From assembly GCF_004349105.1 (NCBI RefSeq), contig NZ_SMLB01000014.1, positions 62,001 through 126,000 on the forward strand: a DNA stretch of 64,000 nucleotides, in the 5' to 3' direction. Both the position numbers and the translations under genes were made by a program. The stretch comes from Jiangella aurantiaca (lineage in GTDB: Bacteria > Actinomycetota > Actinomycetes > Jiangellales > Jiangellaceae). Under the pieces are notes generated by a model, which did not search any database, was not told where the DNA came from, and saw only the letters and a program-made list of their open reading frames with translations. Positions 1 through 64,000 of this stretch are shown one piece after another; position 1 is the first letter of the stretch, and each line of letters begins with the position of its first letter.

Positions 1-1
1 G

Positions 2-343
2 CTGCTCGGCGCGGCGGCCGCGCTCGTCCTCGGCCTCACCGCGTGTAGCGGCGGAGGCGACTCCGAGTACTGCGACCTGCTCAACAGCGCCCAGGAGGAC
101 ACCTCGTTCGCCGACGCCGACCCCACCGACCCCGAGGCGATGGAGGAGTTCAACAACCAGCTTCAGGAGGTCGTCGACGCCGCACCCGACGATCTCAAGG
201 GCGACTGGGAGACCTTCCAGTCGGCGCTGGAGGCCATGAGCGACCCCGAGGCCGCTGCTGAGCAGGACCCCGAGGCGGCGACGACGGCGATGGAGAACAT
301 CGAGCAGCACGCCCAGGACGAGTGCGACATCGAGCTCGGCTGA
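2..343 (+). CDS. small secreted lipoprotein-like protein, 5' truncated by window edge
   Basis: Frame open from base 2: LLGAAAALVLGLTACSGGGDSEYC..., lipobox LTAC, stop at 341-343. Confidence 0.7.
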   Translation: MLGAAAALVLGLTACSGGGDSEYCDLLNSAQEDTSFADADPTDPEAMEEFNNQLQEVVDAAPDDLKGDWETFQSALEAMSDPEAAAEQDPEAATTAMENIEQHAQDECDIELG

Positions 344-367
344 GCCTGGGCACCCATTGCATGCGGA

Positions 368-399
368 ACGGCCCCGGAGCACGGATGCTCCGGGGCCGT
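368..399. terminator. bidirectional hairpin terminator between convergent genes
   Basis: ACGGCCCCGGAGCA-CGGA-TGCTCCGGGGCCGT, 14-bp perfect stem. Confidence 0.8.
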
Positions 400-415
400 C
401 TCGCGTGGGACGTCG

Positions 416-2959
416 TTACGACGTCTTGTCGCGCTTGGTCGCCGCGGCCGTCCCGCTGGCGGCACCCGCGCCGACCGGCGTGGCCACCTCGGCCAGCTCG
501 GACTTCGGGCTGCCGACGAACGTGAACTTCGCCTCGGCGCCCTCGCCCTCGACGTCGACCACGACGAGCTCGCCGGCCTTGAGCTCGCCGAACAGGATCT
601 TCTCGGACAGGGTGTCCTCGATCTCGCGCTGGATGGTCCGGCGCAGCGGCCGGGCACCCATGACGGGGTCGAACCCGTGCTTGGCCAGCAGTTCCTTGGC
701 CGCCTGAGTCGGCTCCAGGCCCATGTCCTTGTCGCGCAGCCGCTCGTCCAGCTCGGAGATCCGCAGGTCGACGATGCGCAGCACCTCTTCCTGGGTCAGC
801 TGGTGGAACACGACGATGTCGTCGACACGGTTGAGGAACTCGGGCCGGAAGTGCTGCTTGAGCTCCTCGGTGACCTTCGCCTTCATCCGGTCGTAGCTGC
901 CCGTGGTGTCGTCCGCGGCCGAGAAGCCGAGGTTGACTCCCTTGGCGATGTCGCGGGTCCCCAGGTTCGTGGTCATGATGATCACGGTGTTCTTGAAGTC
1001 CACGACCCGGCCCTGCGCGTCGGTGAGCCGGCCGTCCTCGAGCACCTGCAACAGCGAGTTGAAGATGTCGGGGTGGGCCTTCTCGACCTCGTCGAAGAGC
1101 ACGACGGAGAACGGACGCCGGCGCACCTTCTCGGTCAGCTGGCCGCCCTCTTCGTACCCGACGTAGCCAGGCGGGGAGCCGAACAGCCGCGAGACGGTGT
1201 GCTTCTCGGAGAACTCGCTCATGTCCAGCTGGATGAGCGCGGACTCGTCGCCGAACAGGAACTCGGCCAGCGTCTTGGACAGCTCGGTCTTACCGACACC
1301 GGACGGGCCGGCGAAGATGAACGAGCCACCGGGACGCTTGGGGTCCTTCAGGCCGGCGCGTGTACGGCGGATCGACTTGGAAAGACCCGAGATGGCGTCC
1401 TCCTGGCCGATGATCCGCTTGTGCAGCTCGTCCTCCATGTGGAGCAGGCGCGAGGTCTCTTCCTCGGTGAGCTTGAAGACCGGGATGCCGGTGGAGAACG
1501 CCAGCACCTCCGCGATCAGCTCGTCGTCGACCTCGGCGACGACGTCGAGGTCGCCGGCCTTCCACTGCTTCTCGCGCTCGATCTTCTGCGCGATGAGCTG
1601 CTTCTCCTTGTCGCGCAGCGACGCGGCCTTCTCGAAGTCCTGCGAGTCGATCGCGGACTCCTTCTCGCGCCGGACCTCGGCGATGCGCTCGTCGAACTCG
1701 CGCAGGTCCGGCGGCGCCGTCATGCGACGGATGCGCAGCCGGGCACCGGCCTCGTCGATGAGGTCGATCGCCTTGTCGGGCAGGTACCGGTCGGAGATGT
1801 AGCGGTCGGCCAGCTGCGCCGCCGCCACCAGCGCGCCGTCGGTGATGGACACCCGGTGGTGCGCCTCGTAGCGGTCGCGCAGACCCTTGAGGATCTCGAT
1901 GGTGTGGGCCAGCGTGGGCTCCTGCACCTGGATCGGCTGGAACCGGCGCTCGAGAGCGGCGTCCTTCTCGACGTACTTGCGGTACTCGTCGAGCGTGGTG
2001 GCACCGATGGTCTGCAGCTCGCCCCGGGCCAGCATCGGCTTCAGGATCGACGCGGCATCGATGGCGCCCTCGGCGGCACCCGCACCGACGAGAGTGTGGA
2101 TCTCATCGATGAACAGGATGATGTCGCCGCGGGTGCGGATCTCCTTCAGGACCTTCTTCAGCCGCTCCTCGAAATCGCCGCGGTAGCGGGAGCCCGCCAC
2201 CAGGGCGCCGAGGTCGAGCGTGTAGACGTGCCGGTCCTTCAGCGTCTCGGGTACCTCGCCCTTGACGATGGCCTGCGACAGCCCCTCGACGACGGCGGTC
2301 TTGCCGACGCCGGGCTCGCCGATGAGCACGGGGTTGTTCTTGGTACGGCGGGACAGCACCTGCATGACCCGCTCGATCTCCTTCTCGCGGCCGATGACCG
2401 GGTCGAGCTTGCCCTCGCGGGCGGCCTGGGTCAGGTTGCGGCCGAACTGGTCGAGAACGAGCGAGCTGGACGGCGCTTCGCCCTGCGGGCCGGCACCGGC
2501 GGTGGCCGCCTCCTTGCCGCCCTGGTAGCCGGACAGCAGCTGGATGACCTGCTGGCGGACGCGGTTGAGGTCGGCGCCGAGCTTCACCAGCACCTGGGCG
2601 GCGACGCCCTCGCCCTCACGGATGAGGCCGAGCAGGATGTGCTCGGTGCCGATGTAGTTGTGGCCGAGCTGCAGCGCCTCGCGCAGGCTCAGCTCCAGCA
2701 CCTTCTTGGCCCGCGGCGTGAACGGGATGTGCCCGCTGGGCGCCTGCTGGCCCTGGCCGATGATCTCCTCGACCTGTTGACGCACGGCCTCGAGCGAGAT
2801 GCCGAGACTCTCGAGCGCCTTCGCCGCCACACCCTCGCCCTCGTGGATGAGGCCGAGAAGGATGTGCTCGGTGCCGATGTAGTTGTGGTTGAGCATCCTG
2901 GCCTCTTCCTGGGCCAGGACGACAACGCGCCTCGCGCGGTCGGTGAACCTCTCGAACAT
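416..2959 (-). CDS. clpC: ATP-dependent Clp protease ATP-binding subunit ClpC
   Basis: [37 protein letters not shown]; two Walker A motifs ([16 protein letters not shown]); UVR region; start moved to the internal Met of the ORF. Confidence 0.97.
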
Positions 2960-3182
2960 CAGTGGCGCTCCTTGCCGAGCGGTCGGCTGTGGAGACGGGG
3001 ACTCCACATCTGACCATTCGATGCTATATCCGTCGGCCGCCTCTCACTCCGCGGTGCTCCGGGAACGAGACGGTGGCGGCGGATCCTTCTACTTACTGTG
3101 CCTGCAAGAACACCACGCCCGGTACCCGATGTTCCACTCGATGGGCCTGTTGGCCCCGGAGTTCGCTGCGGGCGAAGTTCCG

Positions 3183-3188
3183 TAGAGT
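3183..3188 (+). promoter_or_regulatory. -10-like TAGAGT 6 nt before ATG (putative leaderless promoter)
   Basis: TAGAGT-ggccgg-ATG. Confidence 0.45.
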
Positions 3189-3194
3189 GGCCGG

Positions 3195-4274
3195 ATGCGC
3201 CGCACCGCCGTCTCTCTCGCGGTGGTCGTGGGGCTGGCGGCGGGCTGCGGGACGGACGGCGCACCGGCCCCCACGCCCGGCCTGGAAGCGCCCACGCCGT
3301 CGGCCACCTCGCTGGTCACCTCGCCGGGCCCGGCGTCGCTCGCGCCGGCGCCGGCCGGGTCATGGGACGAGCTGCGCGGCCGGTTGGAGGCGCTGGACGC
3401 CGACGTCGGCATGGTGGCGGCCAGGGTCGCCGACGATGGCAGCTGCCGTCCGGTGGCCGAGCTCGACCCCGCGACGCCGCGGCCGATGGCGTCGATCTTC
3501 AAGCTCTACGTGCTGGGCGCCGTCGCCGCCGCCGTCGACGCCGGAGAGCTGTCCTGGACCGACGAGCTGACCGTCAGCGGCGGGCTGCGCAGCCTGCCCT
3601 CCGGCGAGCTGCAGGACGCTCCGGCCGGCACCCGGGTGACAGTGGAGCGGGCGGCCGCCGCGATGGTCGCGATCAGTGACAACACCGCGGCGGAGCTTCT
3701 GATGGACCGCGTCGGACGGACCGCCGTCGAGGAGGCGATGACGGCGCTGGGGCACTCGCGGCCGGACCTCAACCGTCCGTTCCTCACCACGCGCGAGTTC
3801 TTCACCGTCGGCTGGGGTCAGCCGGACCTGCGCGACGACTGGGCGCTGGCCGGCGCGGCGGGACGGGCCCGGCTCCTGGCCGCACTGCCCGCCGGCCCGC
3901 TGCGGGTGACCGGCCGCGACATCGACGACCCGGCCTGGGAGTCAGGGGTCGACTGGTTCGGTTCCGCGCTCGACGTGTGCGCGGCGCAGGCGGCCCTGCA
4001 CGCCAACGCCTCGGATGAGGTGCTGCGGTCGGTGCTCGGCCAGAACCGGGGCGTGACCATCGACCGGGGCGACTGGCCGTACGTCGGTTACAAGGGTGGC
4101 AGCGCGCCCGGCGTGGTGACGGCGTCGTGGTACGGCGAGCGGGCCGACGGCGAACGCTACGTCTTCGTCATGCAGGCCGCTGCGGCCGATTCCGGTGCGG
4201 TGGCCGATCACGACGCGTTCTTCGCGCTCGGCGCGGACGCATTCCTGTTACTGGCGGATCACCAGGGGCCGTAG
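3195..4274 (+). CDS. class A beta-lactamase-like serine hydrolase, exported
   Basis: N-terminal signal (VVVGLAAGCG), SIFK (SxxK), SDN, YKGG in place of KTG. Confidence 0.8.
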   Translation: MRRTAVSLAVVVGLAAGCGTDGAPAPTPGLEAPTPSATSLVTSPGPASLAPAPAGSWDELRGRLEALDADVGMVAARVADDGSCRPVAELDPATPRPMASIFKLYVLGAVAAAVDAGELSWTDELTVSGGLRSLPSGELQDAPAGTRVTVERAAAAMVAISDNTAAELLMDRVGRTAVEEAMTALGHSRPDLNRPFLTTREFFTVGWGQPDLRDDWALAGAAGRARLLAALPAGPLRVTGRDIDDPAWESGVDWFGSALDVCAAQAALHANASDEVLRSVLGQNRGVTIDRGDWPYVGYKGGSAPGVVTASWYGERADGERYVFVMQAAAADSGAVADHDAFFALGADAFLLLADHQGP

Positions 4275-4585
4275 GGCCCGTCGTGGGTGTTGCCGTTCCG
4301 GCGGCCGCCGCCGTACTGCCGCACCGCCGGCCGCACGTCAACCAGGTACACCGCGGCACCCACCACACCCAGCAGGTTCACGAAGAACAGCGGGGTCGGG
4401 AACAGCGCGATCTCGACCAGCAGGGCAACGCCGAGGATGCCCAGCCAGATCGGCTTGGTCCACTTGCCCGCGGCCGGGAACGCCTGCGTGGGGACCCGGA
4501 GCGCGTCGAAGAAGGCGTACCCTTTCAGCCCCAGAGCGCCGATGCCCAGGAGGATCAGGATCCAGGACTGGAAATCCCCGAACAT
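4259..4585 (-). CDS. DUF2516 family membrane protein
   Basis: MFGDFQSWILILLGIGALGLKGYAFFDAL...; position next to HbhA-like gene. Confidence 0.75.
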   Translation of the reverse strand: MFGDFQSWILILLGIGALGLKGYAFFDALRVPTQAFPAAGKWTKPIWLGILGVALLVEIALFPTPLFFVNLLGVVGAAVYLVDVRPAVRQYGGGRRNGNTHDGPYGPW

Positions 4586-4607
4586 GTTCACCCGCCCCAC
4601 TGTACGT

Positions 4608-4647
4608 GATCGGCAGCGGGCTCAGCACTGCTGACCCGCTGCCGATC
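4608..4647 (-). terminator. strong hairpin between HbhA-like and DUF2516 genes
   Basis: GATCGGCAGCGGG-c-TCAGCA-C-TGCTGA-CCCGCTGCCGATC; 19 bp with one bulge. Confidence 0.6.
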
Positions 4648-4664
4648 AACGCCGATCACCCAGG

Positions 4665-5153
4665 TCAGCGCTTGATCTTCAGGTCGTCGGCGGCCTTTCC
4701 GGTGATCTCGGCGACCTCGTCGGCGGCGTCGGCCACCCGGCCGCGCACGTTCGCGACGGCGTTCTCGACGACCGGGCCGTACTCCGTGCGAAGCTTCGTC
4801 ACGACGCCCTCGCCGCGGGTGGCGAAGGTCTCGTAGGCCTTCCCGGCCTCGCGACCGGCGTCGGCCAGCAGCTCACGGACCACCTGCGGCAGGTCGGCGG
4901 CCTTGGCCTGCGCCGACAGCAGCAGGTCGGGCAGCCCGTCACGGAACGCCCGGACGTCGGCCGGCAGCTCGGCGAACCGGTTGCGGAACTCGGCGCGCAG
5001 CTTCTCGTCGTTGACGGCCTCGGTGACCTTGGCCGGCAGCTCACGCAGCACGGCCACGGCGGCGTCGGCCGCACCTGCGGCGGCGTAGAGGGGCTTGCGG
5101 TCGGTGGTGGCCTTGGTGGTCGTGGTGGTCTCGGTGGTGTCGGTGGCGGGCAT
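4665..5153 (-). CDS. heparin-binding hemagglutinin (HbhA)-like protein
   Basis: YAAAGAADAAVAVLRELPAKV...EFRNRFAELPADVRAFRDGLPDLL; Lys/Ala-rich C-terminus; start at internal MPATDTTET. Confidence 0.75.
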   Translation of the reverse strand: MPATDTTETTTTTKATTDRKPLYAAAGAADAAVAVLRELPAKVTEAVNDEKLRAEFRNRFAELPADVRAFRDGLPDLLLSAQAKAADLPQVVRELLADAGREAGKAYETFATRGEGVVTKLRTEYGPVVENAVANVRGRVADAADEVAEITGKAADDLKIKR

Positions 5154-5157
5154 GGGA

Positions 5158-5517
5158 TCAACCTTCTTTCTCGGTACCGCGCCGCGCGGCGTTGGCCGCA
5201 CGGAACGACGCGTACACGTCGAGCAGCGCACGCTTCTGCTGCTCGTCGAGGCCCGGGTCGGCCAGGACGGCGTCCTCGACGCTGTGGTCGCCGCTGGGTT
5301 CGTCGAGCAGCCCGGCCCGGACGTAGAGCGCCTCGGAGGAGATCCGCAGCGCCTTGGCGATCTGCTGGAGCACCTCGGCCGACGGCTTGCGCAGGCCGCG
5401 CTCGATCTGGCTCAGGTACGGGTTGCTGACGCCGGCGAGGTCGGCGAGCTGCCGCAGCGAGAGCTGCGCTGTGCGCCGCTGCTCGCGGAGGAACTCACCG
5501 ATCCCGGCCTTCGTCAT
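5158..5517 (-). CDS. XRE-family HTH transcriptional regulator
   Basis: LREQRRTAQLSLRQLADLAGVSNPYLSQIERGLRKPSAEVLQQIAKAL. Confidence 0.9.
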   Translation of the reverse strand: MTKAGIGEFLREQRRTAQLSLRQLADLAGVSNPYLSQIERGLRKPSAEVLQQIAKALRISSEALYVRAGLLDEPSGDHSVEDAVLADPGLDEQQKRALLDVYASFRAANAARRGTEKEG

Positions 5518-5610
5518 GCTTACGACGGTAGCTAACTATTGCAAGCATTTGCAAACGACGGTTAGCGGAGCGGCTCGGGCCGGACCGACTGGGGCTGGAA
5601 ATGATCACGT

Positions 5611-5654
5611 TCACCACGAAATCCCGTGCTTCACCAGTCCTGCAATCGTGGTGA
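5611..5654. repeat. intergenic hairpins with CTGCAA loop (element E)
   Basis: TCACCACGA...TCGTGGTGA (9 bp) and TCACCA-gtc-CTGCAA-tcg-TGGTGA. Confidence 0.55.
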
Positions 5655-5671
5655 CGCTCAAGACGTCGCGT

Positions 5672-5728
5672 TGATCATGGGAAAACGTTCCCTTCCGGCG
5701 CCTCGAAAGGGGACCTTCTCCATGATCA
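5672..5728. repeat. 57-nt imperfect palindrome with TGATCA ends
   Basis: TGATCATGG-GAA...TTC-t-CCATGATCA. Confidence 0.6.
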
Positions 5729-5782
5729 TGTTCGCTCGCGTTCGCTGACACGCCGCCAACGAACGTGACCAAGGGAACGGCG

Positions 5783-7129
5783 TCAGTGCGACGGCGGGAC
5801 GACGGGGAGGCCGTCCTCGAGCTCGGCGAGCGTGAGCAGCACGAGCGACGACGTCCAGGCCAGGGGCGCGACGGAGGCGGGGGTGGCCTCGGCGTCGACC
5901 TTCTCGGGCAGTGAGCCGAGTGGCGTGCGGTAGCTGTCGAGGAACGTCAGGAGCCGGTCGGCGTCCTCGCGGTCGCCGTTGCCGGCCAGCGCGAGCGCGA
6001 GCAGGGCGGTCTCAGGTGTCCACGCGACGTCGACGTCCTTGCGCCAGGCCTCGCCCGGGCGGTGGCCGCCGTTGGGCACCCGCAGCGCCAGCTCCGTCGC
6101 CCGCACGGCATCGCTGACCTCCGGCGTCGACGGCGCGAACGGCGGGGCCAGGAACGTGACCGCGGCGTCCGCGCCGCCGTCGGGCAGGGTGCGCGGGTAG
6201 CCGTGCGAGCCGAACTCGCGCTCGATGGCGTCGTCGAGACGGCGGGCGGCGTTGCTCCAGACGAACGGGTCCTCGACGCCGAGAAGCGGCGCGAGCGCCA
6301 GCGCTGAGCGCAGGCCCAGCGACAATGGCGCCGCCACCCCGAGCGTCAGGTCCGTCTCCTCCTTCTCCCAATAATCCGACGACGGCTCCGGCAGGCCGTC
6401 GTCGCCCAGGGAGCGGACGATCGCGTTGGTCGACGCGACGACCGCGGGCCGCAGCTCGTCGAGCACCTCGGCCGCGATGTCGGGCTCCACCTCCTGGGAC
6501 ACCAGCCACACGGCCCAGAGCACCCAGCCGGCGCTGTCGAGCTGCTTGGGACGGTCGTCGGGCGGGCCCGACCCGTCGGCGAGGTAGCGCGCCTCCCACT
6601 CGCCGTCGGCCGGGGCCACCCGGGCGAGGAAGCCGAGCACGTCGGCGGCCTCCTCATCGTGACCGGTGACGGCGTACGCGGCGGCCGCGAACGAGGCGTC
6701 GCGGGGCCAGACGTGCCGCCAGGCGGTGATCGGGGCGGCCATCAGCGCGCCGGAAGGCGACGTCAGCGCACGCAGGTCGAGCAGCGCCCGCTCGGACATC
6801 GCGTGGTACCGGGTGCCGTGGCCGGGGACGACGCCGTCGGCCAGCCAGCGGCGGTCGCCGTCGATGCGGGCCGCGACGGCGGGATCGGACCGGTTCGCGG
6901 AGCTCAGCACACTCGTGCCGGGCACGAACGCGGCCTCGGAGCCGGCCGGCACAGTGGCCACCGCGCCGCCGGGCTCGACCACGACGCCGTCGGCCCGGAG
7001 AGGGAGGACGGTCCCGCGCGACGGGGCCATGCTGAGTGCGGCGATGACGAGGATCACCGCCGGCAGCCCGATGCGCCACCCGAGGCGGCGGGACGATCGC
7101 ACGAAACCAGCGTACGTGGTCCATACCAT
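5783..7129 (-). CDS. GH15-like / glucoamylase-type (alpha/alpha)6 glycoside hydrolase, membrane-anchored or secreted
   Basis: N-terminal TM then WRHVWPRDASFAAAAYAVTGH, WVLWAVWL, PYSSDYWEKEE-like segment. Confidence 0.7.
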   Translation of the reverse strand: MVWTTYAGFVRSSRRLGWRIGLPAVILVIAALSMAPSRGTVLPLRADGVVVEPGGAVATVPAGSEAAFVPGTSVLSSANRSDPAVAARIDGDRRWLADGVVPGHGTRYHAMSERALLDLRALTSPSGALMAAPITAWRHVWPRDASFAAAAYAVTGHDEEAADVLGFLARVAPADGEWEARYLADGSGPPDDRPKQLDSAGWVLWAVWLVSQEVEPDIAAEVLDELRPAVVASTNAIVRSLGDDGLPEPSSDYWEKEETDLTLGVAAPLSLGLRSALALAPLLGVEDPFVWSNAARRLDDAIEREFGSHGYPRTLPDGGADAAVTFLAPPFAPSTPEVSDAVRATELALRVPNGGHRPGEAWRKDVDVAWTPETALLALALAGNGDREDADRLLTFLDSYRTPLGSLPEKVDAEATPASVAPLAWTSSLVLLTLAELEDGLPVVPPSH

Positions 7130-7220
7130 TCGGGCGTTCCCCGCCAGGTCACGGTTCGGTCGCCGTTCGTTCGCCCGTCGTTGGCGCCCGCGCCGGCTGC
7201 CGGCAAGGGAGGATGGTCGG

Positions 7221-8480
7221 GTGACCCCACCGGACTCACGACTCTCACGGCGCCTCGGAACCGGCGACGCCGTCGCCGTCGGCCTCGGCGCGATGATCGG
7301 CACCGGCGTCTTCGTCGCCTGGCAACCGGCCGCGTCGGCCGCGGGCGCCTGGCTGCTCCTCGGGCTGGCGATCGCGGCGTTCGTCGCCTTCTGCAACGCG
7401 ACGTCGACCGCCCAGCTGGCTGCCGTTCACCCGCGGGCCGGCGGCGCCTACCACTACGGGCGGCTGCGGCTGGGCGAGGCGTGGGGAGCGCTCGCGGGGC
7501 ACGCGTTCGTGCTGGGCAAGTCGGCCTCGTGCGCGACGGCGGCGCTGGCCGCGGGCGCCTACCTGTGGCCGGTCCACGCGGTGCCGGTGGCGCTGGCGGC
7601 GGTCGTGGCGGTGACGGCGGTCAACCTCGCCGGGGTCACGAAGACGGCCCGGGTCGGAGCGGTGCTGGTGGCCGTCGTCGCCGCCGTGCTGGTGGTGGTC
7701 GTCGCGACGGGGCTGGGCGGCGCCGGGGTCGCGCCGGACTGGTCGTCCGGGGTCTCGTCCGGCGGAGTGCTGGGAGTGCTCGGCTCGGCCGCCGTGCTGT
7801 TCTACGCATTCGCCGGGTATGCGCGGATCACGACGCTGGGCGAGGAGGTCCGCGATCCTGCGGCGATCCCGCGGGCGGTCGTGGTGTCGCTGACGGCGAC
7901 GCTGGCGCTCTACGCGGTGGTGGGGTTGACGGTGCTGCTGGTGCTCGGCGCGCCGGGCACGGCGGAGTCGTCGCAGCCGCTGCGTGACGTGGCCGCGGCG
8001 GCCGGCGCCGGCTGGCTGGAGCCGGTCGTGGCGGCGGGCGCGGCGGTCGCGGCGCTCGGCGCGCTGCTCTCGCTGCAGGCGGGGGTCGGGCGGACGGCGT
8101 TCGCGATGGCCACGTCCGGCGACCTACCGCGGACGCTGGCCGCCGTGCATCCGCGCCGCCGCGTCCCGCACCGAGCCGAGCTGGCCTCCGCCGTGGTGAC
8201 GGTGCTGCTCGTACTGATCGGCGACCTCGCGACGACGCTCGCGGCGAGCGCGTTCGCGGTGCTGGTGTACTACGCGGTCGCGAACGCGGCGGCCTGGCGT
8301 CTGGACCCGGAGGAACGGCGGTGGCCGCGCTGGCTGTCCGCGGCCGGGCTGGTCTCGTGCGTGCTGCTCGCGGTGTCGCTCCCCTGGCGCACCGTGGTGG
8401 TGGGTGCCGCCGTCCTCGCCGTGGTGATGCTGCTGCGAACGGCCGCGCGGAAGCGTAAGGCGCGATCAGCGCAGAGCTGA
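7221..8480 (+). CDS. APC-family amino acid permease
   Basis: GTGDAVAVGLGAMIGTGVFVAW...; multiple TM helices; GTG start with upstream GGGAGG. Confidence 0.85.
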   Translation: MTPPDSRLSRRLGTGDAVAVGLGAMIGTGVFVAWQPAASAAGAWLLLGLAIAAFVAFCNATSTAQLAAVHPRAGGAYHYGRLRLGEAWGALAGHAFVLGKSASCATAALAAGAYLWPVHAVPVALAAVVAVTAVNLAGVTKTARVGAVLVAVVAAVLVVVVATGLGGAGVAPDWSSGVSSGGVLGVLGSAAVLFYAFAGYARITTLGEEVRDPAAIPRAVVVSLTATLALYAVVGLTVLLVLGAPGTAESSQPLRDVAAAAGAGWLEPVVAAGAAVAALGALLSLQAGVGRTAFAMATSGDLPRTLAAVHPRRRVPHRAELASAVVTVLLVLIGDLATTLAASAFAVLVYYAVANAAAWRLDPEERRWPRWLSAAGLVSCVLLAVSLPWRTVVVGAAVLAVVMLLRTAARKRKARSAQS

Positions 8481-9419
8481 CCGGAGTTCGCCGACGGGGA
8501 CGCCGCCGCCGAGGACGGGGGCGGAGGCGAGCTCGTCCAGCACCGGCGCCTCGACGCCCAGCCGCCGGAGGGCGGCGACCAGGACGACCATGCGGGCGCG
8601 GTAACCGCCGTCGTCGATCTTGACGGCGACGGCGCGGCCGTCGTCGAGGGCGGCGGCGATGACGGCCTCGGCACCGGCCTTGGCGAACAGGCCGGGCACG
8701 CCGCGGATCAGCTGCGCCTCGTCGCGGGTGGTGCCGCTGGTGTACTCGGGGTGCGCCTGGATCGCCTCGGCCACCCGCCGCTCCGGCGTCCCCGACGGCG
8801 CCAGCGCGAGCGAGCGGAACATCCGCGCCAGCCCGGTCAGTGGGACGGCGAACAGCGGCGCGCCGCAGCCGTCGACACCCGTGTGGGCCACGGGCGCGCC
8901 CGCCAGCGAGCCGACCGTGTCGCGGATCGCCGTCTGCAGCGGATGCGCCGGGTCCAGGTAGTCCTCCGTCGGCCAGTCGTTGACGACGCAGGTGAGCAGC
9001 ATGGCGGCGTGCTTGCCGGAGCAGTCGGCGGTCAGCGACGACGGCTCGCCGCCCTTGCGCACGTAGTCGACCATCGTGTCGGGGTCGATCGGATAGCCCG
9101 GGGTGTTCCGCAGCGCCGACTCCTCGAGGCCGGCGAGTTGGAGGATGCGGCGGACGCCCTCGAGGTGGATCGGCTCGCCGGAGTGGCTGGCGGCCGCGAG
9201 CGCCAGCAGTTCGCCGTCCAGCGGCAGACCCAGCCGGAGCATCGCGGCCGCCTGGGCCGGCTTGTTCGACGAGCGCGGGTACATGGGAGCGTCGGCGCGG
9301 CCGGCGGCGAACGCCACCGACCCGTCGGCGGCCAGCGCGGCCACCGAGCCACGGTGCCGGGACTCCACCAGTCCCGACCGGACCACCTCAGCCACCAGGA
9401 CGGCGTCGCCCGCGTGCAT
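8466..9419 (-). CDS. type II-like asparaginase (Asparaginase_II family)
   Basis: VAEVVRSGLVESRHRGSVAALAADGSV...SNKPAQA...CSGKHAAML. Confidence 0.85.
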   Translation of the reverse strand: MHAGDAVLVAEVVRSGLVESRHRGSVAALAADGSVAFAAGRADAPMYPRSSNKPAQAAAMLRLGLPLDGELLALAAASHSGEPIHLEGVRRILQLAGLEESALRNTPGYPIDPDTMVDYVRKGGEPSSLTADCSGKHAAMLLTCVVNDWPTEDYLDPAHPLQTAIRDTVGSLAGAPVAHTGVDGCGAPLFAVPLTGLARMFRSLALAPSGTPERRVAEAIQAHPEYTSGTTRDEAQLIRGVPGLFAKAGAEAVIAAALDDGRAVAVKIDDGGYRARMVVLVAALRRLGVEAPVLDELASAPVLGGGVPVGELRSALR

Positions 9420-9488
9420 GTCGCTCCTCGTCTTCTCGCCGCAATTCCCTGCGACGATCCTGTCACGGGCCGCGGGCCGCCCCGGCAG

Positions 9489-10238
9489 TCAGATGGTGAA
9501 ACCCCCGTCCACCAGCACCGACGTCCCGGTGATGAAGCGGCCGTCGTCGCCCGCGAGATGCGCGACGGTGGCGGCGATCTCGTCAGCATGGGCGTAGCGG
9601 CCCAGCGCCGTGTGTGACCGGATGACGTCGGAGTACGGCCCGTCCGCCGGGTTGAGGTCGGTGTCCGTCGGCCCGGGATGCACGAGCGTCGCCCGGATCC
9701 CGCGCCCGCCGAGGTCGCGGGCCAGTCCCTTCGTCAGCCCCACCAGCGCGGTCTTGCTCATCGTGTACAGCCCGTAGCCGGGGAACACCGTCCGATCGGC
9801 GACCATGCTGCCGATCGTGACGATGCTGCCGCCGCCGGTCATGTGCCGTGCGGCCGCCGTCGACGCCACGAACGGCGCCCGGACGTTCACCGCGACAGTG
9901 CGGTCGAACTCGTCGATGCCCAGCTGGTCGATCGGCCCGACGGGGTACAGCGCGGCGTTGTTGACCAGGATGTCCAGCCGGCCGAACCGGTCGGCGACGG
10001 CGTCGACGGCGTCCGCCAGCGCGGCGGCGTCGGCGCTGTCGACCGCGAGCGCGAGCGCCTGCCGTCCGGCCTCCTCGACCGCGGCGACCACCTTCTCCGC
10101 CGCGGCGGCATCGGTGACATAGGTGAAGCCGACGTCGGCGCCGTCGCGGGCCAGCCGGCGGACCACCGCCGCGCCGATGCCGCGGCTGCCGCCGACCACC
10201 ATGGCCGCCCGGCCGTTCAAAGGGAGCTGCGTGTTCAT
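9489..10238 (-). CDS. SDR-family oxidoreductase
   Basis: [28 protein letters not shown]. Confidence 0.9.
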
Positions 10239-10329
10239 GACGTCGATCCTCCGGCCCGCCGCCCGGCGATACTGGCGGCAATCGGCCGCGGCGTTGGGGC
10301 CCGCACCCGGCCGTGCGACGATGCGGGGC

Positions 10330-10761
10330 ATGCGTGCGGTCGTGCAGCGGGTGACGTCGGCGTCGGTCTCGGTCGACGGGGAGGTCGTCGGTTCGATCGA
10401 GCCGGACGGGCAGGGCCTGCTGGTCCTCGTCGGCGTGACGCACGACGACAGCGCCGACAGCGCGGCCAAGCTGGCGCGCAAGGTGTGGGGCCTGCGGATC
10501 CTCGCCGACGAGCAGTCCGCGTCCGACGTCGGCGCGCCGATCCTCGTGGTCAGCCAGTTCACGCTCTACGCCGACACCGCCAAGGGCCGCCGCCCGTCGT
10601 GGGGCGCCGCCGCGCCGGGCCCGGTGTCCGAGCCGCTCGTCTCCGAGTTCGTCGCCGCGCTGCGCGGGCTCGGCGCGCAGGTCGAGACCGGCGTCTTCGG
10701 CGCCGACATGAAGGTCAGCCTGGTCAACGACGGCCCGGTGACGCTGCTCCTCGACACCTGA
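10330..10761 (+). CDS. dtd: D-aminoacyl-tRNA deacylase
   Basis: [51 protein letters not shown]. Confidence 0.95.
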
Positions 10762-10779
10762 CTCTCCGAAGGGAAGCCC

Positions 10780-11625
10780 ATGATCATCGTGACCGGTGGC
10801 AGCGGCCAGGCCGGCCGGGCCTGCGTCGCGGACCTGACGGCGCACGGCTACGACGTCGTCTCGGTGGACCTCGCGCCGCCGGCCGACCCGTCGGTCCGGC
10901 ACAGCCGCGTCGACCTCACCGACTACGGGCAGACGGTGGCGGCGTTCGCGGGCATCGACGACCGCGTCGACGCCGTCACCGGCATCGTGCACCTGGCCGC
11001 GATCCGGGCGCCGGGGTTGGCGCCGAACCCCGTCACGTTCTCCGTCAACACGCTGAGCACCTACAACGTGTTCGAGGCCGCCCGGCAGCTGGACATCAAG
11101 AACCTCGTGTGGGCGTCCAGCGAGACGGTGCTCGGCCTGCCGTTCGACACGCCGCCGCCCTACGTGCCCGTCGACGAGGAGTATCCGGGCCGGCCGGAGA
11201 CGGCGTACTCACTGTCCAAGCTGATCGGCGAGACGATGGCTGAGCAGTTCTGCCGGTGGGATCCGGAGCGGAAGATCATCGGGCTGCGGCTGTCGAACGT
11301 CATGGACCCCGAGGACTACGCGCGCTTCGCCTCGTTCCAGGACGACCCGCTGCAGCGGAAGTGGAACCTGTGGGGCTACATCGACGCCCGCGACGCCGCC
11401 CAGGCGCTGCGGCTGGCCCTGGAGGCGCCGCTGACCGGCGCCGACGTGTTCGTCATCGCCAACGCCGACACCGTCATGAAGCGGCCGAACGGCGAGCTGC
11501 TGGACGAGGTCTTCCCCGGTGTGGAACGGCGGCGCGACGTCGGCGAGCACGACACGCTGCTGGCCATCGACAAGGCCCGCCGGGTGCTCGGCTACGAGCC
11601 GCAGCACAGCTGGCGGACAGCGTAG
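10780..11625 (+). CDS. NAD-dependent epimerase/dehydratase
   Basis: MIIVTGGSGQAGRACVADL; YSLSK. Confidence 0.9.
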   Translation: MIIVTGGSGQAGRACVADLTAHGYDVVSVDLAPPADPSVRHSRVDLTDYGQTVAAFAGIDDRVDAVTGIVHLAAIRAPGLAPNPVTFSVNTLSTYNVFEAARQLDIKNLVWASSETVLGLPFDTPPPYVPVDEEYPGRPETAYSLSKLIGETMAEQFCRWDPERKIIGLRLSNVMDPEDYARFASFQDDPLQRKWNLWGYIDARDAAQALRLALEAPLTGADVFVIANADTVMKRPNGELLDEVFPGVERRRDVGEHDTLLAIDKARRVLGYEPQHSWRTA

Positions 11626-11629
11626 GCGG

Positions 11630-12604
11630 TCAGCGCAGCTGGGCCCGCACGTGCAGGCCGGCCTCCGGGTCGACGACGACCTCCTGCGCGGCGGCCACAC
11701 CGCCGGCCAGCAGGTCGGCGCCGACCGGGGTGTTCCGCTTGACGACGGCGAGCGCGATGGGGCCCAGCTCGTGGTGGCGGGCGGCCGAGCCCACGGTGCC
11801 GACGGTGCGGCCGTCCAGCTCGACCGGGTCGCCGTGCTCGGGCAGTGTGTCGACGGAGCCGTCGAGGTGCAGCAGGACGAGCCGGCGCGGCGGCCGTCCG
11901 AGCGTGTGCACCCGGGCGACGGTTTCCTGGCCGCGGTAGCAGCCCTTGTCGAGGTGGACGGCGGTGCCGATCCAGCCGACCTCGTGCGGGATGGTGCGGT
12001 CGTCGGTGTCGAGACCCTGGCGCGGCTCACGCGCCTCGATGCGCAGCGCCTCGTACGCCCACACGCCGGCCGGCTGGGTGACGTACGCGGCCAGTTCGGC
12101 GCGCGGGACGAACACGTCGCGGCCGCGCTCGGTGACGCGGCTCAGGTGCGCCGCGGCCGGCTGGGTGACTGGCTCCCACACGACGGCGTATTCGTCCGTC
12201 ACGTCGGTGACCTCGACCTGGGACCAGAACTTCATCTTCTCCAGGTAGTCGCGCAGCGGCTCGGCCGAGGACCGCTCGACGTGGAACCAGAACGAGTCGC
12301 CGTCGTCGATGCCGTACAGCGCGTGCTCGACCCGGCCGTTCGCGTCGAGGACCAGCGCGGACGTGGCCCGGTGCGGCTCGAGCCGCTCGACGTGCTGGGT
12401 GATCAGCTGGTGCAGCCAGGTCAGGCGGTCGGGGCCACCGACTCGCAGGACGCCGCGGTGGGAGAGGTCGACCGCGCCCTCGCCGGCGACGAGGCGGCGC
12501 TGCTCGCGGAACGGGTCGCCGTAGTGCGCGGCGACGCCCTCATCGGGCTCGGTGGCCGCTACGGCTCCGGGGGTGTCGAGCAGCGGGCTGCGGTAGGCAT
12601 CCAT
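11630..12604 (-). CDS. ygfZ: folate-binding YgfZ/GcvT-like protein
   Basis: KGCYRGQETVARVHTLGRPPRRLVLL signature. Confidence 0.9.
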   Translation of the reverse strand: MDAYRSPLLDTPGAVAATEPDEGVAAHYGDPFREQRRLVAGEGAVDLSHRGVLRVGGPDRLTWLHQLITQHVERLEPHRATSALVLDANGRVEHALYGIDDGDSFWFHVERSSAEPLRDYLEKMKFWSQVEVTDVTDEYAVVWEPVTQPAAAHLSRVTERGRDVFVPRAELAAYVTQPAGVWAYEALRIEAREPRQGLDTDDRTIPHEVGWIGTAVHLDKGCYRGQETVARVHTLGRPPRRLVLLHLDGSVDTLPEHGDPVELDGRTVGTVGSAARHHELGPIALAVVKRNTPVGADLLAGGVAAAQEVVVDPEAGLHVRAQLR

Positions 12605-12633
12605 GTCTTCATCCAACACCGCGGACGGACGAA

Positions 12634-13152
12634 TCAATCCTTCGCGTCGGTGGCGCCGGCGACCCGCTTGAGTTCGGCGGACAGGTGCGGCTGCAGCTCG
12701 TGGCCCATGGCCGACATCTCGTAGACGTACATGAGCGCGCCGTTGACCAGGCCGTACAGCCGGTGGCCGGTGCGGTAGTCCTTGGCGGGCTCGGTCTTCA
12801 GCACGCCGCGGGTGGCGAGCTCGACCCGGGCCGGCTCGGTCCGCCCGAGGTAGATCTCGACGAACCCGGTCGGGTGCGTGAGCAGCACCTCGATCTCGTC
12901 GTTCTCCTGCGGCCGCCAGTAGCCGGTCTCGCGCGCCGCGGGCCGCACGAGGTTGCCGTCCTCGTCGAGGATCCAGCTGCGGCTGCGGTAGGAGAGGAAC
13001 GGCCTGTCCGGCACGTAGGTGAACTCGACCTCCTGGCCGAACCGGAACGCCTCGATGGTCGGGTAGTCGCCGAGGCCGGCGCCCTCCCAGCGGCCGAGCA
13101 GCCAGGCGATCGGCAGGCAGGCCGGGTGGAGGTCGTCGGGGATCTCGATCAC
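12634..13152 (-). CDS. FABP-like/nitrobindin-family heme-binding protein
   Basis: PIAWLLGRWEGAGLGDYPTIEAFRFGQEVEFTYVPDRPFLSYRSRSW. Confidence 0.85.
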   Translation of the reverse strand: MIEIPDDLHPACLPIAWLLGRWEGAGLGDYPTIEAFRFGQEVEFTYVPDRPFLSYRSRSWILDEDGNLVRPAARETGYWRPQENDEIEVLLTHPTGFVEIYLGRTEPARVELATRGVLKTEPAKDYRTGHRLYGLVNGALMYVYEMSAMGHELQPHLSAELKRVAGATDAKD

Positions 13153-13159
13153 GACGGGC

Positions 13160-13261
13160 TCAGGCCTGGCCCTTGAACAGCTTGTAGACCACGAACAGGC
13201 CCATCAGGCCGGCGGCGGCCGTGACCAGGACGAGGATGCTGGTGAAGACGAGTTCGAGCAC
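13160..13261 (-). CDS. 33-aa predicted single-pass membrane microprotein
   Basis: GTG start: VLELVFTSILVLVTAAAGLMGLFVVYKLFKGQA; TAGACT 7 nt before start. Confidence 0.5.
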   Translation of the reverse strand: MLELVFTSILVLVTAAAGLMGLFVVYKLFKGQA

Positions 13262-13287
13262 GGTCCGGAGTCTATCCGGTCGACGGC

Positions 13288-13728
13288 TCAGGCCGGCGGC
13301 AGGAGGTCCATCGCCGCGGTCCCACTGGGGAACTCGACCGGCAGCGAGACGTGCTCGTGCGTGATCGACCACGCGCCGTCGGCCCGCCGGAGCGTGTCGC
13401 TCGCGCGCACCCAGTAGCCGACCTCGCGCCCGGTGGCCAGGGTGCCGCTGGTCCGGATCAGCATGTGCACCGCGGCGACGTCACCGCCCGCCTCGATGTG
13501 CAGGTCGCTGATCTCCTGGCCGATCGGGCCCGCCCACCGGCCGAACCAGTCCGCGAACCGGCCGCGCAACGCGTCCGATCCGGCGTACAGCAGTGGCGGC
13601 ACGAGGTCGAAGTAGACGATGTCGTCCGAATAGAAGGACATGAGCCGCTCCAGGTCCTTGGACCGGATGGCCTCCGAGCGGTGCTCCAGCAGCGCGCTGA
13701 TCTCCGTCATGGTGTCGGTCATACCCAT
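13288..13728 (-). CDS. SnoaL/NTF2-like (ketosteroid isomerase fold) protein
   Basis: RSEAIRSKDLERLMSFYSDDIVYFDLVPPLLYAGSDALRGRFADWF. Confidence 0.8.
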   Translation of the reverse strand: MGMTDTMTEISALLEHRSEAIRSKDLERLMSFYSDDIVYFDLVPPLLYAGSDALRGRFADWFGRWAGPIGQEISDLHIEAGGDVAAVHMLIRTSGTLATGREVGYWVRASDTLRRADGAWSITHEHVSLPVEFPSGTAAMDLLPPA

Positions 13729-13762
13729 ATCGACGCCATGACGCAGCCGGATGTGAGTCTCG

Positions 13763-13768
13763 TAGGCT
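13763..13768 (+). promoter_or_regulatory. -10-like TAGGCT 7 nt before ATG (putative leaderless promoter)
   Basis: TAGGCT-tgcgagc-ATG. Confidence 0.45.
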
Positions 13769-13775
13769 TGCGAGC

Positions 13776-14138
13776 ATGGAGCGACGTCTCGTGGTCAAGG
13801 TCACTGCCGGCTCTGACGCGCCGGAACGGTGCTCGCAGGCGTTCACCGTCGCGACGACGGCGCTCGCGGCGGGCGCGACGGTGTCGCTGTGGCTGACCGG
13901 CGAGTCGGCGTGGTTCGCGTTGCCCGGGCGGGCCGCCGAGTTCGAGCTGCCGCACGCCGCGCCGCTGCCCGACCTCCTGGACGCACTGCTGGCCGGCGGG
14001 ACGGTGACGTTGTGCACCCAGTGCGCCGCCCGCCGTGACATCGGCCCGGGCGACGTCATCCCGGGCGTCCGTATCGCCGGCTCCCCGACCTTCGTCGAGG
14101 AGATCATGGCCGACGGCGTCCAGGCCCTCGTCTACTGA
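13776..14138 (+). CDS. DsrE-family sulfur-relay-like protein
   Basis: VVKVTAGSDAPERCSQAFTVATTALAAGATVSLWLTGE...VTLCTQCAARRDI. Confidence 0.75.
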   Translation: MERRLVVKVTAGSDAPERCSQAFTVATTALAAGATVSLWLTGESAWFALPGRAAEFELPHAAPLPDLLDALLAGGTVTLCTQCAARRDIGPGDVIPGVRIAGSPTFVEEIMADGVQALVY

Positions 14139-14177
14139 CGCCGGTCAGCAGCACCCGGCGCCGAGCCCCCACTTGCA

Positions 14178-14227
14178 TGATCATCAACCTTTTGCGCTGC
14201 CATAACGGCGCAAAAGGTTGATGATCA
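14178..14227. repeat. perfect 20-bp inverted repeat between convergent genes
   Basis: TGATCATCAACCTTTTGCGC-TGCCATAACG-GCGCAAAAGGTTGATGATCA. Confidence 0.8.
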
Positions 14228-14236
14228 CAGGACCGA

Positions 14237-14533
14237 TCAGCCGACGTAGACGTCGACGTCGGTGACGCCGACCTCGGCGACGACGGCGCGGTCGACGGGC
14301 TGGGCTCCTGGCGCGAGGGTGCGCAGGGTCCAGGTGCCCGGCGCGGCGAAGAACCGGAACTGGCCGGTCGCGCTGGTCGGGACCTCGGCGGTGAACTCGC
14401 CGGTCGCGTCCAGCAGCCGCACGTACGCGCCCGCCAGGGGCGCGTCGTCACGGTGGACGACGCCCTGGATGACAGTCTCCTTGGTCACATCGACCCCTTC
14501 CAACGACACGCCGCCGGTGGTGGCTCCGCACAT
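14237..14533 (-). CDS. DUF1416 family protein
   Basis: MCGATTGGVSLEGVDVTKETVIQGVVHRDDAPLAGAYVRLLD; next to rhodanese. Confidence 0.85.
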   Translation of the reverse strand: MCGATTGGVSLEGVDVTKETVIQGVVHRDDAPLAGAYVRLLDATGEFTAEVPTSATGQFRFFAAPGTWTLRTLAPGAQPVDRAVVAEVGVTDVDVYVG

Positions 14534-14538
14534 GGTGA

Positions 14539-15387
14539 TCACGCCGTCCCGGGCTCGTCGCCGATCGCGACCGGAACGCCGACCAGCGAGCCGTACTCGG
14601 TCCACGAGCCGTCGTAGTTCTTGACGTTCTGGATGCCGAGGATCTCGCGCAGCACGAACCAGGTGTGCGACGAGCGCTCGCCGATGCGGCAGTAGGCGAT
14701 GGTGTCCTTGCCGAAGTCGACGCCGGCCTCACCGTAGAGCGCCCGCAGCTCGTCGTCGGAGCGGAAGGTGCCGTCGTCGTTGGCCGCCTTGCTCCACGGG
14801 ACGTTGGCCGCGGTCGGGATGTGGCCCGGGACCTGCGACACCTCCTGCGGCAGGTGGGCCGGGGCGAGCAGCCGGCCGGCGTACTCGTCTGGCGAGCGGA
14901 CGTCGACCAGGTTCTGGGCGCCGATGGCGGCGACGACCTCGTCGCGGAAGGCGCGGATGGAGCTGTCCGGGTTTTTGGCGGTGTAGGTGGTCGCCTCACG
15001 CGACGGGACGGCGTCGACGAGCTGACGGCTCTCCAGCTCCCAGATCTTCCGGCCGCCGTCGAGCAGGCGGACGTCCTCGTGGCCGTAGACCTTGAAGTAC
15101 CAGTAGGCGTACGCGGCGAACCAGTTGTTGTTGCCGCCGTAGAGCACCACGGTGTCGTCGTCGGAGATGCCGAGACCGCCGAGCAGCGCCTCGAACTGCT
15201 CCTTGTTCACGAAGTCGCGGCGGACCGGGTCACGCAGGTCGGTGGACCAGTTGACCTTCACCGCGCCGCGGATGTGGTTCTTGTCGTAGGCGGCGGTGTC
15301 CTCGTCGACCTCGACGAGCACCACCTTCGGGTTGTCGAGATTCTGCTCGACCCAGTCGGCCGAGACGAGGCTGGACTCGCGGCTCAT
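14539..15387 (-). CDS. thiosulfate sulfurtransferase (tandem rhodanese)
   Basis: VLVEVDEDTAAYDKNHIRGA...; active-site loop CRIGERSSHTWF. Confidence 0.92.
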   Translation of the reverse strand: MSRESSLVSADWVEQNLDNPKVVLVEVDEDTAAYDKNHIRGAVKVNWSTDLRDPVRRDFVNKEQFEALLGGLGISDDDTVVLYGGNNNWFAAYAYWYFKVYGHEDVRLLDGGRKIWELESRQLVDAVPSREATTYTAKNPDSSIRAFRDEVVAAIGAQNLVDVRSPDEYAGRLLAPAHLPQEVSQVPGHIPTAANVPWSKAANDDGTFRSDDELRALYGEAGVDFGKDTIAYCRIGERSSHTWFVLREILGIQNVKNYDGSWTEYGSLVGVPVAIGDEPGTA

Positions 15388-15827
15388 GACGCGACCTCCG
15401 TGGTGTTGGGTTGGGATGGGAACAGACGCCGGTAGGCGAGGTAGATCTCACAGCCCAGGCAGAAGCCGAAGGCGGCGTTCAGGAACGCCGCGGCCAGGGC
15501 GGCCGCGACGGCGACGTACGCGACGACGGTCAGCCCGGCCGCGAAGGCGATGACGCCGACGACGGCGAACACCAGCCCGACGGCCTGGGCGAACCGGGGT
15601 GGCGCGGCGTCTTCGAGCTCGCCGGGCGGACCGAGCCGGGGCCGCACGAGCCGCGCGTACAGCAGCCCGTACGGCGCCCGGGGCAGCCCGAGCAGCGCTC
15701 CGGCCGCGAATACCACGCCCTGGACGGCCAGCAGCCAGGCGCTGCCGGTGACCAGGGCGGCCGCGAGGACGACGCTGGTGAGCGCGGCCGCGAACCGGGG
15801 ACCCCGGGGGTCGATGCGAGTCGGCAT
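15384..15827 (-). CDS. DUF4395 family membrane protein
   Basis: MPTRIDPRGPRFAAALTSVVLAAALVTGS...FGFCLGCEIYL; overlaps sulfurtransferase start. Confidence 0.85.
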   Translation of the reverse strand: MPTRIDPRGPRFAAALTSVVLAAALVTGSAWLLAVQGVVFAAGALLGLPRAPYGLLYARLVRPRLGPPGELEDAAPPRFAQAVGLVFAVVGVIAFAAGLTVVAYVAVAAALAAAFLNAAFGFCLGCEIYLAYRRLFPSQPNTTEVAS

Positions 15828-15924
15828 GGTCCTCCTGACGTGGACGGAACGGGAGACGATCGTCAGGAACGGCAGCAGGCCGGAGGGCGCGGAATCGAGG
15901 ATCGCGCGGCGGGGCCGTTCCCCG

Positions 15925-15999
15925 TCAGGGCAGACAGAGCATGGACGCGGCGCGACCGAAGTCGATGGCGCGGCGCTTCCAGAGCTCTGTGCCGAACAT
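15925..15999 (-). CDS. predicted 24-aa leader peptide upstream of sulfur operon
   Basis: MFGTELWKRRAIDFGRAASMLCLP*; resembles the actinobacterial leader-peptide pattern R-R-x-[VI]-D-[LF]-x-R-x-A-S-x-L-C; not in the supplied ORF track because of size. Confidence 0.65.
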   Translation of the reverse strand: MFGTELWKRRAIDFGRAASMLCLP

Positions 16000-16008
16000 G
16001 GCACAGAG
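15985..16008. promoter_or_regulatory. 9-bp perfect inverted repeat around leader-peptide start codon
   Basis: CTCTGTGCC-gaacat-GGCACAGAG. Confidence 0.6.
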
Positions 16009-16081
16009 GGTACGGGCGACGGCCCGCCGTCGTCACGCCCGTATCAGATAACGAGATTCGCCGTCTCGGAATCCGGCCAAA

Positions 16082-16507
16082 TCAGGCGGGGAGGGCGGCC
16101 CGGACGTCGGCCAGCCGCGGCGCACCGGTGGCTCGCCGGACGATCCGGCCGCTGCCGTCGAGCACGAGCGTGGTGGGCGTGCGCATGATGTCCAGGCGGC
16201 GGACGAGCTCGAGGTGGTGCTCGGCGTCGATCTCGACGTGCACGACGCCGTCGGTGTCGGCGGCGACGTGCGCCAGCGTGGCGCGCGCGGCCCTGCACGG
16301 CTGGCAGAACGCCGTCGAGAACTGCACCAGCGTGGCCCGTTCGCCCAGCGGCGCTCCGAGTTCGTCCGGCCCCAGCAGCGGCTCGTCCACCCTCGCCTCC
16401 ACCACCCGGCCGTCGCGGGCCCGCCGCCACAGCCCGAACGCCGTGGCGGCCGCGAGCACGATGACGACGACCACCAGACCTGTCACACCGGGACAACGCA
16501 CCCGCAC
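16082..16507 (-). CDS. membrane-anchored thioredoxin-family protein
   Basis: N-terminal TM; FSTAFCQPCRAARATLAHVA (CxxC), TPTTLVLDGSGRIV. Confidence 0.88.
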   Translation of the reverse strand: MRVRCPGVTGLVVVVIVLAAATAFGLWRRARDGRVVEARVDEPLLGPDELGAPLGERATLVQFSTAFCQPCRAARATLAHVAADTDGVVHVEIDAEHHLELVRRLDIMRTPTTLVLDGSGRIVRRATGAPRLADVRAALPA

Positions 16508-16538
16508 TGCCGTCGGATTCCCACCGGAACTGACGGAT

Positions 16539-17381
16539 TCAGCCGACGAAGATGCGGCCCAGCACGTAGACGACCGGCGCGGCGGCGATGAACGGCAGGC
16601 TGACCCGCAGCGGCAGGAACGCGGTGGCGCCGCGCGGCACCGCCGTGACCTCGGCGCCGTCGCCGGTGCCGGTCGCGGCGACCGCAGCGCCGCCCACCCG
16701 CAGCGGGACCGGTTCGGGCCGCGGCGTGAACTCGTCGGCCAGACGGTCGACGGCGGCGAACGCGACGGCTGCCAGCAGACCGGCGAACGTGGCGACGACG
16801 ACGGCGCTGACGGCGGGCACGGCGTCGCCCACCCAGTCGGTGGTGAGCACCAGCGCGCCGGCGCCCAGCGCGGCGAGCAGCACGCCGACGAGCCGGCGCA
16901 CCGCCCGCGACATCGGCACCGACTCGGCCAGCCCGACCGCGCCGACGCCCAGCAGCGCGAGCCCCACCGGGTACTCGCCGTCAGCCGACTCGCGCAGCGC
17001 CAGCCAGGCGACCGGCAGCACCGCCAGCACGCACGCGGTGACCGCCACGGCCAGCGACGTGGTCAGTCCGGATCGCCCGTCCCGCCGCAGCAGCTGGACG
17101 ACGATCGACGCCACCAGCGTCGGGCCCAGCAGCGCCGCCATGGGCGTGAGGTCGGAGCCGCCCTCGGACCACGTCCACCCGAGCGCGCCAAGCCCCGCCA
17201 CCAGCGCGATGCCGGCGGACCATCGAGCCGCGCCGGCCCGGGCCGCGGCCACGCCGCCGAGCGTGAAGATCACGATGACCAGGGCGATGCCACCGGCCAG
17301 AAGCGTGCTCCCCGACGCCGAGGCGAGCGCCAGCACGCCCGCGAGGGCGACGACGGCAAGCGAGGCATGAACGGAGGGCAC
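16539..17381 (-). CDS. polytopic membrane protein of unknown function
   Basis: repeated hydrophobic segments; GTG start at 17381 is a guess. Confidence 0.6.
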   Translation of the reverse strand: MPSVHASLAVVALAGVLALASASGSTLLAGGIALVIVIFTLGGVAAARAGAARWSAGIALVAGLGALGWTWSEGGSDLTPMAALLGPTLVASIVVQLLRRDGRSGLTTSLAVAVTACVLAVLPVAWLALRESADGEYPVGLALLGVGAVGLAESVPMSRAVRRLVGVLLAALGAGALVLTTDWVGDAVPAVSAVVVATFAGLLAAVAFAAVDRLADEFTPRPEPVPLRVGGAAVAATGTGDGAEVTAVPRGATAFLPLRVSLPFIAAAPVVYVLGRIFVG

Positions 17382-17574
17382 CTTTGAATGCTCGCAGACG
17401 CGGACCGCCCACCCACGCCGAAATGACAACAACTCCACAACAGTCCGGCCGACCCCGAGGCACGGCGTGATCTCTGTCTCGCTGACTGGACGGGGATCGC
17501 TCCCCTACGGTATATGGCACATCGTTCCACGTGACCGGGCACACCTGCAGGTCGATAGAGAGGACCCCCTGGAG

Positions 17575-18990
17575 ATGACGAACACACGCGGCCGCCTGAC
17601 GGTGCTCCTGGCCGTCGCCGCGGTCGCCCTGACTGCGTGCGGCGACGACTCAGAGCCGTCGGCGGAGGAGACCAGCACCGAGGCGCCGAGCGAGGCGCCG
17701 TCGGGCGAACCGTCCACCCCGCAGGAGACCACTCCGGAGTTCAGCTGCCCGCCGGAGCTCAGCGCCGAGCTGCCCGCAGGCCTGGACCCGGACAACTGCT
17801 GGTCGCACGAGGGCCTGGAGCGCCCGGCGCTGATCGACGGCACTGTGTTCGCCCTCGAGCCCGACGCCTCCGATCCCACCACAGATCGCCACATCGTCGC
17901 GCTGGACGCCGAGACCGGCGAGCGACTGTGGAAGTCCGAGGTGCTGCCGGGCCCCGTGTCGGCACTGCGGGCGACCGAGGTCGACGGCGGCCCGGGCGTC
18001 GCCGTCGTGGTCACCGAGAACGACGCGGGCGACGCGGTCACCGAGGCCTCGACGGCGTGGGGGTACCTCGCCTGGCCGGCCGACGCCGGCGGCGAGGACG
18101 GCGGCGACGCCGGCAGTGCGGACCCGTCCTTCCCGGCCGAGGTGCACATCACCGTCCCGCAGGGCGAGAACCCGCACACCGAGGTGTTCTGGACCGATCA
18201 GGGCGTGCTGGCCGGCGACTTCCTCCTGAAGCCGGGGGCCACCGAGTTCGTCCCGGTCAACCGTGACCCGGAACCGATGCTCGTCGGTGACTACGATCTG
18301 GACGAGTACTTCGCGGGCGTCTCCGGTGACCTGCTGATCTCCTACGTCCGCGGCATCGCCTACGAAGTCTCGGAGAACGGCGACACCTACGTCGGCTGGC
18401 TGGCCCGCACGTTCGACGGCGCCGAGGCGTGGAACACCGTCGCGTCGACGCCGAACGAGGAGGACCTGCTGTTCGCCGAGGGTCCGAACCAGCTGACGAT
18501 GCTGGTCGGCTCGTACCTGCTGACCATCGCCGCGACGGACGAGAACGCCACCGCCTTCGAGGTGGCCTGGCTGGACGCCGCCACGCACGAGCCGGCCACG
18601 CCGTCGGCCGCCGACCTCGCCGGTGTGCAGCCGGTCATCGCCGACCCCGGCCGTCTGGGCGGCGCCGGCGCCCTGCTCTCCCCCGACGGACGGCGCCTGT
18701 TCACGGGCTGGTCGAATGGGGCGCTGGTCCTGGACGTCGGGGCCGGCACGGTCACCCCGGTCGCGGCGGATTTCGCGATCCAGGGGTCCGCGATCGACGA
18801 CTCGACGGTCTACGGCGCCACCGAGAACGGCACGCTGACCATCGACCTCGCCAGCGCGGAGGCGACGGCCATCGACCCGCCGCACGAGAGCTTCGACCTC
18901 ATCGACGGCGAGTTCGGCGTGGCCCTCCTGGAAGGGGGTGTCGGCGAGACGTCCTACCTGGTCGGCGGCCGCCGCACCGACGCCGGCTGA
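17575..18990 (+). CDS. lipoprotein with PQQ/beta-propeller-like repeats
   Basis: MTNTRGRLTVLLAVAAVALTACGDDSEPS (lipobox LTAC); HIVALDAETGERLWKSEV. Confidence 0.75.
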   Translation: MTNTRGRLTVLLAVAAVALTACGDDSEPSAEETSTEAPSEAPSGEPSTPQETTPEFSCPPELSAELPAGLDPDNCWSHEGLERPALIDGTVFALEPDASDPTTDRHIVALDAETGERLWKSEVLPGPVSALRATEVDGGPGVAVVVTENDAGDAVTEASTAWGYLAWPADAGGEDGGDAGSADPSFPAEVHITVPQGENPHTEVFWTDQGVLAGDFLLKPGATEFVPVNRDPEPMLVGDYDLDEYFAGVSGDLLISYVRGIAYEVSENGDTYVGWLARTFDGAEAWNTVASTPNEEDLLFAEGPNQLTMLVGSYLLTIAATDENATAFEVAWLDAATHEPATPSAADLAGVQPVIADPGRLGGAGALLSPDGRRLFTGWSNGALVLDVGAGTVTPVAADFAIQGSAIDDSTVYGATENGTLTIDLASAEATAIDPPHESFDLIDGEFGVALLEGGVGETSYLVGGRRTDAG

Positions 18991-19006
18991 TCATCAAGGC
19001 TCGGCG

Positions 19007-19115
19007 ACATCACGAGGACTTCTCCCGCTCCACGAGGTATGCATGCCTCGTGGAGCGGGAGAACCCGTCCTTCCGCCGCGCTGCCCGCACTGCGCAGGGC
19101 CCGCTCACCGTAATC
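19007..19115 (+). repeat. intergenic element A: ACATCACGAGGA box, 44-nt palindrome with ATGCAT centre, conserved GC block
   Basis: TTCTCCCGCTCCACGAGG-TATGCATG-CCTCGTGGAGCGGGAGAA (19020-19063) plus block 19069-19115 matching 59713-59758. Confidence 0.75.
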
Positions 19116-19472
19116 GTTCAGGGCTCTTCTGCTCGATCCGTGGCTCCTTAACACCGGTGAGCGGCCGCGGCGGGATCGTGTTCTGCCGAGCGCGTGGCAC
19201 GTGGCCCACGTTGGCACAGGGTGTGTGGCGTTGGCCGTCCCCCTGCTGCCCGATTGCACGTCCGCCCACGACACCACCCGTCAGTCGACGCTCGCCGACA
19301 CGTTCAAGCCGCCGGGAGGCCAGCGGGGCCGCCGTGCTGCTGTCGGACCGGGTGGCGTTGCTGTCGTCAGGGCCACAGCAATCACCCACCGAGCACAGCG
19401 ATCTCACACCGTCCTCGCCGCGCGCATCGAACGCGCAGAAACCCGGCTCTCATTCAGCTCGACGATGTGCGT

Positions 19473-19739
19473 TCAGAGCCCGCCGCCCGCGAACGGCGGG
19501 AGCAGCTCGACCGCCGACCCCTCGTGCAGGACGACGGTAGCGGGGTCGCGCGACCCGGCCGGGGTGCCGTCGACGACGACGGCGCAGATGTCCAGGACCG
19601 CGGTGAAGCGCGGGCTGTCGCGGTGCGCCGAGCGGGCCGCGGCCAGCGCCTCGGCGAGTGTGCCGGCGTCGACGACCTCCTCGGGGATGCCGGCCGCCGC
19701 GCGGATGGCTGCCCAGTACCGCAGCGTCACCTTCGCCAT
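19473..19739 (-). CDS. MoaD/ThiS-family sulfur carrier-like protein
   Basis: MAKVTLRYWAAIRAAAGIPEEVVDAGTLAEAL...EGSAVELLPPFAGGGL. Confidence 0.85.
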   Translation of the reverse strand: MAKVTLRYWAAIRAAAGIPEEVVDAGTLAEALAAARSAHRDSPRFTAVLDICAVVVDGTPAGSRDPATVVLHEGSAVELLPPFAGGGL

Positions 19740-19746
19740 CAGGACA

Positions 19747-20577
19747 TCATGCCCGCACTGGCGCGACGGCGACGGTGTGCTCGTCGAGCCAGGCGCCGAT
19801 GCGGCTCACCAGTGGCTCGGTGGTGCCGGCCTCGGCGTGCCCGAAGCCGCGCTCGAGCCAGAGCGTGGCGACCGGCGCGGCGGCGTGCACCTGCCAGGCG
19901 TGGTGCACCGGGAAGTAGTCGTCCTTGTCGCCGTGCACCACCAGCAGCGGGACGTCTAGCTCGGCGGCCGCCGCCCGCGCATCGATGGGGTCGGGTGTCG
20001 ACCAGCCGGCCGGCGAGACGCGGGTGCGGCGCAGCAGCCGCAGCAGCACGCGGCCGGGCTTGGTGAGGATGAGCCGCAGCAGCGTCCGCATGGCGGCGGT
20101 GCCGCGGTAGAACCACTCGCCGGGGACGCTGACGGCGGCCACCGCGCCGACGCCGCGGTGCAACGCCCCGTGCCGGATCGCGACCGCCGAGCCGAGCGAG
20201 AACCCGAGCGTCGCCACGCGCCGGTAGCCCAGGGCGTGGGCCCAGCTCACCGCGGCGTCCATGTCGAGCACCTCGCGCCAGCCCAACGTCGAATGGCCGC
20301 GCGACCGGCCGTGGCCGCGCAGGTCGAGCAGGACCACCGACGCGTGCTCGCTCAGCCAGCTCGCGATGCGCCTCATCTGCGGGCTGCGCGAGCTCTGGGT
20401 GAAGCCGTGCGCGACCACGACGGCGAGGTCGCCGGCGCGGCCGTCGCGGCGTGGGAAGTACCGGGCGTGCAGCAGCGTTCCGTCGGCCGCCTGCAGGCGG
20501 CGCGAGTGTCCGGAACGTTGCGGGCGCGCGTCCGGTCGGGGTTCTGTGAGTGCCCCGGAAATGTCGAGGTCCGGCAT
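19747..20577 (-). CDS. alpha/beta hydrolase
   Basis: [28 protein letters not shown] (GxSxG). Confidence 0.88.
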
Positions 20578-20597
20578 ATCAGCTATTCTCTCTCACC

Positions 20598-20631
20598 AAG
20601 GGACCTGGGCGATGACGCCTACAGGTCCCTT
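20598..20631 (+). promoter_or_regulatory. hairpin in glnR upstream region
   Basis: AAGGGACCTG-...-CAGGTCCCTT, 10-bp arms, 38 nt before glnR ATG. Confidence 0.5.
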
Positions 20632-20668
20632 CTGCGTTCACCGGCCCCGGCCGACTGGAGGTCGCGAC

Positions 20669-21454
20669 ATGGCAACCATCGTCCTGCTGACCAACTCGCT
20701 GCAACCGTCGGCGGAGGTGCTGCCGGCCCTCGGGTTCCTGCTGCACGACGTCCGAGTGCTTCCAGCGGAGGCCTCCGCGCTCGTCGACGCGCCAACGGGT
20801 GACGTCGTCGCGGTCGACGCCCGCCGCGACCTCTCCCAGGCGCGCGGCCTGACCCGGCTCATCCGCACCACCGGCGTCGACGTCCCGCTGATGGCCATCG
20901 TCACCGAGGGCGGGCTGGCCGCCGTCACCGCCGAGTGGGGCATCGACGACGTCTTGCTCGACTCCGCCGGACCAGCCGAGGTCGAGGCGCGGCTGCGGCT
21001 CGCGCAGGGCCGGCTGGCCGCGGCCGGCGACGACGCGCCCGACGAGATCCGCTCCGGCGACCTCGTCATCGACGAGGCCACGTACACCGCGAAGGTGGCC
21101 CGGCGCACGCTCGACCTCACATACAAGGAGTTCGAGCTGCTCAAGTTCCTCGCTCAGCATCCCGGCCGCGTGTTCACCCGCGCTCAACTCCTCCAAGAGG
21201 TGTGGGGCTACGACTACTTCGGTGGTACCCGCACGGTCGACGTCCATGTCCGGCGGCTGCGGGCCAAGCTCGGCGCCGACCACGAGTCGCTGATCGGCAC
21301 CGTGCGCAACGTCGGCTACCGGTTCGTCCCTCCTCAGCAGGGCCGTTCGGGACGCCCGACGGCCAGCGTCCCGCTCCCTGACGACGAGGACCTGCCACCC
21401 GCTCGGGCCGAGCGGGCCGAACAGAGCGGCATCAGCATCACGCTGTCCGACTGA
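20669..21454 (+). CDS. glnR: GlnR-like OmpR-type nitrogen regulator
   Basis: [40 protein letters not shown]...[35 protein letters not shown] plus winged-helix C-terminus. Confidence 0.88.
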
Positions 21455-21462
21455 CCTGCCGA

Positions 21463-21468
21463 TAGGGT
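21463..21468 (+). promoter_or_regulatory. -10-like TAGGGT 6 nt before ATG (putative leaderless promoter)
   Basis: TAGGGT-cgccct-ATG. Confidence 0.45.
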
Positions 21469-21474
21469 CGCCCT

Positions 21475-22248
21475 ATGGGCGACTACGTGCAGGTGGGTCC
21501 CGTCCGCACCTGGTACGACGAGCACGGTGAGGGCGATCCGCTGGTGCTGCTGCACGGCGGGCTGGTCGATGCCCGCTGGTTCGAGCCGAACCTCGCGCCG
21601 CTGGTCGAGCGGTTCCACGTCTACACGCCCGAGCGGCGCGGTCACGGGCACACGCCCGACGTCGAGGGACCCATCACGTACCAGCTGATGGCCGACGACA
21701 CGATCGGGTTCCTCGAGCAGGTCGTCGACACGCCGGCCGACGTCGTGGGCCACAGCGACGGCGCGTTCGTCGCGCTGCTGGTCGCCCTGCAGCGGCCGGA
21801 GCTGATCAACCGGCTGGTGCTCATCAGCGGCGGCTTCAGCAAGGACGGCGAGGCGGCGCCGGACGAGGAGTGGGACGTCGACGCGATCACCCAGTTCCTC
21901 GGGCCGGCCTACGGCGAGGTCTCGCCCGACGGCGAGGAGCACTTCCCGGTGGTCGCCACCAAGATCGGCGAGATGGCCGCGAAGGAGCCGTACCTCGACC
22001 CGGCCGAGCTGGCGAACGTCCCGCACCGCACCCTGCTGGTGTTCGCCGACGACGACCTGGTGACCATGCGGCACGCCGTCGACATGTACGAGGGGATCCC
22101 GAACGCCGAGCTCGCGGTGGTCCCCGGCACGTCGCATTTCATGACGCAGGAGAAGCCACACCTGGTGAACGCGATCGTGGTGGACTTCCTGACGAACGAG
22201 CCGGTGCCGACCGTCGCGCCCATCCGGCGGGCGCCGGCCGCGCCATGA
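21475..22248 (+). CDS. alpha/beta hydrolase
   Basis: LVLLHGGLVDARWFEPNLAPL; VVGHSDGAFVALL. Confidence 0.88.
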   Translation: MGDYVQVGPVRTWYDEHGEGDPLVLLHGGLVDARWFEPNLAPLVERFHVYTPERRGHGHTPDVEGPITYQLMADDTIGFLEQVVDTPADVVGHSDGAFVALLVALQRPELINRLVLISGGFSKDGEAAPDEEWDVDAITQFLGPAYGEVSPDGEEHFPVVATKIGEMAAKEPYLDPAELANVPHRTLLVFADDDLVTMRHAVDMYEGIPNAELAVVPGTSHFMTQEKPHLVNAIVVDFLTNEPVPTVAPIRRAPAAP

Positions 22249-23153
22249 GCGTCGCCCGCGTGTTCGAGGCCACCGAGGTGGCGGAGCTCAGCGCACTGGC
22301 GGACCGGGCGAGCGCGGCCGACGGCGTCGCCCCGTTCGCCGACGACCTGTTCCCGGCCGCGCGCGACGGCGCGACGACGGCGGCACTGTCCGTTCGCGCC
22401 GGCGACCGCCTCGTCGGGGCGGCGTACGCGGCCGCACAGGGCGACCGGCTGGCCGCCGAGCTCGTCGTCGACCCGGCGTACCGCAGGCAGGGGCTGGGCG
22501 GCGCACTGCTCGCCGACCTGCTGGACTTCGTCACCGGCGAGCTGTGGCTGTGGTCGCACGCCGATCACCCGGGCGCCGTCGCGCTGGCCCGGCGGTACGG
22601 CCTCGAGCGCGCCCGCGAGCTGCTCCAGCTGCGCCGCCGGGTGGCGCCGGGGTCGCTGCCGGAACCGCGGCTGCCCGACGGGGTCCGGCTGCGGCCGTTC
22701 GAGCCCGGCCGCGACGAGGCCGCCTGGCTGGAGGTCAACAACGCAGCGTTCGCCTGGCACCCGGAGCAGGGCGGCCAGACCCTCGACGACATCCGGTCCG
22801 CCGAGACCTCGCCCGACTTCGACCCGGCCGGCTTCCTGCTCGCCGTCGACGCCGACGACCGGCTGCTCGGCTTCCACTGGACGAAGGTGCACGCGCACGA
22901 CCCGAACCCGGGTCCGGGCGGGGTGGACGAGCCGATCGGCGAGGTCTACGTGCTGGGGGTGGCGCCGGACGCGCATGGCCGCGGACTGGGCGGCGCGCTC
23001 ACCGTCGCCGGGCTGCGGTACCTGGCCGACGTCGCCGGCGTACGCACCGTCACCCTCTACGTCGAGGGCGACAACACCGCTGCCGTCCGCCTCTACGAGC
23101 GCGAGGGCTTCACCCGCCACGCCGTCGACGTCGCCTACCGCCGCGACGCCTGA
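22245..23153 (+). CDS. mshD: mycothiol synthase (double GNAT)
   Basis: two acetyltransferase domains; NNAAFAWHPEQGGQTLDDI; GFHWTKVHAHDPNPGPGGVDEPIGEVYVLGVAPDAHGRGLG. Confidence 0.93.
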   Translation: MSVARVFEATEVAELSALADRASAADGVAPFADDLFPAARDGATTAALSVRAGDRLVGAAYAAAQGDRLAAELVVDPAYRRQGLGGALLADLLDFVTGELWLWSHADHPGAVALARRYGLERARELLQLRRRVAPGSLPEPRLPDGVRLRPFEPGRDEAAWLEVNNAAFAWHPEQGGQTLDDIRSAETSPDFDPAGFLLAVDADDRLLGFHWTKVHAHDPNPGPGGVDEPIGEVYVLGVAPDAHGRGLGGALTVAGLRYLADVAGVRTVTLYVEGDNTAAVRLYEREGFTRHAVDVAYRRDA

Positions 23154-23176
23154 CGGGGGCGAATCAACGATCGCCC

Positions 23177-23280
23177 ACATCACGAGGATCACCCGAGCCT
23201 CAACACGCCTGCAAGCGTGTTGACGCAGCGGAAAACCTCATGATGGCCCCGAATCGTCGGTGAAATCTCACCACGTGGAC
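23177..23280 (+). repeat. intergenic element C: ACATCACGAGGA box, CCTGCAAG-loop hairpin, 3' block GGTGAAATCTCACCACGTGGAC
   Basis: TCAACACG-CCTGCAAG-CGTGTTGA; matches element D (42568-42672, opposite strand). Confidence 0.75.
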
Positions 23281-23331
23281 ACCGGAGCACGGCTGTGCCC
23301 GCTCTTTCCCCGTCCGCCTGATAGCTGCCCG

Positions 23332-25881
23332 TCATTCCCGCAGGCCGATCGCGTCGACGGGGCGCAGCCGCAGGGCCGCGCGGGCCGGGAGCCCGATCGC
23401 CAGGAATCCCAGCAGCGCGGTCACCAGCACGATCCCGCTGAACCCGGTCGGTGAGATCGACGGCAGCGGCGACTCGGTCAGCCCGACGCTGACGCCGACC
23501 AGCGGCGGCAGCGCGACCAGCAGGCCGACCACGACCGACACCGCGACGATCACCGCCGTCTCGACGCGCATCATCGCCAGCACGTGACGCCGGCCGGCAC
23601 CGGCCAGACGCAGCAGCGCGAACTCGCGGGTCCGCTCGGCCGTCGCCATGACCAGCGTGTTCACCACTGACACCGCCAGGTAGGCGAGCAGCGCGAGGAT
23701 CGCGACCAGGCTGGTGGACGACTCCGCCGCGCGCTCGGCGGAGCCGGCCGCGGTCAGGTCGGCGCCGGTCCCGGCGACCAGCCCCGGGTGGTCGTCGGTC
23801 ACCCGCGCGACGGCGTCGCCGGCGGCATCGGCGTCGCCGCCGACCAGCACCCAGCTGTCCAGCCCGGTGGTCGTGTGCGCCGCCAGCTGGTCGTGCGGCA
23901 GCGTGACGTCGCCGAAGCCCAGGCCGCGGCCGTAGACGGCGACCACCGTCGGCTCGATCTCGGTGCCGTCGCCCAGCACCAGATCGACGGTCTCGCCGAC
24001 CGACGCGCCGAACGTCGCCGCGGCGGTGCGGCTCAGCGCGACCGTGCCGTCGTCGAGGGCGCCGAGGTCGCCCTCGCGCACCTCCAGGTCGAGGGTGTGC
24101 TCCAGCCCGTCCGGGTCCAGGCCCTGGGCGGGGAACGTCTCCATGGTCGGCTCGCCGAGCTCGGAGTAGCGGACGACGATCTGGCTGTGCACGACCGGCG
24201 TCACCGTCGTGTCGTCGTCCAGCTCCCGCCGCAGCTCCTCGGTCACGGCCGGGGCGACGCCGCCGTCCTGCCCCGTCACCACGTGGTCCGCCACGACGCC
24301 GTCGATGGTCTGCCGGCCGGCCGCGGCGGCCAGCGTGCTCTGGCTGAACAGTTGGAAGGAGACGAACGCGACGGCGAGCACGATCGGGGTGACGGCCGCG
24401 GCCAGCCGGCGCGAGTTGGCCCGCATGTTCGCCGTCGCCAGGTAGCCGTGCACCGGCGACAGCCGTCGTACCGGCCCGCCCAGCAGGCCGGCCGCCGCGC
24501 CCAGCAGCCGTGGCCCGAGCAGCGCCACGCCGATGGCCAGCAGGAGCACACCGCTGGCCGCACCCGCGACGCCCACCATGCCGGGCACCAGCAGCGGGAT
24601 GCCGGACGCCGCCACGCCGAGCAGGAGCAGCACCAGGCCGGTGACGACCCGCCCGGCGCCCAGCTGCGACTTCTCGACGGCGCTCTCCCCCAGGGCCTCG
24701 ACGGGGTTCAGCCGGGACGGCCGCCGGGCCGCCACCCACCCCGCCAGCCGGGCCGTGACCAGGCACAACACGACGGCGCCAGAGCCAGGCACCGGGCCCA
24801 TGGCCAGCTGGAAGTCCTCCGGCAGCAGCCCGGAACCGGCGAACGCCCGGCCCAGGATCACTGCCAGCAGGTAGCCGGGCACCGCGCCGATGACGGCGGC
24901 GGACGTCGCGAGCAGCATGACCTCGGCGCCGACCAGCCGCCGGACCTGCCTGCGCGTCGCGCCGACGGCGCGCAGCAGGGCGAACTCGCGCCGCCGCTGC
25001 TGGATCGACAGCGCCATCGTGCCGGCCACGACGAACATCGCGATCAGCACCGTCGTGCCGCCCAATGACGCCGCCAGGACCGTCAGCTCGACGCGGGCCC
25101 GGCCGATGTCGAAGAACTCGACGTGGCCGCGGGCGTCGCCGGTGTACGTGCGCACGTCCGGCACGGCGTCGGCGATCCGGTCGGCCAGGTCACCCGCGGA
25201 CTCGCCGTCGGCCGCGACCACGCCGATCGCGTCCCAGCGGGCCGACTCGTCGACGCCGGCCAGCGCAGCCACGGCGTCGTCAGTCAGGAAGACCGCGGAC
25301 TCCCGGGCGTCGCCGTCCGGCCGCGACACCACGCCGGTCACCGTGTACGCCGACGCGACGCCGCCGACGGCCAGCTCGATCCGGTCGCCGGCGTCGATGT
25401 CCAGGGCGGACGCGAGGTCGTCCTCTACCGCCACCTCGACGTCGCGCTCCGGCGCCGCGCCGCCCTCGGCGACCGCGAACGGCGTCAGCGCCGTCGCCGA
25501 CCAGCCGTGTCCGGCCACCGGCCGCTCCGTCTCCGCCACGGCGCCGTCGGCCACCACGCTCACCGGGACACTGACGTCCCCGACCGCCTCGGCCACGCCC
25601 GGCACGTCCGCGACCGCGTCGACCACGTCGGCCGGCAGCCGGACCCGTTCGGACAGCCCCAGGTCGGTGTCCTCGACGACGGGCAACGCCTGGACGCCGC
25701 CCACGACGGCGTCGGCGCCGGCGTAGCGCTGCGGCGGCAGGCCGCCGCGGACCCCGGACTCCACCAGCACGGCGAGCGCCGTCACCAGCGTCGAGGCGAG
25801 CAGCACGGCGAGGAACGCGCCGGCCGATCCGGCCTTGCGGCCGTGCATCGTCTTGCGGGCGAGATCGCGCATCTTCACCAC
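23332..25881 (-). CDS. FtsX-like ABC transporter permease
   Basis: MVKMRDLARKTMHGRKAGSAGAFLAVLLASTLVTAL; two FtsX-type domains (ALLRAVGATRRQVRRLV; ALLRLAGAGRRHVLAMM). Confidence 0.9.
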   Translation of the reverse strand: MVKMRDLARKTMHGRKAGSAGAFLAVLLASTLVTALAVLVESGVRGGLPPQRYAGADAVVGGVQALPVVEDTDLGLSERVRLPADVVDAVADVPGVAEAVGDVSVPVSVVADGAVAETERPVAGHGWSATALTPFAVAEGGAAPERDVEVAVEDDLASALDIDAGDRIELAVGGVASAYTVTGVVSRPDGDARESAVFLTDDAVAALAGVDESARWDAIGVVAADGESAGDLADRIADAVPDVRTYTGDARGHVEFFDIGRARVELTVLAASLGGTTVLIAMFVVAGTMALSIQQRRREFALLRAVGATRRQVRRLVGAEVMLLATSAAVIGAVPGYLLAVILGRAFAGSGLLPEDFQLAMGPVPGSGAVVLCLVTARLAGWVAARRPSRLNPVEALGESAVEKSQLGAGRVVTGLVLLLLGVAASGIPLLVPGMVGVAGAASGVLLLAIGVALLGPRLLGAAAGLLGGPVRRLSPVHGYLATANMRANSRRLAAAVTPIVLAVAFVSFQLFSQSTLAAAAGRQTIDGVVADHVVTGQDGGVAPAVTEELRRELDDDTTVTPVVHSQIVVRYSELGEPTMETFPAQGLDPDGLEHTLDLEVREGDLGALDDGTVALSRTAAATFGASVGETVDLVLGDGTEIEPTVVAVYGRGLGFGDVTLPHDQLAAHTTTGLDSWVLVGGDADAAGDAVARVTDDHPGLVAGTGADLTAAGSAERAAESSTSLVAILALLAYLAVSVVNTLVMATAERTREFALLRLAGAGRRHVLAMMRVETAVIVAVSVVVGLLVALPPLVGVSVGLTESPLPSISPTGFSGIVLVTALLGFLAIGLPARAALRLRPVDAIGLRE

Positions 25882-26615
25882 GCCCCGAGCTTCGTCATCC
25901 GGTCGGCGACCAGCTCTGCCGTCGGCGCCTCCATGACGCCGGTGAGCCGGCCGTCGGCCAGGAACAGCACGCGGTCGGCGAACGACGCCGCGACCGGGTC
26001 GTGCGTCACCATGATCACCGTCTGGCCACTGTCGTCGACGATCCGGCGCAGCAGCTCCAGTACCTGCCGGCCGGTCCGGGTGTCCAGCGCGCCGGTGGGC
26101 TCGTCGGCGAACACCGCGTCGGGCTGGGTGACCAGCGCCCGGGCGATCGCCACCCGCTGCTGCTGTCCGCCGGAGAGCTGGGCCGGACGGCGCCGCAGGT
26201 GCTCGCCCAGCCCGACCGACCCGGCCACACGTGCGATCCAGTCGCGGTCGATCTCGCGACCGGCCAGCCGCAGCGGCAGCGACACGTTGTCCTCGACGGT
26301 CAGTGAGGACAGCAGGTTGTAAGCCTGGAAGACGAAGCCGATGCGGTCGCGGCGGACCACGGTGAGCTCGTTGTCGGACAGCGAGGACAGCTCGGTGTCG
26401 CCCAGCCGGACCGAGCCCGACGTCGGCCGGTCGAGCCCGGCCGCGCAGTGCAGGAACGTGCTCTTGCCGGACCCGGACGGGCCCATCACGGCGGTGAAGG
26501 TGCCGGTGGCGAGGTCGACGCCGACCTCCTGCAGCGCCGTCACCCGGTTCTCGCCGCTGCCGTAGACCTTGGTCACGGCGTCGAGCCGCACCGCCGGAGC
26601 CGTCATGGTGTGCAC
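25875..26615 (-). CDS. ABC transporter ATP-binding protein (MacB/LolD type)
   Basis: [35 protein letters not shown]. Confidence 0.93.
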   Translation of the reverse strand: MHTMTAPAVRLDAVTKVYGSGENRVTALQEVGVDLATGTFTAVMGPSGSGKSTFLHCAAGLDRPTSGSVRLGDTELSSLSDNELTVVRRDRIGFVFQAYNLLSSLTVEDNVSLPLRLAGREIDRDWIARVAGSVGLGEHLRRRPAQLSGGQQQRVAIARALVTQPDAVFADEPTGALDTRTGRQVLELLRRIVDDSGQTVIMVTHDPVAASFADRVLFLADGRLTGVMEAPTAELVADRMTKLGAW

Positions 26616-26747
26616 GTCGTTCCTCCTCGTCAGGACCTGTTTCCGACGCTACGGACCGGCGGCAGCGGCGACGATCCCGCTGACTCCCGGATCGATGGTG
26701 GTGCTGGGTATACCGTCCGGCGGCGCCGGCTCGGGCATGCTGAGGTC

Positions 26748-28019
26748 ATGAGCAGAGTGCGCACGGCGACGGTGGACGCCTGGCGCGCGCTGCTGTTCCT
26801 GGCGCGCGGCATGCCCAGCGCGGCGGTAGCGCTCGTGCTGGTGATCCGGGTCCTGCTGGTGGCCGCCCTCACGCTGATCATCGTCGGCTGGCCGCTGATC
26901 CCGTCGACGGTGCGAGCCCTGCGCCGCTGGGCCGGCGACGAGCGGCGCCGGGTCGAGGCGTACACCGGCAGTACCGTGCCGGCGCCGTACCCGGCGCCGG
27001 ACGAGCTGCCGCGGGACGCGCCCGCCGTGCCCGTCCGGGCCTTGCTGGCCGAGCCGGCCACCCGCCGCGATCTCGCCTGGGTGGTGATCCACGGTTTCAC
27101 CGGCCTGATCGCCGGCGTGCTGGCGATCCTGCTGCCGCTGGCCATCCTCAACGCCCTCGCGGTGCCGTTCTACTGGTGGGCGATGCCCGAGGACGAGCCG
27201 GCCGCCTCGCCGTATCCGGTCACGTCCTGGGCCGGCGCGTTCGGGATGCTGGGGCTGGCCGCCGGGTACGCGCTCGTCACGCTGGTGCTGCTGCCGCTGC
27301 TGGCCCGGTGGCAGGCGGCGGGCGTCCGCCACCTCCTGGCACCGACGAAGGACGCCCGGCTGAGCCAGCGGGTCACCGAGCTGACCGCGACCCGGGCGGC
27401 CGCGCTGGAGGCGCACGGCGCGGAGCTACGGCGCATCGAGCGCGACCTGCACGACGGCACCCAGAACCGGCTGGTCGGCGTCATCATGCATCTGGGCATC
27501 GCCGAACGGGCGCTGCGCCGCGACCCGGAGTCCGCGCTGCCGCTGCTGCTCAAGGCGCAGGACCAGGCCGCCGACGCGCTGGGCGAGCTGCGCGACGTCG
27601 TCCGCAGCATCTATCCGCCGGTGCTGGCCGAGCGGGGTCTCGACGGCGCACTGGCCGCGCTGGCCGCCCGCTGCGCGGTACGGTGCACGCTGCGCGTCGA
27701 CGGGCTGCGCCGGCTGCCCGCCGCGCTCGAGGCCGCCGCGTACTTCGTCGTCGCCGAGGCGCTGACCAACACCGCGAAACACAGCGGCGCCGAGCACGCC
27801 GACGTGACCGCGACGCTGCGGCCACCGGCCGCGGCCGGCGAGAGGGAGACGCTGGTGATCGAGGTCCGCGACGACGGCCACGGCGGCGCCGACGAGTCCG
27901 GCGGCAGCGGGCTGGCCGGCATCCGCCGCCGGGTCGCCGCGTTCGACGGCCACACCGAGGTGACCAGCCCCGTGGGCGGGCCGACGGTCGTGCGGGCGGT
28001 GATCCCGTGCGCGTCGTGA
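26748..28019 (+). CDS. NarL-type sensor histidine kinase
   Basis: TM sensor region; RRIERDLHDGTQNRLVGVIMHLG; ALTNTAKHSGAEHADV. Confidence 0.92.
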   Translation: MSRVRTATVDAWRALLFLARGMPSAAVALVLVIRVLLVAALTLIIVGWPLIPSTVRALRRWAGDERRRVEAYTGSTVPAPYPAPDELPRDAPAVPVRALLAEPATRRDLAWVVIHGFTGLIAGVLAILLPLAILNALAVPFYWWAMPEDEPAASPYPVTSWAGAFGMLGLAAGYALVTLVLLPLLARWQAAGVRHLLAPTKDARLSQRVTELTATRAAALEAHGAELRRIERDLHDGTQNRLVGVIMHLGIAERALRRDPESALPLLLKAQDQAADALGELRDVVRSIYPPVLAERGLDGALAALAARCAVRCTLRVDGLRRLPAALEAAAYFVVAEALTNTAKHSGAEHADVTATLRPPAAAGERETLVIEVRDDGHGGADESGGSGLAGIRRRVAAFDGHTEVTSPVGGPTVVRAVIPCAS

Positions 28020-28651
28020 TCGCCGAGGACGACACCCTGCTCCGCGAGGGCCTGGTGCTGCTGCTGGCCAACGAGGGCATCGAAGTGGCCGCCGCCGTCG
28101 ACAACGCCGACGGCTTCCTCGCCGCGGTGCGCGCCGAGCGGCCGGACGCCGCCGTCGTCGACGTCCGGCTACCGCCCGGCTTCACCGACGAGGGCATCGC
28201 CGCGGCCGCCGCCGCCCGGCGCGAGCGGCCCGGCCTGCCCGTCCTCGTGCTGTCCGCCTACGTCGAGGACAGCTACGCCACCGAGCTGCTGGCCGGCGGC
28301 GCCGACGGCGTCGGCTACCTGCTCAAGGAGCGGGTCGGGAAGGTCGAGCAGTTCCTCGACGCCCTGCACCGCGTGGTCGCCGGCGGCACCGTCATGGACC
28401 CCGAGGTGGTCTCGCAGCTCATGGTCCGGCGCCGCGCCGACGACCCGGTGCGGAGGTTCACCCCGCGCGAGCGCGAGGTGCTGGCGCTGATGGCGGAGGG
28501 CCTGGCCAACCCCGACATCGCCGAGCGGCTCGTGGTCACCGAGACCGCGGTCAGCAAGCACATCCGCAACATCTTCGCCAAGCTCGGCCTCGCGCAGGGC
28601 GACACCGGTCACCGCCGTGTCCTCGCCGTGCTCGCCTACCTGCGCTCCTGA
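28007..28651 (+). CDS. LuxR/NarL-family response regulator
   Basis: VRVVIAEDDTLLREGLVLLL; FTPREREVLALMAEGLANPDIAERLVVTETAVSKHIRNIFAKLGL; GTG start overlapping kinase. Confidence 0.93.
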   Translation: MRVVIAEDDTLLREGLVLLLANEGIEVAAAVDNADGFLAAVRAERPDAAVVDVRLPPGFTDEGIAAAAAARRERPGLPVLVLSAYVEDSYATELLAGGADGVGYLLKERVGKVEQFLDALHRVVAGGTVMDPEVVSQLMVRRRADDPVRRFTPREREVLALMAEGLANPDIAERLVVTETAVSKHIRNIFAKLGLAQGDTGHRRVLAVLAYLRS

Positions 28652-28778
28652 CGGCGCGCCGGTGACCGCCGGCCGGACGCCACCATGAGCGGCGATCACC
28701 TCAGGTGCGACTTGATCGCGGACCAGCGGCGGGTCCGGCCGCTCCCGTGCTACCCAGTGTTCACTCGCGCGTGTCAGC

Positions 28779-30863
28779 ATGGGGGACATGGCGGAGCCGA
28801 TGAAGCCGGAAGAGCGCTACCTCGACCGCGAGTTGTCCTGGCTCGCCTTCAACACCCGGGTGCTCGAGCTGGCCGAGGATCCCGACGTGCCACTGCTGGA
28901 GCGAGCCCGGTTCCTGGCCATCTTCTCCAGCAATCTCGACGAGTTCTACATGATCCGCGTGGCCGGACTGAAGCGGCGCATCGCGGCCGGCGTCGCGTTC
29001 CCCTCGGTCAGCGGCATGATGCCGCGCGAAGTGCTGGAGCGCACGCTCGAGCGCACGCGGGAGCTGGCCGCCCGGCAGACCCAGTGCTTCCGCAGCGACG
29101 TGCTGCCGGCGCTGGTCAAAGAGGGCATCGACATCGCCCGGTGGGACGACCTCGACGACGCCGAGCACGTGAAGCTGCGGCGGCTGTTCAGCGAGCGGAT
29201 CTTCCCGGTGCTGACGCCGCTGGCGGTCGACCCCGCGCACCCGTTCCCGTACATCTCCGGGCTGTCGCTCAACCTCGCCGTCGTCGTGCGCAACCCGCGC
29301 AACGCCACCGAGCACTTCGCCCGGGTCAAGGTCCCGCCGAACTTCCCGCGCTTCCTGCCGGTCGCGGAGCAGCGGTTCGTGCCACTCGAAGACGTCATCG
29401 CCGCGCACCTGTCCCAGCTGTTCCCCGGCATGGAGGTGCTGCAGCACCACATGTTCCGGGTCACCCGCAACGAGGACGTCGAGGTCGAGGAGGACGACGC
29501 CGAGAACCTGCTGACCGCCATGGAGCGCGAGCTCATGCGGCGGCGGTTCGGCCCGGCGGTCCGGCTGGAGGTCGAGGAGACCGTCGACCCGCACGTGCGC
29601 GACCTGCTCCAGCGCGAGCTCGGCGTCAGCGACGGCGAGACGTTCACGCTGCCCGGCCCGCTCGACCTCACCGGCCTCAACGCCATCGCCGACCTCGACC
29701 GCGCCGAGCTGCGCTACCGGCCGTTCCTGCCGGCCACCCACCGCGACCTGCGCGACGTCGAGTCCGCCTCGCCGGCGGACATGTTCGCCGCCATCTCCAA
29801 GGCCGACGTGCTGGTGCACCACCCGTACGACTCGTTCTCGACCAGCGTGCAGCGCTTCGTCGAGCAGGCTGCGGCCGATCCGCGGGTGCTGGCCATCAAG
29901 CAGACCCTGTACCGCACCAGCGGTGACTCCCCCATCGTCGACGCGCTCATCGACGCCGCCGAGGCGGGCAAGCAGGTGCTCGCCGTCGTCGAGATCAAGG
30001 CCCGGTTCGACGAGCAGGCCAACATCACCTGGGCACGCAAGCTCGAGCAGGCCGGCGTGCACGTCGTCTACGGCCTGGTCGGGCTGAAGACGCACTGCAA
30101 GCTCTGCCTGGTGGTGCGCGACGAAGCCGGCGGCATCCAGCGCTACAGCCACATCGGCACCGGCAACTACCACCCGCGCACGGCCCGCATCTACGAGGAC
30201 ATGGGCCTGCTCACCGCCGACCCCGACGTCGCCGAGGACCTCAACCACCTGTTCAACACGCTGTCGGGCTACTCGCTGGAGTCCGCCTACAAGCGGTTGC
30301 TGGTGGCGCCGCACTCGCTGCGCAGCGGCATCGTCGAGCGCATCGAGCGCGAGATCGATCAGCATCGTGCCGGCCGCCCGGCCCGCATCCGGTTCAAGGC
30401 GAACAGCTTCGTCGACGAGGCCGTCATCGACGCGCTGTACGAGGCGTCCGCCGCCGGTGTGCCCGTCGACATCTGGGTGCGCGGCATCTGCAGCATCCGC
30501 GCCGGCGTCCCCGGATTGTCCGAGAACATCCGGGTCCGCAGCGTCCTCGGCCGGTTCCTCGAGCACTCGCGCGTCTACTCGTTCGAGAACGGCGGCGACG
30601 CCGAGCACTGGATCGGCTCCGGCGACCTCATGCACCGCAACCTCGACCGCCGGGTCGAGGCGCTGGTGCGGCTGAGCCGGCCGGAACACCGGCAAGAGGT
30701 CGTGGGCCTGTTCGACCTCGCCTTCGACCCCGGCATCTCGTCCTGGCACCTGCGCCCCGACGGCACGTGGGAACGGGTGCACACCGGGCCCGACGGCGAG
30801 CCGCTGGCAGACATGCAACAGGTGCTCATCGAACGTAAGCAGCGCCGGAGGTCCACCACGTGA
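28779..30863 (+). CDS. ppk: polyphosphate kinase 1
   Basis: [45 protein letters not shown]. Confidence 0.97.
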
Positions 30864-32401
30864 GCCGTGCGGAGCAGGCCGCCCGACCACACAGCGCCCG
30901 TGAGGTCGAGCAGAAGTTCCGCGTGCACGGACTGTTCCGCATCCCCGATCTCTCCACGCTTCCGGGCGTGTCCGCCGTCGACGACCTGGGCACGGTCGAA
31001 CTGGAGTCGGCCTACTACGACACCGAGGACCTGCGGCTGGCCCGCGAGGGCATCACGCTGCGCCGGCGCGGCGGCGACGACGAGGGCTGGCACCTCAAGC
31101 TGCCGGCCGGCGGTGTCGGCGCCCGCGACGAGCTGCGGCTGCCGCTGGACGCCGGTGACGTACCGCCACCCGCGCTCACCGCGTTGGTCCGGGTGATCAC
31201 CCGTACGGCGCCGCTGCAGCTGGTCTCGACCCTGCGCACCACCCGGGACCGGCGGGTCATCCGGTCCGAGGACGGCGACGACGCCGGCGAGCTGGTCGAC
31301 GACACCGTCCAAGTGGTGGGCGCCGACGGCACCGTCGCCGCCCGGTTTCGCGAGCTGGAGCTGGAGGAGCGGCACGGCGGTCCGCTGATCGCGACGGTGG
31401 CGACGGCGCTGACGGAGGCCGGCGCGGTCGGCGGCGAGTTCGTCGCCAAGGTGGTCCGCGCGCTGGGCGCGAACGCCGCTGCGCAGCCGGAGGTGCCGGA
31501 GCTGCCGGCGCCCCGGCCGAAGGACCCGGCCCACGACGCGCTGGTCGCGTACCTGGCGCGGCACGTGCGGGCGTTGCGGGCCGCCGACGTCGCGTTCCGC
31601 CGCGAGCCCGCCGACCCCGAGGCCGTCCACCAGCTGCGGGTGGCCGCGCGCCGGCTGCGCAGCGGGCTGCGCACGTTCCGGCCGCTGCTGGACCGTCCGT
31701 GGGCCGAGGAGCTGCGCGCCGAGCTGGCCTGGTTCGCCCGCTCCCTCGGCGAGCTGCGCGAGGGCGACGTGCTCCGCGAACGGCTGGAGCGCCACTGCAC
31801 CGACCTGCCGCCGGACCTGCCGGCCACCGAGGTGAAGCAGCTGCTCGCCGAGGTGCTCGGCGGCACGGTGGCCGACGCCCGGGCCCGGGTCGGCGAACTG
31901 CTCGACGACGAGCGCTACCTCGCCCTGCACGACCACCTGGTCCGCGCCGTGGCCCGCCCGCTGACCCGGCCCGACGCCGAGCGGCCGGCCCGCGACGTGC
32001 TGCCGGGGCTGGTCGAGAAGGCCTGGGCGAAGCTCGACGCCGCGGCCGGCGACCTCACCGACGCGGCGCCCGACGAGGAGTGGCACGCCGCCAGGCTGGC
32101 CGCCAAACGCACACGCTACGCCGCCGAGGCCGTCGCGCCCGTGCTCGGCGGCGACGCGAAGGCGTTCGCCAAACAGGTCGAGAAGATCACCGAGATCCTG
32201 GGCGAGCATCAGGACGCCGCCATGGCCGCGGCGAAGGCCCGCGAGCTGGCCAACTCCGACCACGCCTCCGCCGACGTCGCGTTCGCGCTCGGCGTGCTGG
32301 CCTCGAACGAACGCGCGCACGTGCACGCCGCCCGCGCCGCGTTCGCCGACACCTGGCGGCACGTACGGCGGGCGAAGTGGCGCCGATGGATGGAGACGTG
32401 A
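30860..32401 (+). CDS. CYTH-CHAD domain protein
   Basis: EVEQKFRV (CYTH); [22 protein letters not shown] and [18 protein letters not shown] (CHAD). Confidence 0.93.
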
Positions 32402-33315
32402 CGTCCAGGCGCGACCCGGTGCTCGCCGCCGGGGCCGTGCTGTGGCGCGAGCAGCCGGGCGCACCGGACGGCCGGGTCGAGATCTGCCTGGTGCACCGTC
32501 CCCGGTACGACGACTGGTCGCTGCCCAAGGGCAAGCTGGAGGCCGGCGAATCGCTCCTGGTCTGCGCGGCCCGCGAGGTGTTCGAGGAGACGGGGCACCA
32601 GGTGACGCTCGGCCGGCCGCTGCCGCCGCAGCACTACACCGTCGCCGGCCGGCCCAAGACGGTGCGCTACTGGCTGGCCGAGGCCGATCCGCACGCGGCC
32701 GCGCGGCTGCCCGACCGCGAGATCGACGAGGTGGTGTTCCTGCCGGCCGGTGAAGCTGTCCGGCGGCTGTCCCACGAGCGCGACGCCGAGCTCGTCCGCG
32801 CCGCGCTGCGCGGCCCGCTGCGCACCACGCCACTGGTGCTGCTGCGTCACGCCAAGGCGGTGCCGCGCGCAACGTGGCCCGGCCCGGACATCGAGCGGCC
32901 GCTGGCGGCCGAGGGGTCCGCCGACCTCGAGCCGCTCGGCGAGGCGCTCGGGACCCTCGGCCTGGGGCGGGTGCTGTCCAGCGACTCCGTCCGGTGCGCC
33001 GAGACCGTGCGCCCTTTCGCCCTCAAGCAGGGGCTGGTGGTCGAGCTGGAGCCGCACCTGTCCGAAGAGAACCTGCGGGTGCGCCACGACCACCCGGCCG
33101 AGGCGGTCATCCGGTCGCTGCTGCGCGACGGCCCCGCCGTCGTCTGCTCGCATCGCCCGGTCCTGCCGCTGCTGTTCGAGGCGGCCGGCGCCGACCCGGG
33201 CGACGACCTCGAGCCCGGCGAGTTCGCCGTCCTGCACCACGAGCACGGCCATCAGGTGACGGTCGAGCGGCACCGGCCCCGCGGTGCCGGACCGCCGGCG
33301 GTTATCGACCTGTGA
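32386..33315 (+). CDS. Nudix hydrolase fused to histidine phosphatase (MutT1/SixA-like)
   Basis: LPKGKLEAGESLLVCAAREVFEETG (Nudix box); LVLLRHAKA (RHG-type). Confidence 0.9.
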   Translation: MDGDVTSRRDPVLAAGAVLWREQPGAPDGRVEICLVHRPRYDDWSLPKGKLEAGESLLVCAAREVFEETGHQVTLGRPLPPQHYTVAGRPKTVRYWLAEADPHAAARLPDREIDEVVFLPAGEAVRRLSHERDAELVRAALRGPLRTTPLVLLRHAKAVPRATWPGPDIERPLAAEGSADLEPLGEALGTLGLGRVLSSDSVRCAETVRPFALKQGLVVELEPHLSEENLRVRHDHPAEAVIRSLLRDGPAVVCSHRPVLPLLFEAAGADPGDDLEPGEFAVLHHEHGHQVTVERHRPRGAGPPAVIDL

Positions 33316-33419
33316 CCGCCCTCAACGGCGGGTCGTGATCGTCCCGCAACCGGCCACGCGGCCTGTTCACGTGACGGCCATCACACCGTCAGCGATCCGT
33401 CGCCTTCTCTGCGTCAGGC

Positions 33420-33441
33420 GTTCATTCCCCGTTCACTCTCA
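33420..33441 (+). promoter_or_regulatory. PHO-box-like direct repeats upstream of pstS
   Basis: GTTCATTCCCC-GTTCACTCTCA, two adjacent 11-nt units. Confidence 0.65.
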
Positions 33442-33519
33442 GCGGGGAACGGTGTCACCTCGGAAACCTACGTTCTAGGCGATACGCAAGGACGAATAGG
33501 TCCAGGAAGGACACCAGAC

Positions 33520-34665
33520 GTGAACCTCAGCATCGTGCGCCGCACGCTGGCACCCGTAGCCGTCGCCAGCGCGGCCGCCCTCGTGCTGGCAGCCTGTGGC
33601 TCGGACCCCGACACCACCAACTCCTCCGACGAGGAGACCGACAGCGGCAGCGGCGAGACCGCGGGCGGCGAGGAGCCCGCCGGCGATCTCTCCGGCACGC
33701 TGAACGGCGCCGGCGCCAGCTCGCAGGAGTCCGCGGTCCAGGCGTGGATCGCCGGGTTCCAGCAGCAGTACCCCGACGTGACCGTCAACTACGCCCCCGA
33801 CGGCTCCGGCGCCGGCCGCGAGCAGATCACCTCCGGCGCGGTCGCATTCGCCGGCTCCGACGCCTACCTCGACGAGGAGGAGATGGTCGCCGCGGAGACC
33901 GCGTGTGGTGCTCCGGCCGTCAACCTGCCGCTGTACATCGACCCGATAGCCGTCCCGTACAACCTTCCGGGCGTCGACAACCTGCAGCTCGGCCCCGTGA
34001 CGCTGGCGAACATCTTCAACGGCACCATCACCAACTGGAACGACCCGGCCATCGCCGCGGACAACCCGGACGCCACGCTGCCGGACCTCGCCATCACGCC
34101 GGTGCACCGTTCCGACGAGTCGGGCACGACCGAGAACTTCGTCGAGTACCTGGCCGCCGCCGCGCCGGAGGCCTGGACCTACGAGATCAGCGGCGACTGG
34201 CCGGCGGAGCTGCCGGGCGAGGCCGGCGCGCAGACGCCGGGCGTCATCGCCGCCGTCCAGGCCGCCGAGGGCACCATCGGCTACGCCAGCGCCGCCGCGG
34301 CCGGCGACCTGCAGACCGCCGCCATCGGCGTCGGCTCGGAGTTCGTCGAGTACTCCGCCGAGGCCGCCGCGGCAGTCGTCGACGCTTCGCCGCGCGCCGA
34401 GGGCCGGCCCGAGAACGACCTCGCGATCGAGCTGGCCCGCGACACCACGGATTCCGGCGCCTACCCGATCGTGCTGATCTCGTACACGATCGTCTGCACC
34501 GCCTACGAGGACCCGGCGGTCGGCGACCTGGTGAAGGCCTACGTCGGCTACGTCGCCAGCGACGAGGGCCAGCAGGCCGCCGCCGACGCCGCGGGCTCGG
34601 CCCCGATCTCGCCGGAGCTGCAGACCGAGGTCCAGGCCGTCGTCGACTCGATCGAGGTCGGCTGA
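33520..34665 (+). CDS. pstS: phosphate ABC transporter substrate-binding lipoprotein
   Basis: lipobox LAACG; LNGAGASSQESAVQAWIAGFQQQYPDVTVNYAPDGSGAGREQ. Confidence 0.97.
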   Translation: MNLSIVRRTLAPVAVASAAALVLAACGSDPDTTNSSDEETDSGSGETAGGEEPAGDLSGTLNGAGASSQESAVQAWIAGFQQQYPDVTVNYAPDGSGAGREQITSGAVAFAGSDAYLDEEEMVAAETACGAPAVNLPLYIDPIAVPYNLPGVDNLQLGPVTLANIFNGTITNWNDPAIAADNPDATLPDLAITPVHRSDESGTTENFVEYLAAAAPEAWTYEISGDWPAELPGEAGAQTPGVIAAVQAAEGTIGYASAAAAGDLQTAAIGVGSEFVEYSAEAAAAVVDASPRAEGRPENDLAIELARDTTDSGAYPIVLISYTIVCTAYEDPAVGDLVKAYVGYVASDEGQQAAADAAGSAPISPELQTEVQAVVDSIEVG

Positions 34666-34693
34666 GTCCTATCCTGTGCACGAAGTTCCACGT

Positions 34694-34743
34694 CGCCGGG
34701 CGGCTCGTCCCATGCGGGACGGACCGCCCGGCGTCCGCACGAC
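34694..34743 (+). terminator. attenuator-like hairpin between pstS and pstC
   Basis: CGCCGGGCGG-ctc-GTCCC-atgc-GGGAC-gga-CCGCCCGGCG. Confidence 0.65.
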
Positions 34744-34787
34744 AACCGGCATGAACCGCGAGACCTCCACGACCCGGAGCTGACGCC

Positions 34788-35744
34788 GTGACCACCACCG
34801 CCAAGCCACCGCCGACCGAACGGCCCACCGCCACGCCACGGGCCAAGGCGCGCCCCGGCGACCGCATCTTCTCCCGGTCCGCGCAGGTCGCGGGCATCCT
34901 GATCCTGATCATCCTGGCCGGCGTGGCCGCGTTCCTCGTCCGCGAGGCGCTGCCGACCTTCAGCGCCGACCCGTCGGAGATCGACGGCGGCGAGGGGTTC
35001 TTCTCTTACGTCTGGCCGCTGGTCTTCGGCACGCTGGCCGCGGCCGTCATCGCGCTGATCGTCGCAACGCCGCTGGCGCTGGGCATCGCGTTGTTCATCT
35101 CGCACTACGCGCCCCGCCGGCTCGCGCAGGGCCTCGGCTACATCGTCGACCTGCTCGCCGCCATCCCCAGCGTGGTCTTCGGCCTGTGGGGCATCCAGTG
35201 GCTGGCGCCGCAGGTGCAGCCGGCCTGGTCCTGGCTGGCCGACAACCTCGGCTTCATCCCGCTCTTCACGGGCCCGGCCTCGGCCACCGGCCGGACGATG
35301 ATGACGGCCGGGCTGGTGCTGGCGGTGATGATCCTGCCGATCATCACCGCGATCTCGCGCGAGGTGTTCCTGCAGACGCCCACCCTGCACGAGGAGGCCG
35401 CCCTGGCGCTCGGGGCCACCCGCTGGGAGATGATCCGCGTGGCGGTCATCCCGTTCGGCCGGCCCGGCATCATCTCCGGCATCATGCTCGGCCTGGGCCG
35501 CGCGCTGGGCGAGACGATGGCCGTCGCCATGGTGCTGTCCACCGGCGGCTTCACCTGGTCCATGGTCACCAGCGGCAACAACACCATCGCCGCGGAGATC
35601 GCGCTGGACTTCCCCGAATCGTCGGGCCTCAAGACGAACACGCTCATCGCCGCGGGTCTGGTGCTCTTCGCCATCACCCTGGCCGTGAACATGTTCGCCC
35701 GCTGGATCGTCTCGCGCCGCAGTGAGTTCTCGGGGGCCAACTGA
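34788..35744 (+). CDS. pstC: phosphate ABC transporter permease PstC
   Basis: AAIPSVVFGLWG; EEAALALGATRWEMIRVAVIPFGRPGIISGIMLGLGRALGETMAV. Confidence 0.96.
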   Translation: MTTTAKPPPTERPTATPRAKARPGDRIFSRSAQVAGILILIILAGVAAFLVREALPTFSADPSEIDGGEGFFSYVWPLVFGTLAAAVIALIVATPLALGIALFISHYAPRRLAQGLGYIVDLLAAIPSVVFGLWGIQWLAPQVQPAWSWLADNLGFIPLFTGPASATGRTMMTAGLVLAVMILPIITAISREVFLQTPTLHEEAALALGATRWEMIRVAVIPFGRPGIISGIMLGLGRALGETMAVAMVLSTGGFTWSMVTSGNNTIAAEIALDFPESSGLKTNTLIAAGLVLFAITLAVNMFARWIVSRRSEFSGAN

Positions 35745-36859
35745 TGTCCGTCGCCACCAAGCCGCCCGCCACCCCGGCCGCCCCGAGCTCGCTGGCCCAC
35801 AACCAGCTGCCCCGGTACACCACCCAGGTCGTCCTGGTCCTGTCGATTGCGGCCGGCGCCGGGCTGTCCGCGCTGTTCGGCGGCTTCTCCCCGGTCTCGT
35901 TCGCCGTCCTGTCGGTGCTGGTCTTCGGGGTCGTCAACACCACGCTCGCGGGCATCGTCGAAGGCCGGCGCAAGGCCGTCGACAAGCTGGTCACCACGTT
36001 CGTCTACACCGCGTTCGGCATCGCTCTGGTCCCGCTGATCTCGGTGATCTGGTCGGTGCTCGACAACGGCGCGGAGCGGTTCAGCATCGACTTCCTCACC
36101 ACCTCGATGCGCAACGTGACCGGCCTCAACGACCAGCAGGCGCTGGAGGGCGCCGCGCCGTTCATCGGCGGCGCCTACCACGCCATCCTGGGCACCTTCC
36201 TCATCACCGGCCTGGCCACGATCATCTCGGTGCCGATCGGCCTGCTCACTTCGATCTACCTGGTCGAGTACGGCCGCGGCCGGTTGGCCCGGTCCATCAC
36301 GTTCTTCGTCGACGTCATGACCGGCATCCCGTCCATCGTGGCCGGCCTGTTCGCCGCCGCGCTGTTCGCGGTGCTGTTCGGCGTCGGCACCCGCAACGGC
36401 TTCGCCGGCGCCGTCGCCCTGTCGGTACTGATGATCCCGGTAGTCGTGCGGTCCAGCGAGGAGATGCTGCGGATCGTCCCGAACGAACTGCGCGAGGCGG
36501 CGTACGCCCTGGGCGTGCCCAAGTGGCGCACCATCGTCCGGGTCGTCGTCCCGACGGCCATCTCCGGCATCGCCTCCGGCGTCACGCTGGCCATCGCCCG
36601 CGTCGTCGGCGAGACCGCGCCGCTCATCGTCACAGCGGGCTTCACCTCGTCCATCAACAGCGACCCGTTCTCCGACTGGATGATGTCGCTGCCCGCATAC
36701 GTTTACAGTCAGGCGATGCGCCCGTTGTCGGGCTCGTCGCCGGAGCCGAGTTTCGACCGGGCCTGGGCCGCGGCGCTGACGCTCATCCTGATCGTCATGC
36801 TGCTGAACCTGGTCGCCCGGCTCATCGCCCGCCTGTTCGCCCCGAAGACCGGCCGCTAG
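35744..36859 (+). CDS. pstA: phosphate ABC transporter permease PstA
   Basis: DVMTGIPSIVAGLF; EAAYALGVPKWRTIVRVVVPTAISGI. Confidence 0.96.
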   Translation: MSVATKPPATPAAPSSLAHNQLPRYTTQVVLVLSIAAGAGLSALFGGFSPVSFAVLSVLVFGVVNTTLAGIVEGRRKAVDKLVTTFVYTAFGIALVPLISVIWSVLDNGAERFSIDFLTTSMRNVTGLNDQQALEGAAPFIGGAYHAILGTFLITGLATIISVPIGLLTSIYLVEYGRGRLARSITFFVDVMTGIPSIVAGLFAAALFAVLFGVGTRNGFAGAVALSVLMIPVVVRSSEEMLRIVPNELREAAYALGVPKWRTIVRVVVPTAISGIASGVTLAIARVVGETAPLIVTAGFTSSINSDPFSDWMMSLPAYVYSQAMRPLSGSSPEPSFDRAWAAALTLILIVMLLNLVARLIARLFAPKTGR

Positions 36860-36877
36860 AGCAAGGAAACCGCCCTT

Positions 36878-37657
36878 ATGTCCAAGCGCATCGACGTCGG
36901 CGATCTCAACGTCTACTACGGCAGCTTCCTCGCGGTCGAGGGCGTGTCGATGGCCATCGAGGCCCGCTCGGTCACGGCCTTCATCGGCCCGTCCGGCTGC
37001 GGGAAGTCCACCTTCATCCGCACCCTCAACCGCATGCACGAGGTCATTCCCGGCGCGCGGGTCGAAGGCAAGGTCATGCTCGACGGCGAGGACCTCTACG
37101 GCGCCAACGTCGACCCCGTCACCGTCCGGCGCCAGGTCGGCATGGTGTTCCAGCGGCCCAACCCGTTCCCGACGATGTCCATCCGCGACAACGTGCTGGC
37201 CGGTATGAAGCTCAACAGCAACCGGCTGAGGAAGAGCGAGGCCGACGACATCGTCGAGCGGTCACTCAAGGGCGCGAACCTGTGGAACGAGGTCAAGGAC
37301 CGGCTCGACAAGCCCGGCTCCGGCCTCTCCGGCGGCCAGCAGCAGCGTCTGTGCATCGCCCGGGCCATCGCCGTGCAGCCCGAGGTGCTGCTGATGGACG
37401 AGCCGTGCTCCGCGCTCGACCCGATCTCGACGCTGGCCATCGAGGACCTCATCGGCGAGCTGAAGCAGAACTACACAATCGTCATCGTCACGCACAACAT
37501 GCAGCAGGCCGCCCGGGTCAGTGACCGCACGGCGTTCTTCAACATCGCCGGCACCGGCAAGCCCGGCAAGCTGATCGAGATGGACGACACGACGAAGATC
37601 TTCACCAACCCGAGCGTGAAGGCCACCGAGGACTACGTCTCCGGCCGCTTCGGCTGA
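36878..37657 (+). CDS. pstB: phosphate ABC transporter ATP-binding protein
   Basis: [52 protein letters not shown]. Confidence 0.98.
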
Positions 37658-37674
37658 GGATCGGCCACGCGGAC

Positions 37675-37703
37675 GCGCCCGCCACGACGGTCGTGGCGGG
37701 CGC
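37675..37703. terminator. strong hairpin terminator after pstB (convergent pair)
   Basis: GCGCCCGCCACGAC-g-GTCGTGGCGGGCGC. Confidence 0.8.
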
Positions 37704-37721
37704 GCCGCGTTCGGTGCGGCG

Positions 37722-40700
37722 TCACCTCGGGCCGGCGGCACCTCCCCGGCCGACCCCGGACTCGGCCGCGGCCCGCCGGATCGCGCTGCTCTCGCGGGCG
37801 TCGATCACGCCGTCGGCGACCAGCTGGTCCAGCACCGCACCGACGTGCCGGAGGAACGCACCGGACGTTCCCCAGTCGCGGTCCTCCTCGATGAGGTCGT
37901 TGACGGTGCACCCGTCGGCGTCCGCGCGGTTCGGCACACCGCTGTCCACCGTGCCGACGACGACCGTCGCCCGCGGATCGGGGTCTGGGCAGGTGGTGTC
38001 GACCGGCGCGATCCACACGTCGCGGAACTCGACGTCGGAGCCGTCGTGGTGGTTCTGGAACCCGATGTGCCCCTCGAGCGCCCGGCTGCCGTCGCCGGTG
38101 TAGGTGTTCACCAGCTGCCCGTTCAGCCAGACCGTGTAGGTCTGCCTGACAGCGCGGATCTCGTAGGTGTTCCACTCGCCGATCGGGTTGGCCAGGACGT
38201 CGGTGATGGTGGCGAAGTTGTAGATCGAGCCGGTCTTCTGCGGGTCTCCGCCGGCCGGGTTGTCCTCGATCTGCGCCTCGTAGCCCCGCACGCTGTCGTC
38301 GGGCTGCCGGACCCACGGACCCTCCCAGCCCAGCGGCGCCGGGAAGCGCATGAACACCCCGGAGTTGTCCGTCGGGTTGTTCATCCGGTACTGCAGTCGG
38401 AGGTGGAAGTCGCCGAAGGCCCGCGGCGTGTACCACAGCAGGCCGCCGGAGCCCCGGCTCAGCAGCGTGCAGTCAGATGTGACAGTGAACGACCCGTTGC
38501 CCACCATCTCCCAGTCGTCCAGCGTCTTCCCGTCCCACAGGGCGGTGTAGCCATCGGCCGGTTCGGGGTCCGGGCAGACCTGGGGCTCGGTCTCGGAGAG
38601 CTCGAACCGCTCGAACGCGACGTCGACGACCGGGATGTTCGGGTCGCCGTTCCCGCCGGACAGTGCGACCACGCCGACGTTCCAGGACGACGCGGTGCCC
38701 AGGCCGTACGGCCGGCCTAGCGGCGTCCACTCCTCGCCGTCGGCCGAGTACTCCGCCGTCACCGCCAGCCCGTCGCTGACCAGCCGCAGCTCGAACGTGT
38801 CGGGGAAGTCGGCCGGCAGCGCGGCGTAGTCCTCGGCGGTGTTGCGCTCCTGGCCGCCGGCGACGGTGAAGAACGACATCCGCCGGGTGCCGTCCGGCCG
38901 CGCCATCACGACCGCCTTGGCGAAGTCGGCGTCGCCGGCGTGCAGCACGAGGCCGGCCTGCTGGAACGCGGTGCTCACGTCCGCGGTGACCCGCGTGGTG
39001 GCGGTCCAGCCGCCGTCCGGTGCCGGCCGCATGACGAGGTTCGTCGCATCGGCCCGCGCGGCGGTCAGCTCGCCGTGCGCCGTCGGCAGCACCAGCTGCC
39101 CGCCGGCCACCTGGTAGCCGTCCGGGTCGTGGCGGACGATCGACGTCCAGCAGGACAGGTTCAGCGCATCGCCGTCGAACTCGTCCACACCGCCGTCCTC
39201 GCACGGCGGGGGCGGCACGCCGACGCCGTCGCCGTTGAACCGCAGCCAGTCCAGCGCCAGCAGGTCCGGCCCGCCGGCCCCGACGGCGTCGTTGCGGAAC
39301 GCCAGGTAGACGTCGAACGTCTCGCCCGGATCGCCCAGGTCGGTGGTCCGTTCGACGACGGTGTCGACACCGCCGGTGACCGGCACGTCCACCGAGCCCA
39401 GCAGCTCGCCGTCGGGGGCGTCGCGGCGCACCTCGATGGTGCCGCCGTGCGCCGCGGAGGAGGCGCCGACGGTGAGCGACTCGATGTTCGTCAGGTTCAC
39501 GGTGTCGAACCTGATCCAGTCGCCGTGCGAGATGCTGCCGACCCGCGCCCGGGCGCTGGCCAGCGGCCGCTCGAACACCTGGACGCCCTGGCCGGCGGCG
39601 AAGTGCTCGGCCTCCCGCCGCTTCGGGTTGAGCCGGACCGCGTCGGCGCCGGTGAGCGGCTCGACGCCCGGAGCGCCCGCGTCGGTGAAGCCGGCCTCCA
39701 GCACGTAGTAGAGGTTGGTCTCCTGGCCGTGCCCGCCGTCGGTGATGGTCGGGATCGTCCCCGTGCAGTGCGGGTAGTTGTCCAGCGGATGCGCGTGCTG
39801 GTCGTGGCCGAGTAGGGCGCCGACCGTGACGCTGCCGCACTCGATCGTGCCGCCGGCGATGCTGCCGTCCTCGGCGTCGTCGACCGCCACGTCGTAGGCG
39901 ACCTCGTCACCCCAGTCGAAGAAGCCGCCGTGCGGTGGCCAGCTGAACCCGACCTCGGGCCGGGTGTTGCCGGCGGAGATCCGGACCGCGGCCACCGAGC
40001 TGCGGTCCCGGCTGTCGGTGACGGTGAGCAGCGCGGTGTAGTTGCCCGCCTCGGTGTAGGTGTGCGACGGATTCTGCTCGTCCGAAGTGGCGCCGTCGCC
40101 GAAGGACCAGTGGTAGGTCATCGGCAGCCCGGCGGGGTGCTCGGTACCCTCGCTGGAGAACTGGACGGTGAGCGGTAGCTGCCCCGACGTCGGCGTGCCG
40201 GACGCCTTCGGGATCGGCGGCCGGTCGCCACCCACGTAGTCGATGCGGTAGATGCCGGCGCCCTCGTTGACGTCGCCGCGCCCGGCCCCGCTGCCGGAGC
40301 CGAAGTCGATGACGTAGAGCGATCCGTCCGGGCCGAACGTCGCGTCGAACGGGCCGCGGAACGAGGTGGAGCCGAACACCGGGTTGATCGACAGCAGGTC
40401 GCCGGCCGCGACCGGCGCGAACCGCTCGTCCTGGAACGACTGGTCCTCGTGGACCCGGGTGATCGTCTTGTACCAGTTCCGGGCGTACTCGAAGACGAAC
40501 CACCTACCGTCGTAGTACTCCGGGAACTTGGTGTCGGACTCCACTTCCGGGTCGTAGTCGTAGACCGGGCCGCTCATCGGCGCCGCGCCGCCAGTGCCCA
40601 GCTCGGGGAAGTTCGGTGACGTACCGTAGCCGTACCAGATGTACGCCTCCTGGACCGGCGGCAACTGCTGCAGGCCGGTGTTGTGCGGCGAGTCGTTGAC

Positions 40701-42440
40701 CGGGCCGTTCGCGCAGTCGAACGGCTCGCCGGACTGCCCGGTGGCGAAGTCGTAGTCGATGTAGGGGATGTTGTCCCCGACGCAGTGCGGCCAGCCGTAG
40801 TTGCCCGCCTCGCTGACGACGTTCCACTCCACCAGGCCCTCGGGGCCGCGCGCGGGGTCGGCCTGCGTGGCGTCCGGCCCGTAGTCGGCCACGAGCAGGT
40901 CACCGGTCTGCTGGTCGACGGTGATGCGGAACGGGTTGCGGAAGCCCATCGCGTAGATCTCCGGCCGGGTCTTGTCCTCGGTGTCCTCCGACTCGGGGAA
41001 CAGGTTGCCCTCCGGGATGGTGTACCCGCCGTCGTCAGTCGGGACGATCCGGATCACCTTGCCGCGCAGGTCGTTCGTGTTGGCCGAGGTGGCCTGTGCG
41101 TCCCAGGCCGCTCGGCCGTCCCGCTCGTCGATCGGCGCATAGTTGTTCGACTGGGAGAAGTCGGTGTTGTCGCCCATCGAGGCGTAGAGGCTGCCGTCCG
41201 GCCCGAACTCCACCGCGCCGCCCATGTGGACGTTGGCCAGGCCGATGTCGCGCCAGGTCGGGAAGTCCAGCAGCCGGCTCTCCGACTCCATGTCGAGCAG
41301 CGACGTCTCGAAGTCGAAGGTGAACCGGGAGATGTTGATCCGCGCGACGTCCGGGTCGGAGTACATCGCGTAGACCCAGCCGTTCTCGGCGAAGCCCGGG
41401 TCCAGCGCGAAGCCGGTCAGCCCGTCGGAGTGCCGGGCCGTGCTGAGCCCCAGCTCCAGGTCGCCGACCGTCGTGACCTCCAGCGTCTGCTGGTCGATCA
41501 GCTTGAACTGCCCCGTGCGCTGGATGTACATCACCCGGCGGTCCGGCAGCACCTCCAGCTCGAACGGGTCGGCGAGGTCGTCGGTGAGCTGCGTGACGGC
41601 GAAGCTGTCGGCGTCCGTCGCAGTGCAGTCGCCCGGCGCCGCGCCGGCCGCCCAGGTGATGCCGCCGAGCAGGTGGCCGGCGAACTCCGGTTCGGCGAAC
41701 GCGGCGGCGTCGTGACCGCCGGCGGTGTACCAGGACCGGCCGCCGTCGTAGACCTGACACCAGGAGAACGGGTGGTTCAGGCCCGAAGCTAGGCCGGGGA
41801 TGCCGTCGTGGAGCTTGACCTCGGCCAGGACGTGCACGGCGCCGGTCGGATCCGCGTCGAGGTTCACCCAGCCCTCCGAGCGCTCCCACAGCTGCGGAAG
41901 GGCGCTGGTGGACGGGTGCACGCGATCCAGCACCTCGATGCGGCCGGGCAGCGTCTCGCCGGCCGTGCCGAGGTCCGCGTGGCCGCTGATCCGGGCGCCG
42001 ACCAGGCCGCCGTACCACTCCCAGTCGGGCTCCGACTCGGCTGCGGAGTGCAGCCCGACGTAGCCGCCGCCGTTCTGGATGTAGCGGGTGAACGCGGCCC
42101 GCTCCTCATCCGAGAGCAGGGCGCCGCTCTCCGCCGTCGAGTGGGTGTTGTTGAAGACGACGACGTCGAAGCCGGCCAGGCCCGCGTCGGTGAACAGGGC
42201 GGTGGAGTCGTCGACCACGACCTCGAAGTCGTGCTCGGCCCCGAGGTCCTGGATGAGCTGGGTGCCGGCTGCGACCGACTCATGCGGCTGCGCGGTCGCC
42301 TTGGAGAACACGAGGGCGCGGAAGTGCGGGTCCGCGTCGAGCGCGGGCGGATCGGGTGCGGCGGCTGTCGGCGGAGCGCCGGCGAGCGCGGCCGCCAGGA
42401 CGGCGGCGGACAGGGCTGAGAGCAGACTGGATCGGCGCAT
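37722..42440 (-). CDS. secreted multidomain protein: ThuA + PQQ-type sugar dehydrogenase + PKD + CBM6 + concanavalin-like + DUF1080 domains
   Basis: signal MRRSSLLSALSAAVLAAALAGAPPTAAA; ThuA YIQNGGGYVGLHSAAES; sugar-dehydrogenase DGLTGFALDPGFAENGWVYAMYS; PKD YHWSFGDGATSDEQNPSHTY; CBM6 GVQVFERPLASARARVGSISHGDWIRFDTVN; DUF1080 LWDGKTLDDWEMVGNGSF...NSGVFMRFP. Confidence 0.88.
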   Translation of the reverse strand: MRRSSLLSALSAAVLAAALAGAPPTAAAPDPPALDADPHFRALVFSKATAQPHESVAAGTQLIQDLGAEHDFEVVVDDSTALFTDAGLAGFDVVVFNNTHSTAESGALLSDEERAAFTRYIQNGGGYVGLHSAAESEPDWEWYGGLVGARISGHADLGTAGETLPGRIEVLDRVHPSTSALPQLWERSEGWVNLDADPTGAVHVLAEVKLHDGIPGLASGLNHPFSWCQVYDGGRSWYTAGGHDAAAFAEPEFAGHLLGGITWAAGAAPGDCTATDADSFAVTQLTDDLADPFELEVLPDRRVMYIQRTGQFKLIDQQTLEVTTVGDLELGLSTARHSDGLTGFALDPGFAENGWVYAMYSDPDVARINISRFTFDFETSLLDMESESRLLDFPTWRDIGLANVHMGGAVEFGPDGSLYASMGDNTDFSQSNNYAPIDERDGRAAWDAQATSANTNDLRGKVIRIVPTDDGGYTIPEGNLFPESEDTEDKTRPEIYAMGFRNPFRITVDQQTGDLLVADYGPDATQADPARGPEGLVEWNVVSEAGNYGWPHCVGDNIPYIDYDFATGQSGEPFDCANGPVNDSPHNTGLQQLPPVQEAYIWYGYGTSPNFPELGTGGAAPMSGPVYDYDPEVESDTKFPEYYDGRWFVFEYARNWYKTITRVHEDQSFQDERFAPVAAGDLLSINPVFGSTSFRGPFDATFGPDGSLYVIDFGSGSGAGRGDVNEGAGIYRIDYVGGDRPPIPKASGTPTSGQLPLTVQFSSEGTEHPAGLPMTYHWSFGDGATSDEQNPSHTYTEAGNYTALLTVTDSRDRSSVAAVRISAGNTRPEVGFSWPPHGGFFDWGDEVAYDVAVDDAEDGSIAGGTIECGSVTVGALLGHDQHAHPLDNYPHCTGTIPTITDGGHGQETNLYYVLEAGFTDAGAPGVEPLTGADAVRLNPKRREAEHFAAGQGVQVFERPLASARARVGSISHGDWIRFDTVNLTNIESLTVGASSAAHGGTIEVRRDAPDGELLGSVDVPVTGGVDTVVERTTDLGDPGETFDVYLAFRNDAVGAGGPDLLALDWLRFNGDGVGVPPPPCEDGGVDEFDGDALNLSCWTSIVRHDPDGYQVAGGQLVLPTAHGELTAARADATNLVMRPAPDGGWTATTRVTADVSTAFQQAGLVLHAGDADFAKAVVMARPDGTRRMSFFTVAGGQERNTAEDYAALPADFPDTFELRLVSDGLAVTAEYSADGEEWTPLGRPYGLGTASSWNVGVVALSGGNGDPNIPVVDVAFERFELSETEPQVCPDPEPADGYTALWDGKTLDDWEMVGNGSFTVTSDCTLLSRGSGGLLWYTPRAFGDFHLRLQYRMNNPTDNSGVFMRFPAPLGWEGPWVRQPDDSVRGYEAQIEDNPAGGDPQKTGSIYNFATITDVLANPIGEWNTYEIRAVRQTYTVWLNGQLVNTYTGDGSRALEGHIGFQNHHDGSDVEFRDVWIAPVDTTCPDPDPRATVVVGTVDSGVPNRADADGCTVNDLIEEDRDWGTSGAFLRHVGAVLDQLVADGVIDARESSAIRRAAAESGVGRGGAAGPR

Positions 42441-42474
42441 TCGTGACTCCGTCCATACGGGGGCCAGGACGATC

Positions 42475-42488
42475 GGAAAGCGCTTACC
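42475..42488. promoter_or_regulatory. LacI-family-like operator upstream of the ThuA gene
   Basis: GGAAAGCGCTTACC with palindromic core AAGCGCTT. Confidence 0.45.
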
Positions 42489-42567
42489 GCGGACCACTCT
42501 GTCGGTGATCACTCAGTGCTGTCAAGACCCGGCCAGCGCATGCGGTGCGGCGTTGCTCTCGTTGAGC

Positions 42568-42672
42568 GTCCACCTGGTGAGATTTCGCCGCGTTTTCCGG
42601 GCCGCCCATCACGATTACCTGAGCCTCAACACGGTTGTAAGCGTGTTGAGGCTCAGGTAATCCTCGTGATGT
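42568..42672 (-). repeat. intergenic element D (minus orientation): ACATCACGAGGA box, 20-bp hairpin, 3' block
   Basis: ATTACCTGAGCCTCAACACG-GTTGTAAG-CGTGTTGAGGCTCAGGTAAT (42614-42661); 22-nt block 20/22 identical to element C. Confidence 0.8.
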
Positions 42673-42684
42673 CCGCGAACGTGG

Positions 42685-43692
42685 TCAGAGGGAGCTGAGA
42701 CCCGGGATGAGCTGGAGGATCCCGAAGCTGAGCGCGGCCGCCAGCCCGGCCATCGGGATGGTGAGCGCCCAGGCACCGACGATGTTGCCGGCGACGCCCC
42801 AGCGGACCGCCGACAGCCGCTTGGTGGCGCCGACGCCGATGACGGCGGACGTGATCGTCTGGGTGGTGGAGATGGGGGCGTGGTAGGCGAACGCCGTCGT
42901 GTAGAGCACGCCGGCGGCCACCGACTCCGCCGCGAAGCCCATCGGCGGGTCCAGGTGCACGATGCGCCGGCCCAGGGTCCGCATGATCCGCCAGCCGCCC
43001 GAGTACGTGCCGGCCGCGAGCGCCGTCGCCGCCAGCACGATCACCCACCACTGCACCTCGAAGCCGGTTTGGTACTGCCCGACCACCAGCGCCAGCGTGA
43101 TGACGCCCATGGTCTTCTGGGCGTCCTGCAGGCCGTGACCGAGCGCCATGGCGGCCGCGCTGAGTGTCTGCGCCATCCGGAAGCCGCGGTTGACCCGGCC
43201 GGGATGGGACTTCCGGAAGATCCACTGGATCGCCGTCATCACCAGGAACGCCAGCCCGAACCCGACGAGGGGTGAGACGACCATCGGGATGACGACCTTC
43301 TCGAGGATGCCGGTCCACTTCACCGAGTTGGCCGACGCGAGCGCCGCGCCGACCAGCCCGCCGATGAGCGCGTGCGACGAGGACGACGGCAGCCCGAACC
43401 ACCAGGTGATGAGGTTCCAGACGATCGCGCCGACCAGCGCCGCCAGCACCACCAGCAGGCCGCGGTCACCCTCGGGCGCCTCGATGATGCCGGCGCCGAC
43501 GGTCTGCGCGACCCCGGTGCCGAGGAAGGCTCCCACGAGGTTCATCGACGCGGCCATGAGCAGCGCGGCCCGCGGCGTCAGCGCGCGCGTCGACACCGAC
43601 GTCGCGATCGCGTTGGCGGCGTCGTGGAACCCGTTGGTGTAGTCGAACGACAGCGCGACGACGATCACCGTCAGGATGAGCGCGAGCTCCAC
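42685..43692 (-). CDS. pit: inorganic phosphate transporter, PiT family
   Basis: DYTNGFHDAANAIATSVSTRALTPRAALLMA; SSSHALIGGLVGAAL. Confidence 0.96.
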   Translation of the reverse strand: MELALILTVIVVALSFDYTNGFHDAANAIATSVSTRALTPRAALLMAASMNLVGAFLGTGVAQTVGAGIIEAPEGDRGLLVVLAALVGAIVWNLITWWFGLPSSSSHALIGGLVGAALASANSVKWTGILEKVVIPMVVSPLVGFGLAFLVMTAIQWIFRKSHPGRVNRGFRMAQTLSAAAMALGHGLQDAQKTMGVITLALVVGQYQTGFEVQWWVIVLAATALAAGTYSGGWRIMRTLGRRIVHLDPPMGFAAESVAAGVLYTTAFAYHAPISTTQTITSAVIGVGATKRLSAVRWGVAGNIVGAWALTIPMAGLAAALSFGILQLIPGLSSL

Positions 43693-43696
43693 CCGC

Positions 43697-44308
43697 TCAC
43701 GACTCCTTGATCGCGATCTGCTCGACGATGTTCGCCACCGTCTCGAAGCCGTCGACCGCCGACTCCAGGGTGTCGACGACGTCCTTGAGCTTGTGCACCG
43801 TCAGGGCGTCGTACTCGCCGGAGAAGATCCGCGCCAGCAGCCGCCGGTAGTCCTGGTCGGCCTGGTTCTCCAGCCGGTTGACCTCGATCCAGTAGTCGGT
43901 GAGCTCGGACGGGGTCTGCAGCCGCGGCATCGCGTCGGCGGTCAGTTCGGCCGCGCGATCCAGGACGTCGACGAGGTCGCCGACGCCCGACGGCAGGTCG
44001 CCCACCCGGTACAGCACCATGAGGTCCAGCGCGGCCTCGACGTCGTCGAGCACGTCATCGAGCGCGCCGGACAGCCGGTAGATGTCCTCGCGGTCGAACG
44101 GCGTCACGAACGTGGAGTTGACCCGCCGGACGATGTCGTGGGTGTGCTCGTCGCCTTGGTGCTCGACCTCCTTCAGCCGGACCGCGATGTCGGCCCGGTC
44201 GGAGTCGGACGCGAGCGCCTCGGACAGCAGCCGCACGCCCTCGCGCAGGTTGCGCGCGGAGGCGGCGAACAGATCGAAGAAGGCGTTGTCCCGCGGAGAA
44301 AGGCGCAC
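43697..44308 (-). CDS. DUF47 family PiT accessory/PhoU-like protein
   Basis: VRLSPRDNAFFDLFAASARNLREGVRLL...DREDIYRLSGALDDVLDDVEAA; 4 nt from pit. Confidence 0.9.
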   Translation of the reverse strand: MRLSPRDNAFFDLFAASARNLREGVRLLSEALASDSDRADIAVRLKEVEHQGDEHTHDIVRRVNSTFVTPFDREDIYRLSGALDDVLDDVEAALDLMVLYRVGDLPSGVGDLVDVLDRAAELTADAMPRLQTPSELTDYWIEVNRLENQADQDYRRLLARIFSGEYDALTVHKLKDVVDTLESAVDGFETVANIVEQIAIKES

Positions 44309-44329
44309 GAAACTCCTCTGTCGGACGAA

Positions 44330-44358
44330 GGCGAACGCTGGAATGCTAAACGGTGAAC
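44330..44358 (-). promoter_or_regulatory. PHO-box-like repeats upstream of DUF47-pit operon
   Basis: minus strand GTTCACC-N15-GTTCGCC, repeat starts 22 nt (2 x 11) apart. Confidence 0.4.
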
Positions 44359-44402
44359 AGCATGTGACGCGGCACACGCGCCCCCGGTTCACCAGTGGAT
44401 CT

Positions 44403-46025
44403 TCAGCCGGGCCACCGGTCGAGGTCGGTCAGGGAGAGGTCGGCCGGCCACCAACCGGCACCGAACGAGTCGAAAATCAGCACCGCACCGCAGGCCAGCA
44501 CGAACAACGCGCCGAGCACCACCCACGCCACCTCGCGCGAGCGGTCCAGCGGGGCCAGGATCGCCCGGATGCCGTGCCGGCTGCGCACCGTGCCGGGACC
44601 ACGCCAGACCAGCCACGTCGCCACCACCGCCGCACCGATCGACGGGGTACGCGCGCCGCCCGCGTCGAGCAGGTCCAGCAGGCCGCCGACCAGCAGCGCG
44701 CCAAGCGCCGCCACCAGCAGCTGGGCCAGGCACGGCAGGGCCGCGGCCACGGCGTCCCAGGGTGCGGCCAGCGCCGCCACGACGGAATCGTTGCGATGGG
44801 CGCCGCGCGTCTCGCGCCGCTCGAACAGCCGCCGCTGGATGCGCCAGACAATGCGGCCCGTCAGCAGGATCAGCAGCGCGGCGACGGCGCCGGCGTACGG
44901 CATGCCCGCGATGAGGAACACCAGCAGCAACCCGCCCAGGCCGATGGCCAGTCGCGACCGCCAGCTGCGCGGCGCCGGCGGCTCGCCGCCCGGCCGGGGC
45001 GGCGGCACCGCCAGAGGCGACGGCTTCGGCGGCTGCTGCTCGCGGGCGCGCTGCTCGCGGATGCGCCGGTCGTAGCCCGGCAGCGTCGGGGGCTGCACCT
45101 GGGTCGGCGGGACATACGGCGGCGGCGCCGGCTGGAGCTGCAGCGGTGGCACCGGCGCGATGACCGCTGTGTCGTCGAGGGCCGGCGGGGCCGCGAGGGT
45201 GGGCGGCGCCGCGGCGATCGTCGGCGGCTCGTCCGGGCCGAGCGCCTGGGCCAGGGCCGGAACGCCGGGGCGGCGGGCCGGGTCGGGGTGCAGCGCGACG
45301 TCGAGCACCGTCGCGAGCCAGGGCTCGACGCCGCTGAGGTCGTGCTCACCACGCCGGATGCGGTCGACGACGGCGAGGTCGGGCCCGCCGCCGTACGGCG
45401 GCCGGCCGGTGGCGGCGTAGGTGAGCGTCGCCGCCCAGGCGTGCACGTCGGTGGCCGGGGTCGGGTCGCGGCCGAGGACCGTCTCAGGGGCGAAGTAGCC
45501 GGGCGTCCCGGAGATCAGGCCGGTGGCCGTGAGCCGGGTGTCGTCGGTGGCGTGCGCGATGCCGAAGTCGATGAGCACCGGCCCACCGGCGGCCAGCATG
45601 ACGTTGCCGGGCTTGATGTCGCGGTGCACCACACCGGCCGCGTGCACCGAGGTGAGCGCCTCGAGCAGGCCGCGCGCCAGGATCCGCAGGTCGGGCGCGG
45701 CCAGCGGCCCGTGCTCGGCCACCCACGCGCTCAGCGGGACGCCGTCGACGAACCGGGTGACGATGTACGGCGGATCGGCCGACACGTCGGCGTCGAGCAC
45801 CTCCGCCACGCGGTCGCCGCGCACCCGGACCAGCGTGGCGACCTCGCGTTCGAACCGGCGGCGGCCGTCGGTGCCCCCGACCAGCCACGGCCGCAGCGTC
45901 TTGACCGCGACCGGACGCCCGTCGCGAGCGGTCGCCAAGTACACGACCCCCATTCCGCCCTCGCCGAGCTGGCGGACCACCCGGTACGGGCCGATGTGGG
46001 TGAGTTCGGCCGGCCTCGCATCCAC
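44403..46025 (-). CDS. membrane Ser/Thr protein kinase
   Basis: [46 protein letters not shown]; proline-rich linker then TM segments. Confidence 0.93.
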
Positions 46026-46228
46026 ACATAGACGGTAACCGACTCGGGCCGCGACGAGGCATTCAGCGAGCCACGCCGGGCGAGCGCCACGCCTGAGGGG
46101 CCGCGGCGTGCTTTGCTATGACGCAACACGATCATCGGGGACTGACGTCAGACCTCGCGGTCGGCGACCAGCAACTGATCATGGGGGTGCGGCCGGGCCG
46201 AAGGAGCCCGGCTCGGGGAGGACCGGCG

Positions 46229-47086
46229 ATGGGCAGCCAGGGCCAGGCGACGGCTCAGCACGACAGCACCGACGCACCGTCCCGGCTGCCGCGCATGCGC
46301 CGGCCGGCCGAGACCCCGTCGGCGTCCCGGCGCGCACCGAGCGCATCGCGACCGGCGCCGGGCGGCGCTCCGCCGGCACCCGGCGACGCCACCGGCCGGG
46401 CCAGCCGCACCACCCGCCTGGACAGCCTGGCCCGCGAACTTCACGCCGCCGGCCGCCAAGGCCGCACGTCGTCGTGGCTGGCCGAGCGGCTCGGTGTCTC
46501 GGCTCGGACGGTGAAGCGCGACGTCATCGCCCTGCAGCAGGCCGGCGTCCCGATCCGGGCGTCCAGCGGGCCGCAGGGCGGCTACGTCATCGACCAGTCC
46601 GGGCAGCGCGCCCTCAGCCTGACCCCCGACGAAGCGCTGGCCATCGTCGTCGGGCTGCAGGCGGTTCCCGACCAGCCGTTCGCCGCGGCCGGGTCGTCCG
46701 CGGCGGCCAAGGTCCTGCGGGCGGTCGCGCCCGACCGCCGCGCCGACGTCACCGCCGTCGCGCAGCGCATCTGGATCCGCCCCGGCGAGCCGGAGCCACC
46801 GCACGACGACGCCGTCCGCACGGTCCTCGCCGACGCCATCCGCGACCACCGCGTCGTCCTGCTCGACCACGCACCCGCCGGCGCCACCGGCACGGTGACC
46901 GAGCAGGTCGAGCCGCTCGGGTTCGCCCACTCGCGCGGCGCTTGGTTCGTGCTGGTGTGGAGCCGCGAGGCCGACGCCGGCCGCTGGTTCCAGCTCGACC
47001 ACGTGACCGCCGCGCAGCCCACGCACGAAACGTTCGAGCCGCGCGACGTGCGGGAGATCTTCCGCCCGGTCCCGGCCGCTGACTAG
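46229..47086 (+). CDS. HTH/WYL-domain transcriptional regulator
   Basis: SWLAERLGVSARTVKRDVIALQQAGVPIRASSGPQGGYVI; C-terminal WYL-like domain. Confidence 0.85.
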   Translation: MGSQGQATAQHDSTDAPSRLPRMRRPAETPSASRRAPSASRPAPGGAPPAPGDATGRASRTTRLDSLARELHAAGRQGRTSSWLAERLGVSARTVKRDVIALQQAGVPIRASSGPQGGYVIDQSGQRALSLTPDEALAIVVGLQAVPDQPFAAAGSSAAAKVLRAVAPDRRADVTAVAQRIWIRPGEPEPPHDDAVRTVLADAIRDHRVVLLDHAPAGATGTVTEQVEPLGFAHSRGAWFVLVWSREADAGRWFQLDHVTAAQPTHETFEPRDVREIFRPVPAAD

Positions 47087-47103
47087 GGGCGGCCGGCCCG
47101 CCG

Positions 47104-47469
47104 TCACCGTCCGGGCGCGTGGGGCCACTCCTCGAAGGCGCGGCAGCGCCCGTCGTCGTCGAGCCGGACGATCCACAGATCGCGGTACTCCTGCGTGACC
47201 GGATCGCCGTAGTGGACCTCGGCGCGCACGACCGCGGTGTCGCCGTCGACGGCGACGATCTCCGTCCAGAGCCGGAAAATCTCGTCGGGCCCCTCGCGTG
47301 TGGCTTCCCACATCCGCCCGATGTCAGGCAGGCCGACCACCGGTTCTCGGTACGGTCCCTGCAGGTAGGTCGCGTCCTCGGTGAACACCTCGTTCAGGGC
47401 GTCGACGCCCGGGCTGCGCCACGCCCGCTCATAGGCCTCGATCCAGGCCCGGACCGCTGGTTCGTCCAT
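47104..47469 (-). CDS. SnoaL-like/NTF2-fold protein
   Basis: VRAWIEAYERAWRSPGVDALNEVFTEDATYLQGPYREPVVG. Confidence 0.8.
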   Translation of the reverse strand: MDEPAVRAWIEAYERAWRSPGVDALNEVFTEDATYLQGPYREPVVGLPDIGRMWEATREGPDEIFRLWTEIVAVDGDTAVVRAEVHYGDPVTQEYRDLWIVRLDDDGRCRAFEEWPHAPGR

Positions 47470-47547
47470 CAACACCTCACATGTCGGGCCACGCACGCCA
47501 CACTCACACTCACACTCGTGGGAGCCTCCGGCCCCAGTCGCGGCCGG

Positions 47548-48144
47548 TCAGGCAGTCACCGGCGCGCCGGTCAGCTCGTCGACCCGCACCACTGTCGCGA
47601 ACCGGCCGGCCAGCGCATACTCCGTCCGCGTCAGGACGTCCTCGACGCTCAGGGTGCGTGGGTCGGCCAGGATCTCGGCGTTGCTCCGCCCGGCCGGCGC
47701 CTCCGGGTGCTCGATCGGATTCGTCGCCGTCGCATCGATCACGAACGTCACCCGGTAGCCCAGGTCCGACGCCAGCCGCGCCGTCGTCTCGCAGCACTGC
47801 TCGGTGCGGATGCCGCTGACCACCACCTCGCGGACGCCGCGCTCGGTGAGCAGTTGCTGCAGGCCGGTCGTCGTGAAGGCGTTGTGCGAGGTCTTCGTCA
47901 GCACCGGCTCGCCGGGCCGCGGGTCCAGGCCGGGCTGCAGCCGGACGTATCCCAGCTCCGGGTCGAAGACGGTGCCGGTGCCGGGCTCGCTGTGCAGCAC
48001 CCAGACGACGAGGTCGCCCTTGGCGCGGGCGTGGTCGACCAACCGGGCCGCCTTCCCGGCCACGTCCGGGTCGGAGATCAGCTCCCAGCTCGGCCGCTGC
48101 CGGAACGACTCCTGGACGTCGATGACGAGTAGCGCTCTGCTCAT
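47548..48144 (-). CDS. isochorismatase-family cysteine hydrolase
   Basis: ALLVIDVQESFR; VVSGIRTEQCCETTARLASDLGYRVTFVIDAT. Confidence 0.9.
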   Translation of the reverse strand: MSRALLVIDVQESFRQRPSWELISDPDVAGKAARLVDHARAKGDLVVWVLHSEPGTGTVFDPELGYVRLQPGLDPRPGEPVLTKTSHNAFTTTGLQQLLTERGVREVVVSGIRTEQCCETTARLASDLGYRVTFVIDATATNPIEHPEAPAGRSNAEILADPRTLSVEDVLTRTEYALAGRFATVVRVDELTGAPVTA

Positions 48145-48219
48145 GTCACCGATGGTGCGCCGGGCGGGAGGCCGTGCCCAGGCGCGATCGAGCCGATCTA
48201 CCGCGACATCCGGCCACCG

Positions 48220-48225
48220 TAGACT
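48220..48225 (+). promoter_or_regulatory. -10-like TAGACT 7 nt before ATG (putative leaderless promoter)
   Basis: TAGACT-tgatgcc-ATG. Confidence 0.5.
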
Positions 48226-48232
48226 TGATGCC

Positions 48233-49834
48233 ATGCCCCCCTCCTCCGCCGCGTCGCCGGCTGCTGTCTCCGGCGTCGCCGCCGAGGCGGCGCGGCGCCG
48301 CACGTTCGCCGTCATCAGTCACCCCGACGCCGGCAAGTCGACGCTCACCGAGGCCCTGGCGCTGCACGCGCGCGTCATCGGCGAGGCGGGCGCGGTGCAC
48401 GGGAAGTCGGGGCGGCGCACGGTCATCTCCGACTGGATGGAGATGGAGCAGGCCCGGGGCATCTCGGTCACGTCGGCGGCGCTGCAGTTCGAGTACCAGG
48501 GACACGTGATCAACCTGCTCGACACCCCGGGACACGCCGACTTCTCCGAGGACACCTACCGGGTGCTGGCCGCCGTCGACTGCGCGGTCATGCTGCTCGA
48601 CGCCGCGAAGGGCCTGGAGCCGCAGACGCTGAAGCTGTTCGACGTCTGCCGGCACCGCGGCGTCCCGGTCGTGACGTTCGTCAACAAGTGGGACCGGCCG
48701 GGTATGCACGTGCTCGACCTCGTCGACGAGCTGGACCAGCGCATCGGGCTGACGGCCACGCCGCTGAACTGGCCGGTCGGCGAGGCGGGCACGTTCCATG
48801 GCCTGCTGGACCGCGACGACGAGACCATGACGACGTTCGAGCGGGCGCCCGGCGGCGCGCGCATCGCCGAGGAGCACGTCCTGACCGCGGCCGAGGCCAA
48901 GGAGCGGTACGCCGACGCCTGGGGCACCGCGCTGGACGAGGTGTCGCTGCTCGACACCCTCGACACGGAGACGTTCCTCACCGGCACGTCGACGCCCATG
49001 CTGTTCGGCGCAGCCGTGGTGAACGTCGGCGTGCGTCAGCTGCTCGACGCCCTGGTCGCGCTGGCCCCTCCGCCGAGCGCCCGGCCCGACGCCGAGGGCG
49101 CGCCGCGGCTGGTCGACGCGCCGTTCTCGGGGCTGGTGTTCAAGGTGCAGGCCGGCATGGACAAGGCGCACCGCGACCGCCTGGCGTTCGTCCGGGTCTG
49201 CTCCGGACGGTTCGAGCGCGGCGCCGTCGTCACGCACGCCGCCACCGGCCGCCCGTTCGCCACCAAGTACGCCCGCACCATGCTCGGCCGCGAGCGCGAG
49301 ACCATCGACATCGCCTACCCCGGCGACATCGTCGGCCTGGTCAACGCGAACGCGCTGACCGTCGGCGACACCCTGCACGCCGAGGGCGCCCCGGTCGCGT
49401 TCCCGCCGATGCCGTCGTTCGCGCCGGAGCACTTCGTCACCGCCCGCACCGCCGACACCAGCAAGGCCAAGCAGTTCCGCCGCGGCATCGAGCAGCTGGC
49501 CGAGGAGGGCGTCGTCCAGATCCTCACCTCGAACCGGCGTGGCGACGGCGCACCGATCCTGGCCGCCGTCGGGCCGCTGCAGTTCGAGGTCGCCACCACC
49601 CGGCTCGGCCAGGAGTTCGGCGTGCCGGTCGCCCTCGACTCCCTTCCCTACGGCTTGGCCCGGCGCACCGACGCCGACGGGGTCCCGGTGCTGAACGCGG
49701 AGGCCGGTGTCGAGGTGGCGGAACGCCGCGACGGCGCGCTGCTGGCCCTGTTCCCGGACAAGTGGCGGCTGGCGTCGGTGCAGCGCCGGCATCCCGACAT
49801 CGTGCTCGAACCGCTCGTCGCCGGGGCTGACTGA
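48233..49834 (+). CDS. prfC: peptide chain release factor 3
   Basis: [54 protein letters not shown]. Confidence 0.95.
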
Positions 49835-49858
49835 CGCACGGACAGGGCACGCCTTCTC

Positions 49859-49864
49859 TACACT
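49859..49864 (+). promoter_or_regulatory. -10-like TACACT 7 nt before ATG (putative leaderless promoter)
   Basis: TACACT-gaccgcc-ATG. Confidence 0.5.
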
Positions 49865-49871
49865 GACCGCC

Positions 49872-50549
49872 ATGACCGCTCGGCCGCTCTCCGAACTCGT
49901 CGATCCCGGCTGGGCGCGCGCCCTCGAGCCGGTCGCCCCGCGCATCGCCGCCATGGGCGAGTTCCTGCGCGCCGAGCTGGCCGCCGGACGCAGCTACCTG
50001 CCGGCGGGGCAGCACGTACTGCGGGCGTTCACCCAGCCGTTCGACGACGTCCGAGTCCTCATCGTGGGCCAGGACCCCTATCCCACGCCCGGGCACGCGG
50101 TGGGGCTGAGCTTCTCGGTGGCGTCCGACGTCCGGCCGCTGCCGCCGAGCCTGGTCAACATCTTCCAGGAGTATTGCGACGACCTCGGGTATCCGCCGCC
50201 CAGCAACGGCGACCTGACCCCGTGGGCCGAGCACGGCGTACTGCTGCTCAACCGGGCTCTGACGGTCGCGCCGAGAAATCCCGGCGCGCACCGGGGAAAG
50301 GGCTGGGAAGAAGTCACCGAGCAAGCGATCCGGGCGCTCGTCGGGCGCGGAACGCCTTTCGTGGCCATCTTGTGGGGTCGCGATGCGAGAAATCTCCGGC
50401 CACTACTTGGTAACGTTCCATGTATTGAGTCGGCCCACCCGAGCCCCATGTCCGCCCGCAACGGCTTCTTCGGCTCACGCCCGTTCAGTAGGGCAAACGA
50501 GCTTCTGGAGGGGCTTGGTGTCCTGCCGGTCGACTGGAAGCTTCCCTGA
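49872..50549 (+). CDS. ung: uracil-DNA glycosylase
   Basis: [43 protein letters not shown]. Confidence 0.96.
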
Positions 50550-50675
50550 GACGCCGCGTTCACTAAGTGGGATACACACTTGTGCAACTAGCGTTCGATC
50601 ATCGTATGCTTCCCGGCGCGGGCCCAAGGTGGTACTGTTTCCGCGGTTGCAGTAACAGTTCCTCGCACGTCCTTG

Positions 50676-50707
50676 AACGCCCGTGGGATGTTATCGCGGG
50701 CGTTTTT
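50676..50707 (+). terminator. intrinsic terminator-like hairpin with T-tract in csp leader / ung 3' region
   Basis: AACGCCCG-tgggatgttatcg-CGGGCGTTTTT. Confidence 0.65.
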
Positions 50708-50810
50708 CGCTTCTCTGTGCCTCCAGCACTGTGGTAGCGGGAGACGGCGGCAGCAACCCGGAGGTCGCACGGTGCGGCTTCCGTCACCGTCCCGTAGGAG
50801 GACACGGCAC

Positions 50811-51014
50811 ATGGCACAGGGAACCGTCAAGTGGTTCAACGCTGAGAAGGGCTTCGGCTTCATCGCACAGGACAACGGCGAGCCGGACGTCTTCGTGCAC
50901 TACTCGGCGATTCAGGCCGACGGCTACCGCACGCTGGACGAGAACCAGCGGGTGGAGTTCGAGATCACCCAGGGCCCGAAGGGCCCGCAGGCTGACGCGG
51001 TTCGTCCGGTCTGA
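50811..51014 (+). CDS. cold shock protein
   Basis: [35 protein letters not shown] (67 aa). Confidence 0.97.
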
Positions 51015-51029
51015 TCAACCTGTCACATC

Positions 51030-51064
51030 GCTGCCCCCGTCCCTTCCGCAGGGACGGGGGCAGC
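51030..51064 (+). terminator. strong hairpin downstream of csp
   Basis: GCTGCCCCCGTCCCT-tccgc-AGGGACGGGGGCAGC. Confidence 0.8.
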
Positions 51065-51271
51065 GGCGCGCCCGGGGTTCATTCCCTGTGGTCCGGACCG
51101 CCCGCCGGAGGCCATTCCCGCTGCTGGAAGCGCTTGTCCGAATCCCTCGCCAAGGGGTAGACGGACCGTTCTGTTCAGAAGGGGCTTGATAACGGCCGGG
51201 TAACTGTGGTTCGGTGGTTGGCACGTGGTCAAGCAATCGCCACTTCGCTTCATTCTGGAGAGGTGTAGGCC

Positions 51272-52081
51272 GTGCAGACCCACGTTCTCGCGACGACGGA
51301 CGACCATCAGCACCAGCACCAGAACACCGACCGTCACGAACTCACCAACGACCTGCTCCGCCGGGCCGCTCGCAGCACCGGCCAGCAGCGCCAACGCCTC
51401 ATCGACGAGGTCGTTTTTCTTCATCTGCGCCTGGCCGAGTCGATCGCCCGGCGCTACTTCGGGCGGGGCATCGAGCGCGACGACCTGCTGCAGGTCGCGC
51501 ACCTCGGCCTGGTCAACGCCGCCCAGCGGTTCGACGCCGACCGCGGCAAGGACTTCGTGTCCTTCGCCGTCCCCACCATCACCGGCGAGGTCAAGCGCTA
51601 CTTCCGCGACCACGGCTGGACCGTCCGCCCGCCGCGCCGGGTCCAGGAACTCCACGCCCGAGTGACCGCCGCCACGGCGGAGATCTCCCAGGCCAAGGGT
51701 GCGGCCCCGACGCCGGCCGAGCTGGCCGAACACCTCGGCGTCGAGCTCGACGACATCCTCGAGGCCAGTGCGTCGCACGAGTGCTTCACGGTGGCCTCCA
51801 TCGACTACCGCGGCACCGGCGGCGACGAGACCCCGCTCGCGGAGACGCTCGGCGAGGACGACGACGGCTTCTCCCGCGCCGAGGCCGTTGTCGCGCTGGC
51901 CCCGGCCTGCCGTGAGCTCAAGCCGCGCGACCGGCGGATTCTCTACCTGCGCTTCTTCAAGGGCTGGACGCAGCAGGAGATCGCCAAGGAGCTGGGCGTC
52001 ACCCAGATGCAGGTCTCGCGGCTGCTCGCCCGCATACTCGGCCAGCTGCGTGACCGGGTCGGCGACTCGGCGGTGGTCTAG
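51272..52081 (+). CDS. RNA polymerase sigma factor, SigB/SigF/SigG type
   Basis: GIERDDLLQVAHLGLVNAAQRFDADRGKDFVSFAVPTITGEVKRYFRDHGWTVRPPRRVQEL. Confidence 0.92.
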   Translation: MQTHVLATTDDHQHQHQNTDRHELTNDLLRRAARSTGQQRQRLIDEVVFLHLRLAESIARRYFGRGIERDDLLQVAHLGLVNAAQRFDADRGKDFVSFAVPTITGEVKRYFRDHGWTVRPPRRVQELHARVTAATAEISQAKGAAPTPAELAEHLGVELDDILEASASHECFTVASIDYRGTGGDETPLAETLGEDDDGFSRAEAVVALAPACRELKPRDRRILYLRFFKGWTQQEIAKELGVTQMQVSRLLARILGQLRDRVGDSAVV

Positions 52082-52959
52082 ACCCGCTCGTCCAGCAGCT
52101 CGAGCAGCCGATCGACGGCAACCCCGCGGCGCTGGGCGGCCGGTAGCGCGACGGAGACCGCCCAGCGCGGCAGGGCGTCCTCGATCGTCAGGACGTCGAG
52201 CCCCTGGGCGGCGCGTTTGCGGCTGACGTGCTCGGGCACCAACGCGACGCCCAGCCCGTGCCCCACGAGGTCGAGCAGCGTGTGGACGTCGTTGACCTCC
52301 ATGGTCACCCGGCGGTCCAACCCGGCCGCGGCGAACGCGGCGTCTGCCAGCTGCCGGGCGCCCCACTCCTCCTGGAAGTCGACGAACGCCGTGCCGTGCA
52401 ACTCGGCCAGCCCGATGCGGCCGCGCCCGGCGAGCCGGTGGTCGGGCCGGCACAGGACGACCATGCGCTCCGTGTTCAGCGGGATGAGCTCCACCCCGTC
52501 CGGCGGCGGCGCGACGACCGGCACGAACGCCACGTCCAGGACGCCGGCACGGACGTCGTCGAGCAGCCGGGCCGAGCCGGCCTGGTCCAGGCGGACCTCG
52601 ACGCCGGCGTGGGCGACCCGGAACCGGGCCAGCAGGCCGGGCACGTCGACGGCGCCCAGGCACTGCTCGGCGCCGATGCGCACCGTCCCGCGCAACAGCC
52701 CGTTCACGGCGGCCACCGCCTCGCGAGCCGCCTCGACCGACGCCAGGGCCGCCCGCGACTCGGCCAGCAGGGCCCGGCCGGCCTCGGTGAGGCTGACCTG
52801 CCGGGTGTTGCGGTGGAACAGCGCCGCGCCGAGCTCACGCTCCAGCGTCCGGATCGACGCCGACAGCCCGGACTGGCTGATGATGAGCCGCTGTGCCGCC
52901 CGGGTGAAATGCCCCTCCTCGGCGACGGCGACGAAATGCTCCAAGTGCCGCAGTTCCAC
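52078..52959 (-). CDS. LysR-family transcriptional regulator
   Basis: VELRHLEHFVAVAEEGHFTRAAQRLIISQSGLSASIRTLERELGAALFHR. Confidence 0.93.
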   Translation of the reverse strand: MELRHLEHFVAVAEEGHFTRAAQRLIISQSGLSASIRTLERELGAALFHRNTRQVSLTEAGRALLAESRAALASVEAAREAVAAVNGLLRGTVRIGAEQCLGAVDVPGLLARFRVAHAGVEVRLDQAGSARLLDDVRAGVLDVAFVPVVAPPPDGVELIPLNTERMVVLCRPDHRLAGRGRIGLAELHGTAFVDFQEEWGARQLADAAFAAAGLDRRVTMEVNDVHTLLDLVGHGLGVALVPEHVSRKRAAQGLDVLTIEDALPRWAVSVALPAAQRRGVAVDRLLELLDERV

Positions 52960-53067
52960 GATTGAGAATCGTAGCTTCTGAATTCGTTCGGGTTCTCCTG
53001 TTGGACACACCGTGGACCGCACACCAAGACTGGAGGGACTCACCACCGATCCCGGAGGTCACATCCC

Positions 53068-53922
53068 ATGCAGTTCCGCCGCATCGGCGACGTCCAGGTC
53101 AGCGCCATCGGACTGGGCGGCATGCCCATGTCGATCGAGGGCCGGCCGGACGAGGCGCGCTCGATCGCCACGATCCACGCGGCACTCGACGCGGGCATCA
53201 CGTTCATCGACACCGCCGACGCCTACCACCTCTACGCCGACGAGGTGGGACACAACGAGACGCTCATCGCCAAGGCCCTGGCCGCTTACGGAGGCGACAC
53301 GTCCGGCGTCCTCGTCGCCACGAAGGGCGGTCACCTGCGCCCCGGCGACGGGTCGTGGACGAGGAACGGCTCGCCCGACCACCTCAAGCGGGCCTGCGAG
53401 GCGTCGCTGAAGCGCCTCGGCGCCGACGCGATCGGCCTCTACCAGTTCCACCGGCCCGACCCCTCGGTCCCGTATGAGGAGTCCGTCGGTGCGCTGCGCG
53501 AGCTCCTCGACGAGGGCAAGATCCGGATGGCCGGCGTCTCCAACGCGAACCCCGAGCAGATCGAGCTGGCCAACCGCGTGCTGGACGGCCGCCTGGTGTC
53601 GGTGCAGAACCAGTTCTCGCCCCGGTTCCGCAGCAGCGAGCCGGAGCTGGACCTGTGCGACCGCCTTGGCATCGCGTTCCTGCCGTGGAGCCCGCTCGGC
53701 GGCATCTCCCGCGCCGGCGACCTCGGCTCCGCACACGAGCCGTTCGCCCGCGTCGCCGCCGCGCACGGCGTCAGCCCGCAACAGGTGTGCCTCGCCTGGA
53801 TGCTGGCCAAGAGCGAGCAGGTGATCCCGATCCCGGGGTCCAGCCGCCCGGAGACGATCCGCGACTCTGGCGCCGCCGTGGACCTAATGCTCACGCCGGA
53901 GGAGCTGGCATCGCTCGACTGA
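53068..53922 (+). CDS. aldo/keto reductase
   Basis: FIDTADAYHLYADEVGHNETLIAKAL; IGLYQFHRPDPSVPYEESVGAL; IPIPGSSRPE. Confidence 0.93.
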   Translation: MQFRRIGDVQVSAIGLGGMPMSIEGRPDEARSIATIHAALDAGITFIDTADAYHLYADEVGHNETLIAKALAAYGGDTSGVLVATKGGHLRPGDGSWTRNGSPDHLKRACEASLKRLGADAIGLYQFHRPDPSVPYEESVGALRELLDEGKIRMAGVSNANPEQIELANRVLDGRLVSVQNQFSPRFRSSEPELDLCDRLGIAFLPWSPLGGISRAGDLGSAHEPFARVAAAHGVSPQQVCLAWMLAKSEQVIPIPGSSRPETIRDSGAAVDLMLTPEELASLD

Positions 53923-53929
53923 GCGCGGG

Positions 53930-54301
53930 TCAGGCCAGACGCGCGAGCCCGGCCTGGCGCTCGGACATGGACGCCTCGAGGGCGTCGCCGATCTCGCTGT
54001 AGCAGCGCGGCGCCGGCCCGGCGGCCGCCCGCTCGATCTGGGCCCGCACGTCGTGATCGCGGGTGACGACGCAGACGCCGCCGCCCCGGGCGCGGATCCG
54101 CTGGTGCAGGCCGACCAGCGCCGTCGCCGCTGACGGGTCGACCGAGCCGGCCCGGCCCAGGTCGACCACGACATGACGGCTGTCGGCGGCGTTGGCGGCC
54201 CACCGGATCTCGTCGGCCAGAGCGGCGTCGAGATCGCCGGGAACGGTCAGGATCGTGCAGCCACCGAAGTCGCGGGCCTGCACGGCGACGTCGTTGCTCA
54301 C
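53930..54301 (-). CDS. STAS-domain protein (anti-sigma factor antagonist-like)
   Basis: CTILTVPGDLDAALADEIRWAANAADSRHVVVDLGRAGSVDPSAATALVGLHQ. Confidence 0.8.
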   Translation of the reverse strand: MSNDVAVQARDFGGCTILTVPGDLDAALADEIRWAANAADSRHVVVDLGRAGSVDPSAATALVGLHQRIRARGGGVCVVTRDHDVRAQIERAAAGPAPRCYSEIGDALEASMSERQAGLARLA

Positions 54302-54535
54302 GGACGCTTCACCACCATCGGTTTCGGGACGCCTGGACTCCACCCCGAGTCCTGCCAGGCCTCCAGTGGTCGGCACCCGACGAGGGGAGCGTTCGCCCCA
54401 TCCGGTGCCGATGTCATCCGACGCCTACCTTTACTGAGCGTCGCATGTACTGTCAAGGTCTCGTCGGATCATCGCGCGGACGTCACTCTGGCACGCCGGC
54501 CGCCCAGAATCAAGATCCTTTGCATCGGCGATTCC

Positions 54536-54628
54536 CCTTTCCCTTGCGGGACTCGCCGCCACCTGGGACCTCGCGGCCGGCCCTGGGGCAATCGGTCGTG
54601 CCGCGGCGGATGCAACCAGGGGCCGCGG
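54536..54628 (+). repeat. direct repeat copy F1 (51 nt) followed by ATGCAA-loop hairpin
   Basis: 54536-54586 is 44/51 identical to 55965-56015; hairpin CCGCGGC-ggATGCAAccaggg-GCCGCGG. Confidence 0.7.
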
Positions 54629-54744
54629 TCGGGCGTCATCACGTACGGCGGGCCACGGGGCCCGTCACGGGGGTGCCCGCGCCGTCACGGCGCAGTCGGG
54701 TGGCCGGGTCCGCGTGCCGAACGCGGACCCGGGCCCGGGGGCCG

Positions 54745-55062
54745 TCAGTCCGTCTCGGCGCTCAGCCACGCGAGATACGCGTCGCTGCCGCCCGCGATCG
54801 GCGTCACCACGATCTCCGGCAGGTCGTACGAGTGCACTTCGCGCAGGTGCGCCGTCAGCGCCTCGGCCCGGGTCGCTGTGGTCTTGACCTCGACGCGCCA
54901 CTCGGGCTCCGTCCGCACCGCGCCCTCCCAGCGGTAGACGCTGGCGATCGGGACGATCTGCGCGCACGCACCGAGCCGGGCCGCCACGACGCCGGCGGCG
55001 AGTTCATGCGCCGCCGCCTCGCTGCCCGCCGTCGTGGTGACGATGACGTGGTCGCTGGACAT
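54745..55062 (-). CDS. cutA: divalent cation tolerance protein CutA
   Basis: RLGACAQIVPIASVYRWEGAVRTEPEWRVEVKTTATRAEALTAHLREVHSYDLPEIVVTPI. Confidence 0.93.
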   Translation of the reverse strand: MSSDHVIVTTTAGSEAAAHELAAGVVAARLGACAQIVPIASVYRWEGAVRTEPEWRVEVKTTATRAEALTAHLREVHSYDLPEIVVTPIAGGSDAYLAWLSAETD

Positions 55063-55218
55063 GACTCGCAGCCTATTACTCCAGCCGAAGATCGTGATCT
55101 TGGTCGTGTCGCTGCGGGCTCAGAGCGCGCGCCGATGACGGGGCCGCCGCTCCAGCAGGCGCCGCTCGGACTCCTGCGTATCGAGCCCGGATGTGACGAT
55201 CTACGGCTGGAGCACAAG

Positions 55219-55263
55219 TTGACAACGCACACCCGGAGGCGAATACTCGAAGTCGAGTATTCG
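55219..55263 (+). promoter_or_regulatory. padR promoter with overlapping operator palindrome
   Basis: TTGACA (55219-55224), 17 nt, AATACT; palindrome CGAATACTCGA-ag-TCGAGTATTCG (55240-55263). Confidence 0.7.
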
Positions 55264-55279
55264 ATACCGAGGAGGCGTC

Positions 55280-55963
55280 GTGGCCGCCATCCGTCCGTCC
55301 AATCCCCTGGCGCTGGCCGTGCTCGTTCTGCTGTGGGAACGACCCATGCACCCGTACGAGATGTCGAGCACCCTGCGCGAGCGGCGCAAGGAAGACAGCA
55401 TCAAGCTCAACTACGGCTCGCTGTACTCCGTCGTCGAGTCGCTGCAGAAGCGCGGGCTGATCGAGGCGGCCGAGACGGTGCGCGAGGGCCGGCGGCCGGA
55501 GCGGACCATCTACGCGATCACCGAGACCGGCGCGCAGGTCATGGTCGACTGGATGGTCGAGCTGCTGAGCACGCCGAAGAAGGAGTTCACCCAGTTCGAG
55601 GCGGCGCTGTCGCTGGCCGGCGCGCTGCCACCCGAGCAGGTCATCGAGCTGCTCGGGCAGCGGCTGCGCAACCTGCGCTTCCACCAGAAGGCCGTCGAGG
55701 CGATGTTCGAGGAGGCGAGGGCGGTCAAGCTGCCGCGGCTGTTCATGATCGAGGCCGAGTTCTCCGCCGCCCTGCTGACGGCCGAGATCGCGTTCGTCGA
55801 ACAGTTGCTGGCCGAGCTGCGAACCGGCACCCTCGGCGGGTTCGCCATGTGGCAGCGCATGCACGAGCTGCGCCGGGCCGGCGTGCCGCCGGAGAAGATC
55901 GAGGCGAAGCTCAACGTGGAGTTCGCCGACGAGCTCGCCTTCGCCCAGGACGAGGACGCTTAG
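55280..55963 (+). CDS. PadR-family transcriptional regulator
   Basis: LALAVLVLLWERPMHPYEMSSTLRERRKEDSIKLNYGSLYSVVESLQKRGLIEAAETVREGRRPERTIYAIT. Confidence 0.93.
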   Translation: MAAIRPSNPLALAVLVLLWERPMHPYEMSSTLRERRKEDSIKLNYGSLYSVVESLQKRGLIEAAETVREGRRPERTIYAITETGAQVMVDWMVELLSTPKKEFTQFEAALSLAGALPPEQVIELLGQRLRNLRFHQKAVEAMFEEARAVKLPRLFMIEAEFSAALLTAEIAFVEQLLAELRTGTLGGFAMWQRMHELRRAGVPPEKIEAKLNVEFADELAFAQDEDA

Positions 55964-55964
55964 T

Positions 55965-56065
55965 CCTTTTCGTTGTGGGACTCGCCGCCGCCTGAGACCT
56001 CGCGGTCGGCCTTGGTCCAGACAGCTCGACTCCCGGCCACGGTGCTGCAACACCACGGCCGGGAG
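55965..56065 (+). repeat. direct repeat copy F2 (51 nt) followed by CTGCAA-loop hairpin
   Basis: begins 2 nt after padR stop; hairpin CTCCCGGCC-ac-GGTG-CTGCAA-CACC-ac-GGCCGGGAG. Confidence 0.7.
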
Positions 56066-56191
56066 CCGATCGAAAACGAGGAGCCGGAGACTCACCACGC
56101 GGATCGCCCCGACCCCACGGTCCTGCACCACCAAGGATACGGGCGACACCACGCGGCACCGGTTCCTTCCCACCGGAAGGAGAACCGCACC

Positions 56192-57235
56192 ATGCAGCAC
56201 GCCATCGAGGCCAAGGGTCTGGTGAAGACCTACGGCAAGGGGGCGAAGGCCGTCCGGGCGCTGTCCGGCGTCGGCTTCGCCGTCCCCCGCGGCACGGTGT
56301 TCGGCCTGCTCGGGCCGAACGGGGCCGGCAAGTCGACCACCACCAAGATTTTCACCACGCTCTCCACGCCGGACAGCGGCACCGCCGTCGTCGCCGGGCT
56401 GGACGTGGCGAAGGAGCCCGGCCGGGTCCGGCACGCGATCGGCTACGTGCCGCAGAAGCCGTGCTTCGACCCCACCGCCACCGGGCGCGAGAACCTCACC
56501 CTGCAGGGCCACGTCTACGGGATGTCGGGTTCGGACATCCGCACCCGCGGCGACCAGTTGCTGGAGCGGTTCGGGTTGGCCGACGCCGCGAACCGGATCA
56601 CCAAGACGTGGTCCGGCGGCATGCAGCGCAAGCTCGACGTCGCACTGGCGCTCATGCACCGGCCGCAGGTGCTGTTCCTCGACGAGCCCACCACGGGCCT
56701 GGACCCGGAGGCCCGCGCGGACATGTGGGCGGAGATCTCCGGCGTCACGCAGGCCGACGGTGTCACCGTCCTGCTCACGACCCATTACCTGGAGGAGGCC
56801 GACCAGCTGGCCGACCGGCTGGTCATCATCGACCGCGGCCAGGTCGTGGCCGAGGGTACTCCGGAGGAGCTGAAGGGCGGCCTCGAGGGCGACGCCGTCC
56901 AGGTCGAGCTCGCCGACCCGAGCCAGCAGGAGGCCGCCCACCGGGCTGTGGCCGCCGTGCGCGGTGTCGGCGAGATCACCGCCGACGGCGCCCGGCTGCA
57001 CGCCCGCGTCGGCAACGGCGCGGCGACGCTGCCCGGCCTGCTCGCCGCGCTGGACGGCGCCGGCGTCGCCCCCGCCTCACTGACGGTCGCCCGGCCGTCG
57101 CTCGACGACGTCTACCTACGGCACGCCGGCCGGTCCTTCCACAGCGCCGACCGCGCCGGCCTCGCCGGTGCCACGCAGACGGAGGTGGAGGTGTCGACTG
57201 CGGCCCGCCGCACGGCGTCAGGGAGGCAACAGTGA
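56192..57235 (+). CDS. DrrA-type ABC transporter ATP-binding protein
   Basis: LVKTYGKGAKAVRALSGVGFAVPRGTVFGLLGPNGAGKSTTTKIF; WSGGMQRKLDVALALMHRPQVLFLDEPTTGLDP. Confidence 0.93.
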   Translation: MQHAIEAKGLVKTYGKGAKAVRALSGVGFAVPRGTVFGLLGPNGAGKSTTTKIFTTLSTPDSGTAVVAGLDVAKEPGRVRHAIGYVPQKPCFDPTATGRENLTLQGHVYGMSGSDIRTRGDQLLERFGLADAANRITKTWSGGMQRKLDVALALMHRPQVLFLDEPTTGLDPEARADMWAEISGVTQADGVTVLLTTHYLEEADQLADRLVIIDRGQVVAEGTPEELKGGLEGDAVQVELADPSQQEAAHRAVAAVRGVGEITADGARLHARVGNGAATLPGLLAALDGAGVAPASLTVARPSLDDVYLRHAGRSFHSADRAGLAGATQTEVEVSTAARRTASGRQQ

Positions 57236-58059
57236 GCGCGACCCTCGCACCCGCGGCCCAGGCCCGTACCGCCGGCGGGCAGCGCGGCGCCGCGCTCCGG
57301 CACGCGGTGTACCTGACCGGGCGGTCGCTGCGGATCCTCCGCCGCGAGCCGGTGTACCTGGCGTTCACGCTGATCCAGCCGATGGTGTGGCTGCTGCTGT
57401 TCGGCGCGCTGTTCGAGCGGGTCGCCGACCTGCCCGGCTTCGGCGACATCTCCTACCTGGAGTACCTCACCCCCGGCGTCGTCGTCATGACGGCGATGAT
57501 GTCGGCCGGGTGGGCGGGCAGCCAGTTCATCGACGACATGCAGCGCGGCGTCATGGACCGCAACCTCACGTCGCCGGTCAGCCGGGGCGCGCTGATCACC
57601 GGCGCGCTGGCCTACCAGGCGGTCGTGACGGTCGTGCAGTCGCTGATCGTGTTCGGGGTCGGCCTGCTCGCCGGCGCCCGGTACGACGGCGGTGTGGCCG
57701 GCGTGCTCGTCGTGCTGCTCTGCGCCACGCTACTGGCGGTGATCTTCGCGGCGCTGTCCTGCGCGGTGGCGCTGACGCTGCGGTCGCAGGAGTCGCTGAT
57801 CGGGGTGTCGCAGTTCCTGACGCTGCCGCTGGCGTTCATGTCGACGGTGATGATGGCGCCTGCTCTACTGCCCGGGTGGGTCGGCACGGTCGCCCGCTAC
57901 AACCCGGTCGACTGGGCGGCCCGGGCCAGCCGCGAGGCGTTGCTCGGAAGTCCGGACTGGTCCGCCGTGTTCGGCCGGGCGGGGCTGCTGGCCGCGCTGA
58001 CCCTCGTCATGGCCTGGCTCGCGACCCGGGCGTTCCGCGCCTACCAGCGGTCGGTCTGA
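57232..58059 (+). CDS. DrrB-type ABC-2 transporter permease
   Basis: TGRSLRILRREPVYLAFTLIQPMVWLLLFGALFERV; GTG start overlapping ATPase stop. Confidence 0.92.
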   Translation: MSATLAPAAQARTAGGQRGAALRHAVYLTGRSLRILRREPVYLAFTLIQPMVWLLLFGALFERVADLPGFGDISYLEYLTPGVVVMTAMMSAGWAGSQFIDDMQRGVMDRNLTSPVSRGALITGALAYQAVVTVVQSLIVFGVGLLAGARYDGGVAGVLVVLLCATLLAVIFAALSCAVALTLRSQESLIGVSQFLTLPLAFMSTVMMAPALLPGWVGTVARYNPVDWAARASREALLGSPDWSAVFGRAGLLAALTLVMAWLATRAFRAYQRSV

Positions 58060-58093
58060 CCCCTTCCGCCGCTCGCGCCCCGCGCCGCCGTCG

Positions 58094-59089
58094 TCAGCGG
58101 CCGGGGTGCAGCGGCGCGGTCGGCGCGCCGGCGCTCTCGGCCATGCCGGTCAGCGCCTCCCGGAGCGCCTGCCGGCCGGTGTGAGTGGGCTGCCAGCCCA
58201 GCTCCCGCCGGGCCCGGCCGCTGTCGAGCGTCGGCAGGCCGAGCAGCAACCGCAGCAGCTGGTCGTCGGACGGGATGAGCCGCAGCCGCCAGGCCCCCGC
58301 CGTCGCCAGCGCGGCCGCGGTGTCCGGGATCGTCACCACCCGGGTCCGCAGCACCTCGCCCAGCCCGGCCGCGTCGATGACGTCGTCGGTGGCGACGTTG
58401 AAGGCACCGCGGGCGTCCCCCGTCGCGACCCGCCGGACCACGTCCGCCACGTCGTCGGCGTGCACCGCCTGGAACCGCAGGCTCCGCGGCGCGGTGACCA
58501 CCGGCAGCCGGCCCGGCCGCAACAGCGTGCGCGGCAGCAGCGGGCCGGCGAAGATGCGGGCCTGCTCGCTGGCGGCGGGCCGCTGGAAGACGAAGCACGG
58601 CCGCAGCCGTACGACCCGCACGTCCGGATGCCACAGCTCGAACGCGTCGAGGTACCGCTCGAGGTAGGACTTCTCGCGGCCGTACGCCGCGGTGGGGCGG
58701 GCGTGCGTGGGCCAGCTCTCGTCGACGTGCCGTCCCGGACCGGCCGAGTAGGCGCCCACCGACGACACGTAGACGAGCGTCCGCACGCCGGCCCGGGCCG
58801 CCGCCTCGAACGTCGCGATGCCCCCGCGCACGTTGACCTCCCACGTCCGCAGCGGGTCGTGGGTGGGCTGGAACGCCCAGGCCAGGTGCACCAGTACGTC
58901 GCATCCTGCGAGCGTGGGCACCAGGTCGGACGTGGCGATGTCGGCGGCGGCGAACGTGGTGCGCGCGGGCAGTCGCAGCGGCGGGCGCCGGGCGATGGCC
59001 ACGATGTCGGTGACCTCGGAGTCGGCCGCCAGCACCGGGACGATGCTGAACCCGAGATTGCCGGTCGCGCCGGTGACGGCCACGCGCAT
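58094..59089 (-). CDS. NAD-dependent epimerase/dehydratase
   Basis: MRVAVTGATGNLGFSIVPVLA; VYVSSVGAYSAGPG. Confidence 0.9.
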   Translation of the reverse strand: MRVAVTGATGNLGFSIVPVLAADSEVTDIVAIARRPPLRLPARTTFAAADIATSDLVPTLAGCDVLVHLAWAFQPTHDPLRTWEVNVRGGIATFEAAARAGVRTLVYVSSVGAYSAGPGRHVDESWPTHARPTAAYGREKSYLERYLDAFELWHPDVRVVRLRPCFVFQRPAASEQARIFAGPLLPRTLLRPGRLPVVTAPRSLRFQAVHADDVADVVRRVATGDARGAFNVATDDVIDAAGLGEVLRTRVVTIPDTAAALATAGAWRLRLIPSDDQLLRLLLGLPTLDSGRARRELGWQPTHTGRQALREALTGMAESAGAPTAPLHPGR

Positions 59090-59098
59090 GGGTCCTCC

Positions 59099-59620
59099 TC
59101 AGGTCACCGTGCCGAACACCCGGGCGGCCGCCCGGACCCGGAGCGTCTCGACCTGCGCCGCCTGTTCGGTCGCCCGCTCGATGAGGCGGTCCATCCGCCC
59201 GACGTCGGGCCGGCCGTGTGCGACGCCGACGGTGCGCAGCGTCCGCCAGCCGCTGGCCTTGCCCTCGATCCCCAGCCGCAGCATCTCCAGCTCGACGACG
59301 GCGCTCAGCGGGGAGCGGGTGAGCAGGTGGCCGTTGAACTTCAGCCGGCCGGCCAGCTCCGCGGCCGCGGCGGTGTAGAGCTTGTAGCGGCGGATCGGCA
59401 CGTCCAGCTCGTCCATGATCGCGACGAGTTCCTCGCGGTCGGCGGCGATCTCCTCGGCCAGGCCGCTCAACGGCTCGCCCAGCGGCGTCCCCCGCATGCT
59501 GCGAGCGAGCCGGCGCACCAGCTGCACGCCGGCGGTCGCGCCGGCCAGATGGTCGTTGAGGTAGATCCCGAGCAGCTGGGGCTCGGGACGGATGGTCTGC
59601 TCTGCTGCGGGCTCGGACAC
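59099..59620 (-). CDS. conserved-looking hypothetical protein, helical
   Basis: GTG start after GAGGAGG; QLLGIYLNDHLAGATAGVQLVRRLARSMRGTPLGEPLSGLAEEIAADREELVAIMDEL. Confidence 0.7.
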   Translation of the reverse strand: MSEPAAEQTIRPEPQLLGIYLNDHLAGATAGVQLVRRLARSMRGTPLGEPLSGLAEEIAADREELVAIMDELDVPIRRYKLYTAAAAELAGRLKFNGHLLTRSPLSAVVELEMLRLGIEGKASGWRTLRTVGVAHGRPDVGRMDRLIERATEQAAQVETLRVRAAARVFGTVT

Positions 59621-59712
59621 CGCGCCTCCTCGCGAATGGGCGACGTGCGTCCGTTACCCCGTCCGGTGGCCGGTATTCGGAGGTGGTCCGCGGACCTCCT
59701 CCGACGCGAGTT

Positions 59713-59799
59713 GATCACGTTGAGCGGGCCCGCGCTTTGCGGGCAGCGCGGCGGAAGGGCGGCGTGTATTCGCTTCACCAGGCATGCATTCCTGGTGAA
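59713..59799 (-). repeat. intergenic element B (minus orientation): ATGCAT-centre palindrome plus conserved GC block
   Basis: TTCACCAGG-cATGCATt-CCTGGTGAA (59774-59799); block 59713-59758 about 42/47 identical to element A. Confidence 0.75.
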
Positions 59800-59830
59800 C
59801 CGTGAACACACCTAGCCCGACGGAATTAAA

Positions 59831-59873
59831 AGGTTGCGACCCCGGCCTCCGCAGCGAACCGGGGCCGCAACCT
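59831..59873 (-). terminator. intrinsic terminator with T-rich tail downstream of the proline-rich membrane protein gene
   Basis: minus strand AGGTTGCGGCCCCGG...CCGGGGTCGCAACCT followed by TTTTAATT. Confidence 0.75.
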
Positions 59874-59912
59874 GCACCCGACGTCGCTTGGTACGTCAGG
59901 CGTTCTAGGGCC

Positions 59913-60764
59913 CTAACGGTCTGGACCGTGAGGGCGTTCTCCGGAGTTGCCGTTGCTGTTATCGGAGTTTCCGGAATTGCCGGAGTTCCCGCCTCCGTTG
60001 CCGGACTCCTGGCCCGGCGCTTCCGGCCGGCCGGGAGCGGACTCCGGATGGCCGGGAGGGGTCTCCGGCCGGTTCGGCGGCGGTATCTCCGGCTGGTCCG
60101 GATTGCCGGGCGTCTCGGGCTTTCCGGGAGGGGTCTCCGGTTTGCTCGGCGGTGTCTCCGGTTTGCCCGGCGGTGTCTCCGGTTTGCCCGGCGGTGTCTC
60201 CGGCCGGTCCGGGTTGCCCGGCGTCTCGGGCTTCCCGGGGGGAGTCTCCGGCTTACCGGGTGGAGTCACCGGCGAGCCGGGGTCATCGGGCCGGCCCGAG
60301 TCGGGCTCGGCGGTCGGACGGACGCGGTCCGGCGGGGTGTCGCGCAGGTCGTCGTGGTCGGCGTCGGGCGCGTCGCGCTGGAAGCTGATCGGCGTGACCG
60401 TCTCGATGAACGACTCGACGCGTGCCTGCGCCGCGCCGGGCAACGCCCCCGCGGCGGTGGCGGCGCTGAGACCGGTGAACACGACCACCGCGCCGGTGAC
60501 GACGCGGGCCCGCGGGCTCACGCCCGCCAGCCACGATCGCAGCCGGCGGCCGGCGGGCGTAGGGATCAGCGGGGCGGGCTCGATGCCGCTGAAGTCACCG
60601 CTGGCCATCCGCTGCGCCAGCTCGGCCGACGGCCGCACCGGCTGCCGCGCGGCAGCCCGGATCTGCCCGACGGCGCCGGCCAACGGCGCGAGTCCGGGCG
60701 TGACCGGGCGGCCAGCCAGCAGGGCCTCGACGGCATCCTCGTCGAGTAGGTGCAGCGGAAGCAT
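59913..60764 (-). CDS. single-TM protein with proline-rich repeat tail, likely anti-sigma/effector partner of adjacent sigma factor
   Basis: cytoplasmic N-terminus, TM VVTGAVVVFTGLSAATAAGALPG, tail of PETPPGK repeats; directly follows sigma gene. Confidence 0.75.
   Translation of the reverse strand: MLPLHLLDEDAVEALLAGRPVTPGLAPLAGAVGQIRAAARQPVRPSAELAQRMASGDFSGIEPAPLIPTPAGRRLRSWLAGVSPRARVVTGAVVVFTGLSAATAAGALPGAAQARVESFIETVTPISFQRDAPDADHDDLRDTPPDRVRPTAEPDSGRPDDPGSPVTPPGKPETPPGKPETPGNPDRPETPPGKPETPPGKPETPPSKPETPPGKPETPGNPDQPEIPPPNRPETPPGHPESAPGRPEAPGQESGNGGGNSGNSGNSDNSNGNSGERPHGPDR
60132..60194 (-). repeat. 21-nt tandem repeats encoding PETPPGK heptads
   Basis: three consecutive near-identical units of [t/g]GTCTCCGGTTTGC[c/t]CGGCGG within a longer degenerate repeat tract. 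Confidence 0.8.
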
Positions 60765-60806
60765 CTCGTTACTGAAATCGTCGCGCCGGCGCCGAGGGGT
60801 ACGGGG

Positions 60807-61316
60807 TCACTCGATTTTTCTTCGCAGTGCGGTCAGGCCACGCCGTTGCAGCGCCTTCACCGCGCCCACCGAGCGGCCGACGGCGCGGGCGACCTGCTCG
60901 ACGGTGAGGTCGCCGACGATGCGCAGCAGCAGGACCTCGCGCTGCTCCACCGAGAGCGTCGCGCACAGCTCGTACACCCGCCGCAGCCCCAGCGCGTCCA
61001 GCGCCTCGGCCTCGGCGTCGCCGCCCGGCCCGTCCAGCGTGGCGGGGTCGTCGGTGGGCTCAGCTGGACGCCGCGTGGCCCGCCGTCGCTCGTCGATGAG
61101 CCGCCGGTGCGCGATGGTGAAGACCCACGACCGGAACTGCGACTCCGTCCCCTCGAACGAGGAAAGCCCGGCGAAAACGCCGAGGAAGACCTCGCTGGTC
61201 AGATCGTCCGGCTCGGTCGCGCCCTGGAGACGGAGATAGCCGGTGACGACCGGCGCGAGGTCGGTGTACAGGCGCTCGAACGCCCACGGCGCGCCCGCGC
61301 GCGCCGCGTCGAGCAC
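60807..61316 (-). CDS. ECF-like RNA polymerase sigma-70 family factor
   Basis: AFERLYTDLAPVVTGYLRLQGATEPDDLTSEVFLGVF; LTVEQVARAVGRSVGAVKALQRRGLTALRR; N-terminal start uncertain. Confidence 0.9.
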   Translation of the reverse strand: MLDAARAGAPWAFERLYTDLAPVVTGYLRLQGATEPDDLTSEVFLGVFAGLSSFEGTESQFRSWVFTIAHRRLIDERRRATRRPAEPTDDPATLDGPGGDAEAEALDALGLRRVYELCATLSVEQREVLLLRIVGDLTVEQVARAVGRSVGAVKALQRRGLTALRRKIE

Positions 61317-61451
61317 GACCTCGAAGTCTTCCCCGATGATCGCTCGCCTCCCGTTGGCGCCCGCCGCAAAGTCTGATCACCTGGCCTGAAGGTTACGGGC
61401 AGACGTCGGCCTTCCGGAACGTCAATGGACGGGAGCCGCCAGAATAGAGCA

Positions 61452-61850
61452 GTGGACAGCCGTCTCATCGACCTGCGGACCGGCACCGACCTGGTGACCG
61501 ACGTGACCCGCGACGTACTCGACTTCTGCCGCGGCCGGGGCGACGGCCTGTGCCATCTCTTCGTGCCGCACGCCACGGCCGGGCTGGCGCTGATCGAGAC
61601 CGGCTCCGGCACCGAGCCCGACCTCGCCGGCGCCGTGGACCGGCTGCTGCCGCGCGAGGACGTCTACCGCCACCGCCATGGCAGTCTCGGCCACGGTCGC
61701 GACCACGTCCTGCCGGCCTTCATCGCGCCGTCGCTGACGCTGCCGGTGCTGGGCGGCGCGCCGGCGCTGGGCACCTGGCAGAGCGTGGTCGTCGTCGACT
61801 CCAACGTCGACAACCGCGACCGGAAGCTGCGGCTGTCGTTCCTCAGCTGA
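61452..61850 (+). CDS. YjbQ/UPF0047 family protein
   Basis: CHLFVPHATAGLALIETGSG; HRHGSLGHGRDHVLPAFIAPSLTLPVLGG. Confidence 0.9.
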   Translation: MDSRLIDLRTGTDLVTDVTRDVLDFCRGRGDGLCHLFVPHATAGLALIETGSGTEPDLAGAVDRLLPREDVYRHRHGSLGHGRDHVLPAFIAPSLTLPVLGGAPALGTWQSVVVVDSNVDNRDRKLRLSFLS

Positions 61851-62808
61851 CGGCGCCGGCCAGGACGGCGTCCCAGTCGTCGAGGAAGCGCTTGAGCCCG
61901 TAGTGCGACAGCGCGGCGTCCCGCGCCGCCGCACCGGCCGCCCGCGCGGCCTCCGCATCGCGCAGGTACAGCGCCACCGCGTCGGCCAGGTCGGACGGCC
62001 GGACGGAGACCCGGCCCGCGGCCGGCGGCACCGCGAACGGGGCCTCGGTGCAGCCGAGCACCACCACCGGCATCCCGAGGTGCATCGCCTCCAGCAGGGA
62101 CAAGCCGAGCGACGTCCAGCGGTGCAGGTGGACGTAGACGCGGCGCCTCGCCAGCTCGGCGTGCATGTGGTCCTGCGGGAGGTCGGCGTACGTGCGCAGC
62201 CGGCCGCCCGGCGCGGGTATCGCCTCGAGCAACCGGTCGACCGCCATCCCGAACACGTCCACCGGCGCGACGTCCAGTACGCCGGGCAGCAGATCCGTAC
62301 CGACCGCACGACCGCGCCGGACCGGCTCGTTGACGACCACGCCGGCCGCCTCGACGTCGCCGGTGTACCGGTAGCCGGGGTCGACGATCCCGTGCTCGAT
62401 CACCGTCGCCGGCGCGCCGCCGGAATCCCAGACGAGAGCGTTGAAGTGGGTCACGTGCACGATCGGGATGTCGCACCGCCCGGCCAGCGGGTGCCGGGTC
62501 GTCACGGCGCCGTCGCCCGGCGTGTTGTGCTCCAGGTAGACGGCGGGGACGTCGACGCCGGGCCGCCGGCCCAGCCACTGCTCGGCCAGGGTCAGCTCGT
62601 GCGGCCGCTGCAGGATCACGACGTCGACTTCGCGGTCGCGAAGCTCCTCCGGCGGGACCTCGGCGGCGTTGCGCTGCCACAGGTAGGTGCCGGCCCGGCC
62701 CCGTCCGTCGGGACCGCGGCCGGGCAGGACCGGGACGAAGTAGTCGTGGCGGCCTTGGACCAGCGATGTCGTATAGGCGCCATGCACGTGCCAGAGCAGA
62801 ACCCGCAT
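61843..62808 (-). CDS. glycosyltransferase (GT-B-like)
   Basis: MRVLLWHVHGAYTTSLVQGRHDYFVPVLP; LGLSLLEAMHLGMPVVVLGCTEAP. Confidence 0.85.
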   Translation of the reverse strand: MRVLLWHVHGAYTTSLVQGRHDYFVPVLPGRGPDGRGRAGTYLWQRNAAEVPPEELRDREVDVVILQRPHELTLAEQWLGRRPGVDVPAVYLEHNTPGDGAVTTRHPLAGRCDIPIVHVTHFNALVWDSGGAPATVIEHGIVDPGYRYTGDVEAAGVVVNEPVRRGRAVGTDLLPGVLDVAPVDVFGMAVDRLLEAIPAPGGRLRTYADLPQDHMHAELARRRVYVHLHRWTSLGLSLLEAMHLGMPVVVLGCTEAPFAVPPAAGRVSVRPSDLADAVALYLRDAEAARAAGAAARDAALSHYGLKRFLDDWDAVLAGAVS

Positions 62809-62848
62809 GGCTCAGCCGTGCCCAGCGTTACTCGATCCATGCGCCGAA

Positions 62849-62873
62849 GAAACGCTCCCGAGTGAAGCGTTTC
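62849..62873. promoter_or_regulatory. inverted repeat in divergent promoter region
   Basis: GAAACGCT-cccgagtga-AGCGTTTC, between divergent starts 62808 and 62935. Confidence 0.5.
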
Positions 62874-62934
62874 CGGTCGGCACAACGGGGCACTGGAGGC
62901 GAGTACGGCAATTGTCGCGGAAGGGCAAGGTCCG

Positions 62935-64000
62935 ATGAAGGTGCTCGGCATCAACGCGATCTTCCACGACCCCGCCGCCGCCCTGGTGATCGACGGCGAG
63001 GTCGTGGCGGCCGCCGAGGAGGAACGGTTCAGCCGCCGCAAACACGGCAAGCGGCCGGTCCCCTTCTCGGCGTGGGAGCTGCCCGAGCAGTCCGCCCGCT
63101 GGTGCCTGCAGCATGCCGGCCTGGAGCCGGCCGACCTCGACGCCGTCGGGTACTCGTTCGACCCGGCGCTGGCCCGGCCGGCGGCGGAGCAGGGCCTGCA
63201 CGATCCCTGGGACCACCTGCGGCTGACGTACGCCAAGGCCGCGCCCGGCTTCATCGCGACCGCGCTGCCTGGCCTGCACCGCGACCGCGTCCACTACGTC
63301 GCCCACCACGTGGCGCACGGCGCCTCGGCCGGGCTGGCCGCGCCGTTCGCCGGCTGTGACGTGCTGGTGCTGGACGGCCGCGGCGAGTCGGCCAGCCACC
63401 TGGCCGGCCGCTACGACGACTCCGGCGTGCTGAAGACGCTGGTCACGCAGGAGCTGCCGCACTCGATCGGGCTGCTGTACGAGGACGTCACCGAGCACCT
63501 CGGCTTCCTGCGCAGCAGCGACGAGTACAAGGTGATGGCACTGGCGGCGTACGGACGGCCCCGCTACCTCGACGCCGTCCGCGAGGCCGTGTACCCGGTC
63601 CACGACGGCGGCTTTCGAACCGAGCCGGTCGACTGGGCCGTCTACGCGCCCGCCCGCCGCCCCGGCCAGGACTGGACCGAGGAGCACGCCGACCTGGCCG
63701 CCAGCGTGCAGCGCCGGCTGGAGGAGGTGCTGGTCGAGCTGGCGTCGTGGCTGCGGGCACAGACCGGCGGCACCCGGCTCACCCTGGCCGGCGGCGTCGC
63801 GCTGAACTGCGTCGCCAACACCGTCGTCGCGCGGGAGGCCGGGTACGACGAGCTCTGGGTGCAGCCGGCCGCCGGTGATGCCGGGACGGCGCTGGGCGCG
63901 GCCCTGCATTTGGCCCGCACGCTGGGTGACACCGTGCGACCGATGCCAGGCGCCGACCTCGGCCGCACGTGGAGCGACGATGAGCTCGAGGCGGTGTTGC
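62935..64000 (+). CDS. NodU/CmcH-type carbamoyltransferase, 3' truncated by window edge
   Basis: MKVLGINAIFHDPAAALVIDGEVVAAAEEERFSRRKHGKRPVPFSAW; AHHVAHGASA; LAGGVALNCVANTVVAREAG; absent from the ORF track because no stop lies in the window. Confidence 0.92.
   Translation, partial: MKVLGINAIFHDPAAALVIDGEVVAAAEEERFSRRKHGKRPVPFSAWELPEQSARWCLQHAGLEPADLDAVGYSFDPALARPAAEQGLHDPWDHLRLTYAKAAPGFIATALPGLHRDRVHYVAHHVAHGASAGLAAPFAGCDVLVLDGRGESASHLAGRYDDSGVLKTLVTQELPHSIGLLYEDVTEHLGFLRSSDEYKVMALAAYGRPRYLDAVREAVYPVHDGGFRTEPVDWAVYAPARRPGQDWTEEHADLAASVQRRLEEVLVELASWLRAQTGGTRLTLAGGVALNCVANTVVAREAGYDELWVQPAAGDAGTALGAALHLARTLGDTVRPMPGADLGRTWSDDELEAVL

Follow-up and report, generated by a model that had tools for sequence, protein, structure and literature searches.

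REP-like repeats are known chiefly from Proteobacteria, Cyanobacteria and a small number of other phyla, and the most familiar of these repeats are linked to RAYT enzymes. REPINs are inverted REP doublets that form hairpins; their ends are conserved, the hairpin is constrained in length, the spacer carries compensatory changes, and the excision products are asymmetric (PMC3116915). The GTAG- and CGTC-tagged REP superfamilies carry a tag at one end, comprise families with different stems (mostly 6–13 bp in the GTAG type) and are located mostly between convergent or co-directional genes; the text that describes them never mentions Actinobacteria, and the CGTC REPs have no known dedicated transposase, so that systems of this kind exist (PMC3733652). 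In Streptomyces, 3' ends at hairpins that lack a U-tract have been reported, as have bidirectional ends (PMC8269248).

Here, we describe five hairpins from a 64-kb stretch of a Jiangella genome that are probably copies of a REP/REPIN-like superfamily of interspersed palindromes, perhaps also serving as bidirectional 3'-end hairpins. The basis is a fixed 30-8-30 geometry, the copy number, intergenic placement, absence from syntenic sites, founder-type complementarity of the arms and a patchy distribution. REPINs are the closest known system: in both cases, high-copy intergenic palindromes of similar size have conserved, asymmetric ends and an inner part whose length is constrained and whose changes are compensatory. 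The present units differ in the lack of a RAYT/Y1 gene in 30 genomes, in their end tag TYGAYCAC-GT (hereafter, the foot box), in being palindromic through a TGCA dyad and in their actinomycete host. With the GTAG/CGTC REPs they share the form of one-end tagged palindromes with differing stems and convergent or co-directional placement, and, with the CGTC type, the lack of a dedicated transposase, but their arms are 30 nt long and their tag is neither GTAG nor CGTC. Thus, the high-copy intergenic palindromes typical of REP/REPIN-RAYT systems are found (41 units per 931 kb, none in coding DNA), whereas the GTAG/CGTC tag (the foot is TYGAYCAC-GT) and the RAYT gene are not; because the tag differs and Y1/RAYT is absent, we regard the superfamily as REP-like in its working and not as a REP/RAYT member.

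Hairpins of the window

The window is a 64-kb piece (G000:C8:62001-126000) of a 6.62-Mb Jiangella draft genome, in which a preliminary description had recognized seven hairpins with nearly the same six-base centre as a single superfamily. All seven centres are where that description had placed them; five of the hairpins match two covariance models, R1, which was built from 57 Jiangella units with the foot box excluded, and R2, which includes the foot box (threshold 1e-4), and the remaining two, at 54610 and 56045, are not members. The training rows of R1 took in all five window members and those of R2, among these, only 5609-5676; R2 recovers the window units at 19011, 23169, 42603 and 59761, none of which is in its training set. 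The arms, previously thought to differ completely, form two subfamilies that are related to each other and have the same geometry, type A (5640, 23209 and 42635) and type B (19039 and 59784). In comparison with shuffled sequences, most members fold as strong hairpins.

The first type-A unit (5599..5676, plus strand; R1 E = 1.1e-11, R2 E = 5.4e-10) consists of the foot box AAATGATCAC at 5599-5608 and a 68-nt core at 5609-5676 with the centre CCTGCAAT; its RNA fold is poor (z −0.5) because its arms have diverged. The second (23178..23245, plus strand; R1 E = 1.5e-15) lies within a repeat (23163-23285) that recurs at 42566-42682, has convergent genes on either side (22245-23153, plus strand, and 23332-25881, minus strand) and is replaced by unrelated DNA in relatives. 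The third (42604..42671, minus strand; R1 E = 2e-15) is part of a 152-bp insert, 42533-42684, which extends to the stop codon of the gene for a Pit-like transporter; this pit-PQQ site is empty in J. muralis, J. ureilytica, G010, G004 and G008, and the transporter itself shows 92-93% identity to Jiangella endophytica, J. muralis and J. ureilytica, which identifies the host as a Jiangella (Jiangellaceae). Of the type-B units, 19008..19075 (minus strand; R1 E = 7.7e-17), with the centre CATGCATA, is contained in an insert of 500 bp that is flanked by convergent genes (17575-18990, plus strand, and 19473-19739, minus strand) where the G010 site comprises 39 bp, and 59753..59820 (plus strand; R1 E = 3.5e-12) is contained in a 149-bp insert, 59682-59830, with a foot-like AGTTGATCACGTTGAG from 59709, where the G010 site comprises 28 bp.

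Among the two non-members, 54603..54631 has short GC-rich arms and a loop with ATGCAA; its fold is at chance level, no better than shuffles (z −0.36), neither R1 nor R2 matches it, and relatives have no hairpin there. The other one (56030..56065, plus strand, 3' of gene 55280-55963) has 15-nt arms, CTCCCGGCCACGGTG-CTGCAA-CACCACGGCCGGGAG, and is a genuine hairpin (z −3.4), but neither R1 nor R2 matches it; as every letter of 56030-56065 recurs at the orthologous site of two other Jiangella, G010 and G004, this is a conserved 3' hairpin unrelated to the superfamily. The stretch 59832-59871 is likewise letter-identical at the orthologous sites of both genomes, the flanks of the two stretches being only about 87-90% identical, and the sequences suggest that both stretches are conserved 3' or regulatory structures. 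Another dispersed repeat (CCTTTCCCTTGTGGGACTCGCCGCCGCCTGGGACCTCGCGGTCGGC-like), with several copies in 864 kb, occupies 54530-54586 and 55965-56015 of the window; these copies are inserted relative to G010 and G004.

Structure of the units

With the centres superimposed, almost every member consists of a 30-nt arm, an 8-nt core and a 30-nt arm, with a unit size of roughly 70-90 bases. A full copy (about 84-90 bp) comprises, in this order, the foot box TYGAYCAC-GT, an outer block, a linker, an inner block, the TGCA dyad and the mirror image; the foot box is often present just outside one or both arms, the second foot being missing in most copies. Within each arm, the outer and inner blocks are similar in sequence (roughly TCACCASG) and about 20 bp apart, and the 8-nt core is TGCA-centred in 49 of the 74 Jiangella units and in 11 of 16 units from outside. 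Type A (own genome, G001 and G002) has the core CCTGCAAT, with either ACCCGAG or TCTGGAG as the linker; in type B (own genome, G007 and G003), the core is CATGCATG or CAAGCATT and the linker TTCTCCCGC. In G003, the unit has a sharp start, AAATGATCACGT, at 43 bp from the centre, and its opposite arm is ragged. The foot box resembles what we take to be the target motif of ISDra2-type elements, TTGAT.

Abundance and genomic context

The DNA compared comprised 931 kb of the own genome and parts of G001, G003, G004, G007, G008 and G010. In a centre-based scan of the 931 kb, TGCA was found at the centre of 9 of 54 even-centred intergenic quasi-palindromes (0.15 expected) and of 0 of 53 quasi-palindromes in coding DNA; shuffled intergenic DNA yields 2.3 such palindromes versus the 54 real ones. 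TGCA palindromes are thus far above expectation, and the objection foreseen in the preliminary description, that centred palindromes might be no more frequent between genes than in shuffled controls, does not apply. The 41 units in 931 kb correspond to about one unit per 23 kb and, by extrapolation, to about 290 copies in the whole genome. When positions 5500-5800 were compared with the own genome by blast, 46 matches were obtained, in three separate blocks, and the matches listed for 42560-42690 numbered 53 in G000, 53 in G001 and 56 in G002; with dozens of matches for such stretches, the hairpins are therefore dispersed repeats.

All 74 Jiangella units are intergenic, none being inside a gene called by the custom codon-usage caller that underlies the context counts. 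The units occupy 26 convergent, 42 tandem and 6 divergent gaps, compared to 102 convergent, 434 co-directional and 184 divergent gaps overall, so that convergent gaps are enriched in units (odds ratio 3.3, p = 2e-5) and divergent gaps are depleted (0.26, p = 5e-4). In tandem contexts, the foot points toward the upstream stop codon in 23 cases vs 11, a difference not strong enough for use. In other families, the best units often take up most of a convergent gap, and narrow convergent gaps are often filled (e.g. 4+31, 8+9 and 14+18 bp to the flanking genes).

The units follow stop codons, occupy convergent gaps and, in most window members, fold strongly, all of which they share with the I-shaped (U-tract-less) and the bidirectional terminators of GC-rich bacteria; in Streptomyces, hairpin ends lacking U-tracts and bidirectional ends are documented (PMC8269248), so that a 3'-end role of the units is plausible. 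That the units are primarily bidirectional terminators, arising or being replaced locally, by recombination or by palindrome-generating template switching, and not mobile, appears unlikely: neither a fixed 30-8-30 geometry nor a foot box nor a TGCA dyad is required for termination, whereas the units form a repeated sequence family of fixed length with all these features, and a single sequence recurs dozens of times per genome. No U-tract was seen by eye 3' of the window units, which are therefore not canonical intrinsic terminators. For REP/REPIN-like repeats, a secondary function of this type can be envisaged, whereby the long hairpin of a unit that follows a stop codon would act in both directions as a 3'-end structure, through termination or mRNA protection; such a role would tolerate or favour copies between convergent genes and keep copies out of promoters.

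Empty sites and probable mobility

Not one of the 36 own units with syntenic flanks is common to the corresponding G010 site. About half of the 36 G010 sites hold 85 bp or less and are essentially empty, compared to intervals of about 110-1030 bp in the own genome, which often start a few bases from the stop codon. The own-genome inserts are mosaics of several palindromic modules, and for this reason target duplications are not readable at the empty sites; at those of G010, where boundaries are blurred, neither a target-site duplication nor a sharp insertion boundary could be read. Inserts in G000:C14, C47, C80 and C8 (e.g. C80:2913-3942) are mosaics of further palindromic modules, namely, GGCCGTCCCCCTGCTGCCCATTCTCTTGGCCGCG and its inverse, CGGACTTGAGGCGCG, GGGGCGAGTCTGGGCACACC and CCCACGGA...CAGAAGAGCC. 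No units were found in G004 and G009, and G010 has one marginal match, whereas G000-G003, G005-G007 and G011 carry units; for most of the other Jiangella genomes, the scored matches number 90-150 when both strands are counted. Within the Jiangellaceae, G017 lacks the superfamily and its congeners are positive.

Mobile elements of another kind, MITEs, which would here derive from a cut-and-paste (DDE) insertion sequence, be non-autonomous and have the foot box as the terminal inverted repeat, come to mind given that some copies have inverted ends AAATGATCACGT...ACGTGATCATTT, among them a two-hairpin copy in J. endophytica that is bounded by this pair. Like MITEs and the palindrome-associated IS200-IS605 derivatives, the units are short, non-coding and hairpin-forming. 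This origin is nonetheless doubtful, for the second foot is missing from most copies, the units are palindromic up to the dyad, no target-site duplication was seen at the empty sites, with their blurred boundaries, and no parent element was noticed in the DNA examined, in which genomes were read in part; the Y1 transposase is absent as well.

Complementarity of the arms

Across families, the arms covary (score 0.411, compared to 0.168 ± 0.012 when shuffled and at most 0.147 when slid), in keeping with the complementary change noticed in the preliminary description, and both sides have changed in 26 of 30 pairs, a count that is biased upward by the choice of the outside loci with a structure-aware model. 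Because the loci were selected in this manner and the foot box is not part of R1, it is the foot box that provides unbiased evidence. Within subfamilies, randomly swapped arms pair like the true ones (0.803 vs 0.804, 0.692 vs 0.691 and 0.790 vs 0.780); only for type A of the own genome do the true arms show a slight excess (0.774 vs 0.751). Since swapped arms pair equally well, the complementarity is inherited from founder palindromes: a new subfamily starts as a palindrome, and from then on each copy drifts on its own, i.e. these are founder-type repeats.

This result does not support the earlier suggestion of compensatory change copy by copy, as in a structured RNA. Rfam contains no such family, in agreement with the view that no named family matches: there was no gathering-level match in the window, and the hairpins of the outside loci gave only sub-threshold miRNA matches. 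That the units are conserved structured RNAs, a riboregulator family, is highly improbable and, the covariation across families notwithstanding, largely refuted by the arm-swap test, the palindromes being, in addition, readable from either strand, dispersed, without an Rfam match and missing from the syntenic sites of the relative. Units that are dispersed and absent from such sites are therefore better understood as REP/REPIN-like DNA repeats than as a conserved RNA gene.

Distribution in Actinomycetes and possible mobilization

Matches to R1 were detected in 31 of 247 genomes of Actinomycetes, representing 17 of 104 genera. The loci outside the family have quite different yet complementary arms, but their geometry is unchanged and the core is TGCA in most of them. 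Of 24 such loci, which are not fully independent as some share one genome, there are 16 in which TYGAYCAC-GT is located exactly at the Jiangella foot position even though the foot is not included in R1; the background of the foot box is 0.00077 per position and strand. R1 matches in families f13 and f26, where the foot box is lacking, were regarded as unrelated hairpins and left out. With R2, 31 of 395 genomes gave matches, including most Jiangellaceae; those in families f6, f9, f28 and f40 are clear, and those in f19, f26 and f48 are weak. A phylum-wide draw of 297 genomes contained no match other than the own genome. The pattern of a constant centre with changing, complementary stems thus extends to Jiangellaceae and at least four other actinomycete families, with a patchy distribution. 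The literature yielded no earlier description in Actinobacteria, in a search that was thin on subscription journals, and the superfamily was previously unnamed.

Y1/RAYT (PF01797) is absent from 12 of 12 Jiangella genomes and from 18 of 18 other genomes, the control genomes being positive, which rules out RAYT/Y1 as the mobilizer in all 30 genomes tested. At L200, two close units had seemed to flank a transposase gene, and no transposase-like ORF is apparent there. Movement could proceed by folding of single-stranded DNA into the hairpin, which a putative nuclease that recognizes the foot would copy or move. We tentatively propose a TYGAYCAC-GT-tagged, REP-like superfamily, so far confined to Actinomycetes, that might be spread by an enzyme other than Y1/RAYT, with copies domesticated as bidirectional 3'-end elements. 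A superfamily that extends over several families of actinomycetes, has a tag of its own and a fixed geometry, and thrives without a Y1 transposase implies either that repeats of this type are made by another enzyme or that their spread requires no dedicated one; given hundreds of copies versus none inside one genus, the search for a mobilizing enzyme is directly testable.

Other palindromic repeats

A second family of palindromic repeats, GTTGATCTTGGAGTTGTTCGGC...GCCGAACAACTCCAAGATCAAC, which are about 75 bp long and variable at the centre, also has TTGATC at the foot and was found in G000, for example at L037:7830-7901 and L038:9272-9351, and near 47820 of C8. A third family, CCATGATCATCAAGGATC...GATCCTTGATGATCATGG, is present at L011:9604-9663, L011:10659-10716 and L046:6231-6294; G010, which is without the main superfamily, has a hairpin similar to it at one otherwise empty site (C47 115283). 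Within the window, near-perfect palindromes outside the superfamily are located at 4607-4648, 14178-14227, 37667-37710 and 51029-51065.
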